From Aequorivita soesokkakensis (GTDB lineage: Bacteria; Bacteroidota; Bacteroidia; Flavobacteriales; Flavobacteriaceae): a stretch of DNA of 64,000 bases. The DNA lies in NCBI RefSeq assembly GCF_001641085.1, contig NZ_LXIE01000049.1:1-64000 (forward strand). The letters are read 5' to 3'. A program made the position numbers and the translations under genes. Below are positions 1 to 64,000 of this stretch, piece by piece. Each line of letters starts with the position of its first letter. Position 1 is the first letter of the stretch. The notes beneath the pieces were generated by a model. The model made no database searches. It saw only the letters and a program-made list of their open reading frames with translations, and was not told the origin of the DNA.

Positions 1-267
1 TCAACTTCGGCTATTAGATATTTCATTTCTCAGGTTTTACGCTATAAAAGTCATCTTAAATTCTAAAGATATATTAAAGCAGAGCAAATCAATAATCTTC
101 AGATTTTCTTAAGAATTGATTTGTAAACTTTGGTCTATTAAAAATAACTGATATTTTAGCCATCAAATTGCCTTAAAAGCTTAAATATTCTCATGAAATC
201 TATAATAAATGATAAATAAATTCGAATTAAATAATAAAGTGACAAATAATTTTAAAATTGTAAAATT

Positions 268-1059
268 ATGGTTTTTGATCCCCCTTTGTTACTGTTGATT
301 TCGTTTTTTATTTACTTTTTCTTTTCTAAAGCTCCCAATTTCATTGAAGAATATGCGGCATGTCAAAAAGATTTATTTCACTTTCTCAATAGTGAAATGT
401 CAAAATATCCAAACTTTCAGTTCAACATAACTCAATTAGGGGATGCATTGATATTTTTTCCATTTTTAATTATATTCCTTTACTATGCCCCGAAACTTTG
501 GCAAGCGTTATTAACATCATCCATAATTTCATTACTCATATCTGCCACTTTTAAAGCGGTTTTTGCCGTACCAAGGCCCACCGCCATCTATGATAATAAT
601 AGTCTTGTGATTATTGGCAAAAGAACCATAGGATTAACATCCTTACCGTCAGGTCACTCCATAACAGCTTTTATGATTATAACCATACTGCTTTATGCTT
701 TTATGCCAAAGAAAATTTCACATAAAATAGCGTGGTCTGTGTTGCTGTTTACGTTTGGTTTTATGATTGCGTTTTCTAGGGTGGGGATTGCGGCACACTA
801 TCCTTTTGATGTTATTATAGGTTGTGCTATTGGTTATTTTGTGGCAATTATCGGAATTAAGCTAAATAATAATGTGAATTGGTTGGAATGGATCAAGAAT
901 AAAAAAGTTTATCCTTTTTTTATATTAATCTTATTAATCGGGGCATTTCTTATTATAAAAAAAATAGTAGCTCTAAATTTGCCGATATTTTATTTATCAT
1001 TGCTATCATTAGTTATAACATTTTTTATAATTACAAATGCTTATGTCAAAAGAAATTAA
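268..1059 (+). CDS. PAP2-family membrane phosphatase (LpxE/LpxF-like)
   Basis: 263-aa polytopic membrane protein with all three PAP2 phosphatase motifs: K96 to R103-P104, PSGH at 127-130, and S170-R171 with H177 and D181. These are the catalytic residues of the vanadium haloperoxidase-like fold. Hydrophobic segments flank every motif, so the active site should face the periplasm. It overlaps the next gene by 23 nt, implying translational coupling to a phosphoethanolamine transferase. By analogy with the neighbouring lpxE and eptA genes of Helicobacter, it may remove a lipid A phosphate before phosphoethanolamine is added; that substrate is inference. Undecaprenyl-pyrophosphate or phosphatidylglycerol phosphate are alternatives. 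The ATG at 268 is preferred because hydrophobic sequence starts at once. Confidence 0.85.
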   Translation: MVFDPPLLLLISFFIYFFFSKAPNFIEEYAACQKDLFHFLNSEMSKYPNFQFNITQLGDALIFFPFLIIFLYYAPKLWQALLTSSIISLLISATFKAVFAVPRPTAIYDNNSLVIIGKRTIGLTSLPSGHSITAFMIITILLYAFMPKKISHKIAWSVLLFTFGFMIAFSRVGIAAHYPFDVIIGCAIGYFVAIIGIKLNNNVNWLEWIKNKKVYPFFILILLIGAFLIIKKIVALNLPIFYLSLLSLVITFFIITNAYVKRN

Positions 1060-2563
1060 AGCAAGTTATTTTGCCCTGCTTTTTAGCTTTATTAATTTAG
1101 TTCTATACCACTACCCTTTTTTTAAATTCGTTTTTGGCAGTATTGATGTTAAAAGTTTGAACGGCATTTTACTGTTGGTCAGTTTAACTATTGCGGCCAT
1201 ACTTGCTAATGCTTTCTTTTTTTATTTAGTGTTGTTTTTATTGCGAAAGGTTGGAAAATGGCTAATGGCTCTGTTTTTCATCATCAACGCAATTGCTGTG
1301 TATTTTGTAAACACTTATGGCGTTATTATAGACGAAACAATGATTGGCAATGTGCTAAACACCAATTATGAAGAGTCCAGCAGTTTCTTCTCTTTTGGAT
1401 TGGTTCTTTATGTAATCTTAATAGGAATTATACCAAGTATTTTACTCTTTAAAATTAAGTTCGTTCGTGTAAAACCAAAAAAGTTTTTAATCCATATATT
1501 TTTAACCTTAATAGTGCTGGTTTTTATTGCTTTTGCCAACGCTTCAAATTGGCTTTGGATTGATAAAAACTCAAAAACCCTCGGTGGCTTGGCAATGCCT
1601 TGGTCTTATGCTGTTAATATCAGTTTATTTTACAAACACAAGAGCGAGAAAAATGAAAAAGAAATTTTATTGCCCAACGCTACCATAAAAAATACTGAAA
1701 AATCCGTATTTGTTCTTGTCATTGGAGAATCTGCCAGGAGTGAAAATTTTTCGCTTTACGGTTATAAAAAAGAGACCAACCCTTTGCTTTCAAAAATAGA
1801 AAATGTGCATCACTACAATGCCCAATCCTGTGCAACATATACCACGGCTGGCCTTAAGTGTATTTTAGAACATAAAGACACGGGTGACCTTTATGAAATT
1901 TTACCGAATTACTTATTCAGAAACGACGTAGAAGTCATCTGGCGATCCACCAACTGGGGAGAGCCGCCGGTACACGTGAAAAATTTTGACAACAAGGAAG
2001 CTTTACGCGAACGGTGTGAAGGGGAAAGTTGTGAATTTGATGAGATATTATTAAACGGTCTGACAGAACAGATATTGGCGAGTAAAAAAGATAAAATATT
2101 GGTTGTTTTGCATACAAGCACTAGCCACGGCCCTACGTATTTTAAAAAATACCCAGCACAATTTGAAAAGTTTTCTCCAGTATGTAAAAGTGTGGAATTG
2201 GCAAATTGCACTCAGGAAGAATTGATAAATGCGTACGATAACACCATTGTCTATACCGACTATATTTTAGCCACCCTAATAGACGATTTAAAACATTTGG
2301 AAGGATACAATTCTTCCATGATTTTTATTTCTGACCACGGCGAATCTTTAGGGGAAAACAACCTGTATATGCACGGAATACCCGCAAGTATAGCCCCAAA
2401 AGAGCAATTGGACATTCCCTTTATTGTTTGGCTTTCTGACGATTCCAGAAAACTAAAGGATAGCCAAGAATATTCACAACACAACATTTTTCACAGTGTC
2501 TTGGACTTTTTAGCGATAGATAGCCCTATTTACGATTCAAATATGAGCATCTATAAAAAATAA
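1037..2563 (+). CDS. eptA: Phosphoethanolamine transferase, EptA/sulfatase superfamily
   Basis: 508 aa with about five N-terminal membrane segments (roughly residues 10-165) and a periplasmic alkaline phosphatase-like catalytic domain. Family motifs are visible: IGESARSENFSLYGY with the metal ligand E231; C265-x-T-x-T269, where T269 matches the phosphoethanolamine-accepting threonine; a TSHGPTY loop; and SDHGESLGE near residue 464 carrying the metal-binding D and H. The enzyme should move phosphoethanolamine from phosphatidylethanolamine onto lipid A in the inner membrane. It is coupled to the PAP2 gene by a 23-nt overlap. A second in-frame ATG at 1043 is an equally good start. No TGA-N6-TCA site lies upstream of the pair. 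Confidence 0.9.
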   Translation: MLMSKEIKASYFALLFSFINLVLYHYPFFKFVFGSIDVKSLNGILLLVSLTIAAILANAFFFYLVLFLLRKVGKWLMALFFIINAIAVYFVNTYGVIIDETMIGNVLNTNYEESSSFFSFGLVLYVILIGIIPSILLFKIKFVRVKPKKFLIHIFLTLIVLVFIAFANASNWLWIDKNSKTLGGLAMPWSYAVNISLFYKHKSEKNEKEILLPNATIKNTEKSVFVLVIGESARSENFSLYGYKKETNPLLSKIENVHHYNAQSCATYTTAGLKCILEHKDTGDLYEILPNYLFRNDVEVIWRSTNWGEPPVHVKNFDNKEALRERCEGESCEFDEILLNGLTEQILASKKDKILVVLHTSTSHGPTYFKKYPAQFEKFSPVCKSVELANCTQEELINAYDNTIVYTDYILATLIDDLKHLEGYNSSMIFISDHGESLGENNLYMHGIPASIAPKEQLDIPFIVWLSDDSRKLKDSQEYSQHNIFHSVLDFLAIDSPIYDSNMSIYKK

Positions 2564-2726
2564 GATAACCATATAAACCACTGAACCGTTATTTAAAAAA
2601 TTTGAATAATTATTGGTTTAGAAACTTTGGTGCTTGACCAAGCTTACTTATTTATAATATATCCCCACATTTCTTGTTCAAATCTTTAATTTAGGGAATC
2701 TATTTTTTTGAAAGGTTCTGCCCAAC

Positions 2727-2769
2727 TGATATTTATCATTTCATAAAAAGTAAAGCAAAAGTACTTTTG
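2727..2769 (+). promoter_or_regulatory. FNR/FixK-type site plus -7 box for hemN
   Basis: TGATATTTATCA at 2727-2738 is a full FNR-like palindrome. After 23 nt comes TACTTTTG at 2762-2769, matching TAnnTTTG at all six fixed positions. The inferred start near 2774 puts the palindrome centre at about -41.5 and leaves a 15-nt leader. Confidence 0.8.
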
Positions 2770-2788
2770 GCGCTTTAAGTTAAAAGCC

Positions 2789-4153
2789 ATGCAAAGTAGT
2801 TTAGTTTCAAAATATAACGTTCCCGGCCCGCGCTATACCAGTTATCCCACAGTTCCTTATTGGAACAATGATAATTTCTCTTTGGGGGAATGGAAGAAAA
2901 ACGTATTCCAAAGTTTTTCAGAAAGTAATTCTGCTGAAGGAATAAGTCTCTATATCCACCTGCCGTTTTGCGAAAGTCTCTGCACTTTTTGCGGCTGCAA
3001 CAAACGTATTACTAAAAATCACGGTGTTGAGACCCCCTATTTGGAGTCGGTTTTAAAGGAGTGGCGGCTTTATTTGGAATTATTTCCGGAACGCCCCATA
3101 ATAAAGGAGTTACATTTAGGCGGCGGCACGCCCACCTTTTTTTCCGCAGAAAATTTAAAACTGCTGATAAAGGGAATTTTTCGGGATGCAACTTTTGCCG
3201 AAAACCCTTCTTTCAGTTTTGAAGGCCACCCAAACAATACAAAAGGCGAACATTTGCAAACGCTTTTTGAATGCGGTTTTACCCGTGTTAGTTACGGCGT
3301 GCAGGATTACAATACTACGGTGCAGATTGCAATACACAGGTTGCAACCTTTTGTAAATGTGAAACGAGTTACGGAAACGGCCCGTGAAATTGGCTATACT
3401 TCCGTTGGGCACGATATTATTTTTGGGCTGCCATTCCAAAAAAAGGAACACGTAATCTATTCCATAGAAAAAACGAAGGAATTGATGCCAGACCGGATTG
3501 CGTTTTACAGCTACGCGCACGTGCCGTGGATAAAAGGAAACGGCCAGCGTGGCTTTAAAGAGGAAGATCTGCCCACTGCAGCAGAAAAGCGAGAGATGTA
3601 TGAAACCGGGAAAAAAATGCTGGAAGAGGCAGGCTATATTGAAATTGGGATGGACCACTTTGCGCTAAAAAACGACAGCCTCTACAAAGCTGTGGAAGAA
3701 AAAAAACTGCACCGCAACTTTATGGGCTATACAGATAGTAAAACCCAGTTGATGCTCGGCCTCGGTGTTTCTGCCATTGGCGACAGTTGGTATAGTTTTG
3801 GGCAAAATTCAAAAAATGTGGAGGAATATCAGGAACTGGTTGAAAAGGGAATTCTCCCCGTGTATCGCGGCCATATTTTGAATGAAGAAGATTTAATTAA
3901 CCGCAAACATATTCTGAATATGATGTGCCGTTTGGAAACTTCGTGGGAAGATGTTTCGCTTCAATTTAAGGAATTGCCCGAGACGCTTTCAAAATTGAAA
4001 GAAATGGAAGAGGATGGTTTAATTAAAATCGATTCCACCAAACTTCAGATTACAGAAAAGGGCCGTCCTTTTGTTCGCAATGTGTGTATGGCCTTTGATG
4101 TTCTTTTGCAGCGAAGCCAACCGGAAACGCAGCTCTTTTCAATGACGGTGTAA
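2789..4153 (+). CDS. hemN: Oxygen-independent coproporphyrinogen III dehydrogenase HemN
   Basis: 454 aa, the usual HemN length. The radical-SAM motif is in IHLPFCESLCTFCGCN, giving C-x3-C-x2-C plus the fourth cysteine typical of true HemN rather than HemW. It continues with the GGGTPTF SAM-binding segment and the C-terminal HemN domain. The enzyme converts coproporphyrinogen III to protoporphyrinogen IX without oxygen, supplying heme for the cbb3 oxidase, NorB and c-type cytochromes encoded nearby. It appears to be a single-gene unit with a perfect FNR-type promoter, fitting induction when oxygen is low. The ATG at 2789 lies 15 nt after the inferred transcription start. Confidence 0.95.
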   Translation: MQSSLVSKYNVPGPRYTSYPTVPYWNNDNFSLGEWKKNVFQSFSESNSAEGISLYIHLPFCESLCTFCGCNKRITKNHGVETPYLESVLKEWRLYLELFPERPIIKELHLGGGTPTFFSAENLKLLIKGIFRDATFAENPSFSFEGHPNNTKGEHLQTLFECGFTRVSYGVQDYNTTVQIAIHRLQPFVNVKRVTETAREIGYTSVGHDIIFGLPFQKKEHVIYSIEKTKELMPDRIAFYSYAHVPWIKGNGQRGFKEEDLPTAAEKREMYETGKKMLEEAGYIEIGMDHFALKNDSLYKAVEEKKLHRNFMGYTDSKTQLMLGLGVSAIGDSWYSFGQNSKNVEEYQELVEKGILPVYRGHILNEEDLINRKHILNMMCRLETSWEDVSLQFKELPETLSKLKEMEEDGLIKIDSTKLQITEKGRPFVRNVCMAFDVLLQRSQPETQLFSMTV

Positions 4154-4179
4154 ATTTTTTACAACTTTTTTTCGCATAC

Positions 4180-4222
4180 TGACCTTGGTCATATTTTCAG
4201 AAAAACGATATTCAGACATTTG
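4180..4222 (+). promoter_or_regulatory. FNR/FixK-type site plus -7 box for the porin-nirK operon
   Basis: TGACCTTGGTCA (4180-4191) is a perfect 12-bp palindrome, followed after 23 nt by GACATTTG (4215-4222), five of six matches to TAnnTTTG. The inferred start near 4227 leaves 22 nt before the ATG at 4249. Confidence 0.75.
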
Positions 4223-4248
4223 TATCGTAAAATAAATTGAACCCTAAA

Positions 4249-5532
4249 ATGAACATTTCAAAAAATATTTTCTTCATATTTCTATTTTTTGCAATAACTA
4301 AAACCTACTCACAATTTACCGTGGATGCACAACTGCGCCCGCGTTTTGAGTTTCGTCATGGGTATAAAACGCTTTTTCCGGATGATACAAATCCCGCTGC
4401 ATTTGTTTCACAAAGAACACGATTGAATTTCGGTTATAAAACCGAAAAATTACATTTCTATATAAGTCCGCAAGACGTTCGGATTTGGGGAGATGTGCCA
4501 CAATTAAATGTTGCTGATGAAAATGGTTTCTCCCTGCATCAAGCCTGGGCAGAAATAAAATTAATTAAGGAATTTGACCTAAAAATTGGACGGCAGGAAA
4601 TTGTATATGACGATCAGCGTTTCTTCGGAAATGTTGACTGGGCGCAGCAAGGCCGAAGCCACGACGCCGCAATCCTAAAATTTGAACCTACCTCTTTGAA
4701 ACTTCACCTTGGCGCAGCTTACAATCAAGATGGCGAGGCATTGACCGGAAATATTCTTACCAAGAACACCTACAAAAGTTTTCAATATTTATGGTTTCAT
4801 AAGGATTGGGAAAAACTTTCAGCAAGTTTTCTCTTCTTAAATAACGGTATGCAATATATTGACGAAAATGACGAATCCAAAAACGATACCCGCTTCAGCC
4901 AAACCGCTGGAATTTATTTAAAAGCCAAAGCGAATAAATTCAATTTTGCCTCAAATTTATATTATCAATTCGGGAACGATGTTGCCAATAATGATTTGAG
5001 CGCTTATTTGGTTTCATTGGAAGCAAGTTATTCCGCAATGGAAAATTTAAATTTTACTTTGGGCGGTGAGTTGCAAAGTGGAAATGATTTCGGCGCGCCT
5101 TCAAACGGAAAAAATAAGGCTTTCAATCCGCTTTATGGCACCAATCACAAGTTTAACGGATTTATGGATTACTTCTACGTGGGGAATCATACCAACAACG
5201 TTGGGTTGGTGGATATTTATGGAAATGTGAAATATTCGTTCAATGAAAAATCGAACTTATTCGTTGGCATTCACAAGTTTTTCGCAGCTGCGGAAATTAT
5301 TAATGAAAGTTCAAAATATTTAGGTTTTGAAATAGATTTAGTAACTTCACATAAATTGAGTGAATTTGTGACTGTCCAGGCTGGATATTCACAATTTTTT
5401 GCTTCAAATGGTATTGAAACCGTAAAAAATAATTTTGATGGCAATTCCAATAATTGGGCTTGGGCAATGCTGACCATTGATCCTTTGCTATTTACTTGGC
5501 AAAAACAAGACACACAACCAAATAACCAATAA
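4249..5532 (+). CDS. Outer-membrane beta-barrel porin, alginate-export family type
   Basis: About 427 aa with an N-terminal signal peptide ending near TYSQ, then alternating beta-strand sequence beginning [17 protein letters not shown], typical of the alginate_exp barrel family. Such barrels often precede nirK in Bacteroidetes and may let nitrite or other small solutes across the outer membrane; the substrate here is inference. A TTG four codons upstream (4237) is open, but the ATG at 4249 gives the better signal peptide. The gene is first in an operon with nirK, nirV and a SCO protein, under an FNR-type promoter. Confidence 0.75.
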
Positions 5533-5560
5533 CAATAAAACCAACTTTAAATCGCAAATT

Positions 5561-7027
5561 ATGTATTTAACTATCAAAAAGAATCTTGTAACAAAAATGC
5601 TTCTTGGGCTTGGCGTAGTGGCTTTTCTTTCGAGCTGTGTAAATGACCAATCGGACAAAAAATACAATGACACGGTAGACATTCCCGTGAACCAAGAAAT
5701 GATTGCGGAACTCACTTCGCCACCATTTGTTCCAACTCCAGTTGGAAAACGCATGGCAAAAAAACTGATCGTTGATCTTGAAATCCAAGAACGCGAAGGT
5801 GAAATGACCGACGGCGTTAAATATGTTTATTGGACCTTCGGCGGAACCGTTCCCGGAAGTTTCATCAGAACCCGCGTGGGCGATGAAGTGGAGTTTCACC
5901 TAAAAAACCACCCAGATAATAAGTTGCCGCACAACATTGACCTTCACGCCGTGAACGGTCCCGGCGGTGGCGCGGAATCTTCGTTTGTGGCTCCCGGTCA
6001 CGAAAAGGTGTTTTCCTTTAAAGTGCTGAATCCGGGACTTTATGTTTACCATTGCGCCACCGCGCCAGTGGGAATGCATATTGCCAACGGAATGTATGGG
6101 TTAATTTTAGTGGAACCTGAAGGTGGTTTGGAACCCGTTGACAAAGAATATTACATTATGCAAGGCGATTTTTATACTGAAGGCAAATATGGGGATCGAG
6201 GCCTGCAAGCTTTTGATATGCAAAAAGCAATCAATGAAACTCCAGACTATGTAGTTTTTAACGGCCACGTGGGCGCTATGACCGGGGATAATGCCATAAC
6301 TGCAAAAGTGGGCGAAAAAATTCGCCTCTTTGTAGGGAATGGAGGTCCGGGACTTGTTTCATCCTTCCACGTTATCGGGGAGATTTTTGACAAGGTGCAT
6401 ATTGAAGGCGGAGATATGGTAAATGAAAACGTACAAACCACATTGATTCCTGCCGGCGGTGCGGCAATCGTGGAATTCCGCGTGGATGTTCCGGGTACCT
6501 TTATTTTGGTTGACCACTCTATTTTTAGGGCTTTCAATAAAGGTGCTTTAGCAATGTTAAAAGTGGAAGGCGAAGAAAACAAAACAATCTATTCCGGAGA
6601 AATCCGCGATGGTATCTATCTTCCCGAAGGTGGTGTAATCCAATCTATGCCAACGGGCGGTCCTAAAGTGGAAAAAGAAGAAATGAAAGCTTTAAGCTTT
6701 GAAGAACGAATGACTTTCGGAAAAGATAAATTTATGGCTACCTGTGCTGCTTGCCACCAAGCAAATGGGCAGGGAATTCCCGGAGCCTTTCCTCCTTTGG
6801 CAAAATCAGATTACTTAAATGCTGATGTGGACCGTGCAATCGATATCGTGCTACACGGTAAAACTGGAGAAATTACCGTAAACGGAAAAAAATACAACAG
6901 TGTTATGACCGCACAAGCCCTGTCTGACGAAGAAGTTTCAAACGTACTTACCTATGTTTATAATAGTTGGGGCAATTCCAAAAAAGAAGTTACCCCAGAA
7001 ATGGTGAAAGCCGTTAGAAATAAATAA
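5561..7027 (+). CDS. nirK: Copper nitrite reductase NirK with C-terminal cytochrome c domain, lipoprotein
   Basis: 488 aa from the ATG at 5561. A lipoprotein signal ends FLSSC, followed by two cupredoxin domains. Copper ligands are recognisable: [10 protein letters not shown] supplies the first type 1 histidine, the catalytic aspartate and a type 2 histidine; [16 protein letters not shown] supplies a type 2 His plus type 1 Cys, His and Met; [13 protein letters not shown] supplies the last type 2 His. After about residue 385 a monoheme cytochrome c domain follows (CAACH). It reduces nitrite to NO, and the tethered heme probably delivers electrons directly to the type 1 copper. An upstream in-frame extension lacks a signal peptide and overlaps the porin gene, so it was rejected. 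Confidence 0.95.
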
Positions 7028-7031
7028 AACC

Positions 7032-7808
7032 GTGTTCAAACTGAAATTTTTCAACATCGTCCTTTTCATATCCTGTTCCTTATTGTTTTGCGAGGTCGCA
7101 GCCCAAAGTAAAGGAATGGCTACTGTAAAGGGCGGTGTTTATCTTCCCCTTTACGGTGCGGCAGATAAAACCGTAAAAGTTGATCCATTTATGATGGATG
7201 TTTACCCTGTTACAAACGCAGAATTTTTAAAATTTGTAAACGAAAATCCACAGTGGAAAAAAAGCAACATAAAAAGTCTGTTTGCCGATGAGAGTTATTT
7301 AACAAAGTGGAAAACTGACGAAAGTTTCACCGGGCTTCCGAACGCTCCCGTAACAAACGTTTCTTGGTTTGCCGCAAAAAAATATTGCGAATGCCAGGGC
7401 AAGCGTTTACCAAAAATGGACGAGTGGGAATTTGCTGCAATGGCGAATGAAAATGTGCCCGATGCTCGAAAAGTGGAAACTTACAACCAATACATTTTGA
7501 ATTGGTACGAAACCCCAAAAACCTTTAACAAGGCTGTTGGTTCCACATTTAAAAATTATTGGGGTATTTATGATCTTCACGGGTTAGTGTGGGAATGGAC
7601 GATGGATTTCAATACGGTACTTATTTCTGGCGAATCCCGGAAAGACGTTGACAAAGATTCAAATCTTTTCTGCGGAAGTGCTGCCATTGGCGCTTCAGAT
7701 TTAATGAATTATGCAGCCTTTATGCGCTATGCCTTTCGCGGCAGCATGAAAGCGCGCTATTCTTCCCAAAACTTGGGTTTTCGCTGCGCAAAGGATTTAG
7801 AAAATTAG
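7032..7808 (+). CDS. nirV: NirV-like formylglycine-generating enzyme (SUMF1) family protein
   Basis: 258 aa from a GTG start four bases after nirK. The signal peptide (cleavage near CEVAAQ) begins exactly there, which supports the GTG. The rest is an FGE/SUMF1-type domain: FMMDVYPVTNAEFLKFV, TNVSWFAAKKYCECQGKRLPK, GLVWEWTMDF and the closing LGFRCAK. SUMF1-like NirV proteins are known companions of nirK; their exact role is unsettled, with NirK maturation being the usual proposal. It is periplasmic, in the nirK operon, and followed 11 nt later by a SCO protein. Confidence 0.85.
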   Translation: MFKLKFFNIVLFISCSLLFCEVAAQSKGMATVKGGVYLPLYGAADKTVKVDPFMMDVYPVTNAEFLKFVNENPQWKKSNIKSLFADESYLTKWKTDESFTGLPNAPVTNVSWFAAKKYCECQGKRLPKMDEWEFAAMANENVPDARKVETYNQYILNWYETPKTFNKAVGSTFKNYWGIYDLHGLVWEWTMDFNTVLISGESRKDVDKDSNLFCGSAAIGASDLMNYAAFMRYAFRGSMKARYSSQNLGFRCAKDLEN

Positions 7809-7819
7809 ATATAATACTT

Positions 7820-8437
7820 ATGAGAAACTTCAAATTTATTTTACTCGCCATTTCGTTGTTTGCCATTTCCTGCAACGATTCTTCAAAAAAAAACACTGAA
7901 ATAACTGCGGAAAATACTTCTGAAAATAAGGGAAATACCAAAATTTCAGATATGTCCATCTACAATCTTCCCTCCCATTGGACAACCCAGGATGGCAGCG
8001 AAATTGAACTGAAACAATTACAGGGAAAAGTGCTTGTAATGGTGATGATCTATACTTCCTGCCAAGCCGCCTGCCCAAGACTGGTGGCAGATATGCGCAA
8101 TATTGAAAAACAAATTCCCGAAGATAAAAAAGAGGATGTGCAATACGTTTTTGTAAGCATAGATCCCAAAACCGATACGCCGGAACGCTTGACTGCCTTT
8201 GCAAAGGAAAATAAAATGGAGGACGAAAAATGGCTTTTCCTGCGCGGCAGCGAGGACGATACCCGTGAATTTGCAGCAGTTCTTGCCGTAAATTACAAAC
8301 AGATTTCGCCAATGGATTTTTCGCACTCAAACATCATTAGCGTTTTCAATCAAGCTGGCGAACTTGCCCACCAACAGGAAGGTTTGGGCGTTGATAATAA
8401 AGAAACAGTGCAGGCTATTATTGATCTGGCGAAGTAA
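7820..8437 (+). CDS. SCO1/SenC-family copper chaperone, lipoprotein
   Basis: 205 aa with a lipoprotein signal (FAISC), then a thioredoxin-like SCO domain. The copper-binding C-x3-C is in YTSCQAACP and the distal histidine in DFSHSNIIS. SCO proteins deliver copper or reduce the copper-site cysteines of cupro-oxidases; here the target is probably NirK in the same operon, possibly also the oxidase encoded next door on the other strand. The thiol partner could be the periplasmic thioredoxin system. It ends the nirK operon. Confidence 0.9.
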   Translation: MRNFKFILLAISLFAISCNDSSKKNTEITAENTSENKGNTKISDMSIYNLPSHWTTQDGSEIELKQLQGKVLVMVMIYTSCQAACPRLVADMRNIEKQIPEDKKEDVQYVFVSIDPKTDTPERLTAFAKENKMEDEKWLFLRGSEDDTREFAAVLAVNYKQISPMDFSHSNIISVFNQAGELAHQQEGLGVDNKETVQAIIDLAK

Positions 8438-8476
8438 TTATTTCTTCTTTCAGAAAAAATCCAGATTGTTTAAAGT

Positions 8477-8662
8477 TTAACGTCCTTTTTCAGGATTGTC
8501 ATTCTTCTTTTTCTTATTGTGGACCATATTTTTTCTTTTTTTACTTTTCTTCACATAAAAAATAAGGCCGCCAATAATGGCAAAACACACAATAATCGAA
8601 ATAACGGTAGCAACTACACCACCCGTAAAATCAACTAATGGAATAGAATTTATAAGTTTCAT
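8477..8662 (-). CDS. Small single-span membrane protein
   Basis: 61 aa with a short N-terminal segment, one hydrophobic helix (about residues 14-37) and a very basic tail rich in lysine. No family is recognised. It lies 12 nt behind another small protein of the same layout (8675-8842) at the end of the cbb3 locus, so the two look like a duplicated pair. A structural or assembly role in the oxidase region is only inference. Confidence 0.6.
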   Translation of the reverse strand: MKLINSIPLVDFTGGVVATVISIIVCFAIIGGLIFYVKKSKKRKNMVHNKKKKNDNPEKGR

Positions 8663-8674
8663 AGCTTACGTTTT

Positions 8675-8842
8675 TTAAAGGTTGTCATCTTTTGAAGAAT
8701 TTATTTCGTCTTTGCCTTTCTTTTTTCCGCCAAATACAAAACTGAGCACGAGGGCGGTCATCACAATACACAAAATTGCAAAAAAGATAATAATTCCGGT
8801 TCCCATTCCCCAATTGGCCAATGGCAAGATTGAATTTGTCAT
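8675..8842 (-). CDS. Small single-span membrane protein, companion of the next gene
   Basis: 55 aa: MTNSILPLANWG, a hydrophobic span (about residues 14-37), then a charged tail GGKKKGKDEINSSKDD. It shares the layout and the start pattern (NSI-PL / NSILPL) with the 61-aa protein that follows, suggesting an old duplication. It starts 13 nt after the SafE-like gene, so it should be part of the cco transcript. Function unknown. Confidence 0.6.
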   Translation of the reverse strand: MTNSILPLANWGMGTGIIIFFAILCIVMTALVLSFVFGGKKKGKDEINSSKDDNL

Positions 8843-8854
8843 AGTCTGAATATT

Positions 8855-9592
8855 TTAATGGTTATTGATTGTAATATTTTCTGAAGCCATCTCGTGGCAG
8901 TTGTAATTGGCGTCAATAGTTTCGGTCATTGGCTTGGGTGAAACATAGGGAATTCCCAATCCTAATCCGCGCACAATAAAAAGACAGCCGATAATCACAA
9001 CAAAAACAGGAATTGCGCGACGGATCCGTTGACGTACTTGTCCGTTTAAAAAATTTCCGAGGTAGATCGCCGAAGTCATAAGCGGAATGGTTCCGATGCC
9101 GAAAAGCGCCATATATAAACTTCCCTGCAACGTATTTCCAGAAGCAATTGCACCGAACACAGCCATATAAACCAGGCCGCACGGAAGAAATCCGTTTAAA
9201 AAGCCTATTGTTAAAAAAGTGTCTGGGGTTTTCTTTTTCAGTTCCTTTCCCAAAGCCGATTTCACTTTTGAAATAATTTTATAAATCGGTTTTGAAAAAT
9301 TGTATTTATTGAAGGTTTTCTGCGGAAGAAAAATTACCAAAAGCATCAAAACCCCTATAATTATTGAAAGTTGCTGCTGAAAGCCAAACAGGTTCAGACT
9401 TTTGCCTACCAGTCCAAAAACCAACCCGAGAATACTATATGCTAAAACCCTTCCGAAGTGATACAGAAATATCTGCCCCAATTTTTTAAAGTTGTTATTT
9501 CTATCTACCGGCAACAAAAACGCAATGGGGCCGCACATTCCCACGCAGTGGAAACTTCCCAATAGTCCGAATATAAGTGCGGTGTATAGCAT
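8855..9592 (-). CDS. SafE/TauE-type (UreH-like) metal or sulfite transport membrane protein
   Basis: 245 aa with about six membrane segments and the FHCVGMCGPIAF motif in helix 1, diagnostic of the UreH_2/SafE-like family regularly found with cbb3 oxidase genes. A second FLPCGLVYMAV motif mirrors it in the second half, showing the internal repeat. The tail contains CHEMASENITINNH, potential metal ligands. Members near cco genes are thought to help copper delivery to CcoN; that role is inference here. A 188-nt gap filled with short tandem repeats separates it from ccoH. Confidence 0.75.
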   Translation of the reverse strand: MLYTALIFGLLGSFHCVGMCGPIAFLLPVDRNNNFKKLGQIFLYHFGRVLAYSILGLVFGLVGKSLNLFGFQQQLSIIIGVLMLLVIFLPQKTFNKYNFSKPIYKIISKVKSALGKELKKKTPDTFLTIGFLNGFLPCGLVYMAVFGAIASGNTLQGSLYMALFGIGTIPLMTSAIYLGNFLNGQVRQRIRRAIPVFVVIIGCLFIVRGLGLGIPYVSPKPMTETIDANYNCHEMASENITINNH

Positions 9593-9598
9593 TTTTTT

Positions 9599-9689
9599 GT
9601 TTCAGGTTTCAGGTTTCAGGTTGCAGGTTGCAGGTTACAGGTTACAGTGTTAAGTGTTAAGTGTTAAGTGTTAAGTGTTAAGTGTTAAT
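9599..9689. repeat. Compound heptamer tandem array
   Basis: Seven GTTNCAG heptamers (GTTTCAG x3, GTTGCAG x2, GTTACAG x2) run directly into six TGTTAAG-type heptamers, the last ending in T. The array lies between ccoH and the SafE-like gene and codes for nothing recognisable. The constant 7-bp period suggests slippage. Confidence 0.9.
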
Positions 9690-9728
9690 TTAATAAAATT
9701 TCAAAATTTGAATGAAACCTAAACTTTT

Positions 9729-9776
9729 AAACTTCTCAACTCATAAACTTCTCAACTCATAAACTTCTCAACTCAT
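9729..9776. repeat. Three perfect 16-bp tandem repeats
   Basis: AAACTTCTCAACTCAT occurs three times head to tail without mismatch, a few bases after the ccoH stop on the minus strand. Together with the heptamer array it fills most of the ccoH-SafE gap. Confidence 0.9.
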
Positions 9777-9780
9777 CGAC

Positions 9781-10227
9781 TCAATAAACTATTTCCTTTT
9801 TATACAAATAATCCTCTCCTTCATAACTCCACTGCACGATCGTGTTCCAACGGCCGGCCACCAAACGTTTGTCAGGTATGAGCAAATTTGGACTTGAAAG
9901 CTTCAGCGGAAGTTGAAAATCCAGTTGTTTATTGGACGGCCTGTAAAGGAACACGGTGCCTTCTATTTTTGTGTAATCAATATTCTTCGGAAAGGTTAGC
10001 ATCCAACCTTCTGCAGTCTTTTCACCAGAAATATTGGTTTCTAGCGAATTTGAGTTTTCCTCGGCATCAAATTCTTTTTGAAAGACCATTTCCTTTTGAT
10101 AATATTGTTCGGTCACCAAATCATAATCATACTTTTTGTCGGTGCTTATTTTTATAACGAAATACAATATAAACGATATAAATAGCGCCATCCCAATCAC
10201 CAATCCAGTACCCCAATTTATTTTCAT
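9781..10227 (-). CDS. ccoH: FixH/CcoH-family oxidase assembly protein
   Basis: 148 aa with one N-terminal membrane helix (about residues 6-27) and a periplasmic beta-sandwich domain ending VAGRWNTIVQWSYEGEDYLYKKEI, typical of FixH. It follows ccoG by 14 nt, the usual gene order. CcoH stays with cbb3 oxidase during assembly in other bacteria and is needed for stability of the complex. Confidence 0.85.
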   Translation of the reverse strand: MKINWGTGLVIGMALFISFILYFVIKISTDKKYDYDLVTEQYYQKEMVFQKEFDAEENSNSLETNISGEKTAEGWMLTFPKNIDYTKIEGTVFLYRPSNKQLDFQLPLKLSSPNLLIPDKRLVAGRWNTIVQWSYEGEDYLYKKEIVY

Positions 10228-10241
10228 AACTTTTTTTTGAC

Positions 10242-11663
10242 TTATTTATAACTTCTCGGTCCAAGAAATGTAACGCTTGTGGTTTCAATTAAATCGTCAC
10301 CGCTGTAAACCTCAATTACTGCGCGGTTTTTATCGCCGCTTAGAGCTGAATTGTTAATTTCAATAAAGAGCGTTCCTTCTGCCAAATCTTGGGCAGGAAC
10401 GGTAATTTCTCCTTGTTTTACTGTATGTATGGTTCCTTTGGGAGATTTCAGCTTAAAGTGGATTTTTTCTATATTCCGCGTTGTCTTGTTCAACAATTTA
10501 TAGGTGAAAACATTGCTGATAATATTGTCTGCCTTGTGCTCATAAAGCTGGCCGGGAAGGCGCAGAATATTTGCTTCCACATCACTTCTTAAAAATAGCA
10601 TTCCCGTAAGCACGCCAATCAAAATAACCAAAACGGCTACGTAACCTTTTAATCGCGGTGTAAATTTAAATGGAACCTTTTTTTCTATATTCTCTTCGCT
10701 GGCATAACGAATCAATCCCTTCGGAAGATTTACGGCTTCCATTATACTATCACACTCGTCAATACAGGCTGTGCAGTTAACACATTCCAACTGTGTTCCA
10801 TTTCTGATATCGATGCCTGTTGGGCAAACATTTACACATTGAAAACAATCTATACAGTCTCCTTTTCCGGAAGCCTCACGGTCTTCGTTTTTCTTGAATT
10901 TTGCACGGCCCGCTTCTTTTTCGCCACGTTTATGATCATAGGCCACAACAATGGATTTAGTATCCAGCAAAACGCTTTGCAATCTACCGTATGGGCAAGC
11001 TATGATACAAACCTGCTCGCGAAACCACGCAAAGATGAAGTAGAATACCGCAGTAAAAATAATCAATGAAATTAGCGTACTTATGTGATCCAAAGGCCCT
11101 TCAAAAACATATTGTATTAGCCTATCACTACCTATAAAATAGGCCAGAAATATATTGGCGATCAAAAATGAAATGATAAAGAATATAGTCCATTTTAAAA
11201 CACGTTTCCTGATTTTTTCAGCATTCCAGGCCTGTTTGTCCAAACGAATTTGGGCGCCTCTGTCACCATCGATCCAATATTCTATTCTTCGAAAAACCAT
11301 TTCCATAAAAATAGTTTGGGGGCAAATCCATCCACAAAAAATTCTTCCGAAAGCAGCAGTAAAAAAAATGATGAAAACCACGCCGATAATCATCATTATC
11401 ACGAAAAGATAAAAATCCTGTGGCCAAAAAGGAAACCCAAAAATATTGAAACGGCGCTCTAGCAAATTAAACAGTAGAAACTGGTTGCCGTTAATTTTCA
11501 CAAAAGGTGCAGCAAACAAAAAAGCGAGCAGAAAATAACTTACATATTTTCTGTATTGATAAAGTTTGCCCGAAGGCTTTTTGGGATATACCCAAGCCCT
11601 TTTACCTTCTTCTGTCATTGTTCCGAGTGTGTCGCGGAACCTTTCGTTTTCTGGAGTATCCAA
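10242..11663 (-). CDS. ccoG: FixG/RdxA/CcoG polyferredoxin copper reductase
   Basis: 473 aa with about five membrane helices, a NapH-like core (FCGWICPQT and CIIACPYGR), and two ferredoxin clusters (CIDCFQCVNVCPTG and CVNCTACIDECD) near residues 265-310. A periplasmic Ig-like FixG C-terminal domain follows. CcoG reduces Cu(II) to Cu(I) for cbb3 oxidase assembly. The start is TTG: the segment MDTPENERFRDTLGT matches the conserved N-terminus of Bacteroidetes FixG proteins, while the first ATG would remove it. It lies between ccoP and ccoH. Confidence 0.93.
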   Translation of the reverse strand: MDTPENERFRDTLGTMTEEGKRAWVYPKKPSGKLYQYRKYVSYFLLAFLFAAPFVKINGNQFLLFNLLERRFNIFGFPFWPQDFYLFVIMMIIGVVFIIFFTAAFGRIFCGWICPQTIFMEMVFRRIEYWIDGDRGAQIRLDKQAWNAEKIRKRVLKWTIFFIISFLIANIFLAYFIGSDRLIQYVFEGPLDHISTLISLIIFTAVFYFIFAWFREQVCIIACPYGRLQSVLLDTKSIVVAYDHKRGEKEAGRAKFKKNEDREASGKGDCIDCFQCVNVCPTGIDIRNGTQLECVNCTACIDECDSIMEAVNLPKGLIRYASEENIEKKVPFKFTPRLKGYVAVLVILIGVLTGMLFLRSDVEANILRLPGQLYEHKADNIISNVFTYKLLNKTTRNIEKIHFKLKSPKGTIHTVKQGEITVPAQDLAEGTLFIEINNSALSGDKNRAVIEVYSGDDLIETTSVTFLGPRSYK

Positions 11664-11689
11664 CTTTGTTTTTTATATTTTGAGGCGTT

Positions 11690-12664
11690 CTATTTATCTA
11701 ATTCTATACCGTCTGAAACAGTATCATTGTTCGCTTCTGCTTGAGTTGAATCAATTTGTTTAACTTGTAAATTGTCAACGGGAGCATTTGCGTCAACCCA
11801 AATTTCACCTTCGGGAGCTTTTGGCTCAGCGGGTTTGGTACCGTGAAGGCTTAAAACATAACTAGCTACCTGCGCTATTTCACTCGGTTTAAGATCTGTT
11901 TTCCAAGGAATCATTCCTTTTCCGGCACGGCCACCTTCGCTAATGGTATGGAAAACATTTTTGATGCCACCACCCAAAATCCAATAATCATCCGTAAGGT
12001 TTGGGCCTATCCCCCCACCGCCATCATCTTTATGACAGGCTACGCAGTTTGCGGTAAAGACCGCTTTTCCAGCAGCAAGATCGGAAGGTTCCGTCAATAA
12101 TTCTACCGTTTCTGCGTCAATTAAATCTTTGTTGTTTTTCTTAAACTCTGCTATTTCCTTATCTGCAATTGCTACTTCAGTTTCGTATTCGTCTATTTGG
12201 GTTGGGCCGTCAAACACTTCATAATACACAAAATACACAACCGCGAAAACAATTGTAATATAGAAAAGAGATGTCCACCAAGGCGGAAGTTTGTTGTCCA
12301 ACTCGCGAATACCGTCATAATTATGATCCAAAACAATTTCCTGTTCGCTTTCAATAGGCTTGGCGCCGAGCATTTCGGTATATTTTCTTTTAAACCACCC
12401 AAAACGCTTTTGTTGGCGCAACGTTTCGGCAGCTACATAACGTGACTTGGCTTCTTCACTAAGGCCATTATAAAGAATGCGCTGCAATGCTGCTGCAATA
12501 ATTTCCATAGCAATGGCGAAAAAAAACACCATTCCCAACACTGCCCAAATAATTGGATATTTTAATATTGCCCATTCTTCACCCGAATCAACCGTGATTT
12601 CCAGTAGAAAAAAAGCAAGGATCATAAAGCCGATGACTCTTAAATATGAGGCTGTGGTTTTCAT
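11690..12664 (-). CDS. ccoP: cbb3 oxidase subunit III CcoP, single-heme form
   Basis: 324 aa. Two hydrophobic N-terminal spans and the NKLPPWWTSLFYITIVFAV helix, a CcoP hallmark, are followed by a cytochrome c domain with CVACH and a distal methionine in GKGMIPWK. Only one CxxCH is present, whereas textbook CcoP has two; the stretch where the other domain would be is short and charged. The protein carries electrons from c-type donors to CcoO and CcoN. Its ATG overlaps the ccoQ stop (ATGA), indicating coupling. Confidence 0.93.
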   Translation of the reverse strand: MKTTASYLRVIGFMILAFFLLEITVDSGEEWAILKYPIIWAVLGMVFFFAIAMEIIAAALQRILYNGLSEEAKSRYVAAETLRQQKRFGWFKRKYTEMLGAKPIESEQEIVLDHNYDGIRELDNKLPPWWTSLFYITIVFAVVYFVYYEVFDGPTQIDEYETEVAIADKEIAEFKKNNKDLIDAETVELLTEPSDLAAGKAVFTANCVACHKDDGGGGIGPNLTDDYWILGGGIKNVFHTISEGGRAGKGMIPWKTDLKPSEIAQVASYVLSLHGTKPAEPKAPEGEIWVDANAPVDNLQVKQIDSTQAEANNDTVSDGIELDK

Positions 12665-12858
12665 AACAATTCGTCGTTTTGGTTGTTAGTATCATTTTCC
12701 AATGGAATATTGCTCACTTCTGTAATATGGTCTTTTTTGGCTGTGATTACCCAATAAAAAAGCACCACAAAGAAGACGAAGAATATTAAAAGTGAAATCA
12801 TTGGATATATTTGAACATTATCTATGTTTTCGAGGTTTCCTTTTACAAATTTCAACAT
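12661..12858 (-). CDS. ccoQ: CcoQ-like small subunit of cbb3 oxidase
   Basis: 65 aa with one membrane helix (about residues 18-40) ending FYWVITAKKDHI, a tail form common in CcoQ. It sits 2 nt after ccoNO and overlaps ccoP by 4 nt. CcoQ stabilises the complex. Identification rests on size, helix and position rather than on a conserved catalytic motif. Confidence 0.75.
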   Translation of the reverse strand: MLKFVKGNLENIDNVQIYPMISLLIFFVFFVVLFYWVITAKKDHITEVSNIPLENDTNNQNDELL

Positions 12859-12860
12859 GG

Positions 12861-15062
12861 CTATTCGTTTTTGGCCGAAGCATCTTCGGTGGTTTCTACT
12901 TTAATATCAGTTCCCAAACGCTGCAAATAAGCAATCAATGCAACAATTTCACGGTTTTTCATGTCTATGAATTCTTCACCGTTTTCTTGTGCATATTTTT
13001 TATCGGCTTCATACGTTTTCGCAAAATCTGGATCTCCATAAAGGTTCTTTTCTATTTTTTCGCCCTGCTCATCCATCAATGTTTGGGCATTTGCAATTTC
13101 TTCTTCAGTATAAGGCACGCCCAAAGAAACCATAGCCCGCATTTTTGCTTCTGTGTCAGATTTATCCAATTCGGAAGTTATCAACCAATTATAGCGCGGC
13201 ATTATAGAACCAGAAGATATGGCTTGCGGATCGTACATGTGGTTTAAGTGCCAAGTGTCTGAATACTTTCCACCCACGCGGTGCAGATCGGGTCCTGTAC
13301 GTTTACTTCCCCAAAGGAATGGGTGGTCATATACATATTCTCCAGATTTTGAATATTCGCCATAGCGTTCCACTTCGCTCCTAAAAGGACGAATCATCTG
13401 CGAATGACAGTTCACACAACCTTCGCGTATATATATATCACGACCTTCCAATTCCAAAGGTGTATAAGGTTTCACGCTGGAAATTTTCGGCACGTAATCA
13501 TCCACCATCAACGAAGGAATAATCTGTACGGCACCTCCAATCAAAATGGCAATAGTTGCGTAAATCGTTAATTTAACCGGACGACGCTCTAACCAAGTGT
13601 GCCATCCTTCGCCAGCGGTTTGTTTTTTGGTTACTGGAGTTAACGGAGCCGCTTCGGCAAGTTCGTCCGTAACTTTGCTGCCTTTTCTGGCTGTCATTAC
13701 AATATTATAAAGCAGAATAAATGCACCTGTTATATAAAGTGTTCCCCCAATGGCGCGCATCCAGTAAAATGGCATGATTTGGGTTACCGTTTCAAGGAAG
13801 TTTGGATATTTAAGTGTTCCATCGGGATCAAACTGATTCCACATAGAAGATTGCATAAATCCTGCAACATACATTGGTAGCGCATACATTATGATACCCA
13901 AAGTACCGATCCAGAAATGTGCGTTTGCCAGTTTAATGGAGTATAATTTTGTCTTGAAAAGCCTTGGAACCAACCAATAGACCATACCAAAAGTCAGGAA
14001 TCCATTCCAAGCAAGTGCTCCAACGTGTACGTGCGCAATAATCCAATCACTAAAGTGGGCAATTGCATTTACGTTTTTGAGCGAAAGCATTGGGCCTTCA
14101 AAAGTTGCCATCCCGTAGCCAGTAATAGCCACAACCATAAATTTCAAAACTGGATCAACACGTACTTTATCCCAAGCGCCACGAAGCGTTAAAAGACCGT
14201 TGATCATACCACCCCAAGACGGAGCCAAAAGCATTACCGAAAAGGCAACGCCCAAGTTCTGCGCCCATTCCGGAAGCGCGGTGTACAACAAGTGGTGCGG
14301 ACCTGCCCAGATATAAATAAAGATCAAAGACCAAAAGTGAACGATAGAAAGTCGGTAGGAATATACCGGTCTGTTTGCCGCTTTCGGTACAAAATAATAC
14401 ATCAACCCTAGGAAAGGAGTTGTAAGGAAAAACGCTACCGCATTATGCCCATACCACCATTGCACCAACGCATCCTGTACGCCAGCATACATTGAATAAC
14501 TTTTTAAAGCAGTTACGGGAATGGCCATACTGTTCACAATATGCAAAACGGCTACGGTCACCCAAGTTCCCAAGTAGAACCAAAGCGCAACGTAAAGATG
14601 GCGTTGGCGTCTTTTCACCATTGTCATAATCAAGTTCACACCAAAAGCTACCCAGATTACTGCAATTGCAACGTCAAAAGGCCACTCTAGCTCAGCATAT
14701 TCCTTTGATGTGGTATAACCCAATGGCAACGTAATGGCAGCACCAACAATAATGGCTTGCCAACCCCAGAAGTTTAAATTACTTAAAAAGTCGCTCCACA
14801 TACGTGCCTTCAGCAACCGTTGCGAAGAATAATAAACCCCTGCGAAAATTGCGTTCCCAACAAAAGCAAAAATAACGGCGTTGGTGTGCAACGGTCTCAA
14901 ACGACCAAAACTTAGCCAGGAAATACCTTCCGTCATATTAGGGAACAAAAACAAAAAAGCCAGAAATAAGCCAACACTCATCCCGATGAGTCCCCAAAAA
15001 ATGGTCGCATTGATGAATTTTTTGACAATCTGGTTGTCGTAGTAAAACTGTTCTGTTTGCAT
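12861..15062 (-). CDS. ccoNO: Fused cbb3 cytochrome oxidase subunits I and II (CcoN-CcoO)
   Basis: 733 aa. The first 490 residues or so form the CcoN heme-copper core: WWYGHNAVAFF holds the CuB histidine and IIAHVHVGALAWNG the heme histidines. After a link near residue 500 the CcoO module follows: an anchor helix, then GCVNCHSQMIRPF and the surrounding CcoO pattern. The fusion of the catalytic and monoheme subunits is known from Bacteroidetes. The enzyme reduces oxygen with high affinity and pumps protons, so it suits microaerobic growth beside denitrification. It follows ccoS by 13 nt. Confidence 0.96.
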   Translation of the reverse strand: MQTEQFYYDNQIVKKFINATIFWGLIGMSVGLFLAFLFLFPNMTEGISWLSFGRLRPLHTNAVIFAFVGNAIFAGVYYSSQRLLKARMWSDFLSNLNFWGWQAIIVGAAITLPLGYTTSKEYAELEWPFDVAIAVIWVAFGVNLIMTMVKRRQRHLYVALWFYLGTWVTVAVLHIVNSMAIPVTALKSYSMYAGVQDALVQWWYGHNAVAFFLTTPFLGLMYYFVPKAANRPVYSYRLSIVHFWSLIFIYIWAGPHHLLYTALPEWAQNLGVAFSVMLLAPSWGGMINGLLTLRGAWDKVRVDPVLKFMVVAITGYGMATFEGPMLSLKNVNAIAHFSDWIIAHVHVGALAWNGFLTFGMVYWLVPRLFKTKLYSIKLANAHFWIGTLGIIMYALPMYVAGFMQSSMWNQFDPDGTLKYPNFLETVTQIMPFYWMRAIGGTLYITGAFILLYNIVMTARKGSKVTDELAEAAPLTPVTKKQTAGEGWHTWLERRPVKLTIYATIAILIGGAVQIIPSLMVDDYVPKISSVKPYTPLELEGRDIYIREGCVNCHSQMIRPFRSEVERYGEYSKSGEYVYDHPFLWGSKRTGPDLHRVGGKYSDTWHLNHMYDPQAISSGSIMPRYNWLITSELDKSDTEAKMRAMVSLGVPYTEEEIANAQTLMDEQGEKIEKNLYGDPDFAKTYEADKKYAQENGEEFIDMKNREIVALIAYLQRLGTDIKVETTEDASAKNE

Positions 15063-15075
15063 AGAATTAATGGAA

Positions 15076-15282
15076 TTATTTTTTTGAATTGGTTATTTTT
15101 TCTTTTGAAGTTTCACTTTTTATGGAACCACCTTCTTTTACAAGTTCATCTTCAAAAAGCATTCTTACGGAAGGTGTATAGGTATCATCATATTGTCCTT
15201 TTCTTACCGAAACAATAAACAGCACAAAAAAGACGATCGCTACAAAAACGCTGATTGCCAGAAGCATATAAATGATGTTCAT
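15076..15282 (-). CDS. ccoS: CcoS, cbb3 oxidase maturation protein
   Basis: 68 aa with an N-terminal helix (IYMLLAISVFVAIVFFVLFI) and the RKGQYDD motif that defines CcoS, followed by a hydrophilic tail. CcoS is needed for cofactor insertion into CcoN. It is first in the ccoSNOQPGH transcript; its promoter overlaps the end of ccoI. Confidence 0.9.
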   Translation of the reverse strand: MNIIYMLLAISVFVAIVFFVLFIVSVRKGQYDDTYTPSVRMLFEDELVKEGGSIKSETSKEKITNSKK

Positions 15283-15299
15283 ACCTGAAATTTATAGTT

Positions 15300-15342
15300 C
15301 AAAAATATTATTGCAAGAGGCCTTAAAATATGACATCCGTCA
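15300..15342 (-). promoter_or_regulatory. FNR/FixK-type site plus -7 box for ccoS-NOQPGH
   Basis: On the minus strand TGACGGATGTCA (15331-15342) is followed after 23 nt by TATTTTTG (15300-15307), a perfect TAnnTTTG. The leader would be 13 nt. The left half-site contains the TGA stop codon of ccoI, so the promoter is built into the gene junction. Confidence 0.8.
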
Positions 15343-17751
15343 ACTTTGCTTATTTATATCCATTCTTAATTTCTTCCCAATATATTGTGTGGCGATTGTG
15401 GTAAAAACAACAATACTAATGGAACTCAAAGGCATCAAAATAGCCGCAACTACTGGTTTTAAATGTCCCGTTACCGCAAACGACAAACCAACCAAGTTGT
15501 AAAACAGGGAAAGCAGGAATGCCCATTTTATAATCTGCACACCTTTTTTTGAAAAATTCAAATAATCGCCAATCTTTTTGAATTGGGAAGCGTCCAAAAT
15601 TCCATCACAAGCGGGTGAAAAAACGTTTGTGTTTTCTGAAACAACAAACCCTACATTACTTTGCTTCAAAGCTCCGGCATCGTTCAGTCCATCGCCTATC
15701 ATCAAAACTTGCTTTCCGTTCTGCTGAAGGTTTTTTATAAAATTGAGTTTATCATCCGGTTTTTGGTTGAAATGGAGTTTTGTGCCTTTTGGCAGCAGCG
15801 CTTCCAAACGTTCGCGCTCGCCTTCGTTGTCGCCGGAAAGCACGATTACTTCCTTATCGGTTCCCAGCTGTTTAAAAATCTGCGCAACGCCTTTTCTGTA
15901 TTCGCTGTTGAAAATATAACAACCTTTATAAACCCTATTGGCGCTGATGTGAACGGTGGTCCTATTTTTAAATTCTGAATTGGTTTCATCAGAAAACCCA
16001 ACAAATTCATACGAACCCACTTTTATTGAATTGTGATTGAAAGTTGCGGTAATCCCCTTCCCTACTTCTTCCTCAAAATCGTCCAAGGTTTGGATGTCAT
16101 TTTTGTCGAGAATATTGTAAAGCGAACGGCTCAAAGGGTGGCTGGAAGCGCGAAGTGTGCTGGTGAGCAGTTGTTTTTCTTCAGCAGAAAGCGCGACACC
16201 TTCATAAGTAATCAGGTTTTTTTGGTTTGTTGTCAACGTTCCGGTTTTGTCAAAAACTACGGTATCCAACTTCGCCATTTGCTCGATTACGGAAGCTTCC
16301 TTTAAATATAATTTTTCCCTTCCGAAGATTCGAAGCACGTTGCCCAAAGTGAAGGGTGCCGCAAGCGCAATGGCGCACGGACAGGCAACAATTAAAACCG
16401 AAGTGAACACATTAAAAGCTTTTGAAGGATCAACCATCAACCAAAAAATGGTGGAAATAAAGGCAATGGAAAGCAATACGACGGTAAAACGCTTGCTGAT
16501 ATTATCGGTTATATTTTCAAAAACGCCCGTTTTATCCTTGCTGAAAACGTCGTTGCTCCAAAGTTGCGTTAAGTAACTTTGGGCCACGGGTTTTAAAACC
16601 TCAACCTCTAAAATTCCTGCCTGTTGCTTGCCCCCCGCGAAGAGTTTGTCGCCGCTTTGTTTGGAAATTGGCTCAGCTTCGCCCGTAACGAAACTGTAAT
16701 CTATCAGCGCATTTCCTTTTATCAAAATGGCATCGACGGGAATTATTTCATTATTTCGAATTAATAATCTATCGCCTTTTTTTACGGTGTAAACTTCAGC
16801 TTGCTCCTCCACCGTTTTCCCCTCGGAATTTTTAAAAAGTCGCGTAACGGCAATGGGAAAATAGGATTTGTAATCGCGCTCAAAAGAGAGATAGCTGTAG
16901 GTTTTCTGCTGAAAAAATTTCCCAAGCAATAAAAAGAAAACCAAGCCCGAGAGGCTGTCAAAAAAACCAGTGCCCAAATTGAAAACAATGTCAATCGTAC
17001 TTCGTATAAAAAGAACGGCAATTCCCAAAGCGATTGGCACGTCTATATTCAAAATTTTGGAACGCAGACCTTTGTATGCCGAAACAAAATAACCACTTCC
17101 CGAATAAAAGACCACGGGCAGCGAAAACGCAAACATCAGCCAGCGGAAAAAGGGCTTAAATTGGTCGAGCCAAAATTCGGAATGTTCAAAATATTCGGGG
17201 AAGGAAAGAAACATGATGTTTCCAAAGGCGAAGCCAGCTATTCCCAATTTATAAATCAGGCTTCGGTTTATGTTTTTCTCCTTTTTATCGGAATCGTCCA
17301 ATGAAATGTAGGGTTCGTAACCAATTCGGCTTAAAAGAATTACTAAATTTTTCAGCGAATTCTCTTCGGCAGAAAAGGTTATCCGAACCGTTTTTTCCGG
17401 AAAATTTACCTGTGAGGATTTTACGGAAGGATTTAGTTTATTAAGATTTTCAAGAATCCAAATACAACTGCTGCAATGGATGGAAGGGATTAAAAAAGAA
17501 ACGATTTGTGTAGTTCCGTCGTTAAATTCGAGCAGTTTTTCAACAATGGTTTCATTGTCGAGAAAGTCATATTTGCCAGCAATTTCCTTTGGGGAAATGC
17601 CGGGGTTTTTTTCAAGATCGTAATAATAGCTTAAATCGTTATCGTGCAGAATATCGTAAACGGTTTTGCAGCCGTGGCAGCAGAACGATTTTTCATCGTG
17701 CTTAATTTCAACGTCCAAACACGCATCACCGCAGTGGAAACAGTTTACCAT
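15340..17751 (-). CDS. ccoI: Copper-translocating P-type ATPase CcoI/FixI
   Basis: 803 aa. An N-terminal cysteine cluster (CFHCGDAC and CCHGCKTVY, residues 4-31) precedes a heavy-metal domain with CSSC, then the P1B ATPase core: CPCAIALAAPF in the membrane, the phosphorylated DKTGTLT and the GDGLNDAGALKQSNVG hinge. It exports copper towards the periplasm for cbb3 oxidase assembly and perhaps also for NirK and NosZ. A TTG one codon upstream is open, but the ATG at 17751 is preferred. It has its own FNR-type promoter separate from that of ccoS. Confidence 0.95.
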   Translation of the reverse strand: MVNCFHCGDACLDVEIKHDEKSFCCHGCKTVYDILHDNDLSYYYDLEKNPGISPKEIAGKYDFLDNETIVEKLLEFNDGTTQIVSFLIPSIHCSSCIWILENLNKLNPSVKSSQVNFPEKTVRITFSAEENSLKNLVILLSRIGYEPYISLDDSDKKEKNINRSLIYKLGIAGFAFGNIMFLSFPEYFEHSEFWLDQFKPFFRWLMFAFSLPVVFYSGSGYFVSAYKGLRSKILNIDVPIALGIAVLFIRSTIDIVFNLGTGFFDSLSGLVFFLLLGKFFQQKTYSYLSFERDYKSYFPIAVTRLFKNSEGKTVEEQAEVYTVKKGDRLLIRNNEIIPVDAILIKGNALIDYSFVTGEAEPISKQSGDKLFAGGKQQAGILEVEVLKPVAQSYLTQLWSNDVFSKDKTGVFENITDNISKRFTVVLLSIAFISTIFWLMVDPSKAFNVFTSVLIVACPCAIALAAPFTLGNVLRIFGREKLYLKEASVIEQMAKLDTVVFDKTGTLTTNQKNLITYEGVALSAEEKQLLTSTLRASSHPLSRSLYNILDKNDIQTLDDFEEEVGKGITATFNHNSIKVGSYEFVGFSDETNSEFKNRTTVHISANRVYKGCYIFNSEYRKGVAQIFKQLGTDKEVIVLSGDNEGERERLEALLPKGTKLHFNQKPDDKLNFIKNLQQNGKQVLMIGDGLNDAGALKQSNVGFVVSENTNVFSPACDGILDASQFKKIGDYLNFSKKGVQIIKWAFLLSLFYNLVGLSFAVTGHLKPVVAAILMPLSSISIVVFTTIATQYIGKKLRMDINKQS

Positions 17752-17781
17752 CAATCTAAAATTTGCTCGTTATACCTGCTG

Positions 17782-17824
17782 CAAAGGTTGGGAATGATTG
17801 TGGTTTGAAAAATGACAAATGTCA
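17782..17824 (-). promoter_or_regulatory. FNR/FixK-type site plus -7 box for ccoI
   Basis: TGACATTTGTCA on the minus strand (17813-17824) is followed after 23 nt by AACCTTTG (17782-17789), five of six matches. The leader to the ATG at 17751 would be 26 nt. Confidence 0.75.
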
Positions 17825-17829
17825 GTTTT

Positions 17830-17857
17830 GATTTACGATTTACGATTTACGATTTTA
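17830..17857. repeat. GATTTAC heptamer tandem repeat overlapping a gene end
   Basis: GATTTAC occurs three times, then GATTTTA. The repeat encodes the last residues and stop codon of the membrane protein at 17833-19047, so a change in copy number would change that protein's C-terminus. Confidence 0.85.
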
Positions 17858-19047
17858 AAATTTCCAAAAAATAAAATTCCTACCGAAATGGGGAAAAGAC
17901 AACTTAGTATTGCGAGACATACGTAATAATGTTGAAAAAATGGGAGACTGATCCAAAACGCAATTGCTTTGTAAAATATAAGCGATTCCGTAGTCACAAA
18001 TGCCAAAAGGAAAATAGAAACGAAACTTTTTGGAAGGCGTAGCAATTTAAAATAATTCAAAAAAGCCAGCAATGTTGTGATTACAATTCCGAGGAAAACC
18101 AGGTGTAAATAGCCGATTACAAAATCTTTCAGTTGAAAAGCCAGATTGGCGATATAGGGAAATGCCGAAAAAAGTTGCATCACTAATTTCAGAACCATTA
18201 AACTTCCGGCGATTTTCAGAAGAAAAAAAGCCCTGGGAGCAATGGATTTTTTCAAAATTGGAAAGTGTTTCTTTAGCAAAAGATATAATTCATAAAAGGC
18301 TAAAACTTGCGCCACCGCTCCAACTAATCCGAATAAGTAAAAAATGACTGGCGGATGAAACCACAGCACAGAAAGGAAAACGGTAAATAATACCCCGAAA
18401 TTTATAAGAAGGAAAAAAGATTTCAATTTTTGGGGATTGAAAACAATTCCCTTTTCCTCAAAAATATAAAAGAGAACGCCCAAAAGCGCCAAAATAAACC
18501 AGCCGTTATACTGAAAATGCAGGTAGAAATAAATAGAGGTTTTGTACCAAATGGATTCGGGGCCCAAAGTAGCCATTACCCCGCCAATAGCCCACGGCCC
18601 AATGCTGGAATAAACGAGGTATAAAAGCGCAGTTTTTATAAGTTTCCACGAAAAGCGATTTTTAAATTTCCGCGGAATATTTTTCATCGCAAACCACGAA
18701 ATCCAATAGGACGCGAACAAGAAAAGTGTGGAAAAAATGATGGAAAATAGTGCGTACCCTTGAATTGGAAAGGTTACCAACATTCCAATAATGCAGATGT
18801 TTGTAAAGATGAAAATGTGTTTGTAAAGGTTTGGTTTTTGCGCTTCGGAAAGGAAAATTTTATAAATCAAGGTCGTCAATCCCAAATAAATCCAGCCCAA
18901 CAATGCCGTATGTGAATGGGCGTGCAGGATAAATTTATAATTAAGCTGAATTGGGGTTACAAAGAAAAACCGAAGCAATACACCCATTAATGCTACAATT
19001 AAGAAATATCCCAACGCAATGCCAATATGTTTTTTTAAGTCTAACAA
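17833..19047 (-). CDS. Polytopic membrane protein, distantly heme-copper oxidase subunit I-like
   Basis: 404 aa with about eleven or twelve hydrophobic segments. HAHSHTALLGWIYLG in the second helix and YLHFQYNGWFILALLG near residue 175 resemble histidine motifs of cbb3/NorB-like subunit I and NnrS-type proteins. The other catalytic histidines of true oxidases are not evident, so it may bind heme without being an oxidase. It lies between ccoI and ric, both FNR-type regulated. No ATG is available near the start; the TTG at 19047 begins a sensible first helix, and a terminator-like hairpin ends 6 nt before it. Function unknown, probably linked to NO or oxygen respiration. Confidence 0.6.
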   Translation of the reverse strand: MLDLKKHIGIALGYFLIVALMGVLLRFFFVTPIQLNYKFILHAHSHTALLGWIYLGLTTLIYKIFLSEAQKPNLYKHIFIFTNICIIGMLVTFPIQGYALFSIIFSTLFLFASYWISWFAMKNIPRKFKNRFSWKLIKTALLYLVYSSIGPWAIGGVMATLGPESIWYKTSIYFYLHFQYNGWFILALLGVLFYIFEEKGIVFNPQKLKSFFLLINFGVLFTVFLSVLWFHPPVIFYLFGLVGAVAQVLAFYELYLLLKKHFPILKKSIAPRAFFLLKIAGSLMVLKLVMQLFSAFPYIANLAFQLKDFVIGYLHLVFLGIVITTLLAFLNYFKLLRLPKSFVSIFLLAFVTTESLIFYKAIAFWISLPFFQHYYVCLAILSCLFPISVGILFFGNFKIVNRKS

Positions 19048-19052
19048 GCTTT

Positions 19053-19116
19053 AAAATTAAAAAAACAGTCCGGAATATGGCTATAAACATTCATAATTGC
19101 CATGCTTCCGAACTGT
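19053..19116 (-). terminator. Rho-independent terminator after ric, abutting the next gene
   Basis: On the minus strand a long stem (arms 19099-19116 and 19065-19081, ACAGTtCGGAA pairing with TTCCGgACTGT) is followed by a run of seven T. It should end the ric transcript, yet the start codon of the following gene is only 6 nt further on. Confidence 0.7.
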
Positions 19117-19173
19117 CCTAAAAACCAATCAAATAAAAATCTAGATTTGGGGCTAGAAAAAATCTTCTAAACT

Positions 19174-19899
19174 TTAATTTTTCTTTAATTTCTTTTCCAA
19201 ATTCAAAGCTTTTGGGAAAAGGATATTATTTTCCAAATGCACGTGTTGGTGCAAATCCTGCTCAAATTCTTCCAGTTTTGCATAAAAGGCGCGGTAGGTA
19301 TTGCAAGCGCCTTGGGGCGGCGTGTAATTATTGCTTAGTTCGGCAATTCTTCGCATAATTTCACCAGCTTCCTCATGTTCGGCTTCCATCATTTTTATTG
19401 GATTTTCAACGGTTCCAAAATGGATTGCGGGAATATCACTTCCCTCCCGTTCTGCTTTTACCAATTTTTTTATGAAAGGAAAAAGAATCAGCTCTTCCTT
19501 TTTCATGTGTGCTGCCAATTCTTGCACCACTTGAGTTACCAAAGCTTCAATTTCACCCAGCTCGGTGTAATGATGGCCGTGCACGTGGTTCACCCTTTTG
19601 GAATACTGAAGCAACATTGGGCTGCTTTCTTCCACATAACCGTGGTGCACGTTAATAATATGGTCTGTTAGAAAGTCAAGCTTCCAACTGTTGAAATCCT
19701 TTGCGCGATCCTCTATGGCATCCAAACTTAAAAGCTCTGCTTCTAAAATAACAGGATCAATTTTCGCTTTTTCACAGGCTTTTTTGATACTAATTCCGCC
19801 GCCACAGCAAAAGTCTATTCCGTGTTTTTTAAAAATATGTGCGGCTTTTATGTTTTCGGTAACCATATCGGCTACAGTGCGTTCTTGAAATGTTGTCAT
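19174..19899 (-). CDS. ric: Di-iron iron-sulfur cluster repair protein Ric (ScdA/YtfE)
   Basis: About 241 aa from the ATG at 19899. The N-terminal ScdA domain contains FKKHGIDFCCGGG; the C-terminal hemerythrin-like domain carries histidines in ITDHIINVHHGYV, HGHHY, FPFIKKL, EAEHEEAGEIM and HQHVHLENNILFPKA. Ric repairs Fe-S clusters damaged by NO or peroxide, fitting a denitrifier. An upstream TTG (19932) is open but lies before the inferred transcription start, so the ATG is chosen. Regulated by its own FNR-type promoter. Confidence 0.93.
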   Translation of the reverse strand: MTTFQERTVADMVTENIKAAHIFKKHGIDFCCGGGISIKKACEKAKIDPVILEAELLSLDAIEDRAKDFNSWKLDFLTDHIINVHHGYVEESSPMLLQYSKRVNHVHGHHYTELGEIEALVTQVVQELAAHMKKEELILFPFIKKLVKAEREGSDIPAIHFGTVENPIKMMEAEHEEAGEIMRRIAELSNNYTPPQGACNTYRAFYAKLEEFEQDLHQHVHLENNILFPKALNLEKKLKKN

Positions 19900-19929
19900 T
19901 TTTTCTGAATTTTTACGAATAATACTCTG

Positions 19930-19972
19930 CAAATTTCAGAAGAAAGGAAGGAATAAAATATGACCTAAATCA
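19930..19972 (-). promoter_or_regulatory. FNR/FixK-type site plus -7 box for ric
   Basis: TGATTTAGGTCA (minus strand, 19961-19972), a 23-nt gap, then GAAATTTG (19930-19937), five of six matches. The inferred start near 19925 leaves 26 nt to the ATG and excludes the TTG at 19932. Confidence 0.7.
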
Positions 19973-20003
19973 TAAAAGGATAAATTTATCTTATTTTAAA
20001 TGT

Positions 20004-20468
20004 TTATTCCCAAAATGGATCGTGATACTCTGGAGTTTTTTCAAGGTGGCTATGAATTTCCTCAATTTTTTCAAGCTGTTCCTCAGTTGCTACTTTTTGA
20101 ATTTCATTAAAAAGGATCCGTTCCTCAAACCTAATATGTGCATCCAGTTCCTCTTCCAAACGGTTAAGTGATTTTTCGGGATTTTTCGTGTCGGTAAAAA
20201 GACGTTTTATACGGCGGTGTTCTTTTAGGGCGCGTTCAATCAATTCATTGTCCTTATCAAGAATTGGAAAAACATATTTTTCCTCATCACTGAAATGTGG
20301 TTTAATTTCATGCTGAAAGAACCATTTTGCATATTCACTAAGCCGTTCAGTTTCAATATTTTTACTAAAACCTTTCCGCAGTTTCCAACTGAAGAGCAAG
20401 CCGAAATGATGTTGGCGGCTCAGTGGCTGTAATGCTTTGTGACGTTTTATTGGCTTTTTCTTTTCCAT
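20004..20468 (-). CDS. Hemerythrin HHE-domain protein
   Basis: 154 aa with a four-helix hemerythrin pattern: SRQHHFGLL, FFQHEIKPHFSDEEKYVFP, EHRRIKRLF and HIRFEERILFNEI supply the iron-binding His, Glu and Asp residues. It binds O2, NO or iron; which one is not visible from sequence. It follows the Rrf2 regulator by 30 nt and is probably co-transcribed, suggesting a stress-sensing unit next to ric. Confidence 0.85.
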   Translation of the reverse strand: MEKKKPIKRHKALQPLSRQHHFGLLFSWKLRKGFSKNIETERLSEYAKWFFQHEIKPHFSDEEKYVFPILDKDNELIERALKEHRRIKRLFTDTKNPEKSLNRLEEELDAHIRFEERILFNEIQKVATEEQLEKIEEIHSHLEKTPEYHDPFWE

Positions 20469-20498
20469 TATTGAATATATTTTGAACCAGTATTTTAA

Positions 20499-20927
20499 TT
20501 ATACTTTTAAAAAAGTTTCACCCTCCTCCAAGTTTGATGCGAGATCCATTACCAATGTATTTTCACACATATGTTTCAAACCATTCCGCACAACCATAAA
20601 CTGATCGTGCACCGGACAAGGTTTTTCGGAAGAGCATTCGCGAAGCCCCAAACCACAACCGTTAAAAATAGCATCCCCGTCAATTACGGCAACAATTTCA
20701 GCCAATTTTAGTGTTGAATTCTTTTCCAAATAAAATCCGCCGTTTGGTCCTTTTCTAGAACGTATCACATTTTCCCTTGCCAATTGCTGGCATACTTTTG
20801 CCGTAAATGGCTCGGGGGAATCTACGGCTTTTGCAATTTCTGTAATATTTGGACGCAAATCCTGCAGCGATTGTTTTGCTATAAAAAGAACGGCCCTTAT
20901 GCCGTATTCACATGCTTTTGAAAACAT
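20499..20927 (-). CDS. Rrf2-family iron-sulfur transcription regulator
   Basis: 142 aa with the Rrf2 winged-helix start (MFSKACEYGIRAVLFIA) and recognition region SPEPFTAKVCQQL. Three cysteines in CGLGLRECSSEKPC (spacing C-x6-C-x5-C) should bind an Fe-S cluster as in NsrR, IscR and RsrR. In this setting an NO-sensing role is plausible, but redox or Fe-S supply sensing is equally possible. It heads an operon with the hemerythrin gene and lacks the FNR-type site seen at neighbouring promoters. Confidence 0.88.
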   Translation of the reverse strand: MFSKACEYGIRAVLFIAKQSLQDLRPNITEIAKAVDSPEPFTAKVCQQLARENVIRSRKGPNGGFYLEKNSTLKLAEIVAVIDGDAIFNGCGLGLRECSSEKPCPVHDQFMVVRNGLKHMCENTLVMDLASNLEEGETFLKV

Positions 20928-20943
20928 ATTTTTTTGTTTTATT

Positions 20944-20995
20944 CAAAAGTAAGCATCGTATTGCTATTTAAAGATGTAATTATCCTAAAAATCTT
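20944..20995 (-). promoter_or_regulatory. Rrf2 promoter with candidate own operator
   Basis: A perfect -7 box TACTTTTG on the minus strand (20944-20951) gives a 12-nt leader. Upstream, AAGAT (20971-20975) and ATCTT (20991-20995) form inverted half-sites 25 bp end to end, loosely like Rrf2/NsrR operators. The -7 match is solid; the operator is tentative. Confidence 0.45.
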
Positions 20996-21006
20996 CTTAA
21001 AAAAGA

Positions 21007-22275
21007 TTAATTATTAAATCTTTTTCGGGCTTCAATATCCAAAGCTTCCCGATGATCTGGGTGTGCTATGGAAATAAGTGCTTTTGCACGTTGCTCCAAC
21101 CCTTTTCCGAAGAGATTCACCACGCCATATTCCGTAACCACATAATGAACGTGTGCCCGGGTAGTTGTAACGCTGGCACCTTCTTTCAAAAACGGCGTGA
21201 TTTTAGAAACACCTTTATTGGTAATGGAAGGCATTGCAATAATTGGCTTACCTCCTTCCGAAAGTGAAGCACCACGAATAAAATCCATCTGTCCACCCAC
21301 TCCGGAATATTGATACATCCCAATGCTATCTGCACAAACTTGGCCGGTTAAATCAATTTCAATAGCGCTGTTTATTGCCGTTACTTTTGGGTTTCTGCGA
21401 ATTATAGCGGTATCATTTGTATAGCCCGCTTCCTTAAAATGCACAATTGGGTTATCGTCAATAAAATCGTATAGCTTTTGGGTTCCCATTGCGAAACAGG
21501 TAACTATCTTTCCGGTTTTTATCTCTTTATCCTCACCCGTAATTATGCCTTTTTCCACCAAGGGAAGAATGCCGTCGCTGAACATTTCTGTGTGAATTCC
21601 CAATCTTTTATGGTTGCCCAAATTATGAAGTACAGCGTTCGGAATATTGCCGATGCCCATTTGCAGGGTGGCGCCATCTTCCACCAATCCAGCAACGTGC
21701 CTGCCAATAGTAGCTTCAACTTCTGTAGGTATTCCCAAAACTGAAGCATGGATAGGTTCATCAATTTCCACTGCAAAGTCTATATTTTTTATATGAATTA
21801 TACCATCACCATGGGTTCTTGGAACTTGTGGATTTATTTGTGCTATAACCTTTTTTGCAGTTTGAATTGCTGGTAAAGTTACGTCCACCGAAACGCCAAG
21901 CGAGCAATAGCCGTGCTTATCAGGTGGTGAAACCTGAATGAAAGCTACATCCAACGGTAAAATATTTCTTCTAAAAAGCCAATGGATTTCACTTAAAAAA
22001 ACGGGAATATAATCTCCGTGAATGGTGTTTACGCCCTTCCGAACATTATCGCCCACAAAACAGCTGGAAAGATGAAAAGCTTCGGTGTAAGGAGCTTGTG
22101 TATATTTAGCTTCGCCGTGGGTATGAATTTGGACTATTTCAACATTTTTAAGTTCACGATATCTTTCACACAAAGTGTTTATTAACAAATTGGGCGTCAT
22201 TGCCGCGCCTTGAAAAAATACGCGATTATTTGATTTTACTATAGATACAGCCTCTTCGGCGGAAACGATTTGCAT
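21007..22275 (-). CDS. Acetyl-CoA hydrolase/4-hydroxybutyrate CoA-transferase family protein
   Basis: About 422 aa from the ATG at 22275, the normal length of the family. Visible motifs include VFFQGAAMTPN near the start, QVSPPDKHGYCSLGVSVD, and IGMYQYSGVGGQMDFIRGA with the CoA-transferase region after it. It moves CoA between acyl-CoA and a free acid such as acetate, butyrate or succinate; the substrate cannot be read from sequence. The TTG at 22293 lies before the inferred transcription start and is rejected. FNR-type control suggests a part in anaerobic acetate or short-chain acid metabolism, possibly with the ADP-forming synthetase at 27563. Confidence 0.9.
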   Translation of the reverse strand: MQIVSAEEAVSIVKSNNRVFFQGAAMTPNLLINTLCERYRELKNVEIVQIHTHGEAKYTQAPYTEAFHLSSCFVGDNVRKGVNTIHGDYIPVFLSEIHWLFRRNILPLDVAFIQVSPPDKHGYCSLGVSVDVTLPAIQTAKKVIAQINPQVPRTHGDGIIHIKNIDFAVEIDEPIHASVLGIPTEVEATIGRHVAGLVEDGATLQMGIGNIPNAVLHNLGNHKRLGIHTEMFSDGILPLVEKGIITGEDKEIKTGKIVTCFAMGTQKLYDFIDDNPIVHFKEAGYTNDTAIIRRNPKVTAINSAIEIDLTGQVCADSIGMYQYSGVGGQMDFIRGASLSEGGKPIIAMPSITNKGVSKITPFLKEGASVTTTRAHVHYVVTEYGVVNLFGKGLEQRAKALISIAHPDHREALDIEARKRFNN

Positions 22276-22290
22276 GTTTTTAATTTTATG

Positions 22291-22333
22291 CAAAGGTTGG
22301 ATATCTTGTCGATTCTGAATATGATTTTAGTCA
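22291..22333 (-). promoter_or_regulatory. FNR/FixK-type site plus -7 box for the CoA-transferase
   Basis: TGACTAAAATCA (minus strand, 22322-22333) then, after 23 nt, AACCTTTG (22291-22298), identical to the ccoI -7 box. Leader 11 nt to the ATG at 22275. Confidence 0.7.
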
Positions 22334-22386
22334 GATTTAACTATAAAAAGAATATTTTTTTCTTTGTGCTCTTTGTAAAAATCTTG

Positions 22387-22434
22387 GTGAACTTTGTGGT
22401 TAATTTACGCACCTTTTTTAACCACAAAGTCCAC
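22387..22434. repeat. Imperfect inverted repeat (CTTTGTGGTTAA type)
   Basis: Arms 22387-22403 and 22418-22434 pair at 16 of 17 positions (TTAACCACAAAG with its complement) around a 14-nt loop, flanked by further CTTTGTG and CACAAAG pieces. It lies between the thioredoxin-like gene end and the CoA-transferase start, where it could stop or stabilise transcripts. Confidence 0.7.
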
Positions 22435-22473
22435 GGAGGGAAGGCGCAAAGGTCACAAAGGTTTTCTCTAAAT

Positions 22474-23070
22474 TTAAGCCCGAACTTCTAATGTCTCCAA
22501 AATATCGTTCACAATGGAAACGCCCTTATCATTATTATACCAAATTTGAAGCATTTCCTTAAAGGCATCATCAATCTTTCCGTGGTGCAATTTGTAATCG
22601 TTTAATAATTTTGTTGCGGCTTTGGAACGTGGGCCGAAAGTTTTAAGCACATTGAAATTTTCATCAAGCATAATAACTATAGGAATGGAACGGGAACCGT
22701 TGGTTAAAAACGCATCCATCAATTCTGGGTTTTCATCGCGAAGCACAATTTTCAAATCTATATTCTCTGAAATTTCTGCAATCTTGTTTAGAAAAGGAAG
22801 CGTTTGCGCAGCATCGCCACACCACGGTTCGCTAATTACAAGCCAAGTTTGCTTTTCTGAAATATTTTTGAAAATTTCAATACTTTCTTCTGAAATTTCA
22901 GCGGTTTTGTCCAGTCTTTTTGTGCGGCTAAAGTTTAGTTTTGTATAGTCAATTTTTTCCTGGGTTTGTTCGCCAGTAGTTCTACCTTCTTCAACCAATT
23001 GTTTGAAAAGCAAGTTGTATTCCGAATAGTCCATTGCCTTTTTTACCGAATTTTCTAGTAAAGTCTTCAT
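22474..23070 (-). CDS. Thioredoxin-like protein with atypical active site
   Basis: 198 aa. The thioredoxin fold is recognisable from WLVISEPWCGDAAQTLPFLNKIA and the cis-proline loop SRSIPIVIML. The active site reads C-G-D-A: the second cysteine is replaced by alanine, as in the thioredoxin_9 group common in Bacteroidetes and Firmicutes, so it is probably not a simple disulfide reductase. Its start overlaps the nadB stop by 4 nt, tying it to the nor-nad operon. A role in protecting NadA or NadB is inference. Confidence 0.75.
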   Translation of the reverse strand: MKTLLENSVKKAMDYSEYNLLFKQLVEEGRTTGEQTQEKIDYTKLNFSRTKRLDKTAEISEESIEIFKNISEKQTWLVISEPWCGDAAQTLPFLNKIAEISENIDLKIVLRDENPELMDAFLTNGSRSIPIVIMLDENFNVLKTFGPRSKAATKLLNDYKLHHGKIDDAFKEMLQIWYNNDKGVSIVNDILETLEVRA

Positions 23071-24644
23071 ACTTTTTCTTCTAATTTTTTTTTATAATCT
23101 TCATTAAAATACCCCCCACGATTTTCTTTTCGTTTTAAGGATTGCTGAATAATCAAATGTGCCACATTTACCATATTCCGAAGCTCGGAAAGCACCGTGT
23201 TTAGCTTGTGTTTTTGGTAAAGCGCTTCCGTTTCAAAATACAATTTTTCAAGTTGAAGGGAAGCTTCATTTAGATCATTATTATTTCGCACCACTCCTGC
23301 AAATCTTCGCATCAACCGTTGCAATTCCATTATTTTCAGCTGAAGAATTTCAGAGTCTTTTAATAAAACCGTGCCTGCGTCATTCCATTCAGGAATGATT
23401 TTGGTCGTACGTGAAGGCTGATGTTTACGTAGATACTTAAAAATGCGATCTGCATAAACCAATGCTTCCAATAATGAATTGGAAGCCAACCGATTGGCGC
23501 CATGTAAACCCGTGTATGAACATTCGCCACAGGCAAAAAGATTTTTCAAGGAAGTTTTTCCTTCCATATCTACAACAATACCGCCACATAAATAATGTGA
23601 TGCCGGCACTACGGGAATCCAATCTTTTGCAATGTTAATATTCTTCTGCAAACAGGTTTCATAAATATTTGGAAAATGTTTTTTAAAATCTTCGATATTC
23701 AAATGTGTACAATCCAAGAAAACCCAGTCATCACCGGATTTTTTTATTTCAGAATCTATTGCGCGCGAAACGATATCTCGTGAAGCCAACTCGCCCCGTT
23801 CGTCGTAATTCAACATAAACCGTTCGCCATTTCTATTCCGAAGAAACGCTCCAAACCCGCGCACTGCCTCGGAAATTAAAAATGAAGCTCCGTTATTTCC
23901 ATCGTAAAGTGCAGTGGGATGAAATTGTATAAACTCCATATTTTGGATTCTCGCCTTTGCGCGATACACCATCGCAATACCATCACCCGTAGCCACGGCC
24001 GGATTTGTGGTGTGTCCGTAAACCTGCCCCATTCCACCAGAAGCGAGTGTTGTACAATCTGCTTTTATTGTGAAAATATTTCCCGAAATCTGGTCCAAAA
24101 CATAAGCGCCGTAACACGAAATTTCATTCGGTTTCTCTTCAGAAAAATGGTGCTCCGTTATCAAATCTATTGCGAAATGATGCGGCAGTAGTGTGATGTT
24201 CACAAGTTGATTGGCACGTTCCAAAAGCGCACGCTCAATCTCATTGCCCGTTGTGTCTTTATGATGGATTACCCTAAATTCGGAATGGCCTCCTTCCCTA
24301 CCTAAATTGAGTTCGCCATCGTCATCTCTGTCAAATTTGGCACCCCATTCCATCAATTCCTTCAACCTTTTTGGGCCATCCTTTATTACCATTTCCACAA
24401 CGGCTTTGTCGCAAAGTCCGTCGCCCGCAATCAGCGTGTCTTCAATGTGCTTTTGAAAGGAATCTTCCTTTAAATCGAAAACCGCGGCAACGCCGCCTTG
24501 GGCATATTTGGTGTTCGATTCGGACTCGTTGGCTTTTGTAACAACGGTTATTTTTTTCTTCGGAAATTCAGCAGCAAGTTTCACAGCAAGTGTTAAACCC
24601 GCAGCGCCCGAACCGATAATCAAGAAATTTGTTTCCATCGTCAT
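23067..24644 (-). CDS. nadB: L-aspartate oxidase NadB
   Basis: 525 aa of the fumarate reductase/succinate dehydrogenase flavoprotein family. The FAD site is [16 protein letters not shown] at the N-terminus; [14 protein letters not shown] and [16 protein letters not shown] with catalytic histidine and arginine follow, then [15 protein letters not shown] near residue 385. It oxidises aspartate to iminoaspartate using O2 or, without oxygen, fumarate. Its ATG overlaps the nadA stop (ATGA), so translation is coupled. Confidence 0.95.
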
Positions 24645-25567
24645 TTTGATAATTCCAGCATTCGTTCAATGGGCAAAAAGGCCTTTTTTCGTATTTCTTC
24701 GGAAACTTCTATTTGCGGATTTTCATTGAGCAAACAGTTGTACAATTTTTGCAGCGTGTTCATTTTCATAAACGCGCATTCGCTGCAGGCGCAAGTATTG
24801 TCCTCTTCCGCAGGGGCGGGAATCAATACAGCTTGCGGTACTTCCTGCTGCATTTTATGAAGAATTCCAGCTTCGGTGGCAACGATGAATTTTTCCGAAG
24901 GATGCTTTTTCACATAATCAATCATTCCAGCGGTAGAACCTATATAATTCGCAGTTTCCAGAATATGGCTCTCGCTTTCGGGATGCGCTATTATTTTTGA
25001 ACCGGGATGTTCTTTGTACAATTTTAAAAGCTTATCGATTGAAAAAACTTCGTGCACTATACACGCGCCGTCCCAAAGCAGCATTTTCCTTCCAGTTTTT
25101 TTCTGAATATATTTCCCCAAATTTTTATCGGGTGCAAAAATAATAGGCACGTCTTTTGGCACGGAATTCACTATTTTTTCGGCGTTGGAAGAGGTACAGA
25201 TAATATCACTCAGGGCTTTTACTTCCGCAGAGCAGTTCACGTAGGTAATAACCACATGGTCCGGATGAGCCTCAACTAATTTCTGAAAAACATCGGGTGG
25301 ACACGAATCTGCCAAAGAACAGCCCGCCATCAAATCGGGCAACAAAACTTTTTTATTGGGGTTTAAAATCTTCGCAGTTTCCGCCATAAAATGTACGCCT
25401 GCGAAAACGATAATTTCTGCATCCGTTTCTGCAGCTTTTTGCGAAAGACCCAAACTGTCACCCACATAGTCTGCCACTTCCTGAATTTCGGGTACTTGGT
25501 AATAGTGCGCGAGGATGACGGCATTTTTCTGTTTTTTCAGTTCGGTTATTTTTTGATGTAAATCCAT
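24641..25567 (-). CDS. nadA: Quinolinate synthase NadA
   Basis: 308 aa, usual length. Repeated NadA segments are visible: [21 protein letters not shown] near the start, the cysteine in [11 protein letters not shown], and [14 protein letters not shown] near the C-terminus, together supplying the three [4Fe-4S] ligands. It condenses iminoaspartate with dihydroxyacetone phosphate to quinolinate for NAD synthesis. The cluster is destroyed by oxygen and NO, which may explain its place directly after norB (5-nt gap). Confidence 0.95.
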
Positions 25568-25572
25568 CGTAA

Positions 25573-26898
25573 TTATGGTTTAATTTTTTGAAGAAATGCT
25601 TTGAAAATAGGTGTTGCAACAATCAACAGTGAAATGAAAATCCCTATTCCAAAGATGAAAAAAGAGATGTAATACGGCACGAGCGAATCCTGCATTTCAG
25701 AAAACAATCCGGTTTTTGAAACATACATCCAATAGCTTCTTTTTCCGCCGGCAATCAGCAGTGAAATCCAAAAAAAGAACAGCGAAATGTTGAATGAAAT
25801 GAAGCCTCGTTGGATCCATTTCCTATCAGTTTTGAAGTCGGGATAAATTTGGTGCACGATAAAAAACAAGGCCGAAAAAAGTATCGTTGTGTTAATACCA
25901 ATGGTTGTTCCCATGGAATGCGCCACCGTAATATGCGTGCCGTGGGTAAAGAAATTGATGGCTGGAATAGAAAAAAGAAGTGCGAGAATTATATTCAGAA
26001 AAATCCACAAATCTGTGGAAAGCAAAAACCTGTATGCCATTGGGTGGTTTTCCTTTTCAACCTTTAAAACGGAGCGTTTCCAATTATAAATAATGGAAGC
26101 CAAAACAACCCATTCCGTCATACTTATTGCATAAGCAACATAGCGAATCCACGGCTGTGTTGGCAATAAATAGGTATGGTGCGCCCAGCCGAACATTAAA
26201 TTTGTCAACCCCAAAAAGTAGAAGAAAAAGGCAATTTTATTCGTGGCTACATTACTGTCCTTCTTAATTTTCGACATCAAATAAATGGAAATTCCGTACA
26301 CAAGCATATTCCATGATCCGGTGAAGGAGCCGTAACTCTTCCATTGAATGGAAAAATCCTTGATAAAATTCAACCTAAAAAAATCAAACAACCAAAAATG
26401 CGCTTCCAGCAAATGGTAACACATAAAAACGATGCCCGTGCCCCACATCCAGTAATAAACTGGCCAACCTTTTACGTTTTTATAAAGTGTTTTAAAATAA
26501 TTTATTCCGAAGAGTACCCAGCCAATCAAAATTGGAACAATCAAAACCGGCGTAAAGGCAAAATATTCCCTTCCTTCCGTATAATCAAATGCAAACGAAA
26601 AGTAAATGGCGATGCCCGTTAACAGGAAAATGATGAAGTGGATTTTTGCCAACAATGGTGAAAAAAGTTTGAATTTTTCAACATAAGTGAGGAAAAAATA
26701 GATGCTTCCGGTAGCACAAAGTACAATCCACGAAATGACCGATGTAACGTGAAAAGGTCGCATTTTTGAAAAAGGGATTTGTTCCTTCAAAAATTCGGGC
26801 ATTAAATATTGAAACGAAGCCGTTAAGCCGAAGAACATTCCTAAAAACAATGCACTCATGGCGAAAAGAAGGAAATAAATTGGGGCTTTACTTTTCAT
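25573..26898 (-). CDS. norB: Nitric oxide reductase large subunit NorB (cNOR)
   Basis: 441 aa with about twelve membrane helices. Histidine ligands are visible in [11 protein letters not shown] (heme b), [10 protein letters not shown] (FeB) and [13 protein letters not shown] (heme b and b3), with the conserved glutamate in LLEAHFW. Pseudomonas NorB is of similar size, about 466 aa. The enzyme reduces NO to N2O, taking electrons from NorC encoded just upstream. The sequence is diverged from proteobacterial NorB but keeps the order of ligands. It is followed 5 nt later by nadA. Confidence 0.9.
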
Positions 26899-26930
26899 CT
26901 GCCTATAATATTTGTTTTTTAATGGACATA

Positions 26931-26988
26931 TGAAACATCCAATGAGTCATTACGCTATGTATTCTAAAGTTAATGCTCGGATGTTTCA
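26931..26988 (-). repeat. Perfect 10-bp inverted repeat between norC and norB
   Basis: TGAAACATCC (26931-26940) and GGATGTTTCA (26979-26988) are exact complements 38 nt apart. One arm lies in the last codons of norC. In the mRNA they would form a stem just before norB, which could tune stability or stoichiometry. Confidence 0.65.
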
Positions 26989-27410
26989 TTTCTATACTTC
27001 AGTTTTACCCAGCCCGTAGCTTCAATTTCGGCGTCGTAGTTGGGGTAAATTCCCGTTTCATCTACCTGTTTAAAGTATTCCACCAATTCATTTTTTTCTT
27101 CTTCCGAAAAAGTGAATTGAGGCATACTTTTCACACCGCTGTTTAAAAATGCTTTTATGTAAGTTGGTCCTTTGCCTTCTGCGGAATAAACATTGGTTAA
27201 ATCCGGGCCAAGATAACCGCCCAAACCGTAGAGTTGATGACAGGACCAGCAACGATTATTTTGAAATAATTGCTGGCCTTTTACTGCCATAGGGGATAAT
27301 TTTTCAACAGCCACATAGCCATCGGTATTGTAAACCACATAATTATAAAAGCCAAAAATGGCGAGCAAAATGGCAATTGCAAAAATGTAAGGCCTTGAAT
27401 TGGTGGACAT
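26970..27410 (-). CDS. norC: Nitric oxide reductase cytochrome c subunit NorC
   Basis: 146 aa, the same length as Pseudomonas NorC. One N-terminal membrane anchor (about residues 9-27), then GQQLFQNNRCWSCHQLYGLGGYLGPDLT, the classic NorC heme motif, and the axial methionine in VKSMPQFTFSEEE. It passes electrons to NorB. The gene leads the norC-norB-nadA-nadB transcript from an FNR-type promoter shared, back to back, with the acyl-CoA synthetase. Confidence 0.92.
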   Translation of the reverse strand: MSTNSRPYIFAIAILLAIFGFYNYVVYNTDGYVAVEKLSPMAVKGQQLFQNNRCWSCHQLYGLGGYLGPDLTNVYSAEGKGPTYIKAFLNSGVKSMPQFTFSEEEKNELVEYFKQVDETGIYPNYDAEIEATGWVKLKYRNETSEH

Positions 27411-27432
27411 TTCGAAATATCATAATTGCCGA

Positions 27433-27506
27433 TAAAAATACCGCTTCATACTTGCCCTAAATATGATATTTATCAGTTTTTAAGATAAATGTATCTTTTA
27501 ATTTCG
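27433..27506. promoter_or_regulatory. Divergent FNR/FixK-type promoter serving norC and the acyl-CoA synthetase
   Basis: One palindrome TGATATTTATCA (27464-27475) has a -7-like element 23 nt away on both sides: TATTTTTA on the minus strand (27433-27440, five of six) for norC and TAATTTCG on the plus strand (27499-27506, five of six) for the gene at 27563. Leaders are 18 and 52 nt. Confidence 0.7.
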
Positions 27507-27562
27507 CGAATGCTCAAACTAGAGACGATTTCGATTTTAGTTTGGATTTCACTTTCAAAATT

Positions 27563-29620
27563 ATGGTCAACAAAAAACTGCTCAACCCTAAAAGTATCGT
27601 AATTATTGGCGCTTCCAACGACACCAAAAAACCTGGCGGCAATATGCTGAAAAACATTATTTCAGGAAATTTCAAGGGAGATTTATATGTTGTCAATCCA
27701 AAAGAAGAAAAAGTTCAGGGCATTAAAAGTTATTCTGAAGTAAGGGAAATTCCGCAAACCGATCTCGCTATTCTTGCCATTCCCGCAAAATATTGCCAAG
27801 AAACGGTGAAGATTTTAGCTGAAGAAAAAAATACCAAAGCGTTTATAATCATTTCCGCAGGTTTTGGCGAAGCGGGCGAAAAGGGGAAGCAATGGGAACA
27901 ACAAATAAAAGCAACGGTTGACAACGTAAATGGCTGCCTGATTGGACCAAATTGTATAGGCGTAATCACTGACAATTACAAAGGCGTTTTTACCGCTCCG
28001 GTGCCACATTTCAATCCAAAAGGATGTGACCTTATTTCAGGTTCGGGTGCGACTGCCGTTTTCATTATGGAAGCTGGAATGGCTTTGGGTGTTTCCTTTG
28101 CAAACGTCTTTTCCGTTGGCAATGCAGCACAGACAAGCGTTGAGGATATTTTGGAATATATGGATGAACATTTCAATGCCGAAAAAGATCCGCATATAAA
28201 ACTGCTTTATTTGGAAACCATTTCCAATCCGCAAAAATTGTTGAAACACGCTTCTTCTCTCATAAAAAAAGGTGCTAAAATAGCTGCCATTAAAGCTGGA
28301 AGTACCGCCGAGGGCAGTCGTGCAGCGACTTCGCATACGGGAGCAATCGCGAGTAGCGATATGACGGTGCGAGCGCTATTCAACAAAGCTGGCATTGTGT
28401 ATTGCAGCAGCCGCGAGGAACTGTTGAGTGTGGCTTCCATTTTCAACTATAAAAAGTTGGAAGGGAAAAACATTGCCATCATAACCCATGCAGGCGGTTC
28501 GGCAGTAATGCTTGCCGATGAACTTTCAAAAGGCGGGTTAAAGGTTCCCGAAATTTCCGGAACCGATGCAGAAAAACTGAAAACCCTTCTTTATCCCGGC
28601 TCTTCCATTAGCAATCCTATAGATTTTTTGGCAACGGGAACGGCCGAACAGTTGGGCATTATCATAGACTACTGCGAACATAAATTTGATAACATCGACG
28701 CAATGGCCGTGGTTTTTGGTAGCCCTGGACTTTTCGACGTTGAGAATGTTTACAATGTTTTGAGTGTAAAATTGGAGGTTTGCAACAAACCAATTTTCCC
28801 AGTTTTGCCTTCCGTGGTGAACGCACAACGAGAGATTCAATCCTTTTTGAAGAAAGGACACATCAACTTCCCAGATGAAGTGGTTTTGGGAAAAGCGCTT
28901 TCACAAGTTTTTAATACGCCAGAGCCTATTTCGGTAGAAATTTCATTGCCAAAAATTGATGTAGAAAAAACCCGAAGCGTTATCGATACTGCTTCTGAAG
29001 GTTATCTGAATACTTCACAAACTGAAAAGTTGCTGGAAGCTGCCGGAATTCCCCGCGTAGTGCAAATTGTTGAAAATTCGAAGGAAGCAATATTCTCCAA
29101 AATGGGCTCCATGGATTTTCCCTTAGTGATGAAAGTTGTGGGACCACTCCATAAAAGTGATGCAAAAGGTGTGGTGCTAAATATTACTTCCAAAGAAGAA
29201 GTTTCAGAAACCTTTGATTTGCTTATGAAAATAGATTCCGCTACCGCAGTAATGGTGCAGCCACAGTTAGTTGGGCTGGAACTGTTTGTGGGCGTAATAA
29301 AAGAGCCTGGTTTCAACCACACAATTCTCTGTGGTTTGGGCGGAATTTTTATTGAAGTGCTAAACGATGTGGCTGCTGGCTTGAGCCCTATTTCAAAAGA
29401 GGAAGCACAGAAAATGGTGCAATCGCTTCGCGGCTATAAACTCATTCAAGGCGCGAGAGGTCAGCAAGGCGTTAACGAAGACCAATTTGTGGAAATTATC
29501 CAACGGCTTTCCGCATTGGTGGAAGCTGCGCCGGAAATTACAGAAATGGACATCAATCCGTTGATTGGTACGCAACGGGCGATTACTGCGGTGGATGCGC
29601 GGGTGCGCGGGTGCGATTAA
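27563..29620 (+). CDS. ADP-forming acyl-CoA (acetate-CoA) synthetase, fused alpha-beta
   Basis: About 685 aa from the ATG at 27563 (a TTG at 27542 adds seven unlikely residues). Domains in order: CoA-binding Rossmann fold (IVIIGASNDTKKPGGNML), a flavodoxin-like ligase domain containing the SHTGAIASSD loop with the phosphorylated histidine, and an ATP-grasp domain from about residue 455 ending EMDINPLIG. Enzymes of this kind make ATP, acetate and CoA from acetyl-CoA, ADP and phosphate, or the reverse. FNR-type control favours ATP formation by substrate-level phosphorylation when oxygen is scarce; that direction is inference. Confidence 0.88.
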   Translation: MVNKKLLNPKSIVIIGASNDTKKPGGNMLKNIISGNFKGDLYVVNPKEEKVQGIKSYSEVREIPQTDLAILAIPAKYCQETVKILAEEKNTKAFIIISAGFGEAGEKGKQWEQQIKATVDNVNGCLIGPNCIGVITDNYKGVFTAPVPHFNPKGCDLISGSGATAVFIMEAGMALGVSFANVFSVGNAAQTSVEDILEYMDEHFNAEKDPHIKLLYLETISNPQKLLKHASSLIKKGAKIAAIKAGSTAEGSRAATSHTGAIASSDMTVRALFNKAGIVYCSSREELLSVASIFNYKKLEGKNIAIITHAGGSAVMLADELSKGGLKVPEISGTDAEKLKTLLYPGSSISNPIDFLATGTAEQLGIIIDYCEHKFDNIDAMAVVFGSPGLFDVENVYNVLSVKLEVCNKPIFPVLPSVVNAQREIQSFLKKGHINFPDEVVLGKALSQVFNTPEPISVEISLPKIDVEKTRSVIDTASEGYLNTSQTEKLLEAAGIPRVVQIVENSKEAIFSKMGSMDFPLVMKVVGPLHKSDAKGVVLNITSKEEVSETFDLLMKIDSATAVMVQPQLVGLELFVGVIKEPGFNHTILCGLGGIFIEVLNDVAAGLSPISKEEAQKMVQSLRGYKLIQGARGQQGVNEDQFVEIIQRLSALVEAAPEITEMDINPLIGTQRAITAVDARVRGCD

Positions 29621-29684
29621 GATGACTAAAAAGTTTTAGGAAGATTAATCGTTTACATCAAAATGATTTGGCCAAAACCATTCA

Positions 29685-31496
29685 TTACCCCATAACTAAA
29701 GGTTGCAACTGTGTTTTCTGCAAATATTCTATTTCAATCTGCGCATTGGCTAAATCCTTTTCAAATTGAAGGGTATTCAATAAAAAGTAATTTGGCATTG
29801 AATGACGGTAATGTTCAATTCCATCTAAAAGATTATTGCTAAAGCCCTCCCAGTTTTTAAGGTCGCGAGAAGTTGGTTGTTTTATCTGCTTTATTTCTTT
29901 TTTCAAAAAATCTATATACAAACGTAATTCTGCAACAAACATAACGGGTCTATTAGCTTTTTGTAAACTGTTTTTACGTCCGTAAATGTGATCTGTCATT
30001 TCGCGCAAACTGGCAATCCTTGAAAAATTCACAATGTTTGGTCCAGGGCAAATGGTAACAGCAGTTAGTTTTTTAAGAAATGGAACATCATAACTGATTG
30101 CCGCAGCATTGCTCAGGCCGATGCATAGGCATTCCTTACTCAAAACATCTTCGCGTTGCTGCTCTAATTCTTCTTTGGGAAGATTTAAACTTTCTAATTG
30201 CTGCAATTTCAACTTTTGATATTTACTGGAAGCGGTACAAATTGGTTCTTTTGTAAACTCTGTGTTTGAAATCAGCAATTTTTCAGTACACGGACTTCCG
30301 GGTTTATCCTTGGCTATTCGGTCAAAACGTTCCTTTTCAGCAGTGGTTCCCTTTAAATAGTTGAACTGCACGCCCAGAGGTGATGCCTTACTGCGAACCA
30401 CATCTTTTTCTTTGGATTGGCATAATAATTCAAGCGTATTTTCATCAACCGTCGTGGCTTCTGGGCATAACAAAAAAGGTGTGCCCCAACCTGTGCCGTC
30501 CACTTCATAAAATTCTCTAAGTAAACTATCCTCTTCCGCTGTTCCAATCCCACCCTGTACCGTAATTTTTATGGGATGTGGTTGCGGAAAACTAGGTTTT
30601 CCTTTGGCGATAATTGCAGGATTGTAAAGTTCAAAAAGACTGTCCTGCAATTCCTGCTTATTATCCTTAAATTCTTGAAGTATCGGCCCCATAAGCAAAC
30701 CTTGGGTGGCAAAAACGTGCCCGCCGCAATTTAGCCCAGATTCTATTCTGAATTCACTGACCCAGATTCCTTTTTTCGCCAAATATTTTCCTTGAATCAA
30801 GGCCGAACGGTAATCGCTTACCTTAATAACTACTTTCTTATGAAAACAGCCCCAGCCATAAGCATCAAAGTCTGAAAAGCTCTCCATATAGTTATAGAGC
30901 CGCGGATTCATTCCCGCAGAAAAAATGAGGGATGAATTGGTAAGTTCACTTTTAGCGTAGCCTTTTAAGGCCGTCAAAGCATCCGAACCATTTTCAATTA
31001 TATCCTTGTTTTTATCCAGATTTTCCTTGTCAACCTTGGTCATGATATTTACTTCAACTGAACCGGGAACTACTAGCTTTAGTAGAAATTTCTCCAACAT
31101 TCCCTTCTTTTCAGCATTTGAGGTAAAGCGCCATTCGTGATACTTTTCCTTCAGAAGGCTTGTATCTGGTAGCATTTCAAAATATTTTACTAAATCTGAT
31201 CCTGCTTCAAAAGTAGAGGCTTTTAGTTTTTCCATTTTTGAAGTCACAATTCGCTGCATCAGGTTTAGGTAATCTGTAATTCGGCGTGCTCTATAATCTT
31301 CTTCTTTTGTTGTTATGGCTACGTAAGGCTCATTGTTTTGCTGATAGTAATATTTCCGCATTACTTCCAAAATATTGTCCTCAATAACTGAAATTGCTGA
31401 ATTTATGCCAAAACAGGCAACCTTAATGGGAGTATCGATAGTGTAAGCAATTCCCATCACGGGAATATGAAAAGTATGCGGACTAGTAGTTTGCAT
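29685..31496 (-). CDS. Large conserved-looking protein of unknown function, possibly TIM-barrel flavoprotein with cysteine cluster
   Basis: 603 aa, soluble, no signal peptide. I do not recognise a family with certainty. The middle part contains TVQGGIGTAEEDSLLREFY and GTGWGTPFLLCPEATTV (around residues 315-350), which recall phosphate-binding loops of nitronate monooxygenase or PfaD-type barrels. Downstream, cysteines in GSPCTEK, EPICTAS and KECLCIGLS followed by ICPGPNIV could bind a metal or Fe-S cluster. It stands alone, convergent with the acyl-CoA synthetase, and has the same promoter layout as the respiratory genes, so an anaerobic role is likely. Confidence 0.6.
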   Translation of the reverse strand: MQTTSPHTFHIPVMGIAYTIDTPIKVACFGINSAISVIEDNILEVMRKYYYQQNNEPYVAITTKEEDYRARRITDYLNLMQRIVTSKMEKLKASTFEAGSDLVKYFEMLPDTSLLKEKYHEWRFTSNAEKKGMLEKFLLKLVVPGSVEVNIMTKVDKENLDKNKDIIENGSDALTALKGYAKSELTNSSLIFSAGMNPRLYNYMESFSDFDAYGWGCFHKKVVIKVSDYRSALIQGKYLAKKGIWVSEFRIESGLNCGGHVFATQGLLMGPILQEFKDNKQELQDSLFELYNPAIIAKGKPSFPQPHPIKITVQGGIGTAEEDSLLREFYEVDGTGWGTPFLLCPEATTVDENTLELLCQSKEKDVVRSKASPLGVQFNYLKGTTAEKERFDRIAKDKPGSPCTEKLLISNTEFTKEPICTASSKYQKLKLQQLESLNLPKEELEQQREDVLSKECLCIGLSNAAAISYDVPFLKKLTAVTICPGPNIVNFSRIASLREMTDHIYGRKNSLQKANRPVMFVAELRLYIDFLKKEIKQIKQPTSRDLKNWEGFSNNLLDGIEHYRHSMPNYFLLNTLQFEKDLANAQIEIEYLQKTQLQPLVMG

Positions 31497-31525
31497 TTAA
31501 AAGTGAATTTGGATTGAAAATGTGG

Positions 31526-31568
31526 TAAAGTTGAGAAATCCAGAAATCAAAGATTATGACCAAAGTCA
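31526..31568 (-). promoter_or_regulatory. FNR/FixK-type site upstream of the 603-aa protein gene
   Basis: TGACTTTGGTCA (minus strand, 31557-31568) is a perfect palindrome. The -7 position 23 nt on reads CAACTTTA (31526-31533), only four of six matches, so the promoter may depend strongly on the activator. Leader 25 nt. Confidence 0.6.
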
Positions 31569-31627
31569 TAAAAAATACATATTTGTCTTTAAATAGAAAA
31601 TCATTTATCCTTTTAAGGTTTAGACAT

Positions 31628-31925
31628 GGGTTCTAAATTGCTCCAACGGGGTTTGGAAACTATCGGTTAGGGTTCAAGACACATGCATTAGGGTTGGTTA
31701 ACGTATTCATTGGGGTTTAGAACCCTAACGTTAGGGTTGGTAAACGTATACGTAGGGTTATGGGACGTATATTTTAGGGTTCAGGACCCTAACGTTGGGG
31801 TTGGTAGACGTATATTTTGGGGTCTAGAACCCTAACGTTGGGGTTCGGAACGTATCCTCCAGGGTTATTGGACGTGTCTGATGGGGTTCTGAACGTATAT
31901 GGAAGGGTTTGGAAAGGGTAATTTT
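31628..31925. repeat. Helically phased array of fourteen diverged 21-22 bp units
   Basis: The 489-nt gap before 31986 is mostly this array. GGGTT (once GGGTC) recurs at 31628, 31649, 31670, 31691, 31713, 31734, 31755, 31777, 31798, 31820, 31841, 31862, 31884 and 31905, always 21 or 22 bp apart. Most units also carry ACGTAT or CTAACGTT about 10 bp further on. AACCCTAACGTTAGGGTT (31721-31738) is a perfect palindrome. No protein is encoded. Confidence 0.9.
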
Positions 31926-31985
31926 GTATATTAGCAAAGACATGTGAAATAAACTGCATGTTGATATTTACTAGTTGCCCACAAT

Positions 31986-32444
31986 ATGAGAAAAACACTC
32001 ACTTTTACAGTTATAATCTTTTCGGTTATCACATCTTCTTGTGAAGATGGCAGAATAACTGACTTGGAAAATTCTGTATCGGAATTAACCGAATTGAACT
32101 CTAAATTGATAGACTCGATTCAAACCTTACAAGAAAAAAACATATCTTCTTTTTATCTGATAGAGAATTTAGATAATGATAATTTCAAAGTAAATGAAAC
32201 TAGTAAAATTCATTTCGATTTCGGATATAAAAATTACGTTTCAGAATATGATGTTTACAGATTATATGGTAAAAATCATGAAGAAAGAGAGTTGATTTTA
32301 AAAAATCAAAGATTAAGTGAATTTGATTTTGAGTTTAAGCCCGAAAATATTGATGATGATAGAATTAAACTCGAAGTGGTTATGAATATCAACGGAATTG
32401 AATGGATTATCCCAGCCGATTTTCAAATTAATGTGACTGAATAA
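31986..32444 (+). CDS. Cassette-borne lipoprotein of unknown function
   Basis: 152 aa: a lipoprotein signal (ITSSC), a heptad-like stretch of about 35 residues rich in Leu, Ser and Glu that may form a short coiled coil, then a beta-rich domain. No family recognised. It is bracketed by the inverted sequences GTTGCCCACA (31974-31983) and TGTGGGCAAC (32450-32459), the arrangement expected of a mobile single-gene cassette. Base and codon use are more AT-rich than in the flanking respiratory genes. Confidence 0.6.
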   Translation: MRKTLTFTVIIFSVITSSCEDGRITDLENSVSELTELNSKLIDSIQTLQEKNISSFYLIENLDNDNFKVNETSKIHFDFGYKNYVSEYDVYRLYGKNHEERELILKNQRLSEFDFEFKPENIDDDRIKLEVVMNINGIEWIIPADFQINVTE

Positions 32445-32449
32445 AATAC

Positions 32450-32585
32450 TGTGGGCAACACCGTGTATAGCTCATTGCTACTGAATTCCTTACTGGAATT
32501 CATTGCAATTCACTACATTTGAGCTATGCGGAAAAATCCACACGGATTTTACCGCAACGAGCCATACACAAAACCGTTAGCACAA
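32450..32585 (+). repeat. attC-like cassette boundary A
   Basis: Begins with TGTGGGCAAC, the complement of the sequence that opens the preceding cassette, and ends with GTTAGCACAA, whose complement closes the next one. Inside, GTGTATAGCTC (32463-32473) pairs with GAGCCATACAC (32559-32569) at 10 of 11 positions, and smaller hairpins lie between them. This is the plan of an integron attC site, though the core only loosely fits GTTRRRY. Confidence 0.6.
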
Positions 32586-32618
32586 ATACGAAAAAACTTA
32601 CCGAACACCATTTAATCT

Positions 32619-33404
32619 ATGTCTTTCGATGAAACATTATTACAATTAAGATTAATCGCTCGAAAGAAAGGTAAGTACGTAATGAACAAATTATTTGATG
32701 ATTATCTAACTGGAGCTTTTGATAAAGAAAGAACTGTTTCTTGTCTATTATGTGGCTCTGAATCAAACATAACTAAAGAACACGTTTTGCCAAAATGGGT
32801 GTTTGAAAGTGACCCAAAACGGACTTTTACAACTGATGTTAATCAATTACCTCAGAAATACATCGGAACAACATTACCTATGTGTTCGACTTGCAATACG
32901 GATATTCTAAATACTCTTGAACTTTACATTCAAAAAACAATTTCAGAAGTTGACCTAAAAACCAAATATTATAGTTCTGAAAATTGGGAAAATATAATAA
33001 GGTGGCTTGAGACTATTGATTATAAATTTCAGCTAATGGACATTACAACGAAATTTAGAGCTCACAAAGAGGCTGGATATATACCCTTTTTAGCTGATTT
33101 CTCAATAGCGGAAATGCGAGATTTCTCAATTCGAACTATTAAATCCAATGCCAGATTATCCTTAAAAAGGATTTCGACAAAGGACAAAAGTAAAAGAGCT
33201 AATTCCCTAATTGTTGGAACAACTAAAGTTAAAACATTTAATTATTTCCATAAATCAGGACGGTTCATACATCTTGAAATACCTAAATACAACAAAGTCT
33301 TCTTTTATTTCTTTGAGAGAGAATTTGAAGATGATGACGATATAGAAACGGAAGTTATGGAATTAATTAAGTCTGTTTATGAAGTAGATGAACAGGCTGA
33401 TTAA
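32619..33404 (+). CDS. Cassette-borne HNH-like zinc-finger protein
   Basis: 261 aa. Residues 40-95 contain SCLLCGSESNITKEHVLPKW followed by PMCSTCNTD: two CxxC pairs around an E-H-x2-P-x-W element, the layout of HNH-type nucleases and related zinc modules. The rest is not recognised and the catalytic set is incomplete by eye. It is flanked by GTTAGCACAA (32576-32585) and its inverse TTGTGCTAAC (33422-33431), so it is a second cassette in the same direction as the first. A defence or mobile-element role is possible but unproven. Confidence 0.55.
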   Translation: MSFDETLLQLRLIARKKGKYVMNKLFDDYLTGAFDKERTVSCLLCGSESNITKEHVLPKWVFESDPKRTFTTDVNQLPQKYIGTTLPMCSTCNTDILNTLELYIQKTISEVDLKTKYYSSENWENIIRWLETIDYKFQLMDITTKFRAHKEAGYIPFLADFSIAEMRDFSIRTIKSNARLSLKRISTKDKSKRANSLIVGTTKVKTFNYFHKSGRFIHLEIPKYNKVFFYFFEREFEDDDDIETEVMELIKSVYEVDEQAD

Positions 33405-33421
33405 ACATTTGGAATAAGTAC

Positions 33422-33617
33422 TTGTGCTAACAATGTATATAAAACATAGCTATTACAGGCTTTTCGAAAGGCTTTTGTATATTTGTTAAGACCGCCAAAT
33501 TTAAATTTGGCTTTTTGAGAAATTTATGATAAAAAGAAAATTTAAAAATTCGGCTCGTGTTTAATCCGAAAAGTTAGTGTCTTTTTACACGCTACTTTTC
33601 ATATACGAGACCGTTAG
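33422..33617 (+). repeat. attC-like cassette boundary B, ending inside the nosY stop codon
   Basis: Starts with TTGTGCTAAC and ends with CCGTTAG (33611-33617), equivalent in position to the CCGTTAG that closes boundary A. It contains a perfect 18-bp palindrome, GCCAAATTTAAATTTGGC (33494-33511), and a hairpin with GAAAAGT and ACTTTTC arms. The last core base pairs include the nosY stop codon (33614-33616). Confidence 0.55.
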
Positions 33618-34396
33618 AAATCTTTTTTCTTAGCAATCCGCCAAATAAAGAAAGTAGGCACCAAAACCCAAAGCGCCAATAAAGCCGAAGAAAGGATTAA
33701 CCCAAAATTGGTTCCGAAGAATTTCTGGAAAACAGCACCCGTATAACCCAACAGTGCAGAAATATCAAGTTTTAAAAGTATCAATACGCGCGATAAATCT
33801 ACCGGGTTGAGCATTGTGGCCACGAGTGAAAACTTATCGAGCGGATAATCTTCAAAATAGAGCAAAGACATTAAAAAGATGCCATCATAAATTACCGCCA
33901 TAAACAACCAAAGCAGAATGGCATACCCAAAACCTTTTATTTTGTTTTCATTACGAAGCGCAATCACAAAAGCCAGCGCAGTAAAAATAAAAGTTAAAAA
34001 AGCTCCGGTTATTAGCAAAAGTGAAAAATCCCAAATGGCGCTACTGTTGAAAATTCCGTAGAAAACGAAAGGCATTCCGAGGCCAATTACCAAACTCATA
34101 GAAAGCGAGGTTGCTACCCCAAAATATTGCCCCAAAAAGATGGAACTGCGTTTTACGGGTTGTGCCAAGAGCAGTTCGGTAAATTCGCGGGAGTTGTAAT
34201 AATACATCACCCCAAAAATGGTCCCGATAAGCGGCACCAAAATAATGATTACATTCATTAGCGTTATTACGGCTTTTGAAAGATCGTTGTTCAAAAACAA
34301 CAACACAACGCCAAGCAGTAAATAGAACAGAAAATACACGTAGCTCCAACGGCTGCGCATTAAATCGTAAAAACTGTATTTTAATATTTTAAGCAT
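33614..34396 (-). CDS. nosY: NosY, membrane subunit of the Nos ABC transporter
   Basis: 260 aa with about six membrane helices of the ABC-2 permease type, including YYYNSREFTELLLAQPVKRSSIFLGQY, typical of NosY. Together with NosF and NosD it forms the transporter needed for copper-sulfide (CuZ) assembly in N2O reductase. It overlaps nosF by 8 nt and is the last nos gene; the cassette island touches its stop codon. Confidence 0.92.
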   Translation of the reverse strand: MLKILKYSFYDLMRSRWSYVYFLFYLLLGVVLLFLNNDLSKAVITLMNVIIILVPLIGTIFGVMYYYNSREFTELLLAQPVKRSSIFLGQYFGVATSLSMSLVIGLGMPFVFYGIFNSSAIWDFSLLLITGAFLTFIFTALAFVIALRNENKIKGFGYAILLWLFMAVIYDGIFLMSLLYFEDYPLDKFSLVATMLNPVDLSRVLILLKLDISALLGYTGAVFQKFFGTNFGLILSSALLALWVLVPTFFIWRIAKKKDF

Positions 34397-35099
34397 AACT
34401 AGCGGATAAAATGGAGGCTATTGCGTGTTCAAAATCGGGCTGTTCGGTCTTTGATTTCAGTTCTGAAATACTTCCCTTGAAATAGATTTTTCCTTCCAAA
34501 AGAAACACAATTTCGTCCGAAACTTCTTCAACAAAACTCAAAATGTGCGAAGTGATCAAAATGGTTTTTCCCTTTGCTTTTTCAGCATTTATAAGGTTTT
34601 TTAACCGCAAATGCGAAATGGGATCGAGACCGTTCGTGGGTTCGTCCAAAATAATCAGCGGACTGTCAAACATAAAAGTCAGTACCAAATTCACTTTCTG
34701 TTTTGTTCCCCCGGAAAGGTTCGCCAGTTTTTTATTTAGAAAAGGTTGAAGTTTGAAAAGCTCAATTAATTCTCCGTCTTTTGTGGCTTTTGAATCGCGA
34801 AGATCTTTTATCATCGCAATAAGTTCGTTCACTTTCAAGTTTCCAGGGAAATTGGCAATTTGCGGCAGATAATCAATTTCGTTTCGGTATTTGAAATTGT
34901 TTTTCAAGGGTTTTTTGTCGATAAAAATTTGTCCGGAATCCTGCAAAACCATTCCCAAAATACATTTTATAAGTGTCGTTTTTCCGGAACCGTTCGGGCC
35001 CAAAACCGAGAAAATACCGCCTCGCTGAATGTGAAGATCAATGCCTTTTAATACTTCGTTTTTGCCGAATCTTTTATATAAATCCTTAACTTCTATCAT
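34389..35099 (-). CDS. nosF: NosF, ABC transporter ATPase for N2O reductase maturation
   Basis: 236 aa with Walker A (GPNGSGKTTLIK), signature (LSGGTKQKVNLV), Walker B (LIILDEPTNGLD) and the switch histidine in ITSHIL. It energises NosD/NosY during CuZ assembly. Its start overlaps nosD by 14 nt and its end overlaps nosY by 8 nt, so the three genes are tightly coupled. Confidence 0.93.
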   Translation of the reverse strand: MIEVKDLYKRFGKNEVLKGIDLHIQRGGIFSVLGPNGSGKTTLIKCILGMVLQDSGQIFIDKKPLKNNFKYRNEIDYLPQIANFPGNLKVNELIAMIKDLRDSKATKDGELIELFKLQPFLNKKLANLSGGTKQKVNLVLTFMFDSPLIILDEPTNGLDPISHLRLKNLINAEKAKGKTILITSHILSFVEEVSDEIVFLLEGKIYFKGSISELKSKTEQPDFEHAIASILSASYA

Positions 35100-36339
35100 G
35101 GTTTATGGTCTTCATTTTTGGGTTTTCGTCCACCAGATTATCTGGTGTAAAAACTGGAGAAACTTTTTCTGAAAAATCAATAATGTCTATAAAAAGACTT
35201 CGCAATAAAATAATGGTTTCCGGCGTGCGGTTCACTATGTACGAAAACAGTTTTACCGGACGGTACGGCACATCTCCAATGCCGTTTTTGTCCAAATCGT
35301 AACCAGTATAATTGCTCCAAAAATTATGGCTGAACTTATTGTCGTTCAGGTTGCTATTATATGAAATATCAAAGGAATTATAGAGAAAATTGTTGTTCTC
35401 GAAATTATTGGTATAGCAGGCTCCGCGCACTTTTATGGCCCAGCCGTTACTTATAAAATCATTGTTTTTATAATCTATGCGGTTGCTGCCCTCAATATTT
35501 ATCCCAACCGTGTTTTCCTTAAAAACGTTGTTGGTTATTTTGGCGTCGTTTATCTCTTTCAAAAGTAGCCCGAACGCCGCTGTGCCCCAATTTTCCTTAA
35601 AAACGTTGTGGTTCATTTCCACAAATTTCGAAAACATCACCGCCACTCCTGCCCCATTGTTTTCAAAAGTGTTGTATTCATAAATGTTATTGTTGCTAAA
35701 CATAAAATGCAATCCGTAGCGTAGGTTATTTTTACTGAGATTGTGGCTGATTTTAATGTTGTCTGAAAATTCAAGATAAATGCCATCGCGAACGTTTTGA
35801 ACCTTGTTCCCACGAACCTCAACTCCCTTACAATACCAAAGTTGAATACCGTTACCGGAATTGTATTCGTTCACGGCATCACCCATAATTGTGTTGTTGA
35901 GCACCTTTCCGTTGTTTGATTTTTCGAGATAAATTCCGAAGAAAAGTTTTTCGAGCTGCAGATTTTGGATTAAAAATCCGTTTCGTTTTATAACACGAAT
36001 CGCGGCGTAATCTGAAGTATAGCTGGTGCCAACGTTTATAATTTTGAAACCGTCAACAGTAACATTATCAGCTGTTATTTTAATAATTTCGCCTTTGTCC
36101 TCGCCATCGATGGTTGGCAAATTTTCGCCCAAGAGGATTATACTTTTGTCGATAATTATGTTTACTTCCTTATAGATTCCTTTTTTCACCAAAACCGTGT
36201 CGCCGTCCAGGGCTTGGGCAATTCCTTCCTGAATTGTTTTCGCGGAACATGAATTGCAAACCGTTATGGTTTTAGCAAAACCTTGGGCAGTGCAAAAAAC
36301 CAAGAAAAGGGAAATAAATATTTGAAGAGATTTTTTCAA
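35086..36339 (-). CDS. nosD: NosD, periplasmic copper-site maturation protein
   Basis: 417 aa with a signal peptide (cleavage near QGFA) and a right-handed beta-helix made of repeated NNxFxxN-type coils, seen as ISHNLSKNN, YEYNTFENN, MNHNVFKEN, ITNNVFKEN. It delivers sulfur or shapes the CuZ site in NosZ with NosF and NosY. The start is TTG: no upstream in-frame ATG exists, and the signal peptide MKKSLQIFISLFL begins there. Confidence 0.93.
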   Translation of the reverse strand: MKKSLQIFISLFLVFCTAQGFAKTITVCNSCSAKTIQEGIAQALDGDTVLVKKGIYKEVNIIIDKSIILLGENLPTIDGEDKGEIIKITADNVTVDGFKIINVGTSYTSDYAAIRVIKRNGFLIQNLQLEKLFFGIYLEKSNNGKVLNNTIMGDAVNEYNSGNGIQLWYCKGVEVRGNKVQNVRDGIYLEFSDNIKISHNLSKNNLRYGLHFMFSNNNIYEYNTFENNGAGVAVMFSKFVEMNHNVFKENWGTAAFGLLLKEINDAKITNNVFKENTVGINIEGSNRIDYKNNDFISNGWAIKVRGACYTNNFENNNFLYNSFDISYNSNLNDNKFSHNFWSNYTGYDLDKNGIGDVPYRPVKLFSYIVNRTPETIILLRSLFIDIIDFSEKVSPVFTPDNLVDENPKMKTINHDRS

Positions 36340-36360
36340 GTTTGAAGTGAAATTTTGAAC

Positions 36361-36651
36361 TTAACGTATAATCAAGAATTTTGAATTTTCCACAGCTTCT
36401 ACCCAGTGAGGGGTTTCCTTTGGAAATTTAAAATCCTGATGCTTTTTTAAATTGAATACTTCAGAATTAATATGAAATTGTATTTCGCCCTCCAAAACAA
36501 TTAAATGTGCATCGCGTGGCGAAGTGTGTTCGGGAAAAAGAGCATTTTTTTCCAATGTAATAAGAAGGGTTTCAGCAGGCCCATTGTTCAATTTTGAAAC
36601 TTGAAGCTTGTTGAAACCCTGATTATTAATGGTATCGTTTATTTGATACAT
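36361..36651 (-). CDS. Small cupin-domain protein in the nos operon
   Basis: 96 aa of a single cupin fold, with HTSPRDAHLIVLEGEIQFHI giving motif 1 and HQDFKFPKETPHWVEA motif 2. Histidines for a metal site are present. It sits 4 nt after nosL and 21 nt before nosD. Copper binding for NosZ maturation is a reasonable guess, but any cupin role is possible. Confidence 0.75.
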   Translation of the reverse strand: MYQINDTINNQGFNKLQVSKLNNGPAETLLITLEKNALFPEHTSPRDAHLIVLEGEIQFHINSEVFNLKKHQDFKFPKETPHWVEAVENSKFLIIR

Positions 36652-36655
36652 AGTT

Positions 36656-37090
36656 TTATTGCTTTAAGTGATTTTGAATTTCTTCCCAAGAAAACAATTG
36701 TCCAGTGAATTTTTCCTGTGCTTTTTGGGCTGCTTTTTCGTTTTCAAAAGCGGAAAGATTTTCACCCATCGGGCTGGAAATTTGATCGCTTACAAGATAG
36801 GAAGCCATGGTTGCGTCCATCAATTCTCCCGGGTGGTTGAAATCTGCAGTTAAATGCAAAGCGATTTCGGTGTCTTTCAATTCGTCTTTTAGGGAATGGA
36901 CCATGCATTCTATGGCGTCATATTTATAGGCTTTACCCTTTGTGGTTACCAGCTGTGAGGCGTGTTGTCTATCTACAATGGTCATATTGCAGTAGTGGCA
37001 AGCATCCGTGCCGTATTCTATTTGCTGCGGGCTTACGTTGCAAGAAACTAGCAGCGCAGTAATTAATCCTATAAAGATGAAATATTTCAT
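36656..37090 (-). CDS. nosL: NosL copper chaperone lipoprotein
   Basis: 144 aa with a lipoprotein signal (LLVSC) and the NosL hallmark ACHYCNMTIVDRQHASQLVT, followed by YKYDAIECMV. NosL carries Cu(I) to apo-NosZ. Its ATG shares one base with the stop of the preceding gene (TAATG), so translation is coupled. Confidence 0.93.
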   Translation of the reverse strand: MKYFIFIGLITALLVSCNVSPQQIEYGTDACHYCNMTIVDRQHASQLVTTKGKAYKYDAIECMVHSLKDELKDTEIALHLTADFNHPGELMDATMASYLVSDQISSPMGENLSAFENEKAAQKAQEKFTGQLFSWEEIQNHLKQ

Positions 37091-37734
37091 TATGCGGTTA
37101 CAGTTTTTAAAATTGGTTTTTTTGCTACTTTTTTGTATTCTTTTTTTCCAACGAAGAATGCTACTATAGTTAACATCATCCCAACAAACATCATATACGC
37201 GCCCATTGCGGGCCAGGAATCCACATCGAAATTAAGCATTTTTTGGTAGCCAATTAACGGTGGTTTGTATGTCATTGGGGTGCCGTCTGGATTGAGCAAT
37301 TTCATAATAGCTTTTGGATTAAGGTCGCTTCCGTATTCAGCGAGCCAGGAATTGAAATCATACATTCCCATAATTCCCAGTATTGACATCACTAAAAACC
37401 AACCAATAAACCATTTATAGCTTACTTTTCCGAAGAATCCAAGCAACCCGATGATAACGCCAATGGCAACCATAACGCCAATTACCATCGGGAATACTTG
37501 AAATTCCCACATATCTTTTGGTTCGGGAATGGTTTTCATCCCAATATAATGGTTCAATCCGTCAATATTTTTAATGTCGAATTCCTGCACACCCTTTATT
37601 CCTTCTATATAAATATCCATTCCCAGCGGATCTGGGTACTGGGGAGCGCCCAGCATAATGTTCCACAGAGGGAATTTAAAAAGTCCCAACAGCAGCAAGG
37701 AGCCAATTATCATTATTATTCCTGCCTTTTTCAT
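37090..37734 (-). CDS. Nos-cluster membrane protein of clade II type
   Basis: 214 aa with four hydrophobic spans and an extracytoplasmic loop PQYPDPLGMDIYIEG that recurs in proteins encoded between nosZ and nosL or nosD in clade II clusters (compare NosB of Wolinella). It may help electron transfer or NosZ assembly. It starts about 190 nt after nosZ, beyond a strong hairpin, and overlaps nosL by one base. Confidence 0.8.
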   Translation of the reverse strand: MKKAGIIMIIGSLLLLGLFKFPLWNIMLGAPQYPDPLGMDIYIEGIKGVQEFDIKNIDGLNHYIGMKTIPEPKDMWEFQVFPMVIGVMVAIGVIIGLLGFFGKVSYKWFIGWFLVMSILGIMGMYDFNSWLAEYGSDLNPKAIMKLLNPDGTPMTYKPPLIGYQKMLNFDVDSWPAMGAYMMFVGMMLTIVAFFVGKKEYKKVAKKPILKTVTA

Positions 37735-37828
37735 TTTGTTTGAATTTAAAATCTTAAACTTCAGTGTGGTCGGTTTTGTTTAAGTATTTGTGCGGATATT
37801 TAGATTGCTGATTTTTGAAAGCTTTTTT

Positions 37829-37864
37829 AAAAGACGGGGGAAATCAACAACCCCCGTCTTTTTT
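37829..37864. terminator. Strong hairpin downstream of nosZ
   Basis: AAAAGACGGGGG (37829-37840) and CCCCCGTCTTTT (37851-37862) form a perfect 12-bp stem around a 10-nt loop. On the nosZ strand only four T follow, so it may act as a partial terminator or a stability element that makes nosZ mRNA more abundant than the downstream nos genes. Confidence 0.75.
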
Positions 37865-37878
37865 GACTGAAAACACCG

Positions 37879-37890
37879 TGATAAAAATCA
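37879..37890. promoter_or_regulatory. Orphan TGA-N6-TCA palindrome after nosZ
   Basis: TGATAAAAATCA lies between the nosZ stop and the hairpin. At the standard distance on the minus strand there is only the GC-rich hairpin, not a -7 box, so it is probably not an active promoter of this kind. Confidence 0.35.
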
Positions 37891-37923
37891 CTAATCAGGT
37901 ATTTTCACAACTAAAAAAATCTT

Positions 37924-39891
37924 TTAATCTTCGCCTAAAGACCATTTAAGTTCAGTGCTTGAATTTGCTGGACTTACGCGAATATATCCTTGCATTTCTT
38001 GGTGCAATGCGGAACAGAAATCGGTACAATAGAATGGCCATACCCCAACTTGTTTTGGTTCCCAAACGAAGGTTTCAGTCTGTCCGGGCATTATCAACAA
38101 TTCTGAAGTGTTTGCACCAATCATACTGATACCGTGCGGTACGTCATAATCCTGTTCGTGGTTTGTTACGTGGAAGAAAACCTTATCGCCCACTTTCACA
38201 CCTTCAATATTATCTGGGTTGAAGTGGCTACGAATCATTGTCATATAAATATGCACTTCGTTTCCTTTGCGCTCTACCCTTGCACCACCATCTGAAATTG
38301 TGGCATAAGGGTGTTTGTTTTCTGCCAGTTTGAAAATCTGTCTTGAATTTTTGGCTACAATATCTGCAGGAATACCGGCAGCGTAGTGTGGCTCTCCAAT
38401 GGTTGGGAAATCCAGCAAAAGTTCCATTTTATCGCCACTAATATCATACAACTGCGCAGATTGTGTAACCTCTGGACCCGTTGGTAAGTAACGGTCTTTG
38501 GTAATCTTGTTCATCGAAACAAAATACTTTCCGAAAGGCTTACGTGAATTTCCACCGGGAATCATCCCGTGACCCACTGAATAATATGCTGGTTGACGAT
38601 CAACAACTTCCCAGGTTCCAACTTTCCATTTTACAACTTCGGAAGAAATAAAGAAGGTAGTATAAGCATTTCCTTTTCCATCAAACTCGGTGTGCAATGG
38701 ACCTAAGCCTGGTTGTTTTACAGTTCCGGCAAGTACATCTTCGAATTTTAGGATTGGAATACCGTAAGCTTCGCCATCAAATTTTTTGTTTTCAATAGCC
38801 GCAAGCATTTTGGTGAAGGAGTGAACCGTTAAATCGGCTGAAAGTTTTCCGTTACCTACTATGTATTCACCCGTTGGGTCAACGTCACAACCGTGTGGGG
38901 ATTTTGGAGTTGGAAGGAAATATACCGCGCCCGGAACATCCAATGGGTTTACGGTAAGCACTTCGTTCATCATTGTTGAAGTTGCCGTGTGGGTTTCATC
39001 GTCATACACATTATGTGCATATTTTGCAGGAACTTTTATTCCACCGCCATTGTTCACATATTCCTCAATTTTTTTCCAGTTTACGGCTGCGATGAAATCC
39101 TTATCGTTTTGTGAAGCGTTCACTTCCAACAAAGTATTTGCTTCTTCGGTGTTATAAGTGGTAAAGAAGAACCAACCGTGAGATTTGTCACGGCCAGGGT
39201 GAGAAAGGTCGTAATCAAAACCCGGCATCATCAATTGGAATTTTATAGCCATACGGCCACTTTCGGGATCTACACTAATGAAGGAAAGCGCACCTTTAAA
39301 GTTTCCTTTATAATCCTTAATAGGCATATCACGCTGCGGAATTGGCACAGAGAAACGAGTTCCAGCAACAACATATTCCGTGTTTTCAGTAATGAAAGAA
39401 GAACTGTGGTTACCGGCACTGTTTGGCACCTCAATAATTTCAGCAGTTTCAAAAGTGGTTAAATCGATACGTGCGATACGTGGTGTATTGTTTCCGTTTA
39501 TGAAAACCCAACGTCCGTCCAATTCTCCATTTGTTTGCGAAATATCCGGGTGGTGGCTATCGTCCCAAGGCACAAAACCATAGGAAGTTTCCAGCATAGG
39601 TTTGGTTTCTTCATTGTAGCCCCAAGCTTTTTCAGCATCTTGTGAAAACACAGGAATTACCTTAAACAAACGTCCCGATGGCAATCCGTAAACAGAAAGC
39701 TGTCCACTAAATCCACCTGAAATGAAGGCGTAAAACTCATCGTGCTCTCCTGGAGCTACGTACACTTTTTCAGCGGCGTTGGTAGCCAAGCCACCTTTTC
39801 CCTTGTTTCCTTTTTTGTCTCCGCCGTTGTTACAGCTCACCAGACCGGCGACCATAATCAGGGAAACCAAAATATTGATTGTTCTTTTCAT
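37924..39891 (-). CDS. nosZ: Nitrous-oxide reductase NosZ, clade II lipoprotein form
   Basis: 655 aa. The signal is a lipoprotein one (MVAGLVSC), not twin-arginine, as in clade II enzymes. The seven-bladed propeller contains DDSHHPDIS with two CuZ histidines, and the C-terminal cupredoxin holds the CuA motif YCTDFCSALHQEMQG. It reduces N2O to N2 in the periplasm. Gene order with FAS1 and cytochrome c upstream and nosL-D-F-Y downstream also fits clade II. It follows the FAS1 gene by 27 nt. Confidence 0.97.
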   Translation of the reverse strand: MKRTINILVSLIMVAGLVSCNNGGDKKGNKGKGGLATNAAEKVYVAPGEHDEFYAFISGGFSGQLSVYGLPSGRLFKVIPVFSQDAEKAWGYNEETKPMLETSYGFVPWDDSHHPDISQTNGELDGRWVFINGNNTPRIARIDLTTFETAEIIEVPNSAGNHSSSFITENTEYVVAGTRFSVPIPQRDMPIKDYKGNFKGALSFISVDPESGRMAIKFQLMMPGFDYDLSHPGRDKSHGWFFFTTYNTEEANTLLEVNASQNDKDFIAAVNWKKIEEYVNNGGGIKVPAKYAHNVYDDETHTATSTMMNEVLTVNPLDVPGAVYFLPTPKSPHGCDVDPTGEYIVGNGKLSADLTVHSFTKMLAAIENKKFDGEAYGIPILKFEDVLAGTVKQPGLGPLHTEFDGKGNAYTTFFISSEVVKWKVGTWEVVDRQPAYYSVGHGMIPGGNSRKPFGKYFVSMNKITKDRYLPTGPEVTQSAQLYDISGDKMELLLDFPTIGEPHYAAGIPADIVAKNSRQIFKLAENKHPYATISDGGARVERKGNEVHIYMTMIRSHFNPDNIEGVKVGDKVFFHVTNHEQDYDVPHGISMIGANTSELLIMPGQTETFVWEPKQVGVWPFYCTDFCSALHQEMQGYIRVSPANSSTELKWSLGED

Positions 39892-39918
39892 TGTTCTATT
39901 ATTTATATAATTAATTGA

Positions 39919-40497
39919 TTAGTTTGCTGGCAATATCACTTTATCCACCACGTGAACAATCCCGTTACCTGCAGGCACGCTTGCAATAATTTTAGCCCCG
40001 CCCACATACACATCTTCACCTTTCACTTCCACGGGAATACTTTCGCCACTTGCTTGTCCCAGTTTTTTGAATTTTTTCAGAAATTCCTTTGAATAGTTGC
40101 CCGGAGTAACATGGTTTTTCAAAATGTAAGCTAGTTGTTCTTTGTTCTCAGGTTTCAAAAGGTTTTCAACTGTTCCGGCTGGTAGTGCATCAAATGCAAC
40201 ATTTGTTGGAGCGAAAACCATCAATGGCCCAGCATTTACAAGTGAATTTTCCAATCCTGCTGCTTGAACAGCGGCCACAAGCGTTGTGTGATCTGGTGAA
40301 CCTATTGCAATTTGAAGTACGTTAGGTACAGATTCATCATTTTCAATAAAAGCTTGGCCCTGCTTTCCGGTTTGGGCATCACTTTTTGCGGAAGTTTCCA
40401 AAACGGTTTCTTCCCCTTCGGTCTTTGTTTCGTTTTTACAAGCTGAAAACACGAGAATTGCAGCTGAAAAAAATAGCAGTTTGAGTGTTGTTTTCAT
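39919..40497 (-). CDS. FAS1 (fasciclin) domain lipoprotein in the nos operon
   Basis: 192 aa: a lipoprotein signal (LVFSAC), a polar linker rich in Glu, Lys and Thr, then one FAS1 domain with the H1-like GPLMVFAPTNVAFDAL and the H2-like GNGIVHVVDKVI. FAS1 domains are usually adhesive or binding modules. Its place between the cytochrome c and nosZ suggests it assists NosZ or anchors it at the outer face; the mechanism is unknown. Confidence 0.85.
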   Translation of the reverse strand: MKTTLKLLFFSAAILVFSACKNETKTEGEETVLETSAKSDAQTGKQGQAFIENDESVPNVLQIAIGSPDHTTLVAAVQAAGLENSLVNAGPLMVFAPTNVAFDALPAGTVENLLKPENKEQLAYILKNHVTPGNYSKEFLKKFKKLGQASGESIPVEVKGEDVYVGGAKIIASVPAGNGIVHVVDKVILPAN

Positions 40498-40568
40498 TTT
40501 ACTTCTGATTTTTTAAAACCTTGCAGGGCTATAAACCCTGCAAGGGGGTTTGGTTGTTTAAGTGTATA

Positions 40569-41075
40569 TTAAAGTGTTCTAAAATATTCAAGTACTTGTC
40601 GCGCCTCTTCTTCGGTAAGATTTTGATTTGCCATTGGCGAACCGTTAAACTCTATCAAAAGTGCTTTGGCCAATGGATCTTTTTGAATCATATCCTCAGG
40701 ATCTAAAATCATATTCATAATCCACTCTGGCGTACGTCTTTTCAAAATGTCTTTTGGCGCTGGCCCGATGAACTTTTTGTCCGGTTTGTGGCAAGCCATA
40801 CATTTTGTTTTATAAACCTCCATCCCTTTCGCCGCCATAGCTTGATCAATTTCAGCCGGAAGTTCCAAGTTTTTAATTGGTCCAACTCCTTTGTTTGTTA
40901 AATCAATAGTTTCCGAAGGTTTGGTTTCAGTAACAGCTGGCTCCTCTTTTGGAGTTTCGGTGGCAGTTGGCTTTTGGCCAATTTGAATGCTATCTTTCTT
41001 TTTTTCTTCTTTTCCGCCACAGCTTATCAAGGTTAAGATTGCAACTGCAGCAAGTGATTTCATTATGTTTTTCAT
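40569..41075 (-). CDS. Monoheme cytochrome c lipoprotein, first gene of the nos operon
   Basis: 168 aa with a lipoprotein signal (LTLISC), about 50 residues of Glu/Lys/Pro-rich linker, and a class I cytochrome c domain: GMEVYKTKCMACHKPDKKFIGP and the methionine ligand in GSPMANQNLTEEEA. It is the probable direct electron donor to the CuA site of NosZ. It has a perfect FNR-type promoter. Confidence 0.88.
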   Translation of the reverse strand: MKNIMKSLAAVAILTLISCGGKEEKKKDSIQIGQKPTATETPKEEPAVTETKPSETIDLTNKGVGPIKNLELPAEIDQAMAAKGMEVYKTKCMACHKPDKKFIGPAPKDILKRRTPEWIMNMILDPEDMIQKDPLAKALLIEFNGSPMANQNLTEEEARQVLEYFRTL

Positions 41076-41099
41076 TGTTGTTAGATTTAATTTACATCA

Positions 41100-41142
41100 C
41101 AAAATTAGCCATCAGAACAGACACAGAATATGATTTTTATCA
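41100..41142 (-). promoter_or_regulatory. FNR/FixK-type site plus -7 box for the nos operon
   Basis: TGATAAAAATCA (minus strand, 41131-41142), a 23-nt gap, then TAATTTTG (41100-41107), six of six matches. The leader is 20 nt. Confidence 0.8.
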
Positions 41143-41242
41143 TACTAAAGGATAATTTTATCTTTTTTATTTTCAATAATGGATTTTATTAGTCTTTCGG
41201 TTATTTTGAAACAAAGTTTGAAAAAATCCCTTTATGGGTTTA

Positions 41243-41285
41243 TGAGGAAAATCATTTTTAAAGGAATTAATAGACCTTATTTTTG
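41243..41285 (+). promoter_or_regulatory. FNR/FixK-type site plus -7 box for the USP at 41312
   Basis: TGAGGAAAATCA (41243-41254) followed after 23 nt by a perfect TATTTTTG (41278-41285). The half-sites are intact but the inner bases are less symmetric than elsewhere. Leader 22 nt. Confidence 0.65.
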
Positions 41286-41311
41286 ATGGATCTATTTTTA
41301 TACTTTTCAAA

Positions 41312-42139
41312 ATGAAAAACATACTTCTACCAACAGATTTTTCAGAAAATTCGAAGAATGCGATTAGGTTTGCGATGAATTTTTTTGAGGGTGAAACCTG
41401 TACTTTCCATATACTCAATTCGCAAAAACCCTCAAGCTATATTACTGCAGATGTGCTCTATGGATCCCCCGGCACTACAATCCATGAAGCGATTTTGAAC
41501 GATAATAAAATTGAACTTGAAAAAACGATTCGGTTTTGTGAATCGATTGCTGAAAAGGAAAAGTACACCTTCGTCCCAAAAATTGATTTTGACAATATCG
41601 TGGATGCCGTGAATCAAGCGGTAGCTTTAAACAATATCGAATTAATAGTTATGGGAACAAACGGCGCAACTGGTGCTGCCGAGGTTATTTTTGGGAGCAA
41701 TACACTTAAAATAATTAGGAATGTTAATTGCCCCGTTATTGCTGTTCCGCAAGGATATACTTTCAGCAAAATAGAATCCGTATTGCTGTCGCTTAATTAT
41801 CAATATATAGTTTCGGAAAAATCCCTAAATATTATTTCAGAAATAGTGAAAAAACACAAAGCATCCCTAAAAATTCTTGAAATTGAGGAAGAAAGCATTG
41901 AACTTGCCACAAAAAGGAACTACACTGAAGAAGTTTTTAAGGAAATAGGTTTTGAACGGTTTTCAATTAAGAATATTCCTGCAGCAATGGCAATAAATGT
42001 GTTTGAGCAATTAATTCCAATACAGCTTCACGCAATGGTTGTGGAGCGCAGAAGCTTTTTGGACCGCTTCATTTTTGGGTCGGAGACCTCAAAAATAAGC
42101 TACGGTTCTTCCGTCCCAATCTTAATACTTCACCAATAA
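41312..42139 (+). CDS. Tandem universal stress protein
   Basis: 275 aa with two USP domains. Domain 1 starts MKNILLPTDFSENSKNAI and has the nucleotide loop GTNGATGAAEVIFGSNTLKII, so it should bind ATP or AMP. Domain 2 (from about residue 140) is diverged and keeps only SETSKISYGSSVPILIL. One of six such proteins in the window; like most of the others it follows an FNR-type promoter. Likely cytoplasmic, helping survival when respiration stalls. Confidence 0.88.
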   Translation: MKNILLPTDFSENSKNAIRFAMNFFEGETCTFHILNSQKPSSYITADVLYGSPGTTIHEAILNDNKIELEKTIRFCESIAEKEKYTFVPKIDFDNIVDAVNQAVALNNIELIVMGTNGATGAAEVIFGSNTLKIIRNVNCPVIAVPQGYTFSKIESVLLSLNYQYIVSEKSLNIISEIVKKHKASLKILEIEEESIELATKRNYTEEVFKEIGFERFSIKNIPAAMAINVFEQLIPIQLHAMVVERRSFLDRFIFGSETSKISYGSSVPILILHQ

Positions 42140-42148
42140 ATAATTAAA

Positions 42149-42781
42149 CTATTTTATAATTAAAAGATTGTTCTTTTTAAGCGTGCCCACCAATGTTTTT
42201 ACATAATCGCGAATGCTTGTAGCCGCTCCCGGCGGATCAACAATGTCTATCTTTCCGCGCCAAATTAAATCCTGCTCTTTTCCGGGACAAAGACAATATA
42301 ATGAAGTTTCGGTATTATAAACTGGATAATCCTCAGTTTGTGAGTTGCCGTAAATAGGTTTATTCTCATTATAATAATCACTGAATGACTCAAAGGATTT
42401 TGTGAGGTTTCGGTAGGATTGCCCGATGGTAACCTTGCTCTCCTGCCCCGTTACTTTTGAAAATAGAACCGCATCAAATCCAGCGTTTAAAAGTTCCTTC
42501 TCAATATTGCCCAAATTCTCTTCAGATTGATTGTTTTCGTTGAAACTACTTTCAAAATAATCAACACTTTTTATAGCAACCACGTCTTCGGCTTCCAAAG
42601 CTTGTTGCAAACTGTACTCAAATTGGCGCTGCAGTCCTTCATCGGGTGTTAAACCAACTACCAAAACTTTATTAGCTTGAAAATTTGGTGCTTCTATATT
42701 TATGTATTCATCAACCAAACGGCTGCTTGAACAACCCAGAAGAAGTACTGAAAATACTGCTGTTGCCAATAATTTTTGCAT
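42149..42781 (-). CDS. Lipoprotein of unknown function
   Basis: 210 aa with a lipoprotein signal (LLLGCSSS). The mature part begins with a segment KVLVVGLTPDEGLQRQFEYSL and has an alternating alpha/beta pattern, with a CLCPG near residue 163 and IWRGKIDIVDPPG near 173. I do not recognise a named family. It is convergent with the USP and carries an FNR-type site 107 nt before the inferred leader ends, so a stress link is likely. Confidence 0.65.
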   Translation of the reverse strand: MQKLLATAVFSVLLLGCSSSRLVDEYINIEAPNFQANKVLVVGLTPDEGLQRQFEYSLQQALEAEDVVAIKSVDYFESSFNENNQSEENLGNIEKELLNAGFDAVLFSKVTGQESKVTIGQSYRNLTKSFESFSDYYNENKPIYGNSQTEDYPVYNTETSLYCLCPGKEQDLIWRGKIDIVDPPGAATSIRDYVKTLVGTLKKNNLLIIK

Positions 42782-42892
42782 AGAAGTTTATTTTAAAGTC
42801 TAATATTCAGAATCGCACACCCTTGTTAATCAAGTATTTGTAAATATACGCTTCTCTTTTTTCAAATTTTGATGAAATCTCAAAAGAAATAA

Positions 42893-42935
42893 TAAACTTA
42901 AAGTATTTCCTCAAGCTTATATATGACATTCATCA
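42893..42935 (-). promoter_or_regulatory. FNR/FixK-type site plus -7 box for the lipoprotein at 42149
   Basis: TGATGAATGTCA (minus strand, 42924-42935), 23 nt, then TAAGTTTA (42893-42900), five of six matches. The leader of about 107 nt is much longer than in the other members, so this one is less certain. Confidence 0.5.
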
Positions 42936-42992
42936 ATCGCTATTAAATTTTTAAAATTCTGCTGAAAATATTTTGTGTAAAGATATAATATG

Positions 42993-43016
42993 TATCTTTG
43001 TTAACCAAATGGTTAA
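42993..43016 (+). promoter_or_regulatory. TetR promoter with overlapping operator
   Basis: A perfect -7 box TATCTTTG (42993-43000) is followed at once by TTAACC-AAAT-GGTTAA (43001-43016), a 16-bp inverted repeat covering the inferred start at about 43005. Binding there would block the promoter, which fits autorepression by the TetR protein encoded downstream. Confidence 0.7.
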
Positions 43017-43032
43017 ACCATAAAGTTAAAAA

Positions 43033-43647
43033 ATGGCAAAGACAAATAAAAATCAGGATACGGAAGGGCAAATATTGAATGCTGCTGAAAATGTATTCCA
43101 AAAGAAAGGAATGGATGGCGCGCGCATGCAGGAAATTGCTGACGAGGCTGGCATAAACAAAGCGATGTTGCATTATTATTATCGCAACAAACAATTGCTT
43201 TTTGAGGCAGTTTTTACGAAGGCATTTTCACTTTTGGCGCCTCAACTCAATAAAATTTTGAACGATGATTCTTCCATTGAAGACAAAGTGAAAAATTTCA
43301 CTCACAATTACATCACTTTTATATCAAAGCATCCCTATCTGCCCAATTTCATAATTCAAGAATTGAATCGGAATCCAAAGTTTTTTGAGAAAATCCAACA
43401 AAACGCAGCGTTTCCCACACTGGATAAATTTAAAAACCAAGTGACATTGGAAGTTGAAAAGGGCATTCTGAAACCCATCGATGGAGAGCAACTTTTCGTA
43501 AATATTATTTCGCTGAATATTTTTCCTTTTGTGGCAACGCCTTTAATAAAAGGGTTTTTGAAGATTGACGACAAGGCTTTCAAAAAAATGATGGAAGACC
43601 GAAAGGTTTCTGTTTCTGAATTTATAATCAATTCTATAAAAAAGTAA
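43033..43647 (+). CDS. TetR-family repressor of the efflux operon
   Basis: 204 aa. The N-terminal HTH is clear: ILNAAENVFQKKGMDGARMQEIADEAGINKAMLHYYYRNKQLLFEAVF. The ligand domain is not specific enough to name an inducer. It starts an operon with a TolC-type channel 3 nt behind, an HlyD-type adaptor and an ABC-2 exporter, the same set of functions as CecR with YbhGFSR in Escherichia coli. Confidence 0.92.
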   Translation: MAKTNKNQDTEGQILNAAENVFQKKGMDGARMQEIADEAGINKAMLHYYYRNKQLLFEAVFTKAFSLLAPQLNKILNDDSSIEDKVKNFTHNYITFISKHPYLPNFIIQELNRNPKFFEKIQQNAAFPTLDKFKNQVTLEVEKGILKPIDGEQLFVNIISLNIFPFVATPLIKGFLKIDDKAFKKMMEDRKVSVSEFIINSIKK

Positions 43648-43650
43648 AAA

Positions 43651-44913
43651 ATGAAACGGCTTCTCATTATAATCTTCAGCCTCGCTCCCCTATTCCTTTC
43701 TGCACAGCAAGTTTTGACTTTGGAAGAATGTTATTCGCTTGCCGAAAAAAACTATCCTATTGCGAAGCAAACCGCTTTATTGGAAGCAAAAACAAATTCT
43801 GAAATCAAGGTTTTGGAAAAAGAAAGGCTGCCGAAACTGGATTTGAATGCGCAGGCCACTTATCAGTCAGATGTTATTGAGTTTCCTCTGCAAATTCCAA
43901 ATTCAAATATTGAACCGCCCAACAAAGACCAATATCGCGCCACGCTGGATGCCAACCAATTGATTTATAACGGCGGAAATATTTCTGCAAATGCAAAATT
44001 GAAAACTGCCGAACTTGCAGCGCAACAACAACAAATTGCGGTAAATCTTTACACATTAAAGTCACGGATTAATCAAAATTATTTCAACGTTTTACTTTTT
44101 CAAGAACAGGAAAAGTTGCTGCTTTCAAAAATGGAACAGCTCGAAGCACGCTTAAAAGAAACAAGCGTCGGGGTAAAATATGGCGCAATCCTTCCCGCTT
44201 CCGAGCAGCTATTGAAAGCCGAACAACTGAAACTGGAACAGCAACTTTCGCAAGTAAATTTCGACAGGGAAAAAGCTTTGAAAAACCTCTCCTTGTTGAT
44301 TTTTCAGAATTTGGACAATACTACAACTTTAACTAATCCAGAGATTTTGGTTCCGGTAGAAAATGAATCGCAGCGACCTGAACTGGAACTTTTCAATTTG
44401 CAGGAAATGCAGTTGGAAACTTCAAAAGAAGTGATTTCCAAAAGCAATTATCCAAAATTATTAGGCTTCGCACAGGCTGGTTATGGAAATCCTGGATTGA
44501 ATATGCTGGACAATTCATTTCAGGATTTTTATATGGTTGGCTTGAAATTGAACTGGAACATTTTCGATTGGGGAAAAATAAAGGAGAAAAAACAGGCGGT
44601 TGATATTTCAAAAGAAATAGTTTCCACCGAAAAGAAAACCTTTTTGTTAAACAATGAAATTCAACAAAAAGAAGCCGAAAGTGACATAAATAAATATGAA
44701 GTAATGTTAAAAAAAGACGAAGAAATCATTGGATTGCGTGAGCAAGTTTTACAGGCCACGACTTCCCAATTGCAGAATGGTGCAATCACTTCTTCGGAAT
44801 ATATAACAGAACTGAACAATCTTTACGAAGCGAAAATTGATCAACAATTACACGAAGTTCAATTGGCGCTCGCAAAGGCAAATTACAGAATAATTAAAGG
44901 AAGTTTTAAATAA
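43651..44913 (+). CDS. TolC-family outer membrane efflux channel
   Basis: 420 aa with a signal peptide (cleavage near LSAQQ) and the OEP repeat pattern: LTLEECYSLAEKNYP near the start, long alpha-helical stretches, a beta segment DFYMVGLKLNWNIFDWGKIKEKKQ, then ITSSEYITELNNLYEAKI. It gives the exporter a path through the outer membrane. The gene follows tetR by 3 nt. Confidence 0.92.
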   Translation: MKRLLIIIFSLAPLFLSAQQVLTLEECYSLAEKNYPIAKQTALLEAKTNSEIKVLEKERLPKLDLNAQATYQSDVIEFPLQIPNSNIEPPNKDQYRATLDANQLIYNGGNISANAKLKTAELAAQQQQIAVNLYTLKSRINQNYFNVLLFQEQEKLLLSKMEQLEARLKETSVGVKYGAILPASEQLLKAEQLKLEQQLSQVNFDREKALKNLSLLIFQNLDNTTTLTNPEILVPVENESQRPELELFNLQEMQLETSKEVISKSNYPKLLGFAQAGYGNPGLNMLDNSFQDFYMVGLKLNWNIFDWGKIKEKKQAVDISKEIVSTEKKTFLLNNEIQQKEAESDINKYEVMLKKDEEIIGLREQVLQATTSQLQNGAITSSEYITELNNLYEAKIDQQLHEVQLALAKANYRIIKGSFK

Positions 44914-44924
44914 AGAGCATAATG

Positions 44925-45020
44925 TCAGGTCGAGCGCAGTCGAGACCTCAATAAAATAAATAAAAGTTGAAGTTGTCGACTTTAGTTTATCCTGAGCGAT
45001 GCCGAAGGGCTCGAATAGAC
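44925..45020. repeat. Flavobacterial dispersed repeat pair
   Basis: GGTCGAGCGCAGTCGAGACC (within 44925-44950) is a near-palindrome, and CCTGAGCGATGCCGAAGGGCTCG lies at 44991-45013. Sequences of this form recur between genes of many flavobacteria. They separate the TolC and HlyD genes and may form RNA hairpins. Confidence 0.65.
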
Positions 45021-45035
45021 AATAATAAAATTCAC

Positions 45036-45920
45036 ATGAAAAAATCAAATATTATTATAACAGCAATCCTAATTGGATTTCTTTCTTCCTGTTCCAACGG
45101 TGAAAAAGCCGATGGTTACGGCAATTTTGAAGCCACTGAAATCACAATTTCTTCCGAAGCAAAGGGAAAGTTGGAATTTTTGAATCTGGAGGAAGGACAA
45201 ATTTTGGAAAAAGGAACAGTCGTCGGACTCGTAGATACCCTTCAACTTTATTTGAACAAGCAGCAATTGCTTGCCTCAAAGGAAACGGCTGCTTCAAAAT
45301 CGGGCGGCGTTTGGTCGCAAGTGAGTGTTTTGAACCAACAATTGCAAACCGCAAAAACGGAGCAACAACGCATTCAAAATATGTTCAATGAAAATGCTGC
45401 CACCCAGCGCCAATTGGATCAAGCCAACAGTCAAGTGGACGTTTTGAAAAAACAAATTCAAAATGTGGAAACCCAAAATTCACCTATCGTTAACGAGGTA
45501 AAATCCATCGGTGCAAAGGTTGCTCAAATTGAAGAACAGATTGAAAACAGTAAAATTACAAACCCAATAAATGGAACGGTTTTGACCAAATATGCCGAGC
45601 CGGGCGAGATTGTCTCCTTTGGAAAACCGCTATACAAAATTGCCGATTTGGAAGAAATGACGCTGCGTGTTTACGTAAGCGAAACTCAGCTTCCGAACAT
45701 CAAAATTGGGCAGGAAGTAACCGTAAAAATCGATTCTGGAGAAGCAATGAAAGATTATACCGGAACCATAAGTTGGATTTCGGCTTCGGCAGAATTCACT
45801 CCAAAAATAATTCAAACCAAAGAAGAACGTGTGAACCTTGTTTATGCCGTAAAAATCATAGTTAAAAACGACGGAAGCCTGAAAATTGGTATGCCTGCGG
45901 AAATGTGGATTTCTCAGTAG
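45036..45920 (+). CDS. HlyD-family membrane fusion lipoprotein (YbhG-like)
   Basis: 294 aa from the ATG at 45036, giving a lipoprotein signal ending FLSSC. A biotinyl-lipoyl half domain (EAKGKLEFLNLEEGQILEKG), a coiled-coil hairpin of about 90 residues, the second half (NPINGTVLTKYAEPGEIV) and a beta barrel follow. It should bridge the ABC permeases and the TolC channel. An upstream open extension covers the dispersed repeat and was rejected. Confidence 0.9.
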   Translation: MKKSNIIITAILIGFLSSCSNGEKADGYGNFEATEITISSEAKGKLEFLNLEEGQILEKGTVVGLVDTLQLYLNKQQLLASKETAASKSGGVWSQVSVLNQQLQTAKTEQQRIQNMFNENAATQRQLDQANSQVDVLKKQIQNVETQNSPIVNEVKSIGAKVAQIEEQIENSKITNPINGTVLTKYAEPGEIVSFGKPLYKIADLEEMTLRVYVSETQLPNIKIGQEVTVKIDSGEAMKDYTGTISWISASAEFTPKIIQTKEERVNLVYAVKIIVKNDGSLKIGMPAEMWISQ

Positions 45921-45946
45921 TCAGTAGGAAAAAAAACAAAAAAAAT

Positions 45947-46345
45947 ATGGAAACAGTTGAATTTATATTATATGTTTCAGAGCAAGTGCGGAGTACTAAA
46001 TTTTATGGAAAATTGCTTGATTTAACTCCTACTTTGAATGTGCCGGGCATGACAGAGTTCCACCTTTCAAAAACCGTAAAACTTGGGTTGATGCCCGAAA
46101 GTGGCATCTCGAATATTATTTGTCCAGCGATGCCCCATCCCAAAATTGCAAACGGCATCCCGCGTTGCGAGTTATATTTAAAAGTGACAAATCCCGCCGA
46201 TTATTTGGAATGCGGCATTCAATCGGGCGGAAAGAACATTAGTGAATTACAAGCTCGCGATTGGGGCGACATTGTGGGATATATCGCCGATCCTGACGGC
46301 CATATCATAGCTTTTGCAAAAACAACAATAAACTCTAAACTATAA
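45947..46345 (+). CDS. VOC (glyoxalase/bleomycin-resistance) superfamily protein
   Basis: 132 aa from the ATG at 45947, one VOC module: METVEFILYVSEQVRSTKFYGKLL, then RCELYLKVTNPADYLECGI and GDIVGYIADPDGHIIAFAK with the C-terminal metal-binding pattern. Substrate unknown. It lies between the adaptor and the exporter ATPases, so it may protect against the compound that the pump removes. Confidence 0.85.
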   Translation: METVEFILYVSEQVRSTKFYGKLLDLTPTLNVPGMTEFHLSKTVKLGLMPESGISNIICPAMPHPKIANGIPRCELYLKVTNPADYLECGIQSGGKNISELQARDWGDIVGYIADPDGHIIAFAKTTINSKL

Positions 46346-46364
46346 ACCCCTAACATTTTACATT

Positions 46365-46865
46365 ATGAAAAAAACAATCTTGACAACAGCAATCGTTTCC
46401 GCTTTATTAATAGGCTGTGACGAAACAAAGCACAAAACCGAAAACAACGACATCGTTGAAACCACTGAAGGAATTCATGAGCATGAAATGGAAGAAATGG
46501 CAGCCGAAACCCACACGATGAACAATGCTTGGGTAAACGAAATACAACTGGACAACGGCAACAAATGGCAAGCCAATCTGGAAACAACTGAAGGGGTGGA
46601 CAAAATGCTCAATTTGGTAAAATCCAGCGCCCCCAAAACCGTGGAAGATTATCACGCGCTTGCTTCAAAACTGAACGACAATAAAAATGTAGTAGTTAAA
46701 AAATGTACTATGGAAGGTCCTTCGCACGACAACCTGCATGTTTTTTTACATCCACTTATTGAAAAAATAGAGGCTCTGGGAAAAATATCAACTACAGATG
46801 AAGGCGCTGAAATTTTAGCAAGCATCAAGGAAAACCTGGAAGGTTATTACAATTACTTTCAATAA
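46365..46865 (+). CDS. His-rich lipoprotein of unknown function
   Basis: 166 aa with a lipoprotein signal (LLIGC). Residues 36-52 hold many His, Glu and Met (EGIHEHEMEEMAAETHTM), a possible metal-binding stretch; the rest is helical and ends with SHDNLHVFLHPLIEKIEALG. No named family recognised. It is embedded in the efflux operon. Confidence 0.65.
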   Translation: MKKTILTTAIVSALLIGCDETKHKTENNDIVETTEGIHEHEMEEMAAETHTMNNAWVNEIQLDNGNKWQANLETTEGVDKMLNLVKSSAPKTVEDYHALASKLNDNKNVVVKKCTMEGPSHDNLHVFLHPLIEKIEALGKISTTDEGAEILASIKENLEGYYNYFQ

Positions 46866-46880
46866 ATAAAATTCAAAATC

Positions 46881-47339
46881 ATGGAAAAACATAATTATAA
46901 CGTAGATATCACTTGGCGCCAAGACCGAAAGGGAATGATGTGCTCACCAGAATTGAAAGAAGGCGACGCGCATTCAGCAAATTGTATTGAAGTTGCCACC
47001 CCGCCGGAATTTCCAAAGGGAATGCCTAATATTTGGTCGCCCGAACATCTTTTTACAGCAGCAGTTAGCAGTTGCTTAATGACTACTTTTTTGGCGATTG
47101 CAGAAAACTCTAAACTGGATTTCACAGGATTCAGCTGCAAATCAAAAGGCATTTTGGAAAAAGTAGATGGCAAATATTTAATGACGGAAGTAATTCTACA
47201 ACCCACTGTAACCATCAAAGATGAAAAGGATCGGGAACGCGCAGAACGCATCCTCCAAAAATCTGAAGCGGCTTGTTTGATTTCAAATTCAATAAAATCG
47301 AAGGTTACAATGGAGGTTACGATCAAAATAGAGGCTTAA
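46881..47339 (+). CDS. OsmC-family peroxiredoxin-like protein
   Basis: 152 aa with both OsmC cysteines: AAVSSCLMTTFLAIA and SEAACLISNSIKSKV. The opening segment MEKHNYNVDITWRQDRKGMM is typical of the OsmC-like branch. It would reduce organic peroxides or remove alkylating thiols. The stop codon directly abuts the start of the first ABC ATPase gene. Confidence 0.88.
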   Translation: MEKHNYNVDITWRQDRKGMMCSPELKEGDAHSANCIEVATPPEFPKGMPNIWSPEHLFTAAVSSCLMTTFLAIAENSKLDFTGFSCKSKGILEKVDGKYLMTEVILQPTVTIKDEKDRERAERILQKSEAACLISNSIKSKVTMEVTIKIEA

Positions 47340-48242
47340 ATGAGTATTTCCCTCAGCAATATCAGCAAATCCTATAAAAAGGTGAAAGCGGTTCAGGATA
47401 TTTCATTTGATGTGAATCCGGGTGAACTCTTTGGCCTCATTGGCCCCGATGGCGCTGGGAAAACCACCATTTTCAGGATTTTGACCACGCTGTTAATTGC
47501 CGATGAAGGCAGGGCCACCATTGCCGGATTTGATGTTGTTAAGGATTATAAAGCAATCCGTAATTCCGTAGGCTATATGCCAGGACGGTTTTCGCTTTAT
47601 CAAGATTTAACGGTAGAAGAAAACTTAACTTTTTTCGCCACTATTTTCGGAACAACCATAGAAGAAAATTACGATTTGATTGAAGATATTTACGTTCAAA
47701 TTGAACCTTTCAAAAACCGACGTGCAGGGAAACTTTCTGGCGGGATGAAGCAAAAACTCGCCCTTTCCTGCGCTTTGATCCACAAACCGAAAGTACTTTT
47801 TTTGGACGAACCCACGACCGGCGTAGATCCCGTTTCGCGAAAGGAATTTTGGGAAATGTTGAAACGTTTACAGAAAAAAGGGATTACCATTTTGGTTTCA
47901 ACTCCATATATGGACGAAGCGGCATTATGCGATAGGATTGCCTTGATACAGGGCGGCGAGATTTTGGAAATCGACACACCCGACGCCATTGTAAGCGAAT
48001 TCCCCAAAACCATTTACAATGTGGGCGCAGATAATATGTACAAATTGATACAATCGCTGCAGCAATACGAGCACGTATATAGCGTCTTTCCGTTTGGCGA
48101 ATTTGTGCACTACACTGACAAAAGGGATTCATTTGAAATGGCCGATCTGCAATCCTATCTGGAAAAAGAGGGCCTGGCGGATATCAGCATTGAAACGGCA
48201 AAACCGAACATCGAGGATGCCTTTATGGAATTGGCGCGGTAA
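47340..48242 (+). CDS. ABC exporter ATPase, first half (YbhF N-like)
   Basis: 300 aa with Walker A GPDGAGKTTIFR, signature LSGGMKQKLALS, Walker B VLFLDEPTTGVD and a switch region TPYMDEAALCDR in which the usual histidine is absent. In Escherichia coli YbhF two such ATPases are fused; here they are separate genes. It overlaps the next gene by one base (TAATG). Confidence 0.92.
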   Translation: MSISLSNISKSYKKVKAVQDISFDVNPGELFGLIGPDGAGKTTIFRILTTLLIADEGRATIAGFDVVKDYKAIRNSVGYMPGRFSLYQDLTVEENLTFFATIFGTTIEENYDLIEDIYVQIEPFKNRRAGKLSGGMKQKLALSCALIHKPKVLFLDEPTTGVDPVSRKEFWEMLKRLQKKGITILVSTPYMDEAALCDRIALIQGGEILEIDTPDAIVSEFPKTIYNVGADNMYKLIQSLQQYEHVYSVFPFGEFVHYTDKRDSFEMADLQSYLEKEGLADISIETAKPNIEDAFMELAR

Positions 48243-49018
48243 TGAAAGAAGAAAATGTAATAGAAGTCAATCAATTAACCAAAACATTTGGTGATTTTAC
48301 AGCTGTAAATGCAATCAGTTTTGAAGTTAAAAAAGGTGAAATCTTTGGGTTTTTGGGAGCGAATGGCGCTGGAAAAACTACGGCTATGAAAATGTTGATA
48401 GGTATTTCCAAACCTTCATCGGGAACTGCGAAAGTTGCAGGATTTGATGTGTATTCCCAAACTGAATCAATAAAGAGAAACATAGGCTACATGAGCCAGA
48501 AATTCGCACTCTATGATGATTTAACCGTAAAAGAAAATATTACTTTTTTTGGAGGAATTTACGGTTTATCCAGGAAAAAAATTAAGGAGAAAAGGGAAGA
48601 ATTAGTTTCAGAATTGGGTTTGGAAAACATCAGCAACAAATTGGTTGGCTCCTTGCCTTTGGGCTGGAAACAAAAACTATCCTTTTCGGTTTCACTTTTA
48701 CACGAACCAAAAATTGTTTTTTTGGATGAACCCACGGGCGGCGTTGACCCAATAACCCGAAGACAGTTTTGGGAAATGATTTATAAAGCAGCCAATCAAG
48801 GCACCACTATTTTCGTAACAACACATTATATGGATGAAGCGGAATATTGTGATAAAGTTTCCATAATGGTGGAAGGAAAAATAGAAGCTTTGGACACACC
48901 AAAGAAATTGAAAGAGCAATTTAGGGTTGATTCTATGAACGATGTGTTTTTGAAATTGGCGAGAATCCCATCCCCGACCCTTCCCAAAGGAAATGGAGAA
49001 AATATCGATCGCAATTAA
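48242..49018 (+). CDS. ABC exporter ATPase, second half (YbhF C-like)
   Basis: 258 aa with Walker A GANGAGKTTAMK, Walker B IVFLDEPTGGVD and switch histidine in TTHYMDEAEYCD. The signature reads LPLGWKQKLSFS instead of LSGGxxQ, as in the C-terminal half of YbhF-type pumps. The last residues, IPSPTLPKGNGENIDRN, come from an intergenic-type repeat and look like a recent extension of the protein. Confidence 0.92.
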   Translation: MKEENVIEVNQLTKTFGDFTAVNAISFEVKKGEIFGFLGANGAGKTTAMKMLIGISKPSSGTAKVAGFDVYSQTESIKRNIGYMSQKFALYDDLTVKENITFFGGIYGLSRKKIKEKREELVSELGLENISNKLVGSLPLGWKQKLSFSVSLLHEPKIVFLDEPTGGVDPITRRQFWEMIYKAANQGTTIFVTTHYMDEAEYCDKVSIMVEGKIEALDTPKKLKEQFRVDSMNDVFLKLARIPSPTLPKGNGENIDRN

Positions 49019-49039
49019 AAATTAACAATGAAATAAGTT

Positions 49040-49060
49040 CTCCCCTTTGGGGAGTTAGAG
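49040..49060 (+). repeat. Short REP-like hairpin before the permease genes
   Basis: CTCCCC-TTT-GGGGAG (49040-49054) followed by TTAGAG, in the 48-nt gap between the second ATPase and the first permease. It is the same kind of sequence that encodes the PSPTLPKGN tail just upstream. It may form an RNA hairpin within the operon. Confidence 0.6.
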
Positions 49061-49066
49061 GGGAAA

Positions 49067-50173
49067 ATGAAACGATTTATAGGTTTTATAAAAAAGGAAT
49101 TCTACCATATCTTTCGGGATAGGCGGTCATTGTTTATACTTTTTGGGATGCCCATTGCCCAGATATTACTTTTCGGATTTGCCATTACCAATGAAATCAA
49201 TAATGTAGATATCGCTATTTTGGATCACTCAAAAGATGCTTCAACCGAAGAAATTATCAATAAAATTTCAGCTTCAAAATACTTCACCATAAAACAAATG
49301 ATCGCTAACGAAGCGGAAATTGAACCCGCTTTTAAAAAAGGAAAAATAAAAGCAGTGCTGAATTTTGAAAAAGATTTCAGCAAAAATATAATCAAAGAAC
49401 GAAAAGCTACCATTCAAATAATAACTGACGCCACCGACCCAAATACCGCAAATTCGATAACCAATTACGTAAATTCCATACTTCAGAATTATCAGCAGTC
49501 AGAAAATAAAAGCATTCAAATAGACTATCAAATCATTCCCCAAACGCGGATGGTTTATAACACAGAACTTAAAAGTGTTTTTATGTTCGTGCCCGGCGTA
49601 ATGACGATTATTTTAATGTTGGTTTCGGCAATGATGACTTCAATCTCCATCACCCGCGAAAAGGAATTGGGCACAATGGAAATTCTGCTAGTTTCACCCT
49701 TAAAACCTTTTCAGGTTATTATCGGGAAAGTGGTTCCCTATATTTTTCTATCTGTTATAAATGCTATCGTAATAGTTGTTTTGAGCATTTTTATATTTAA
49801 GATGCCAGTCCAAGGAAGTTTGCTTCTGTTGGGGTTGGAAAGTGTTTTATTCATAATCACATCCTTGGCATTGGGAATTTTAATCTCAACCATCGCAGAA
49901 ACACAACAGGCCGCAATGATGATTTCCTTAATGGGTTTGATGCTACCGGTAATATTACTTTCCGGGTTTATTTTTCCAATATCGAGTATGCCCGTTCCAC
50001 TACAAATAATCAGTAACATAATTCCCGCAAAATGGTTTATCATCATTATAAAAGGGATAATGCTGAAAGGCGTCGGAATGGCTTTTATCTGGAAAGAAAC
50101 GTTGATTTTGATTGGAATGACGCTTTTCTTTATTGGGCTAAGTGTGAAAAAATATAAAATCCGGTTGGAATAA
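49067..50173 (+). CDS. ABC-2 type permease (YbhS-like)
   Basis: 368 aa: an N-terminal helix (RSLFILFGMPIAQILLFGFAI), a large extracytoplasmic domain of about 150 residues, and five further helices from about residue 175, including the TREKELGTMEILLVSPLKPFQ coupling segment. It pairs with the next gene product as the membrane part of the pump. Coupled to the next gene by TAATG. Confidence 0.92.
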   Translation: MKRFIGFIKKEFYHIFRDRRSLFILFGMPIAQILLFGFAITNEINNVDIAILDHSKDASTEEIINKISASKYFTIKQMIANEAEIEPAFKKGKIKAVLNFEKDFSKNIIKERKATIQIITDATDPNTANSITNYVNSILQNYQQSENKSIQIDYQIIPQTRMVYNTELKSVFMFVPGVMTIILMLVSAMMTSISITREKELGTMEILLVSPLKPFQVIIGKVVPYIFLSVINAIVIVVLSIFIFKMPVQGSLLLLGLESVLFIITSLALGILISTIAETQQAAMMISLMGLMLPVILLSGFIFPISSMPVPLQIISNIIPAKWFIIIIKGIMLKGVGMAFIWKETLILIGMTLFFIGLSVKKYKIRLE

Positions 50174-51294
50174 TGAAGACCATCGGCTACATAATACAAA
50201 AGGAATTCAAACAAATCTTTAGAAATAAAGGGATGTTGCCTATAATTTTTATCCTTCCGATTTTGCAGCTCGTCATTCTCTCCAATGCGGCAACCTATGA
50301 AGTAAAAAACATAAAATTCGCATACATTGATAACGATCACACTTCAACTTCCCGCTCTTTAATTGAAAAGTTCAACGCTTCAACCTATTTCGATGTTTTA
50401 ACCGATTTTCCTTCACAAGAAAAAGCAAGTTCAGCAATGCTAGCTGGAGAAGTTGACGTGGTGCTGGAAATACCACATCAATTTGAAAAAAAGCTACTAA
50501 AAGAAAAAACCACCGATTTATCCATCACTATTAATGCGATTGACGGTGCGGCGGCTGGTGTGGAAAGTGTTTATGTAAACCAAATTGTGCAAAGTTTTAA
50601 TAAAGATGTAAAAATGAATTTTAGGAATACATCCAATAAAATTGCACAGCCCGTCACCATTGAGAGCATCCCTTCCTTTTGGTATAATACAACTTTGGAT
50701 TATAAAACCTTTATGGTGCCCGGTATTTTAGTTTTGTTGGTAACCATGATAACCCTATTTCTCTCTGGGATGAATATTGTTCGGGAAAAAGAAATAGGCA
50801 CTTTGGAACAAATAAACGTAACGCCCATTCGTAAAAGCCAATTTATTATCGGGAAATTATTTCCATTTTGGGTAATAGGAATGGGACTTTTAACCATAGG
50901 ATTGATTCTCGCAAAAGTAATTTTTAATATTCCGATGATAGGCAATATTATTCTTCTTTATGGCTTCACCTCTATTTATATTTTAGTAATTCTCGGAATG
51001 GGGCTGCTGATTTCGAATTTCACAGATACCCAGCAACAGGCAATGTTCATCTCCTGGTTTTTTATTGTCATTTTTATTCTGATGAGTGGCTTGTTTACGC
51101 CAATAGAAAGTATGCCTAAGTGGGCACAGCTAATTACCGAATTCAACCCAATAAAATATTTTGTAGAAATTGTACGAATGGTAATGCTAAAAGGCTCCGG
51201 TTTTATGGATATTTTACCACAACTTTGGAAAACGTTGCTATATGCAATTATAATGAACGGTTTGGCGGTTTGGAGCTATAAAAAAGTGAATTGA
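50173..51294 (+). CDS. ABC-2 type permease (YbhR-like)
   Basis: 373 aa with the same plan as its neighbour: one helix, a large external domain, then five helices with VREKEIGTLEQINVTPIRKSQF and a FTPIESMPKWAQLITEFNPIKYF re-entrant segment before the last helix. It should form the heterodimeric channel of the exporter. It ends 7 nt before the convergent MBL gene. Confidence 0.92.
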   Translation: MKTIGYIIQKEFKQIFRNKGMLPIIFILPILQLVILSNAATYEVKNIKFAYIDNDHTSTSRSLIEKFNASTYFDVLTDFPSQEKASSAMLAGEVDVVLEIPHQFEKKLLKEKTTDLSITINAIDGAAAGVESVYVNQIVQSFNKDVKMNFRNTSNKIAQPVTIESIPSFWYNTTLDYKTFMVPGILVLLVTMITLFLSGMNIVREKEIGTLEQINVTPIRKSQFIIGKLFPFWVIGMGLLTIGLILAKVIFNIPMIGNIILLYGFTSIYILVILGMGLLISNFTDTQQQAMFISWFFIVIFILMSGLFTPIESMPKWAQLITEFNPIKYFVEIVRMVMLKGSGFMDILPQLWKTLLYAIIMNGLAVWSYKKVN

Positions 51295-51300
51295 AAACCG

Positions 51301-52671
51301 CTAAACCATAATTTCCTTTATCTCATACAATTTCGGAATGGTTACATTCCATCCATAGGTATCACGCAATTTCACCCGAAAAGCATCTTGCGCTGTAGGC
51401 TCGCCGTGAATTAGAAATACTTCTTCGGGTATATTTTTTATATTGCTCGTCCAATCCAAAAGTCCCTGCTGATCTGCATGGGCGGAAAGGCTTTCAATAT
51501 GATGGACTTCAGCTTTTACGGGATAGTATTTTCCGAAGAATTTTAACTCGTAAGCTCCTTCCAAAAGTTGTCGGCCGCGAGTTCCTTCAGCTTGATAGCC
51601 AACCAATAAAACGGTGGTGTTTGACTTGTCAATCATTTGCTTCAAATATGTCAAAACCCTTCCGCCAGTAACCATTCCGCTACCCGCAATAACCACTTTT
51701 GGCTGTGGGTTATCTATGGTTTCCCAAGTTTCCTTATAGGAAGTGATTATGTTCATCCGATTGTTCATTGCGTTAAAATCCTTCATAGGTAGTTTGTGCC
51801 AATCCGGAAAATTTTGAAACACCGAAAGCACATTATTGCCCATCGGGCTATCAATAAAAATTGGGATGTTTGGGATTCGGTTTTCATCGTACAGCTTCCA
51901 AAGCAAAAACATCAAAGTTTGTAAACGCTCCACCGCAAAGGATGGAATTATCAAATTGCCACGATTGTGGATGGTTTTATTGATAAGCTCCACCAATTTA
52001 TCTGAAACACTTTCCTGTGGATGGAGTTTGTTTCCGTAGGTACTTTCCATAAAAAGATAATCTGCCCACTCCGGTTTTTCGGGTGGAGAAAGTAGCAAAT
52101 CGTGTTCTCTCCCAATATCTCCCGAAAACACAAAGATTTTTCCGAAAATTTCAAGTTCTATAAAAGTGGCGCCGATAATATGTCCGTTATACCTAAACCG
52201 ATATTTTATATTTTCTGAAAGTTGAATCCATTTGTCCTTTTCTTCAGCGTGGAAAAAACCTAGCGTAAACTCTGCTTCTTCAACGTTGTAAAACGGTTCG
52301 GCGGGTTTGTGTTTTGAATAGCCTTCTTCATTTGCTTTTTCAGCTTCCTCCTCGTGGATTTTTGCACTGTCCAACAAAATTATTTTTGTAATTGCAAGCG
52401 TTGGTGCAGTTCCAATAATTTTTCCGCGAAAACCCTGTTTTACTAATCGCGGCAAATAACCTGTATGATCCAAATGTCCGTGCGTCAACAAAACCACATC
52501 TATTTCTGAAACATCAATTGGAAGATATTCCCAGTTTTTTTCACGCAGTTCCTTTAAACCTTGAAACATTCCGCAGTCTATCAAAATGTTCTTTTCGGGA
52601 GTTTCAATTAAATATTTGGAACCCGTTACGGTTCCAGCTGCACCGAGGAAATGGATTTTTATTTTTTGCAT
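51301..52671 (-). CDS. Metallo-beta-lactamase/beta-CASP ribonuclease-like protein
   Basis: 456 aa. MBL motifs: VLLTHGHLDHTGYLPRL for the zinc ligands, FSGDIGREHD, and the beta-CASP part with SGMVTGGRVLTYLKQ and SLSAHADQQGLLDW plus the RMMR domain at the C-terminus. The family (CPSF73, RNase J and TTHA0252 relatives) cuts RNA. It overlaps the upstream nuclease gene by 13 nt and belongs to the USP operon starting at 56103. Confidence 0.92.
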   Translation of the reverse strand: MQKIKIHFLGAAGTVTGSKYLIETPEKNILIDCGMFQGLKELREKNWEYLPIDVSEIDVVLLTHGHLDHTGYLPRLVKQGFRGKIIGTAPTLAITKIILLDSAKIHEEEAEKANEEGYSKHKPAEPFYNVEEAEFTLGFFHAEEKDKWIQLSENIKYRFRYNGHIIGATFIELEIFGKIFVFSGDIGREHDLLLSPPEKPEWADYLFMESTYGNKLHPQESVSDKLVELINKTIHNRGNLIIPSFAVERLQTLMFLLWKLYDENRIPNIPIFIDSPMGNNVLSVFQNFPDWHKLPMKDFNAMNNRMNIITSYKETWETIDNPQPKVVIAGSGMVTGGRVLTYLKQMIDKSNTTVLLVGYQAEGTRGRQLLEGAYELKFFGKYYPVKAEVHHIESLSAHADQQGLLDWTSNIKNIPEEVFLIHGEPTAQDAFRVKLRDTYGWNVTIPKLYEIKEIMV

Positions 52672-53504
52672 AATTGTTCAATCTCACTTAATATTCTCTC
52701 TTTTCTTTTTTCTGAAATTCCCAAATGGTCCAAATAGAAATGATCATCTATCAATTGTTTGCAAAGCACGACATCGCGACTGAGCAAAAACTGCTTTTCC
52801 CGCTGACTTAACAGAGTGGAAACGGTTACAGGATAGAGCCCCAATCGGTCTATGCGATCCTTGATACCGTTATCTTTCGGAAGATCCCAGCTTAAAAGGT
52901 GGAGGCCAATACATTCCCCATATTTTATAGCATCTTCGGTAAAACGGGTATTGGTAACTACCCAACCTTCATTTGGTTTTTCACCTTTATTACTATCGCC
53001 GTAAAAATTTAGAATATCACGATAGCGGGAATGTATATAGAGTGGAACTTTTACATCACAATTACGCCCCTCATCACTATGGAATTTACACTCAGCCACA
53101 ATATACTGTCCGTTTTTATGTGCAACCACATCTACTTCGTGGGTTACGCATTTTCCCTGTAAAAATTGCCCTATTTTTACTTCATAACCACTGTAAAAAA
53201 GGATTGCTCCAACAAATTTTTCAAAAGGAAAACCTGTGGGCCCGAGCTCATAAATTGCTTTCTTCAACTTATATTTTGAAGCATATCCCTTTTTCTTTTT
53301 TTTGAGAAGCGCAAAAGCACGATTGTAAATTTCTTTAGTTGAAATACCTTGATAAAGTTCATCACGAACGTGATTAGCAATTTCATTGACCAATGCTTCT
53401 TCCGCGCCACTTTTTCGCAATGAAGTTTTCAATTTTTCAATTGAAAATTTCGCCTTTTGGCCAGAATGCTTAATTACTTCAATATCCGGAAGGTTTTTTG
53501 CCAT
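52659..53504 (-). CDS. ATP-cone plus PD-(D/E)XK (Mrr-like) putative nuclease
   Basis: 281 aa. Residues 8-90 form an ATP-cone (VIKHSGQKAKFSIEKLKTSLRKSGA), a nucleotide-binding regulatory module known from ribonucleotide reductases and NrdR. Residues about 105-215 look like an Mrr-type nuclease, with HEVDVVA and IVAECKFH giving the E-D-ExK active site. A helical tail with a helix-hairpin-like end follows. It may cut nucleic acid under control of ATP/dATP. It is co-transcribed with three USPs and the beta-CASP RNase, an unexpected place for a nuclease. Confidence 0.75.
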   Translation of the reverse strand: MAKNLPDIEVIKHSGQKAKFSIEKLKTSLRKSGAEEALVNEIANHVRDELYQGISTKEIYNRAFALLKKKKKGYASKYKLKKAIYELGPTGFPFEKFVGAILFYSGYEVKIGQFLQGKCVTHEVDVVAHKNGQYIVAECKFHSDEGRNCDVKVPLYIHSRYRDILNFYGDSNKGEKPNEGWVVTNTRFTEDAIKYGECIGLHLLSWDLPKDNGIKDRIDRLGLYPVTVSTLLSQREKQFLLSRDVVLCKQLIDDHFYLDHLGISEKRKERILSEIEQLCKK

Positions 53505-53508
53505 TTGC

Positions 53509-54360
53509 TCAATTTCTTAAATCGTGCATTGCCAAAAGTGGCACATTACTGTGTTTGCCGAGTTCTTTGACCATCGGGTTGGAAAAAACACTTCCAAATA
53601 AATGGTGTTTCTTATTGACGATAGCAATCATTTCACTTTCCCTACTTTGCACAAAACAGCGTACGCCAGTTTGTAAATCCACATCGTATAACTGATGATG
53701 GGTATATTTTACCGAATCAAGAATACTTTCCAATAATATTCTATTTTCCGCTTGCTCTTTACTTAATGGCTTACCCTTGTGAATATGCAGTATTCGGATG
53801 GGAGCATTGGTTAATTTTGCCATTTCAATAAGGGTTTTTAACTCCTTTTGTTTGTAATGGGTTTTAAAACTGGTGGGAAAAACAATCTCGTTCGGGTCTT
53901 TGTAGATTACATTCCCGGGAATTGCCATCACAGGACAATTGCGCATTTTTTCCATCACATTCACGGCATTGCTTCCAAAAATAAAATCCTTGTTATCGGT
54001 TTCTCCACGGGTACCCATGATAATGAGTTCAATATCTTCCTTTTCAATTGTCTTTTTTAAAACATCGAAGAATTGCCCAAATTCATTTATATACTGAAAG
54101 CTATGGTTTTCATTTTCCTCACAATAGCCCATCAGCAACTTCAACTTTTGCATATCTTTTTCCGCAACAGTCTGCATTATTCCGAGTGCTGCCTCGGTAG
54201 GTTTTGGAATAAGCAAATTGTCATTGGAAAAACCCGAATGAAAATAGGTATGAAGAATATAAAATTCGCAATATTCTCTTTTATACAGTTCTACCGCATA
54301 CTTGATAGCGTTCCAAGCATTTTTGGAAAAATCTGTGGGAATTAATATTCGCTTTTTCAT
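53509..54360 (-). CDS. Tandem universal stress protein
   Basis: 283 aa, two USP domains. MKKRILIPTDFSKNAWNAIKYAV opens domain 1, which keeps GTRGETDNKDFIFGSNAVNVM, a good ATP loop. Domain 2 begins near IVFPTSF (about residue 170) and lacks a full loop. It is the third USP of an operon (55258, 54388, 53509) that continues into the nuclease gene 5 nt later. Confidence 0.88.
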   Translation of the reverse strand: MKKRILIPTDFSKNAWNAIKYAVELYKREYCEFYILHTYFHSGFSNDNLLIPKPTEAALGIMQTVAEKDMQKLKLLMGYCEENENHSFQYINEFGQFFDVLKKTIEKEDIELIIMGTRGETDNKDFIFGSNAVNVMEKMRNCPVMAIPGNVIYKDPNEIVFPTSFKTHYKQKELKTLIEMAKLTNAPIRILHIHKGKPLSKEQAENRILLESILDSVKYTHHQLYDVDLQTGVRCFVQSRESEMIAIVNKKHHLFGSVFSNPMVKELGKHSNVPLLAMHDLRN

Positions 54361-54387
54361 AATTTTTAATTTTTTAAATTATTACTT

Positions 54388-55236
54388 CTAACTTTTTATT
54401 GGAATAACCAAGGTTGGAACGTGAGTATGCTTCCCTACCCTACTAACCACGGGCTCTCGGAAGAGTTGTTTTAAAAATGCATTTTTGTGGTAAACTAATG
54501 CCAAAAGGTCTATTCCTTTAGTATCTATAAAATTGTGAAGTGATTTTGAAACACTGTCTTTTTTGGGGATGAAGTGAAAATCTGTATCATATTCCGTAAG
54601 ATCATTTTTATACTGTTCCAAATTTTGTTTTTGTTTGAAATCCAGCCCTTCTTCGGTACCTACGTGAACAATATGCAGGTTTGAATTATACTGGCGCACC
54701 AATCGAACTATAGGACGCAATTTTGAAAGTTGGAAAAAATCATTAAAATCTGTGGCAAAAGCGATGTTTGTTGGAATAACAAAATCTACCTCGCGCGGAA
54801 CTATAAGTAGCGGACAACCTTCCAGCGTTTTTGTGATTTTAACCGTGGTGCTCCCCACTAGAACTTCTTCGGCTCCCGTGCGTCCCTTGCTACCCATAAC
54901 CACTAAATCTATGCCTTCGGTAGAAACTAGTTTATTGATGGTTTTCGACAAAGTTGCAGGCGTGGAAATGACTTCGAAACTGTGTGCTACCTTGGGAGAA
55001 TCTAGCGTAATTTGATGCACCAATTGTTTGCCGTCTTCATCAGATTGACGGTACAATTTTTCAATTATATTTTCGGAACGGCCAATATCCACACGGCTTG
55101 TTAGCTTACCTACTTCTTCACCAAAGGAATGTAGAATTGTAATTTGCAATGCTTCATCACTAAAAAGTTTTGTAACGTAAAACAATGCTGCATAAGCGTT
55201 TTTTGAGAAATCTGTGGGAACAAGTATTTTTTTCAT
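54388..55236 (-). CDS. Tandem universal stress protein
   Basis: 282 aa from the ATG at 55236; a TTG two codons upstream is open but less likely. MKKILVPTDFSKNAYAALFYV opens domain 1, with the loop GSKGRTGAEEVLVGSTTVKI. Domain 2 has ATDFNDFFQL near residue 155. It is the middle USP of the operon, 21 nt after its neighbour. Confidence 0.88.
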   Translation of the reverse strand: MKKILVPTDFSKNAYAALFYVTKLFSDEALQITILHSFGEEVGKLTSRVDIGRSENIIEKLYRQSDEDGKQLVHQITLDSPKVAHSFEVISTPATLSKTINKLVSTEGIDLVVMGSKGRTGAEEVLVGSTTVKITKTLEGCPLLIVPREVDFVIPTNIAFATDFNDFFQLSKLRPIVRLVRQYNSNLHIVHVGTEEGLDFKQKQNLEQYKNDLTEYDTDFHFIPKKDSVSKSLHNFIDTKGIDLLALVYHKNAFLKQLFREPVVSRVGKHTHVPTLVIPIKS

Positions 55237-55257
55237 TTTCAATAATTTTTAAAAGTT

Positions 55258-56103
55258 TTATCTAGGTAGATTTTGAAGTACTAAAAAAGGAATATCTATT
55301 TTCAATCCTATTTTTTCAATGGTGGATTGATATAGTATGTTTTCCAGATAAGAATGGCGCGTATTGACCATCACCAGCATATCAATGGGATTTTCAATTA
55401 TAAAAGTATTGATGGCTTTAGTAACATTTGTACCGCTCTTTTGATGGAAATTGATTTGGTTATCACAGAAGGAAGCTTCCAAAAATTTCTTGTTATCCTG
55501 CTGCCGCAAAGAAAGTGAAGGAAATTTTGAAACGTAAAGGAAATCAACTTTGGAAACAAAGCATTTTGCAATACTGCTCACCAATTTTAATTCACGGCGT
55601 TTGTATGGCAATTGATAATCTGTGGGAAACAATATATTCTTTGGATGCACATCGCCATAAACTGCCGGAATAGCATGTACGGGACATTTTACATATTTAA
55701 TTACCTGAAGCGTGTTGCTGCCGAAGGTTATCTTTTTATCGGCAGTTTCGCCTTTAGTGCCCATAACCACCACATCTATATTTTCTTTTTCCACCCAGTC
55801 ATTTACTGAATCTACCAGCAAACCAAATTCTGCAATGGTGTGTATATTGTGTTTCGGGTTTGGTGAAAAACTGAGGATTTGCTTCTCTGTTTCCTCCAAA
55901 TTATCTTTCGCTTTTTGAAGTGCTTTTTGCTGCAATTCCTCAAAAACCGAATCAGCCAGTCGAGCTTTATCTTCATAGACCGATTCAGAAAAGGCGTGAA
56001 GCAAATAAATTTCAGAACGGTCATATTTAAAAAGCTCTGTGGCATACTTTATTGCGTTCATTGAATTTTCAGAGAAATCAATTGGGATTAAAACTTTTCG
56101 CAT
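55258..56103 (-). CDS. Tandem universal stress protein, first gene of its operon
   Basis: 281 aa, opening MRKVLIPIDFSENSMNAIKYAT, with the nucleotide loop GTKGETADKKITFGSNTLQVI in domain 1 and a degenerate second domain starting ILFPTDYQLPYKRREL. It leads a six-gene transcript: three USPs, ATP-cone nuclease and beta-CASP protein (five if the convergent end at 51301 is counted as the last). The promoter is FNR-type. Confidence 0.88.
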   Translation of the reverse strand: MRKVLIPIDFSENSMNAIKYATELFKYDRSEIYLLHAFSESVYEDKARLADSVFEELQQKALQKAKDNLEETEKQILSFSPNPKHNIHTIAEFGLLVDSVNDWVEKENIDVVVMGTKGETADKKITFGSNTLQVIKYVKCPVHAIPAVYGDVHPKNILFPTDYQLPYKRRELKLVSSIAKCFVSKVDFLYVSKFPSLSLRQQDNKKFLEASFCDNQINFHQKSGTNVTKAINTFIIENPIDMLVMVNTRHSYLENILYQSTIEKIGLKIDIPFLVLQNLPR

Positions 56104-56129
56104 GGCATATTCTTATAAAATTCGATATG

Positions 56130-56172
56130 TAAAGTTAACCATTCCACTTCAAAAAAAGTATGATAAATATCA
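56130..56172 (-). promoter_or_regulatory. FNR/FixK-type site plus -7 box for the USP-nuclease operon
   Basis: TGATATTTATCA (minus strand, 56161-56172), 23 nt, then TAACTTTA (56130-56137), five of six. Leader 22 nt. Confidence 0.75.
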
Positions 56173-56245
56173 GCTAACCCATTGACATTTAAGGAATAGT
56201 TAAGAATATCAACGCGCAAAATTTTGTAAATTGAAATAAAAAATC

Positions 56246-56470
56246 ATGAAATTTTCAGCCATAAATTTTTTAATCGCAACAACCTTTTTGTTGCTAACAG
56301 TTTTCCTTTTTACAGCTTTGGATTTTCCGTTCAATTGGATATTCTATTTGACCGTTTTGGGTCAAGCATTTTTAATATTTACGGTCTTTAAGGTTTTAAA
56401 AGACAATTATACCACAACCAAAACCTTTAAGGATTTTTATGAAGACCACCCCATTGGCCGAGAGGAATAA
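56246..56470 (+). CDS. Small two-span membrane protein
   Basis: 74 aa with two hydrophobic helices (about residues 6-25 and 30-50) and a polar tail KDNYTTTKTFKDFYEDHPIGREE. No family recognised. It lies between divergent and convergent USP genes and has an independent start. It could be co-regulated through the palindrome at 56161, though no -7 box lies at the standard distance on this strand. Confidence 0.6.
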   Translation: MKFSAINFLIATTFLLLTVFLFTALDFPFNWIFYLTVLGQAFLIFTVFKVLKDNYTTTKTFKDFYEDHPIGREE

Positions 56471-56544
56471 TTTAAAAATTGGTCAAGTTTTAAGTAACAA
56501 ATACTGCAACGCACAACTGAATGCAGATTACTGAGCATTGACCA

Positions 56545-57384
56545 CTATTCATGAAGCACCAAAAAAGGAATTTTAGTGTGGTAACTAATTGATTTCACGG
56601 TTGGACGGAAGAGCAATCGCTGTATAAAATTCAGGTTTTTTGCAACCATGGCAATCATATCTATTTCCCAAGTTTCCACAAATTCCTGTATTCCAGCCTC
56701 AATGTTTTTGCTTTCCAAAAAATGGAAACTGTGCTTGGTTTCCTTTAAAAAATCCTGAAGAAATCCTTTGTTTTCCATCTGTGTATGGGTAAATTCGTGA
56801 TTAGTGGATTTTATATTTAGAATTCGCAACGCGGCTTTTTGTAGTTTCAAGGTTTCATAAATGGTATTAATTACACGGTTTTTATACATGCAATTATAGT
56901 CTGTGGGGAACGCCACATTTTTAATTTTAGTAAATTTCGCGTGCTCAGGAATTACCAATACGGGACATTTCACTTTTGTAATTACTTCACTGGTATTGCT
57001 GCCAATTTCGTTACGGTTCATTTTTGAAGATCCTTTGGTTCCCATTAAAATATAATGGATTTCCTTTTCGGAAACATATTTTCTGATCGCTTCCACCAAC
57101 AATATATTTTCATGCAACGGATAAAAAACATGATTTGGATTCTTAGCAAGTAACCTGCAGGTTTTCAGTTCTTCTTTTAAAAGTGCGCCTGGGCTATGTA
57201 TAGTGTGGTTTTCTGCAAATTCCTCAAAAAAACCTTCGGGTTCTTCGTCTTGGTAATGTGGAGTTTTAAGCGAAACATGAAGAATATAAAAATTCACGGG
57301 AATATCCGCAAAATAATCCAACGCATACCGCAAGGCATTGTGTGAATTCTCAGAGAAATCTGTCGGGATTAAAACATTCTTCAT
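56545..57384 (-). CDS. Tandem universal stress protein
   Basis: 279 aa, MKNVLIPTDFSENSHNALRYAL, with the loop GTKGSSKMNRNEIGSNTSEVI in domain 1; domain 2 begins VAFPTDYNCMYKNRVI. It has its own FNR-type promoter and no close partner downstream, so it is a single-gene unit. Confidence 0.88.
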   Translation of the reverse strand: MKNVLIPTDFSENSHNALRYALDYFADIPVNFYILHVSLKTPHYQDEEPEGFFEEFAENHTIHSPGALLKEELKTCRLLAKNPNHVFYPLHENILLVEAIRKYVSEKEIHYILMGTKGSSKMNRNEIGSNTSEVITKVKCPVLVIPEHAKFTKIKNVAFPTDYNCMYKNRVINTIYETLKLQKAALRILNIKSTNHEFTHTQMENKGFLQDFLKETKHSFHFLESKNIEAGIQEFVETWEIDMIAMVAKNLNFIQRLLFRPTVKSISYHTKIPFLVLHE

Positions 57385-57403
57385 TATAACATAATCTTAC
57401 CGA

Positions 57404-57446
57404 CAAAAATATCTGTATGGGTCGGTTCAGAAAATGATAAAAATCA
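57404..57446 (-). promoter_or_regulatory. FNR/FixK-type site plus -7 box for the USP at 56545
   Basis: TGATTTTTATCA (minus strand, 57435-57446), 23 nt, then a perfect TATTTTTG (57404-57411). Leader 15 nt. Confidence 0.8.
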
Positions 57447-57476
57447 GTTTAACGGAAAAAATAAATGCAGTGGAGA

Positions 57477-58529
57477 TTATTCAATATTCCGCAAACTTTC
57501 CAAATCAATAATGCGAATATCGCGCCCTTCAATTTCAATGAGACCGTCTTTTTTAAAATCAGAAAGTGTTCTTATCAAGCTTTCCGTTGCTATGCCAGCG
57601 GTTGTGGCCAAATCGTTTCGGGAAATGCGAAGCGGAGCCTGAGGCATTTTGTTCATTATCTCAACAAATTGAAGAATCGTGCTGGCCGTTTTTTTCCGAA
57701 CGGAGCTGTACGCCATCTTTACTAATTGTAGCTTTATTTCAGAAAGATTATCTGTAAGCAAATTCATCAATTCCAAAGAAACATCCTGACTTTTCTTTAA
57801 AATATCCTTCACATATTTTTTTGAAATACCCACAATTTCGGTTTCTTCCACCGCAGTTGCAGTTTCGTTGTAGGGAATGTTGTCTTCAAAAGAAGTGAAT
57901 CCTAAAAAATCATCGGCTTTATAGAGTCCCGTTATCAATTCCTTGGCATTGGCATCCATGGTGTGGGTTTTTACAACGCCTTTTAAAAGCAGGAATAAAC
58001 TATTGGAATGATCACCGTTTTTATAAATATGTTCTCCTTTTTTAAATGTATTTACAACGCCTTCATCACAAAAAAAGTTTTTTAGTTGGTTTAGGTTTTG
58101 CGGATTTTCATCATTTTCATCGATCCCGGAAGCTGAACTCTGCTCACGCATTGCCAAAATAGTTGCCTTTGCCAAACGGCTTTCTACCGCACTGATTAAT
58201 TCCTGTTCATCAAAAGGCTTGGTCAGGTAATCATCTGCGCCCATATCCATCCCTTTACGAATTTCTTTATGCTCGGTTTTTGCCGAAAGAAATATAAAAG
58301 GAATATGCTGGGTGGTTTCTCCAGAAGCCATAGCTTCCAATACGCCATAACCATCAATTTCGGGCATCATAATATCACAAATAATAACATTTGGAATTTC
58401 CTGTTTAGCTTTATCAATCCCAATTTTACCATTTGGAGCAGTGATAACTTTGTAGCCCGAAAGCTCCAAAAGTTCTGCCGTGTTTTCTCTTAATGCGGTA
58501 TCGTCTTCAATAAGGAGTATTGTCTTCAT
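57477..58529 (-). CDS. Response regulator fused to a Crp/Fnr DNA-binding protein
   Basis: 350 aa from the ATG at 58529, which lies 1 nt after the kinase stop. Residues 1-120 are a receiver domain: acidic ED at 8-9, phospho-acceptor D52, K104. About 160-290 is a cyclic-nucleotide-binding beta roll (FKKGEHIYKNGDHSNSLFLLLKG). Residues 300-350 are a Crp/Fnr winged helix with recognition helix TESLIRTLSDF: E316 and R320 line up with E209 and R213 of FNR, which read TTGAT. No FNR-type cysteine cluster is present, so the signal should come by phosphorylation from the PAS kinase. It is the best candidate to bind the TGA-N6-TCA sites of the window. Confidence 0.9.
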   Translation of the reverse strand: MKTILLIEDDTALRENTAELLELSGYKVITAPNGKIGIDKAKQEIPNVIICDIMMPEIDGYGVLEAMASGETTQHIPFIFLSAKTEHKEIRKGMDMGADDYLTKPFDEQELISAVESRLAKATILAMREQSSASGIDENDENPQNLNQLKNFFCDEGVVNTFKKGEHIYKNGDHSNSLFLLLKGVVKTHTMDANAKELITGLYKADDFLGFTSFEDNIPYNETATAVEETEIVGISKKYVKDILKKSQDVSLELMNLLTDNLSEIKLQLVKMAYSSVRKKTASTILQFVEIMNKMPQAPLRISRNDLATTAGIATESLIRTLSDFKKDGLIEIEGRDIRIIDLESLRNIE

Positions 58530-58530
58530 T

Positions 58531-59766
58531 TTAATTTGTATTGTTTTTTGTTGGGAATGAAATAGTAAACGTGCTTCCCTTGTTTTCTTCACTTTTAAAG
58601 GAAATGCTGCCGCCCACATTTTCCAAATGGCTTTTTACAATGTTTAGGCCTATGCCTGTTCCTTGGTCCAGTAACGCATTTTCAGCCCTAAAATATCTGT
58701 TGAAAATAAATTTTTGCTCTTTCTCGGGAATGCCCATTCCTTCATCAATTATTTTAATGCTGAGCCTGTTATTTTTTTGCTCCACATCAACATCAATAGT
58801 TGTAAATTCTGGCGAATATTTCACTGCATTGTTTATGAGATTGGTAAGCGAGAGTTCCAGAATTTTTTCATCAAAATTCACGATTATATCATCAATATTG
58901 TTGGGGTAATTAATTTTTTGCCCATCCTTCAACAGCATATTGGCGTTATAAATAACTTCATTCACAACTTTACTTAAAGGAAAGGTGTCAAATTTATAAG
59001 TTGCCTTGCCAGATTCAAGACGTTCTATGGATAGAAAATCATTCAGAATATTGTTGAGATATTTCACTTTATTCTGAATGGTTTTTATGTGTTTTTCGCG
59101 CTTGTCCTGCTGCTCTTCTTGGGTATATTTTCCCAATAAGGTGGCGGAAGTAAGAATCCCGCTCAAAGGAGTTTTAAATTCGTGTGAAACCAAGGAAAGG
59201 AATTTTGTTTTCAACTCATTCAGCTCGCGTTCCTTTCTTAAGGATTCCTTTATTTTATGCTCTGCTTCCATTCTTTTCAAAACTTCAGCTTTAAGCTCGC
59301 GCACCGTTTCCTTTAGGGCTTTTGTACGTTCTTCAATTTTTTGCTCCAGTTCGGTATTCAGCTCCAAAATTTGCAATTCCTGACTTTTACGAACGGAAAT
59401 ATCCGTTACCAAAGCCATCACATATTTACTGCCGTAAATTTCAAAAGGGTTTAGACCGGCTTCCACCGGAAAGGTGCTGCCATCTTTTCGAAGTCCGTAA
59501 AGATCTCGGCCATGACCCATTTGGCGCGGGTCACTCTTTTCCAAAAAACCTTCAACTTGTTTGGGATGGCTATTCCTGTATTCCTTCGGAATTAAAATAC
59601 CCAGGTTTTTCCCCAAAAGCTCTTCCGGCTTATAGCCAAACATTTTGCCCGCGGCGTCGTTAGAAGTAACAATTTCCTGCTTTTCATTAACAATAACGAT
59701 ACCTTCCGATATGGCTTCGGAAAGAATTCTGAAAATATTTCCTTTTTTTTCCTCAAAAACCTTCAT
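58531..59766 (-). CDS. PAS-domain histidine kinase, FixL-like architecture
   Basis: 411 aa, soluble. A PAS domain covers about residues 10-125, a coiled coil 130-185, HisKA with H195 (FLSLVSHEFKTPLSG), and HATPase_c with LTNLINNAVKYS, IIDEGMGIP and GTGIGLNIVKSHL. In the PAS domain H67 and R87 align with the heme ligand H200 and the oxygen-sensing R220 of Bradyrhizobium FixL, but both are also frequent in PAS domains without heme. It should phosphorylate the receiver-Crp hybrid encoded next. The only good -7 box puts the transcript start at the ATG itself. Confidence 0.9.
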   Translation of the reverse strand: MKVFEEKKGNIFRILSEAISEGIVIVNEKQEIVTSNDAAGKMFGYKPEELLGKNLGILIPKEYRNSHPKQVEGFLEKSDPRQMGHGRDLYGLRKDGSTFPVEAGLNPFEIYGSKYVMALVTDISVRKSQELQILELNTELEQKIEERTKALKETVRELKAEVLKRMEAEHKIKESLRKERELNELKTKFLSLVSHEFKTPLSGILTSATLLGKYTQEEQQDKREKHIKTIQNKVKYLNNILNDFLSIERLESGKATYKFDTFPLSKVVNEVIYNANMLLKDGQKINYPNNIDDIIVNFDEKILELSLTNLINNAVKYSPEFTTIDVDVEQKNNRLSIKIIDEGMGIPEKEQKFIFNRYFRAENALLDQGTGIGLNIVKSHLENVGGSISFKSEENKGSTFTISFPTKNNTN

Positions 59767-59770
59767 CCCC

Positions 59771-59778
59771 CAAAAGTA
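59771..59778 (-). promoter_or_regulatory. -7 box implying a leaderless kinase transcript
   Basis: TACTTTTG on the minus strand matches TAnnTTTG exactly; the usual 12-nt distance puts +1 on the A of the kinase ATG. The nearby palindrome (59804-59815) is 25 nt rather than 23 nt away from it. Confidence 0.45.
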
Positions 59779-59803
59779 AGGATTTTAAACAGTTTTCACG
59801 AAC

Positions 59804-59846
59804 TGATTTATGTCATAAAATTTCACGTAAAAACCCTTTAGTTTTA
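59804..59846 (+). promoter_or_regulatory. FNR/FixK-type site plus -7 box for the TerB-like gene
   Basis: TGATTTATGTCA (59804-59815), 23 nt, then TAGTTTTA (59839-59846), five of six matches. Leader 26 nt. The site lies in the gap shared with the kinase gene and may also affect it. Confidence 0.7.
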
Positions 59847-59876
59847 CAGCATTAGAAATAAAAAAACCAAAGAATT

Positions 59877-60284
59877 ATGGGAACTATAGATAAACCCCAA
59901 CTCCTGTTTTACCAGAAAATGGGAGAGCTTTTCTATTCCATTGCGGCGGCAGATAATGTGGTGCGAAAAGCGGAATATGAAGCTTTAAAAAGAAACGTTG
60001 CCGAACAATGGAAAGATCTTGATGATTATGAGGATGGTTTCCACACCGATGCTGCATACCAAATTGAAGTGGTTTTTGACTGGTTTGATTATGAACAGCT
60101 GGACGCCAATGACTGCTTTGAAAGTTTTGCGGATTATAAAAAGGAAAACCAAAAGCTCTTCACAGAAGAGCGAAAGAAACTTATTTGGAAAACCGCAAAC
60201 GCGATTGCAAATGCCTTTTCGGGAAAAAACAAAAACGAACTGATTATACTGGCAAAGCTGAAAATGCTTTTGGAAGAATCGTAA
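59877..60284 (+). CDS. TerB-like protein
   Basis: 135 aa, all helical, with LFYSIAAADNVVRKAEYEALKRNV, the helix-acidic-loop pattern seen in tellurite-resistance TerB-like domains. No membrane segment or signal. Members are associated with metal or membrane stress; a precise role cannot be given. Divergent from the kinase gene and controlled by the FNR-type site between them. Confidence 0.65.
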   Translation: MGTIDKPQLLFYQKMGELFYSIAAADNVVRKAEYEALKRNVAEQWKDLDDYEDGFHTDAAYQIEVVFDWFDYEQLDANDCFESFADYKKENQKLFTEERKKLIWKTANAIANAFSGKNKNELIILAKLKMLLEES

Positions 60285-60351
60285 TTTTTTAAAAAGTCTT
60301 CTTTTTATCGTCTCAATTGTTTCCCTATTTTTATAAATTAAAACCCCACCC

Positions 60352-61212
60352 ATGAAAATTTTTCTGCCAATTCTGATACTTTTCACATGTATCGCCTGCA
60401 AAAACGACTCGAAAAAGAGTGAGATTGAAAAGGAAACCAATTCAGAGGAAATTGTAGATTCCTTGCGCGTTTCTGACAGAAATCTGGAAATGCAACAAAA
60501 AACCCTAAACCTAAAACGGCAGGAACTCATAGAGAAAAAAGATTCAAAGGTTGAGATGGAAAACCTATTGATCTCAAAATCATTTTTGAAAGAAGGTGAT
60601 TGGTACACTTTGGATTTTAAATATCCGTACCTCAACGAAAAAATAAAACCCCAATTTGAAAATTTTAATGAATATATAAGCAAATATTATCTGGATGCCA
60701 AAGGCGTGGAAAAGCAGATTTTGGAAGAAAAAAGATTATGCGACTCCTTGGGAATTCCAAAGCAGAACGAAAAGCGAATGGTAGATTATAAAATCTACAA
60801 CCTTAACGATAGACTTATAAGTGTGCTTTTTTACAAAGAAAACCACTACACCGGCGCAGCGCATGCTGCCTATACTTTTGATTGTTTAAACTTTGATTTG
60901 GAAAGAGCGGTTTTTATGAATTATGAGGATTTTTTTAATAATGGTTCTGAAGAAGAACTTCGCAAAATCTTAAACGATCTTTTAAAGGAAAAAATAAATT
61001 CCGGCGAAATGTATTACGATTGTTGGGCTATTTCCGAAGATGATTTCTTCGATGCCAAAAATAATTTTGTGATAAATGACGATGTGGTGGAGTTCTATTT
61101 TGACGACTGCGTAATCTGCCCATCCTATACGGGAACTTATTCCATCCAAATTCCCTTGGAAATGCTGATGCCCGTTTTAAGAAAATATAAAAAGAACCTT
61201 TTGATTGGTTAA
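60352..61212 (+). CDS. DUF3298-type lipoprotein
   Basis: 286 aa with a lipoprotein signal (FTCIAC), a charged helical region to about residue 70, then the DUF3298/DUF4163-like region: LISVLFYKENHYTGAAHAAY and VINDDVVEFYFDDCVICPSYTGTY. Related domains occur in anti-sigma factors such as RsiV. It may bind a ligand at the cell surface. Probably co-transcribed with the TerB-like gene 67 nt upstream. Confidence 0.75.
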   Translation: MKIFLPILILFTCIACKNDSKKSEIEKETNSEEIVDSLRVSDRNLEMQQKTLNLKRQELIEKKDSKVEMENLLISKSFLKEGDWYTLDFKYPYLNEKIKPQFENFNEYISKYYLDAKGVEKQILEEKRLCDSLGIPKQNEKRMVDYKIYNLNDRLISVLFYKENHYTGAAHAAYTFDCLNFDLERAVFMNYEDFFNNGSEEELRKILNDLLKEKINSGEMYYDCWAISEDDFFDAKNNFVINDDVVEFYFDDCVICPSYTGTYSIQIPLEMLMPVLRKYKKNLLIG

Positions 61213-61243
61213 TTTCTTAGAAAAAAGAAAAAAGAATAAAGAC

Positions 61244-61300
61244 GAAAGAAGAAAGAAGAAAGTTTAAAACCGAAAACCGAAAACTGACAACCGACAACCG
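61244..61300. repeat. Two adjacent heptamer arrays before the thioredoxin gene
   Basis: GAAAGAA occurs twice plus a partial copy (61244-61262), then five heptamers AAAACCG, AAAACCG, AAAACTG, ACAACCG, ACAACCG (61266-61300) end 5 nt before the thioredoxin ATG. Copy-number change would move the promoter relative to the gene. Confidence 0.85.
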
Positions 61301-61305
61301 TTCTT

Positions 61306-61608
61306 ATGAAAAGTAATTTTAAAGACATAATAAATTCTGAAACGCCCGTACTGATCGATTTTTTTGCAGATTGGTGCGGCCCTTGTAAAATGCTTGCTCC
61401 CATACTGAAACAAGTAAAGGATGAAATGGGAGATAAAGTAAAAATTGTAAAAATAGACGTCGATAAAAATCAACCGTTAGCGGCGCAGTATCAAGTGCGC
61501 GGGGTCCCTACAATGATTCTCTTTAAAAACGGAAAACAGCTTTGGCGACAGAGCGGTGTGCTTCAGAAAAATGATTTGGTAAATATTATAAATCAACATA
61601 GCATTTAA
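61306..61608 (+). CDS. Thioredoxin
   Basis: 100 aa with the canonical active site FADWCGPCKMLAPIL and cis-proline loop RGVPTMILF. A cytoplasmic disulfide reductase for general redox balance. It is a short unit closed by a hairpin terminator; the heptamer arrays fill the region where its promoter should be. Confidence 0.93.
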   Translation: MKSNFKDIINSETPVLIDFFADWCGPCKMLAPILKQVKDEMGDKVKIVKIDVDKNQPLAAQYQVRGVPTMILFKNGKQLWRQSGVLQKNDLVNIINQHSI

Positions 61609-61633
61609 AGTAAATTCTTCCCTATTTCCCATA

Positions 61634-61670
61634 AAAAAAGCAGGAACTCAAAATTGAAATTCCTGCTTTT
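61634..61670. terminator. Bidirectional terminator between thioredoxin and USP genes
   Basis: AAAAGCAGGAA (61636-61646) pairs with TTCCTGCTTTT (61660-61670) around a 13-nt loop. With T-runs on both strands it ends both convergent transcripts. Confidence 0.85.
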
Positions 61671-61699
61671 CGGTGTTAATTGTTGTCGATAGCAATTAA

Positions 61700-62536
61700 C
61701 TATACTTTAAAAGTCATCACTGGCAAATCTGAATGGTTTACCACATCTTCGCCGATACTTCCGGAGAAAAAGTGCGCCAAGCCTTGACGGCCTTGGGTTG
61801 GCAAAGCGATAATATCTGCATTGCTCACTTGGCTATAACCGAAAATGCCAGCTTCCACAGAATATTCATTGTATTGGATCACTTTGTTTAAGGTTTCAAG
61901 TGGATTCGGTTCTCCGGCATCTTTCAAAAAGCTGAGAATTCGTTTTTCAATTTCTCGGGTGCTGCGGAAATCGCCTGCAAGATTCACGTAAAGCATTTGC
62001 ATATTTATTCCTAAAGTATCAAATAGCTTTTGCGCGCGCTTGTATGGGCCAATTGAATTTTCCAGAAAATCGCAAGCAAATACGCCAATTTCAGGATTGA
62101 AATTTTCGTGGCGGTGTTTTATTACCAAAACTGGTATATCAGAAGTGCGCACTACTTTTTCAGTATTGCTTCCAACGAAGACCTCTTTTAAACCAGAACT
62201 TCCGTGAGACCCCATTACAATTAAATCTGCTTCAAACTCGCGGGCAACATCGTTCAATTCACTAAAAATTTTATAATTGTGCACGGCATCCGTTACCTTA
62301 ATTCCTTCCAAATAGTCTTTGTCCAGAAATTCAGCAAAACGCTTTTCAGCCAATTTCATATAGTACATAGCCTCAAAAACCTCTTTGCTTTCATCGCGCG
62401 TTACAACAGCGTCGCTAAGCCCCATCATGTGCAGCGCTACTATTTCAGCATTTTGCTTTTTTGCGATGTTTGCTGCAACTTCCAGCGCATATTCTGAATG
62501 GTTGGAAAAATCTACGGGAACTAATATTTTTTTCAT
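61700..62536 (-). CDS. Tandem universal stress protein
   Basis: 278 aa. Domain 1 (MKKILVPVDFSNHSEYALEV) has an intact nucleotide loop GSHGSSGLKEVFVGSNTEKVV; domain 2 starts near IGVFACDFLEN and keeps a loop-like LPTQGRQGLAHFFSGSIGEDV. The two domains are better preserved than in the other USPs here. It lies 10 nt after the hibernation factor and shares its promoter. Confidence 0.9.
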   Translation of the reverse strand: MKKILVPVDFSNHSEYALEVAANIAKKQNAEIVALHMMGLSDAVVTRDESKEVFEAMYYMKLAEKRFAEFLDKDYLEGIKVTDAVHNYKIFSELNDVAREFEADLIVMGSHGSSGLKEVFVGSNTEKVVRTSDIPVLVIKHRHENFNPEIGVFACDFLENSIGPYKRAQKLFDTLGINMQMLYVNLAGDFRSTREIEKRILSFLKDAGEPNPLETLNKVIQYNEYSVEAGIFGYSQVSNADIIALPTQGRQGLAHFFSGSIGEDVVNHSDLPVMTFKV

Positions 62537-62546
62537 GATTTTGAGT

Positions 62547-62846
62547 TTAATGGGTTGTGAATTTTGCTTTTCGTTTTTTTAGCTGTTTTTCAATATCTGA
62601 AATGGTTTCTTTTGCGGCTGCCTCAAAACTCTCCTTTGTTGAAGTAGCGAAGATTTTTGGTCCTGGCAGACTAAGTTCTATTTCGCAAATATTGCCTTTG
62701 CCATAATTATTGTTTTCAAGCTTAAAACTTACATCGGCTCTAATTAGCCATTCATATTTTTCACCCAGCTTTTTGAGTTTTTTTCCAACGAACTCGTTCA
62801 TCGCTTCACTGGTAGGCATTTTCACGTATTGAATGTTTATAGTCAT
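62547..62846 (-). CDS. hpf: Ribosome hibernation promoting factor (HPF/RaiA family, short form)
   Basis: 99 aa with the S30AE pattern: MTINIQYVKMPTSEAMNEFVGKKLKKL at the start, ADVSFKLENNNYGKGNICEIELSLPGPKIFA in the middle, and FEAAAKETISDIEKQLKKRK at the end. It binds the 30S subunit and stores ribosomes in inactive form. Pairing with a USP and an FNR-type promoter suggests ribosome storage when oxygen runs out. Confidence 0.92.
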   Translation of the reverse strand: MTINIQYVKMPTSEAMNEFVGKKLKKLGEKYEWLIRADVSFKLENNNYGKGNICEIELSLPGPKIFATSTKESFEAAAKETISDIEKQLKKRKAKFTTH

Positions 62847-62872
62847 AATTTCCTGAATTGGTTTCTATTTTT

Positions 62873-62915
62873 CAAATATAGCTCTTATTAAGAGCATTTA
62901 AAATGACCAAAGTCA
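62873..62915 (-). promoter_or_regulatory. FNR/FixK-type site plus -7 box for hpf-USP
   Basis: TGACTTTGGTCA (minus strand, 62904-62915) is a perfect palindrome identical to the one before the 603-aa gene; 23 nt on comes TATATTTG (62873-62880), six of six. Leader 22 nt. Confidence 0.8.
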
Positions 62916-62935
62916 TATAAATACAGTTACCTTTA

Positions 62936-62967
62936 AAACAAAAACGCCCACTTTCGCAGGCGTTTTC
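62936..62967 (-). terminator. Terminator after the Met/His-rich lipoprotein gene
   Basis: AAAACGCC and GGCGTTTT (within 62941-62967) form a short stable stem followed on the minus strand by TTTTTGTTTT. It separates the copper-type operon from the hpf promoter region. Confidence 0.75.
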
Positions 62968-62991
62968 AGAAACAATAAAAAACAACAATAT

Positions 62992-63846
62992 TTAAAATTC
63001 CAGTTCAAAGTAAAGACTACTTTCTGGATTGGACTCCGTAACGTCTTCGCCTTTTAATACTTCGCCGCTTTGGTTTAACAGTTTTAGATTTACTTTCCAG
63101 TAACCAGTCATAGTTAAAGACAATTTCCCGTTATACATTTTTGTTGTGGGATTAAAGGTTAAATCCTCATTGTTTGGCGAACTGTGGTTGCCCATTCCAG
63201 GCATTCTTGGGTCAACCGTGATTTTATAGTTTTCAACCACGGGAAAACTCATCATATTCTCCATTTTGTAAAGCACAGCCTGAAAATCATTGATGGCAAC
63301 TTGTGGTGTTTTAGGATTTACGTATGCCAAAACATATCTATTGTCATCACTTCCCATAAACACCTGCACTTTATTCAGTCCGTCTGCTGGTTGTGTTACA
63401 GAAACGCGGTGGGTTTCGGTCATTGCTTGTCCGTTCAAGTTATAATTGAGCGTTACATCCCAATATTCTGTATCATTTCCTGGCATTTGAAAAACAATAT
63501 AGCCTTTATAAACCGAATTGCTTTCCGTATTGCTCAACATACTGTGCGGTGCCGAATGTTCCATTGTTTCCATATGCATCATCGGCATCCAGGTTGCAGC
63601 AGCATTGGTAACGTATTTGTCGCTAGCCATGTCTTTTATTCTGATTGAAATTTCATTGTAGCCTACTTCCAAAGCAGTCTTTTCTGAATAGATTTCTACG
63701 GAATGGTCTGCGGATGGAAATTCATAAATTTTATTCAAACCTTCTACTGGGTTTGGTTCCATTGGGGTTTCATCATTGTCATCGGAACAACTTACAAATG
63801 AAACTGACAGAATTAGGATTGCGAAAATATATTTTAATGTTTTCAT
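62992..63846 (-). CDS. Met/His-rich periplasmic lipoprotein, probable copper-binding
   Basis: 284 aa with a lipoprotein signal (SFVSCSD) and two similar beta-sandwich (YtkA/FixH-like) halves. The first contains ATWMPMMHMETMEHSAPHSM near residues 85-104, a dense Met/His stretch fit for Cu(I); the second has DPRMPGMGNHSSP. It starts 13 nt after the stop of a TonB-dependent receptor gene. Together they look like a copper uptake pair that could feed NirK, NosZ and the oxidase, but the metal is inference. Confidence 0.7.
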   Translation of the reverse strand: MKTLKYIFAILILSVSFVSCSDDNDETPMEPNPVEGLNKIYEFPSADHSVEIYSEKTALEVGYNEISIRIKDMASDKYVTNAAATWMPMMHMETMEHSAPHSMLSNTESNSVYKGYIVFQMPGNDTEYWDVTLNYNLNGQAMTETHRVSVTQPADGLNKVQVFMGSDDNRYVLAYVNPKTPQVAINDFQAVLYKMENMMSFPVVENYKITVDPRMPGMGNHSSPNNEDLTFNPTTKMYNGKLSLTMTGYWKVNLKLLNQSGEVLKGEDVTESNPESSLYFELEF

Positions 63847-63859
63847 AATTATAGTTTTA

Positions 63860-64000
63860 TTAATTGATTGAATAAGAAATTGTTAAATAAAAATTTCTGC
63901 CCATCCGTGGAATGTTGTTCCAATCTGTATAGGTAGAGTAATAAGTGTCTAGAATGTTTTCAATTCCAGCTTTTACAAAAAGATCATTTTCATTGATGAA
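63860..64000 (-). CDS. TonB-dependent receptor, C-terminal fragment cut by the window edge
   Basis: The last 46 codons of a gene running in from beyond the window end. The text KAGIENILDTYYSTYTDW then IPRMGRNFYLTISYSIN has the fixed ending of TonB-dependent outer membrane receptors (N-x2-D-x2-Y, then P-x-x-G-R-x-F, and an aromatic final strand). The substrate cannot be read from this part; the linked Met/His-rich lipoprotein suggests copper. Confidence 0.85.
   Translation of the reverse strand, partial: FINENDLFVKAGIENILDTYYSTYTDWNNIPRMGRNFYLTISYSIN

Follow-up and report, generated by a model that had tools for sequence, protein, structure and literature searches.

The window analyzed here, the whole 64,000-nucleotide stretch of Aequorivita soesokkakensis DNA, is rich in the palindrome TGA-N6-TCA, with 38 sites against 19.0 expected and a maximum of 30 in 100 shuffles. 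Sixteen of these palindromes are intergenic, and at 15 of them a −7 box starts exactly 23 nucleotides after the site (N23); one palindrome serves two divergent units, giving 16 promoters. The site takes the form cTGAY-N4-RTCAT and the box the form TAnnTTTG. Six boxes match at six of six fixed positions (2727+, 15331−, 41131−, 41243+, 57435− and 62904−), nine at five (4180+, 17813−, 19961−, 22322−, 27464+, 27464−, 42924−, 56161− and 59804+) and one at four (31557−). The predicted leaders measure 11–26 nt at 14 of the 16 promoters, and 52 and 107 nt at the other two. The counts of intergenic palindromes, boxes and leaders reproduce the original prediction exactly. An extra 5/6 match on the back strand at 41243 brings the raw tally of boxes with at least 5/6 at N23 to 16. 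The promoters, the two regulatory genes discussed below and two further palindromes are as follows.

2727..2769, + strand: promoter 1, TACTTTTG box 6/6 at N23, leader 15 nt; hemN, ORF 2789-4153
4180..4222, + strand: promoter 2, GACATTTG box 5/6, leader 22 nt; outer-membrane protein ORF 4237-5532, then nirK-cytochrome c
15300..15342, − strand: promoter 3, 6/6 box, leader 13 nt; 68-aa ORF suggested to be ccoS-like, then ccoNO, ccoP, ccoG, ccoH
17782..17824, − strand: promoter 4, AACCTTTG box 5/6, leader 26 nt; heavy-metal/copper P-type ATPase 15340-17754
19930..19972, − strand: promoter 5, GAAATTTG box 5/6, leader 26 nt; RIC/YtfE gene 19174-19932
22291..22333, − strand: promoter 6, AACCTTTG box 5/6, leader 11 nt; acetyl-CoA hydrolase/CoA-transferase family gene 21007-22293
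27464..27506, + strand: promoter 7, TAATTTCG box 5/6, leader 52 nt; acetate-CoA-ligase-like gene 27542-29620
27433..27475, − strand: promoter 8, palindrome common with promoter 7, TATTTTTA box 5/6, leader 18 nt
31526..31568, − strand: promoter 9 (weak), CAACTTTA box 4/6, leader 25 nt; 603-aa protein 29685-31496, function unassigned
41100..41142, − strand: promoter 10, 6/6 box, leader 20 nt; cytochrome c, fasciclin, nosZ
41243..41285, + strand: promoter 11, 6/6 box, leader 22 nt; universal stress protein 41312-42139
42893..42935, − strand: promoter 12 (weakly conserved), TAAGTTTA box 5/6, leader 107 nt; 210-aa protein 42149-42781
56130..56172, − strand: promoter 13, TAACTTTA box 5/6, leader 22 nt; universal stress protein 55258-56103
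57404..57446, − strand: promoter 14, 6/6 box situated in the gap that follows the regulator gene, leader 15 nt; universal stress protein 56545-57384
59804..59846, + strand: promoter 15, TAGTTTTA box 5/6, leader 26 nt; 135-aa gene 59877-60284, divergent from the kinase gene
62873..62915, − strand: promoter 16, 6/6 box, leader 22 nt; S30AE/HPF ribosome hibernation factor 62547-62846 and universal stress protein 61700-62536
59771..59815, − strand: off-register site, the promoter 15 palindrome in its minus-strand reading, TACTTTTG box at N25, center about −43.5
37879..37890, no strand: sixteenth intergenic palindrome, boxless at N23 on both strands
57480..58619, − strand: proposed regulator P0001, receiver, cNMP_binding and HTH_Crp_2 domains by profile
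58534..59766, − strand: histidine kinase P0002, PAS, HisKA and HATPase domains, adjoining the P0001 gene

Profile matches name several genes of the set. The hemN product is an oxygen-independent coproporphyrinogen III oxidase (NCBIfam TIGR00538, above cut-off), the fused ccoNO (12861-15062) exceeds the cut-off of NF011053, and RIC/YtfE, an iron-sulfur repair di-iron protein, that of TIGR03652. The copper nitrite reductase nirK-cytochrome c gene (5477-7027), downstream in the promoter 2 unit, scores 345.9 bits with TIGR02376 (cut-off 296.3), and the clade II nosZ (37924-39891) scores 942.7 bits with TIGR04246 (cut-off 625); transcription from promoter 10 perhaps reaches nosL/D/F past nosZ. In the cco unit, ccoP (11690-12664), ccoG and ccoH were recognized through the Pfam families FixP_N, FixG_C and FixH, the place and size of the 68-aa ORF at its head suggest a ccoS-like product, and context suggests that the P-type ATPase is FixI/CcoI-like. 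Promoter 8 precedes genes for cytochrome c and a putatively NorB-like heme-copper subunit (27410-25573), followed by nadA, nadB and thioredoxin; the NorB label is drawn from context, COX1 being the sole family match and ccoN falling below cut-off. The regulon of the earlier gene list also extends to denitrification, with the reductase genes for nitrite and nitrous oxide and a nitric-oxide-reductase-like gene. Promoter 13 perhaps serves the next universal stress protein genes too, and the 210-aa product of promoter 12 looks lipoprotein-like by eye.

The strongest feature of the set is its invariant geometry. As in class II promoters, the distance from site to −10/−7 element is constant, N23 at 16 of 16, which places the site center at about −41.5 relative to the predicted starts; the placement of the box at −12 to −5 follows the accessible part of PMC9723704. 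Within the window, N23 yields six 6/6 boxes and 16 of at least 5/6, versus means of 0.03 and 0.75 at other spacings (maxima 1 and 3), and 200 dinucleotide shuffles gave means of 0.035 and 0.47, again with maxima of 1 and 3. Relaxing the box to at least 4/6 weakens the contrast (22 at N23, with other spacings averaging 5.7 and reaching at most 11), so that the box does not suffice to secure the 4/6 promoter at 31557. Across the whole contig, with coding DNA defined by simple ORF calls of at least 90 aa, boxes of at least 5/6 stand at N23 for 20 of 46 intergenic site-orientations versus 3 of 82 coding ones, and 6/6 boxes for nine versus none. The genome as a whole holds 12 exact matches at N23 versus a total of 29 at the 29 other spacings in the range 9 to 38; the window's contig, 4.5% of the genome, accounts for nine of the 12. 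A short motif in AT-rich DNA might be expected to arise by chance or composition, and single other spacings do reach three matches of at least 5/6 in the window, but the spacing, shuffle, coding and orthologue controls already refute this explanation, whose probability we put at practically nil. The composite motif thus proved far scarcer in shuffled and coding DNA than in intergenic DNA, contrary to the first refuting condition set by the original prediction.

Relatives preserve the same geometry. Of 74 best-matching genes in relatives, 63 have palindrome and box at exactly N23 in their upstream regions, with differing spacer sequences; for three congeners the figure is 41 of 44. Promoters 1 and 2 are each kept in all three, and in the latter even the G that opens the box is conserved. 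The weak cases are promoters 9 and 12: the orthologue of promoter 9 appears in one of the three congener stretches, likewise with a 4/6 box, and promoter 12 retains 5/6 in one congener and 4/6 in another, while the third has no palindrome. Farther afield, 80 named loci around homologues of the P0001 gene contain 120 exact matches at N23, where other spacings average 1.65. Two secondary peaks among these loci at first resembled spacing noise. The one at N45 comes from additional palindromes that lie 22 bp upstream (L146 and loci from L159 to L184), and of the nine N12 cases, five precede the kinase gene in Arenibacter and Pricia. The 135-aa gene of promoter 15 is present in 33 of the 80 loci. 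The controls by spacing, shuffling, coding DNA, orthologues and distribution among genomes all support a single FNR/FixK-type design and one regulon, as originally proposed.

The P0001 gene, a probable regulator gene inside the window, was overlooked in the original prediction. Its product unites a receiver (PF00072, 2.9e-28) with a CRP/FNR-superfamily portion (PF00027, 6e-16; PF13545, 4.9e-13; both above cut-off), the latter also matching the stand-alone Crp/Fnr protein of PDB 2gau at 3.8e-14; the true start is probably near residue 31, downstream of the frame's first methionine. Residues E38, D39, D82 and K134, which we take to be the acidic pocket, phospho-acceptor aspartate and lysine of the receiver, are invariant across eight aligned rows. 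Of six Cys-FNR proteins from related genomes, five carry the same recognition helix as P0001, ATESxIR. All four FNR cluster cysteines, C4, C7, C53 and C106, invariant in five of five aligned Cys-FNR rows, are absent from P0001, and an N-terminal CxxC occurs in 30 of 30 FNR loci examined. The trans-acting factor is probably this response regulator, encoded beside a kinase with a heme-PAS-like domain, rather than a classical Cys-FNR, for which the genus genomes gave no match.

The kinase gene is a constant companion of the fusion gene: a homologue precedes it in 77 of the 80 named loci, and kinase, receiver and CRP part are all present at the loci fetched from the 26 other genus genomes with the fusion. 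Thirteen of 14 PDB matches of its PAS domain at E ≤ 1e-6 are DosP or FixL. His67 aligns with DosP residue 77 (His), which we take to be the proximal heme ligand, and Arg87 with residue 97 (Arg), on the distal side. Among the 77 loci with a PAS match, the histidine, the sixth most conserved column of the PAS domain, is present in 73 and the arginine in 48, the distal position in relatives being R, L, M or others. A conserved histidine is by itself no proof of heme; we propose this FixL/DosP-like PAS as a putative heme domain that would sense low oxygen (or NO). The resemblance to DosP has limits, in that Met95 of DosP is a histidine in P0002 and the PDB lists DosP as an oxygen sensor protein rather than a kinase; DosP acts as a phosphodiesterase.

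The distribution of regulator and motif among genomes bears on which protein uses the promoters. A Cys-FNR profile search of 28 genus genomes retrieved no stand-alone Cys-FNR orthologue; in 27, its matches are the fusion, plus two proteins of the L011 type. Each of these 27 fusion-bearing genomes contains 6–20 exact promoter matches against 0–4 for the reversed pattern, a control that undercounts chance, since regulator-free genomes exceed it 3.4-fold (81 matches versus 24), so other spacings, shuffles and regulator-free genomes serve as background. The fusion-free 28th genome, G153, has no exact match. It is no clean natural knock-out, as it also lacks FixO, and with it the cbb3 oxidase, regulator and targets having been lost together, and about two matches only would be expected there at the regulator-free rate. 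Across the order, matches per Mb number 2.84 in genomes with the fusion and no Cys-FNR (a class of three genomes only), 2.94 with both (13), 1.88 with Cys-FNR only (51) and 0.79 with neither (81); three of the 64 Cys-FNR genomes (G015, G044 and G072) are so classed on weaker matches of 1e-46 to 1e-53, which may be paralogues. Since Cys-FNR-only genomes have the same promoters, the motif alone does not name the regulator.

A one-component CRP/FNR protein encoded elsewhere, L011 (C1:300623) or L010 (C49:105342), might act at these class II promoters while the fusion controls something else. L011 carries an E..R recognition helix (RVETVIR) compatible by eye with TGA/TCA, and its orthologues occur in other genus members with none seen in G153, a distribution that by itself leaves it possible; L010 is encoded on the window's contig. 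However, orthologues of L010 (59%) and L013 (82%) persist in motif-free G153, G102 has five promoter matches without an L011 orthologue among its nine HTH_Crp_2 (PF13545) matches, all translated, and the recognition helix common to Cys-FNR is that of the fusion. These observations make L010, L011 and L013 unlikely regulators, and we consider the explanation doubtful. L012, L013 and L014 were also set aside on recognition helix and size, and L015 is ParB. If the fusion is the regulator, its kinase could still respond to something other than oxygen at heme, such as NO, redox or quinone state, or another PAS ligand. The NO-handling genes of the regulon (RIC and nor-like) and the variable distal residue lend this some weight, but the similarity of the PAS is specifically to sensors of the heme PAS type, the cbb3, hemN and stress genes suit oxygen limitation, and oxygen limitation induces cbb3 and heme synthesis in F. 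psychrophilum (accessible part of PMC9723704); we regard it as a real though clearly minority possibility.

The remaining alternative, that the unphosphorylated fusion represses these promoters, draws on the operon's own site. The original prediction treated the 59804 site as the promoter of the small plus-strand gene; in addition, the same palindrome lies upstream of the kinase-regulator operon on the other strand, at N25, where autoregulation is possible. The corresponding site of the operon stands at N10-12 in Arenibacter, Maribacter and relatives, as for a blocking site, whereas in seven named loci a box of at least 5/6 stands at N23 in the kinase gene's own upstream region. Against general repression, hundreds of target sites keep to −41.5, the distance of class II activation, and no conserved −33 element is seen in the promoters apart from the site and a T-rich flank. 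We judge repression improbable, and the off-register palindrome means that autoregulation need not be activation.

We therefore hold, with reasonable confidence, to class II activation by the phosphorylated FNR-type protein, a FixL-FixJ-FixK cascade shortened to two proteins. Observed directly are the sites with their constant geometry, conservation and spread among genomes, the domain make-up of the proteins and the recurrent pairing of their genes; that the fusion binds these sites and activates instead of repressing, that phosphate is transferred, that the PAS carries heme and which signal it reads are what we infer. The 16 class II CRP/FNR-dependent promoters would be built for the Bacteroidota vegetative sigma factor, with an FNR-type dimer on the palindrome touching RNA polymerase seated on TAnnTTTG. 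The dimer would most likely be the fusion, most likely switched through phosphorylation by the adjacent kinase, whose PAS would sense low oxygen (or NO). In one step, the signal would reach the cbb3 oxidase, hemN, nirK, nor-like, nosZ, Fe-S repair and NAD synthesis genes, together with CoA-linked energy metabolism, universal stress proteins and the hibernation factor.

FixJ joins a receiver to a LuxR/GerE-type HTH output; the output of P0001, cNMP_binding plus HTH_Crp_2, sets it apart. As far as the accessible text of PMC4999443 describes it, the alphaproteobacterial FixL-FixJ-FixK system likewise has a heme kinase, a two-component step, a terminal CRP/FNR protein and cco and hemN as targets, but FixJ activates the gene of a separate FixK, whereas in P0001 receiver and CRP/FNR part form one protein, with no transcriptional relay. 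According to the same text, Caulobacterales lost FnrN, with FixLJ-FixK in its place, which parallels the missing Cys-FNR in this genus. With the [4Fe-4S] oxygen sensor FNR the system shares the site type, the −41.5 center, the recognition helix of relatives' Cys-FNR and a respiratory regulon, but P0001 lacks the four cysteines and the −7 box is the Bacteroidota TAnnTTTG. Porphyromonas gingivalis HcpR, PgRsp and CrpPg share superfamily and phylum; HcpR senses NO by means of heme, binding its signal directly, and the accessible portions of PMC12750200, PMC6955866 and PMC12040651 nowhere mention a receiver domain for the three. The available main text of two two-component surveys (PMC6365647 and PMC4558063) does not name CRP or FNR, and one Flavobacteriales CRP/FNR homologue is assigned to MalR-like carbon sensing in the accessible part of PMC8510549. 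The literature searched, with most subscription papers outside its reach, yielded no receiver-CRP/FNR regulator or such promoter in Bacteroidota.

Flavobacteriia, which abound in soil, in the sea and in fresh water, frequently carry cbb3 oxidases and clade II nosZ, and little was found in the literature on how they regulate either. The composite motif makes the low-oxygen and N2O-reduction regulon readable from sequence in many genomes. More broadly, and with the balance in our judgment even, an old Bacteroidota-wide receiver-FNR family may be the master low-oxygen switch in lineages without Fe-S FNR, its heme-PAS kinase phosphorylating FNR directly, which would unite sensing and promoter control in two proteins; the rigid site-N23-TAnnTTTG grammar would make its regulon legible, gene-specific −7 variants would tune output, and the regulator's own promoter would lie off register in part of the family for different control. 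The fusion offers a testable case of a respiratory regulon that keeps its promoters while a two-component system takes the place of an Fe-S protein as sensor. Four distant fusions (L053, L054, L055 and L058) keep one cysteine near the fourth cysteine position.

Fifteen palindromes of the form TGA-N6-TCA, serving sixteen promoters, had been proposed in the original prediction to lie exactly 23 nt (N23) ahead of a TAnnTTTG-like −7 box. A recount returned the same set, with six boxes matching all six fixed positions (6/6), nine matching five and one matching four, and with leaders of 11–26 nt apart from two of 52 and 107 nt. The window holds 38 palindromes versus 19.0 in shuffles. Six 6/6 boxes stand at N23 versus a mean of 0.03 at other spacings, and 16 boxes of at least 5/6 versus a mean of 0.75. 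The constancy of the spacing also withstood two preset checks: dinucleotide shuffles peaked at 1 (6/6) and 3 (at least 5/6), and on contig C49 a box of at least 5/6 stands at N23 in 20 of 46 intergenic site-orientations versus 3 of 82 coding ones. The contrast weakens for boxes of at least 4/6 (22 at N23 versus a mean of 5.7 elsewhere), so that the 4/6 promoter, 31557(−), is left with conservation as its one argument, itself a thin one.

C49, with 143,940 bases of a 3.19-Mb genome in 51 contigs, carries further promoters at 66396, 101026, 108155 and 110779, beyond the window (its bases 1–64,000). Genome-wide, exact matches at spacings 9–38 number 41, with 12 at N23; nine of these twelve lie on C49 (binomial p 1.5e-10), and the regulon is therefore physically clustered. 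Allowing one mismatch gives 66 matches across the genome versus 25 for the reversed pattern. Elsewhere in the genome, matches sit before genes resembling, by eye from sequence, proline dehydrogenase, ferredoxin-NADP reductase and phosphofructokinase. The promoter class is an already known kind, carrying the Bacteroidota box, and family searches named its targets:

hemN
outer-membrane protein, with nirK–cytochrome c downstream
ccoNOP-GH
metal P-type ATPase
RIC
CoA-linked enzymes
heme-copper subunit with cytochrome c, nadA and nadB (NorB-like by context)
clade II nosZ, with nosL, D and F nearby
six universal stress proteins
S30AE hibernation factor

The set is one of microaerobic respiration, probable nitrite-to-N2 reduction and survival. 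The nirK–cytochrome c domain fusion (5477–7027) and the clade II nosZ (37924–39891) fall in one presumed regulon, so C49 probably encodes nitrite-to-N2 reduction. Targets of 603, 210 and 135 aa had no Pfam or NCBIfam match. The 603-aa protein (29685–31496), which has the 4/6 promoter, finds one homologue (L184, 48%) among 80 loci around the regulator gene in relatives; the 135-aa gene (59877–60284), divergent from the kinase gene and with a conserved promoter, is present at 33 of the 80. A 152-aa ORF (31986–32444) adjoins a 261-aa ORF (32619–33404) with two CxxC and, by eye, an HNH-like stretch, which had no Pfam match at 1e-5.

The proposed regulator and its neighbor, both encoded inside the window and absent from the original prediction, are as follows:

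57480–58619, P0001 (the fusion), receiver, cNMP-binding and HTH_Crp_2 domains in one protein
58534–59766, P0002, PAS histidine kinase, gene adjacent to P0001

The genome's closest named relative is Aequorivita todarodis, with 83% identity over the regulator, which makes the genome probably that of an Aequorivita or of something near it in the Flavobacteriaceae. Each of the best 25 of 99 NCBIfam matches to P0001 spans either the receiver only or the CRP part only. The genome has six other HTH_Crp_2 matches, one of them ParB. Related genomes encode a free-standing FNR that has CxxC in its N-terminal part (Cys-FNR), and the P0001 recognition helix, ATESxIR, is that of Cys-FNR (five of six aligned). 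A tree was built from 67 rows, among them 40 of the 79 usable loci and 15 of the 30 FNR loci. One branch, with support 89/99, parts the fusions from the Cys-FNR rows; the genome's own L011, another CRP/FNR protein, is a long branch that sits with the fusions, and the deeper parts of the tree are rough. Receiver–FNR control of these promoters is probable, and this variant would be new: a literature search, with most subscription journals outside its scope, found no account of it. A further CRP/FNR protein, L010 (C49:105342), combines a TSRVVVSR recognition helix with a CC motif; G039, G102 and G153 have orthologues of it.

Which of these proteins serves the motif can be weighed from their distribution. 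A profile search found no stand-alone Cys-FNR in 28 genomes of the genus. Its best match in 27 of them falls within a frame of 346–385 aa, and at that place each of these 27 apart from the present genome (26 examined) has a full-length fusion relative (72–86% identity) with the kinase before it; G158 and G161 each give a further match of 230 aa, an L011-type protein that lacks CxxC. The 27 genomes with the fusion contain 6–20 exact promoter matches (reversed controls 0–4); G153, the member without it, contains none, where chance at the rate of regulator-free genomes would give about two. G153 keeps orthologues of L010 and L013 (a third CRP/FNR protein) in the absence of the motif, so these are not sufficient for its persistence. 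L011 was not seen in G153, and the genus distribution alone therefore does not part L011 from the fusion; G102 does tell the two apart, having nine HTH_Crp_2 matches and no L011 among them. FixO is absent from G153 as well, so targets and regulator were lost together, which weighs against a strong reading of that genome. G154 (L248) and G166 (L221) each encode a second, more distant receiver–CRP fusion, 38–41% identical to P0001, with a kinase beside it.

At E ≤ 1e-40 the Cys-FNR profile has a match in 64 of 148 genomes of the order and, within the family, in 18 of 21; for G072, G015 and G044 the match is weaker and may be to a paralogue. The family members without it are this genome, G039 and G102; all three possess the fusion, and their exact matches (reversed control) number 12 (0), 10 (1) and 5 (0). 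Across the order, matches per Mb are 2.84 with the fusion only (n = 3), 2.94 with both regulators (n = 13), 1.88 with Cys-FNR only (n = 51) and 0.79 with neither (n = 81).

The sensory input may be oxygen. At E ≤ 1e-6 the P0002 PAS matches 14 distinct PDB sequences, 13 of them heme domains of DosP or FixL. P0002 His67 aligns with DosP His77 and Arg87 with Arg97, and DosP Met95 is His in P0002; these DosP residues bind heme or ligand. Among the 77 loci with a PAS match, 73 retain the His and 48 the Arg. This likeness favours a heme oxygen sensor but falls short of proof.

Conservation was followed upstream of best-matching genes in three congeners and in five named loci, 74 regions in all, some of which are not independent of one another (the sites of L106 and G159 are identical). 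A palindrome with a box of at least 5/6 at exactly N23 occurs in 63; four have a 4/6 box and seven lack the palindrome. Some usp best matches in the named loci, at 30–40% identity, may be paralogues, and at least one site is counted twice (L105); the congeners alone give 41 of 44. Spacers vary widely between relatives, yet particular boxes deviate in the same way in each of the three congeners, with AA or GA for TA in the metal ATPase, ric, CoA-transferase and nirK operon boxes, and a final A in those of usp2 and the 135-aa gene. Such persistence suggests tuned promoter strength.

From at least 584 relatives, 80 named fusion loci were kept, including Flavobacteriaceae, Hymenobacter, Pontibacter, Larkinella, Pedobacter and Chitinophagaceae. 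In 77 of them a kinase homologue stands before the fusion; the misses are L136 and L177, contigs starting near the gene, and L158. These loci (1.47 Mb) contain 120 exact matches at N23, where other spacings average 1.65, placing the regulator gene amid presumed targets in many relatives; 23 loci, mostly distant or short, have none. Of these sites, 118 (two near locus ends were left out) yield the consensus cTGAY-N4-RTCAT, flanked by T-rich sequence between −35 and −30. A Flavobacterium psychrophilum study maps the −7 box at −12 to −5 (PMC9723704), and adopting that position puts the site centre at −41.5.

In some members of the family the promoter of the kinase–regulator operon differs from those of the regulator's targets by a register other than N23; autoregulation is possible, perhaps as repression. 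Palindrome 59804 (window 59771–59815) also faces this operon, at N25 from a 6/6 box. The register is 24–25 in L106, L107, L108, L111, L112 and L116, and 10–12, inside the promoter, in L113, L114, L115, L117, L119, L120, L125, L133 and L166; those at 11–12 (L113, L114, L115, L117, L119, L133) are Arenibacter, Maribacter and Pricia. Seven loci (L129, L143, L148, L161, L168, L169, L176) have a box of at least 5/6 at N23, and in other relatives no register stands out for this operon.

At N45, 15 exact boxes occur, in L146 and loci from L159 to L184, 14 of them in more distant loci (<50% identity to the regulator). There the palindrome is followed 22 bp downstream by another that is often degenerate, with centres about −63.5 and −41.5, a possible case of tandem binding. 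Of 395 genomes examined in the phylum, 153 match an extended pattern (T after the site); matches abound in the window's own family, and the most sampled other family (f32) has almost none. The maxima of that scan are G421 and G454, of the distant family f61, with 24 and 27 matches and 0 in the reversed control.
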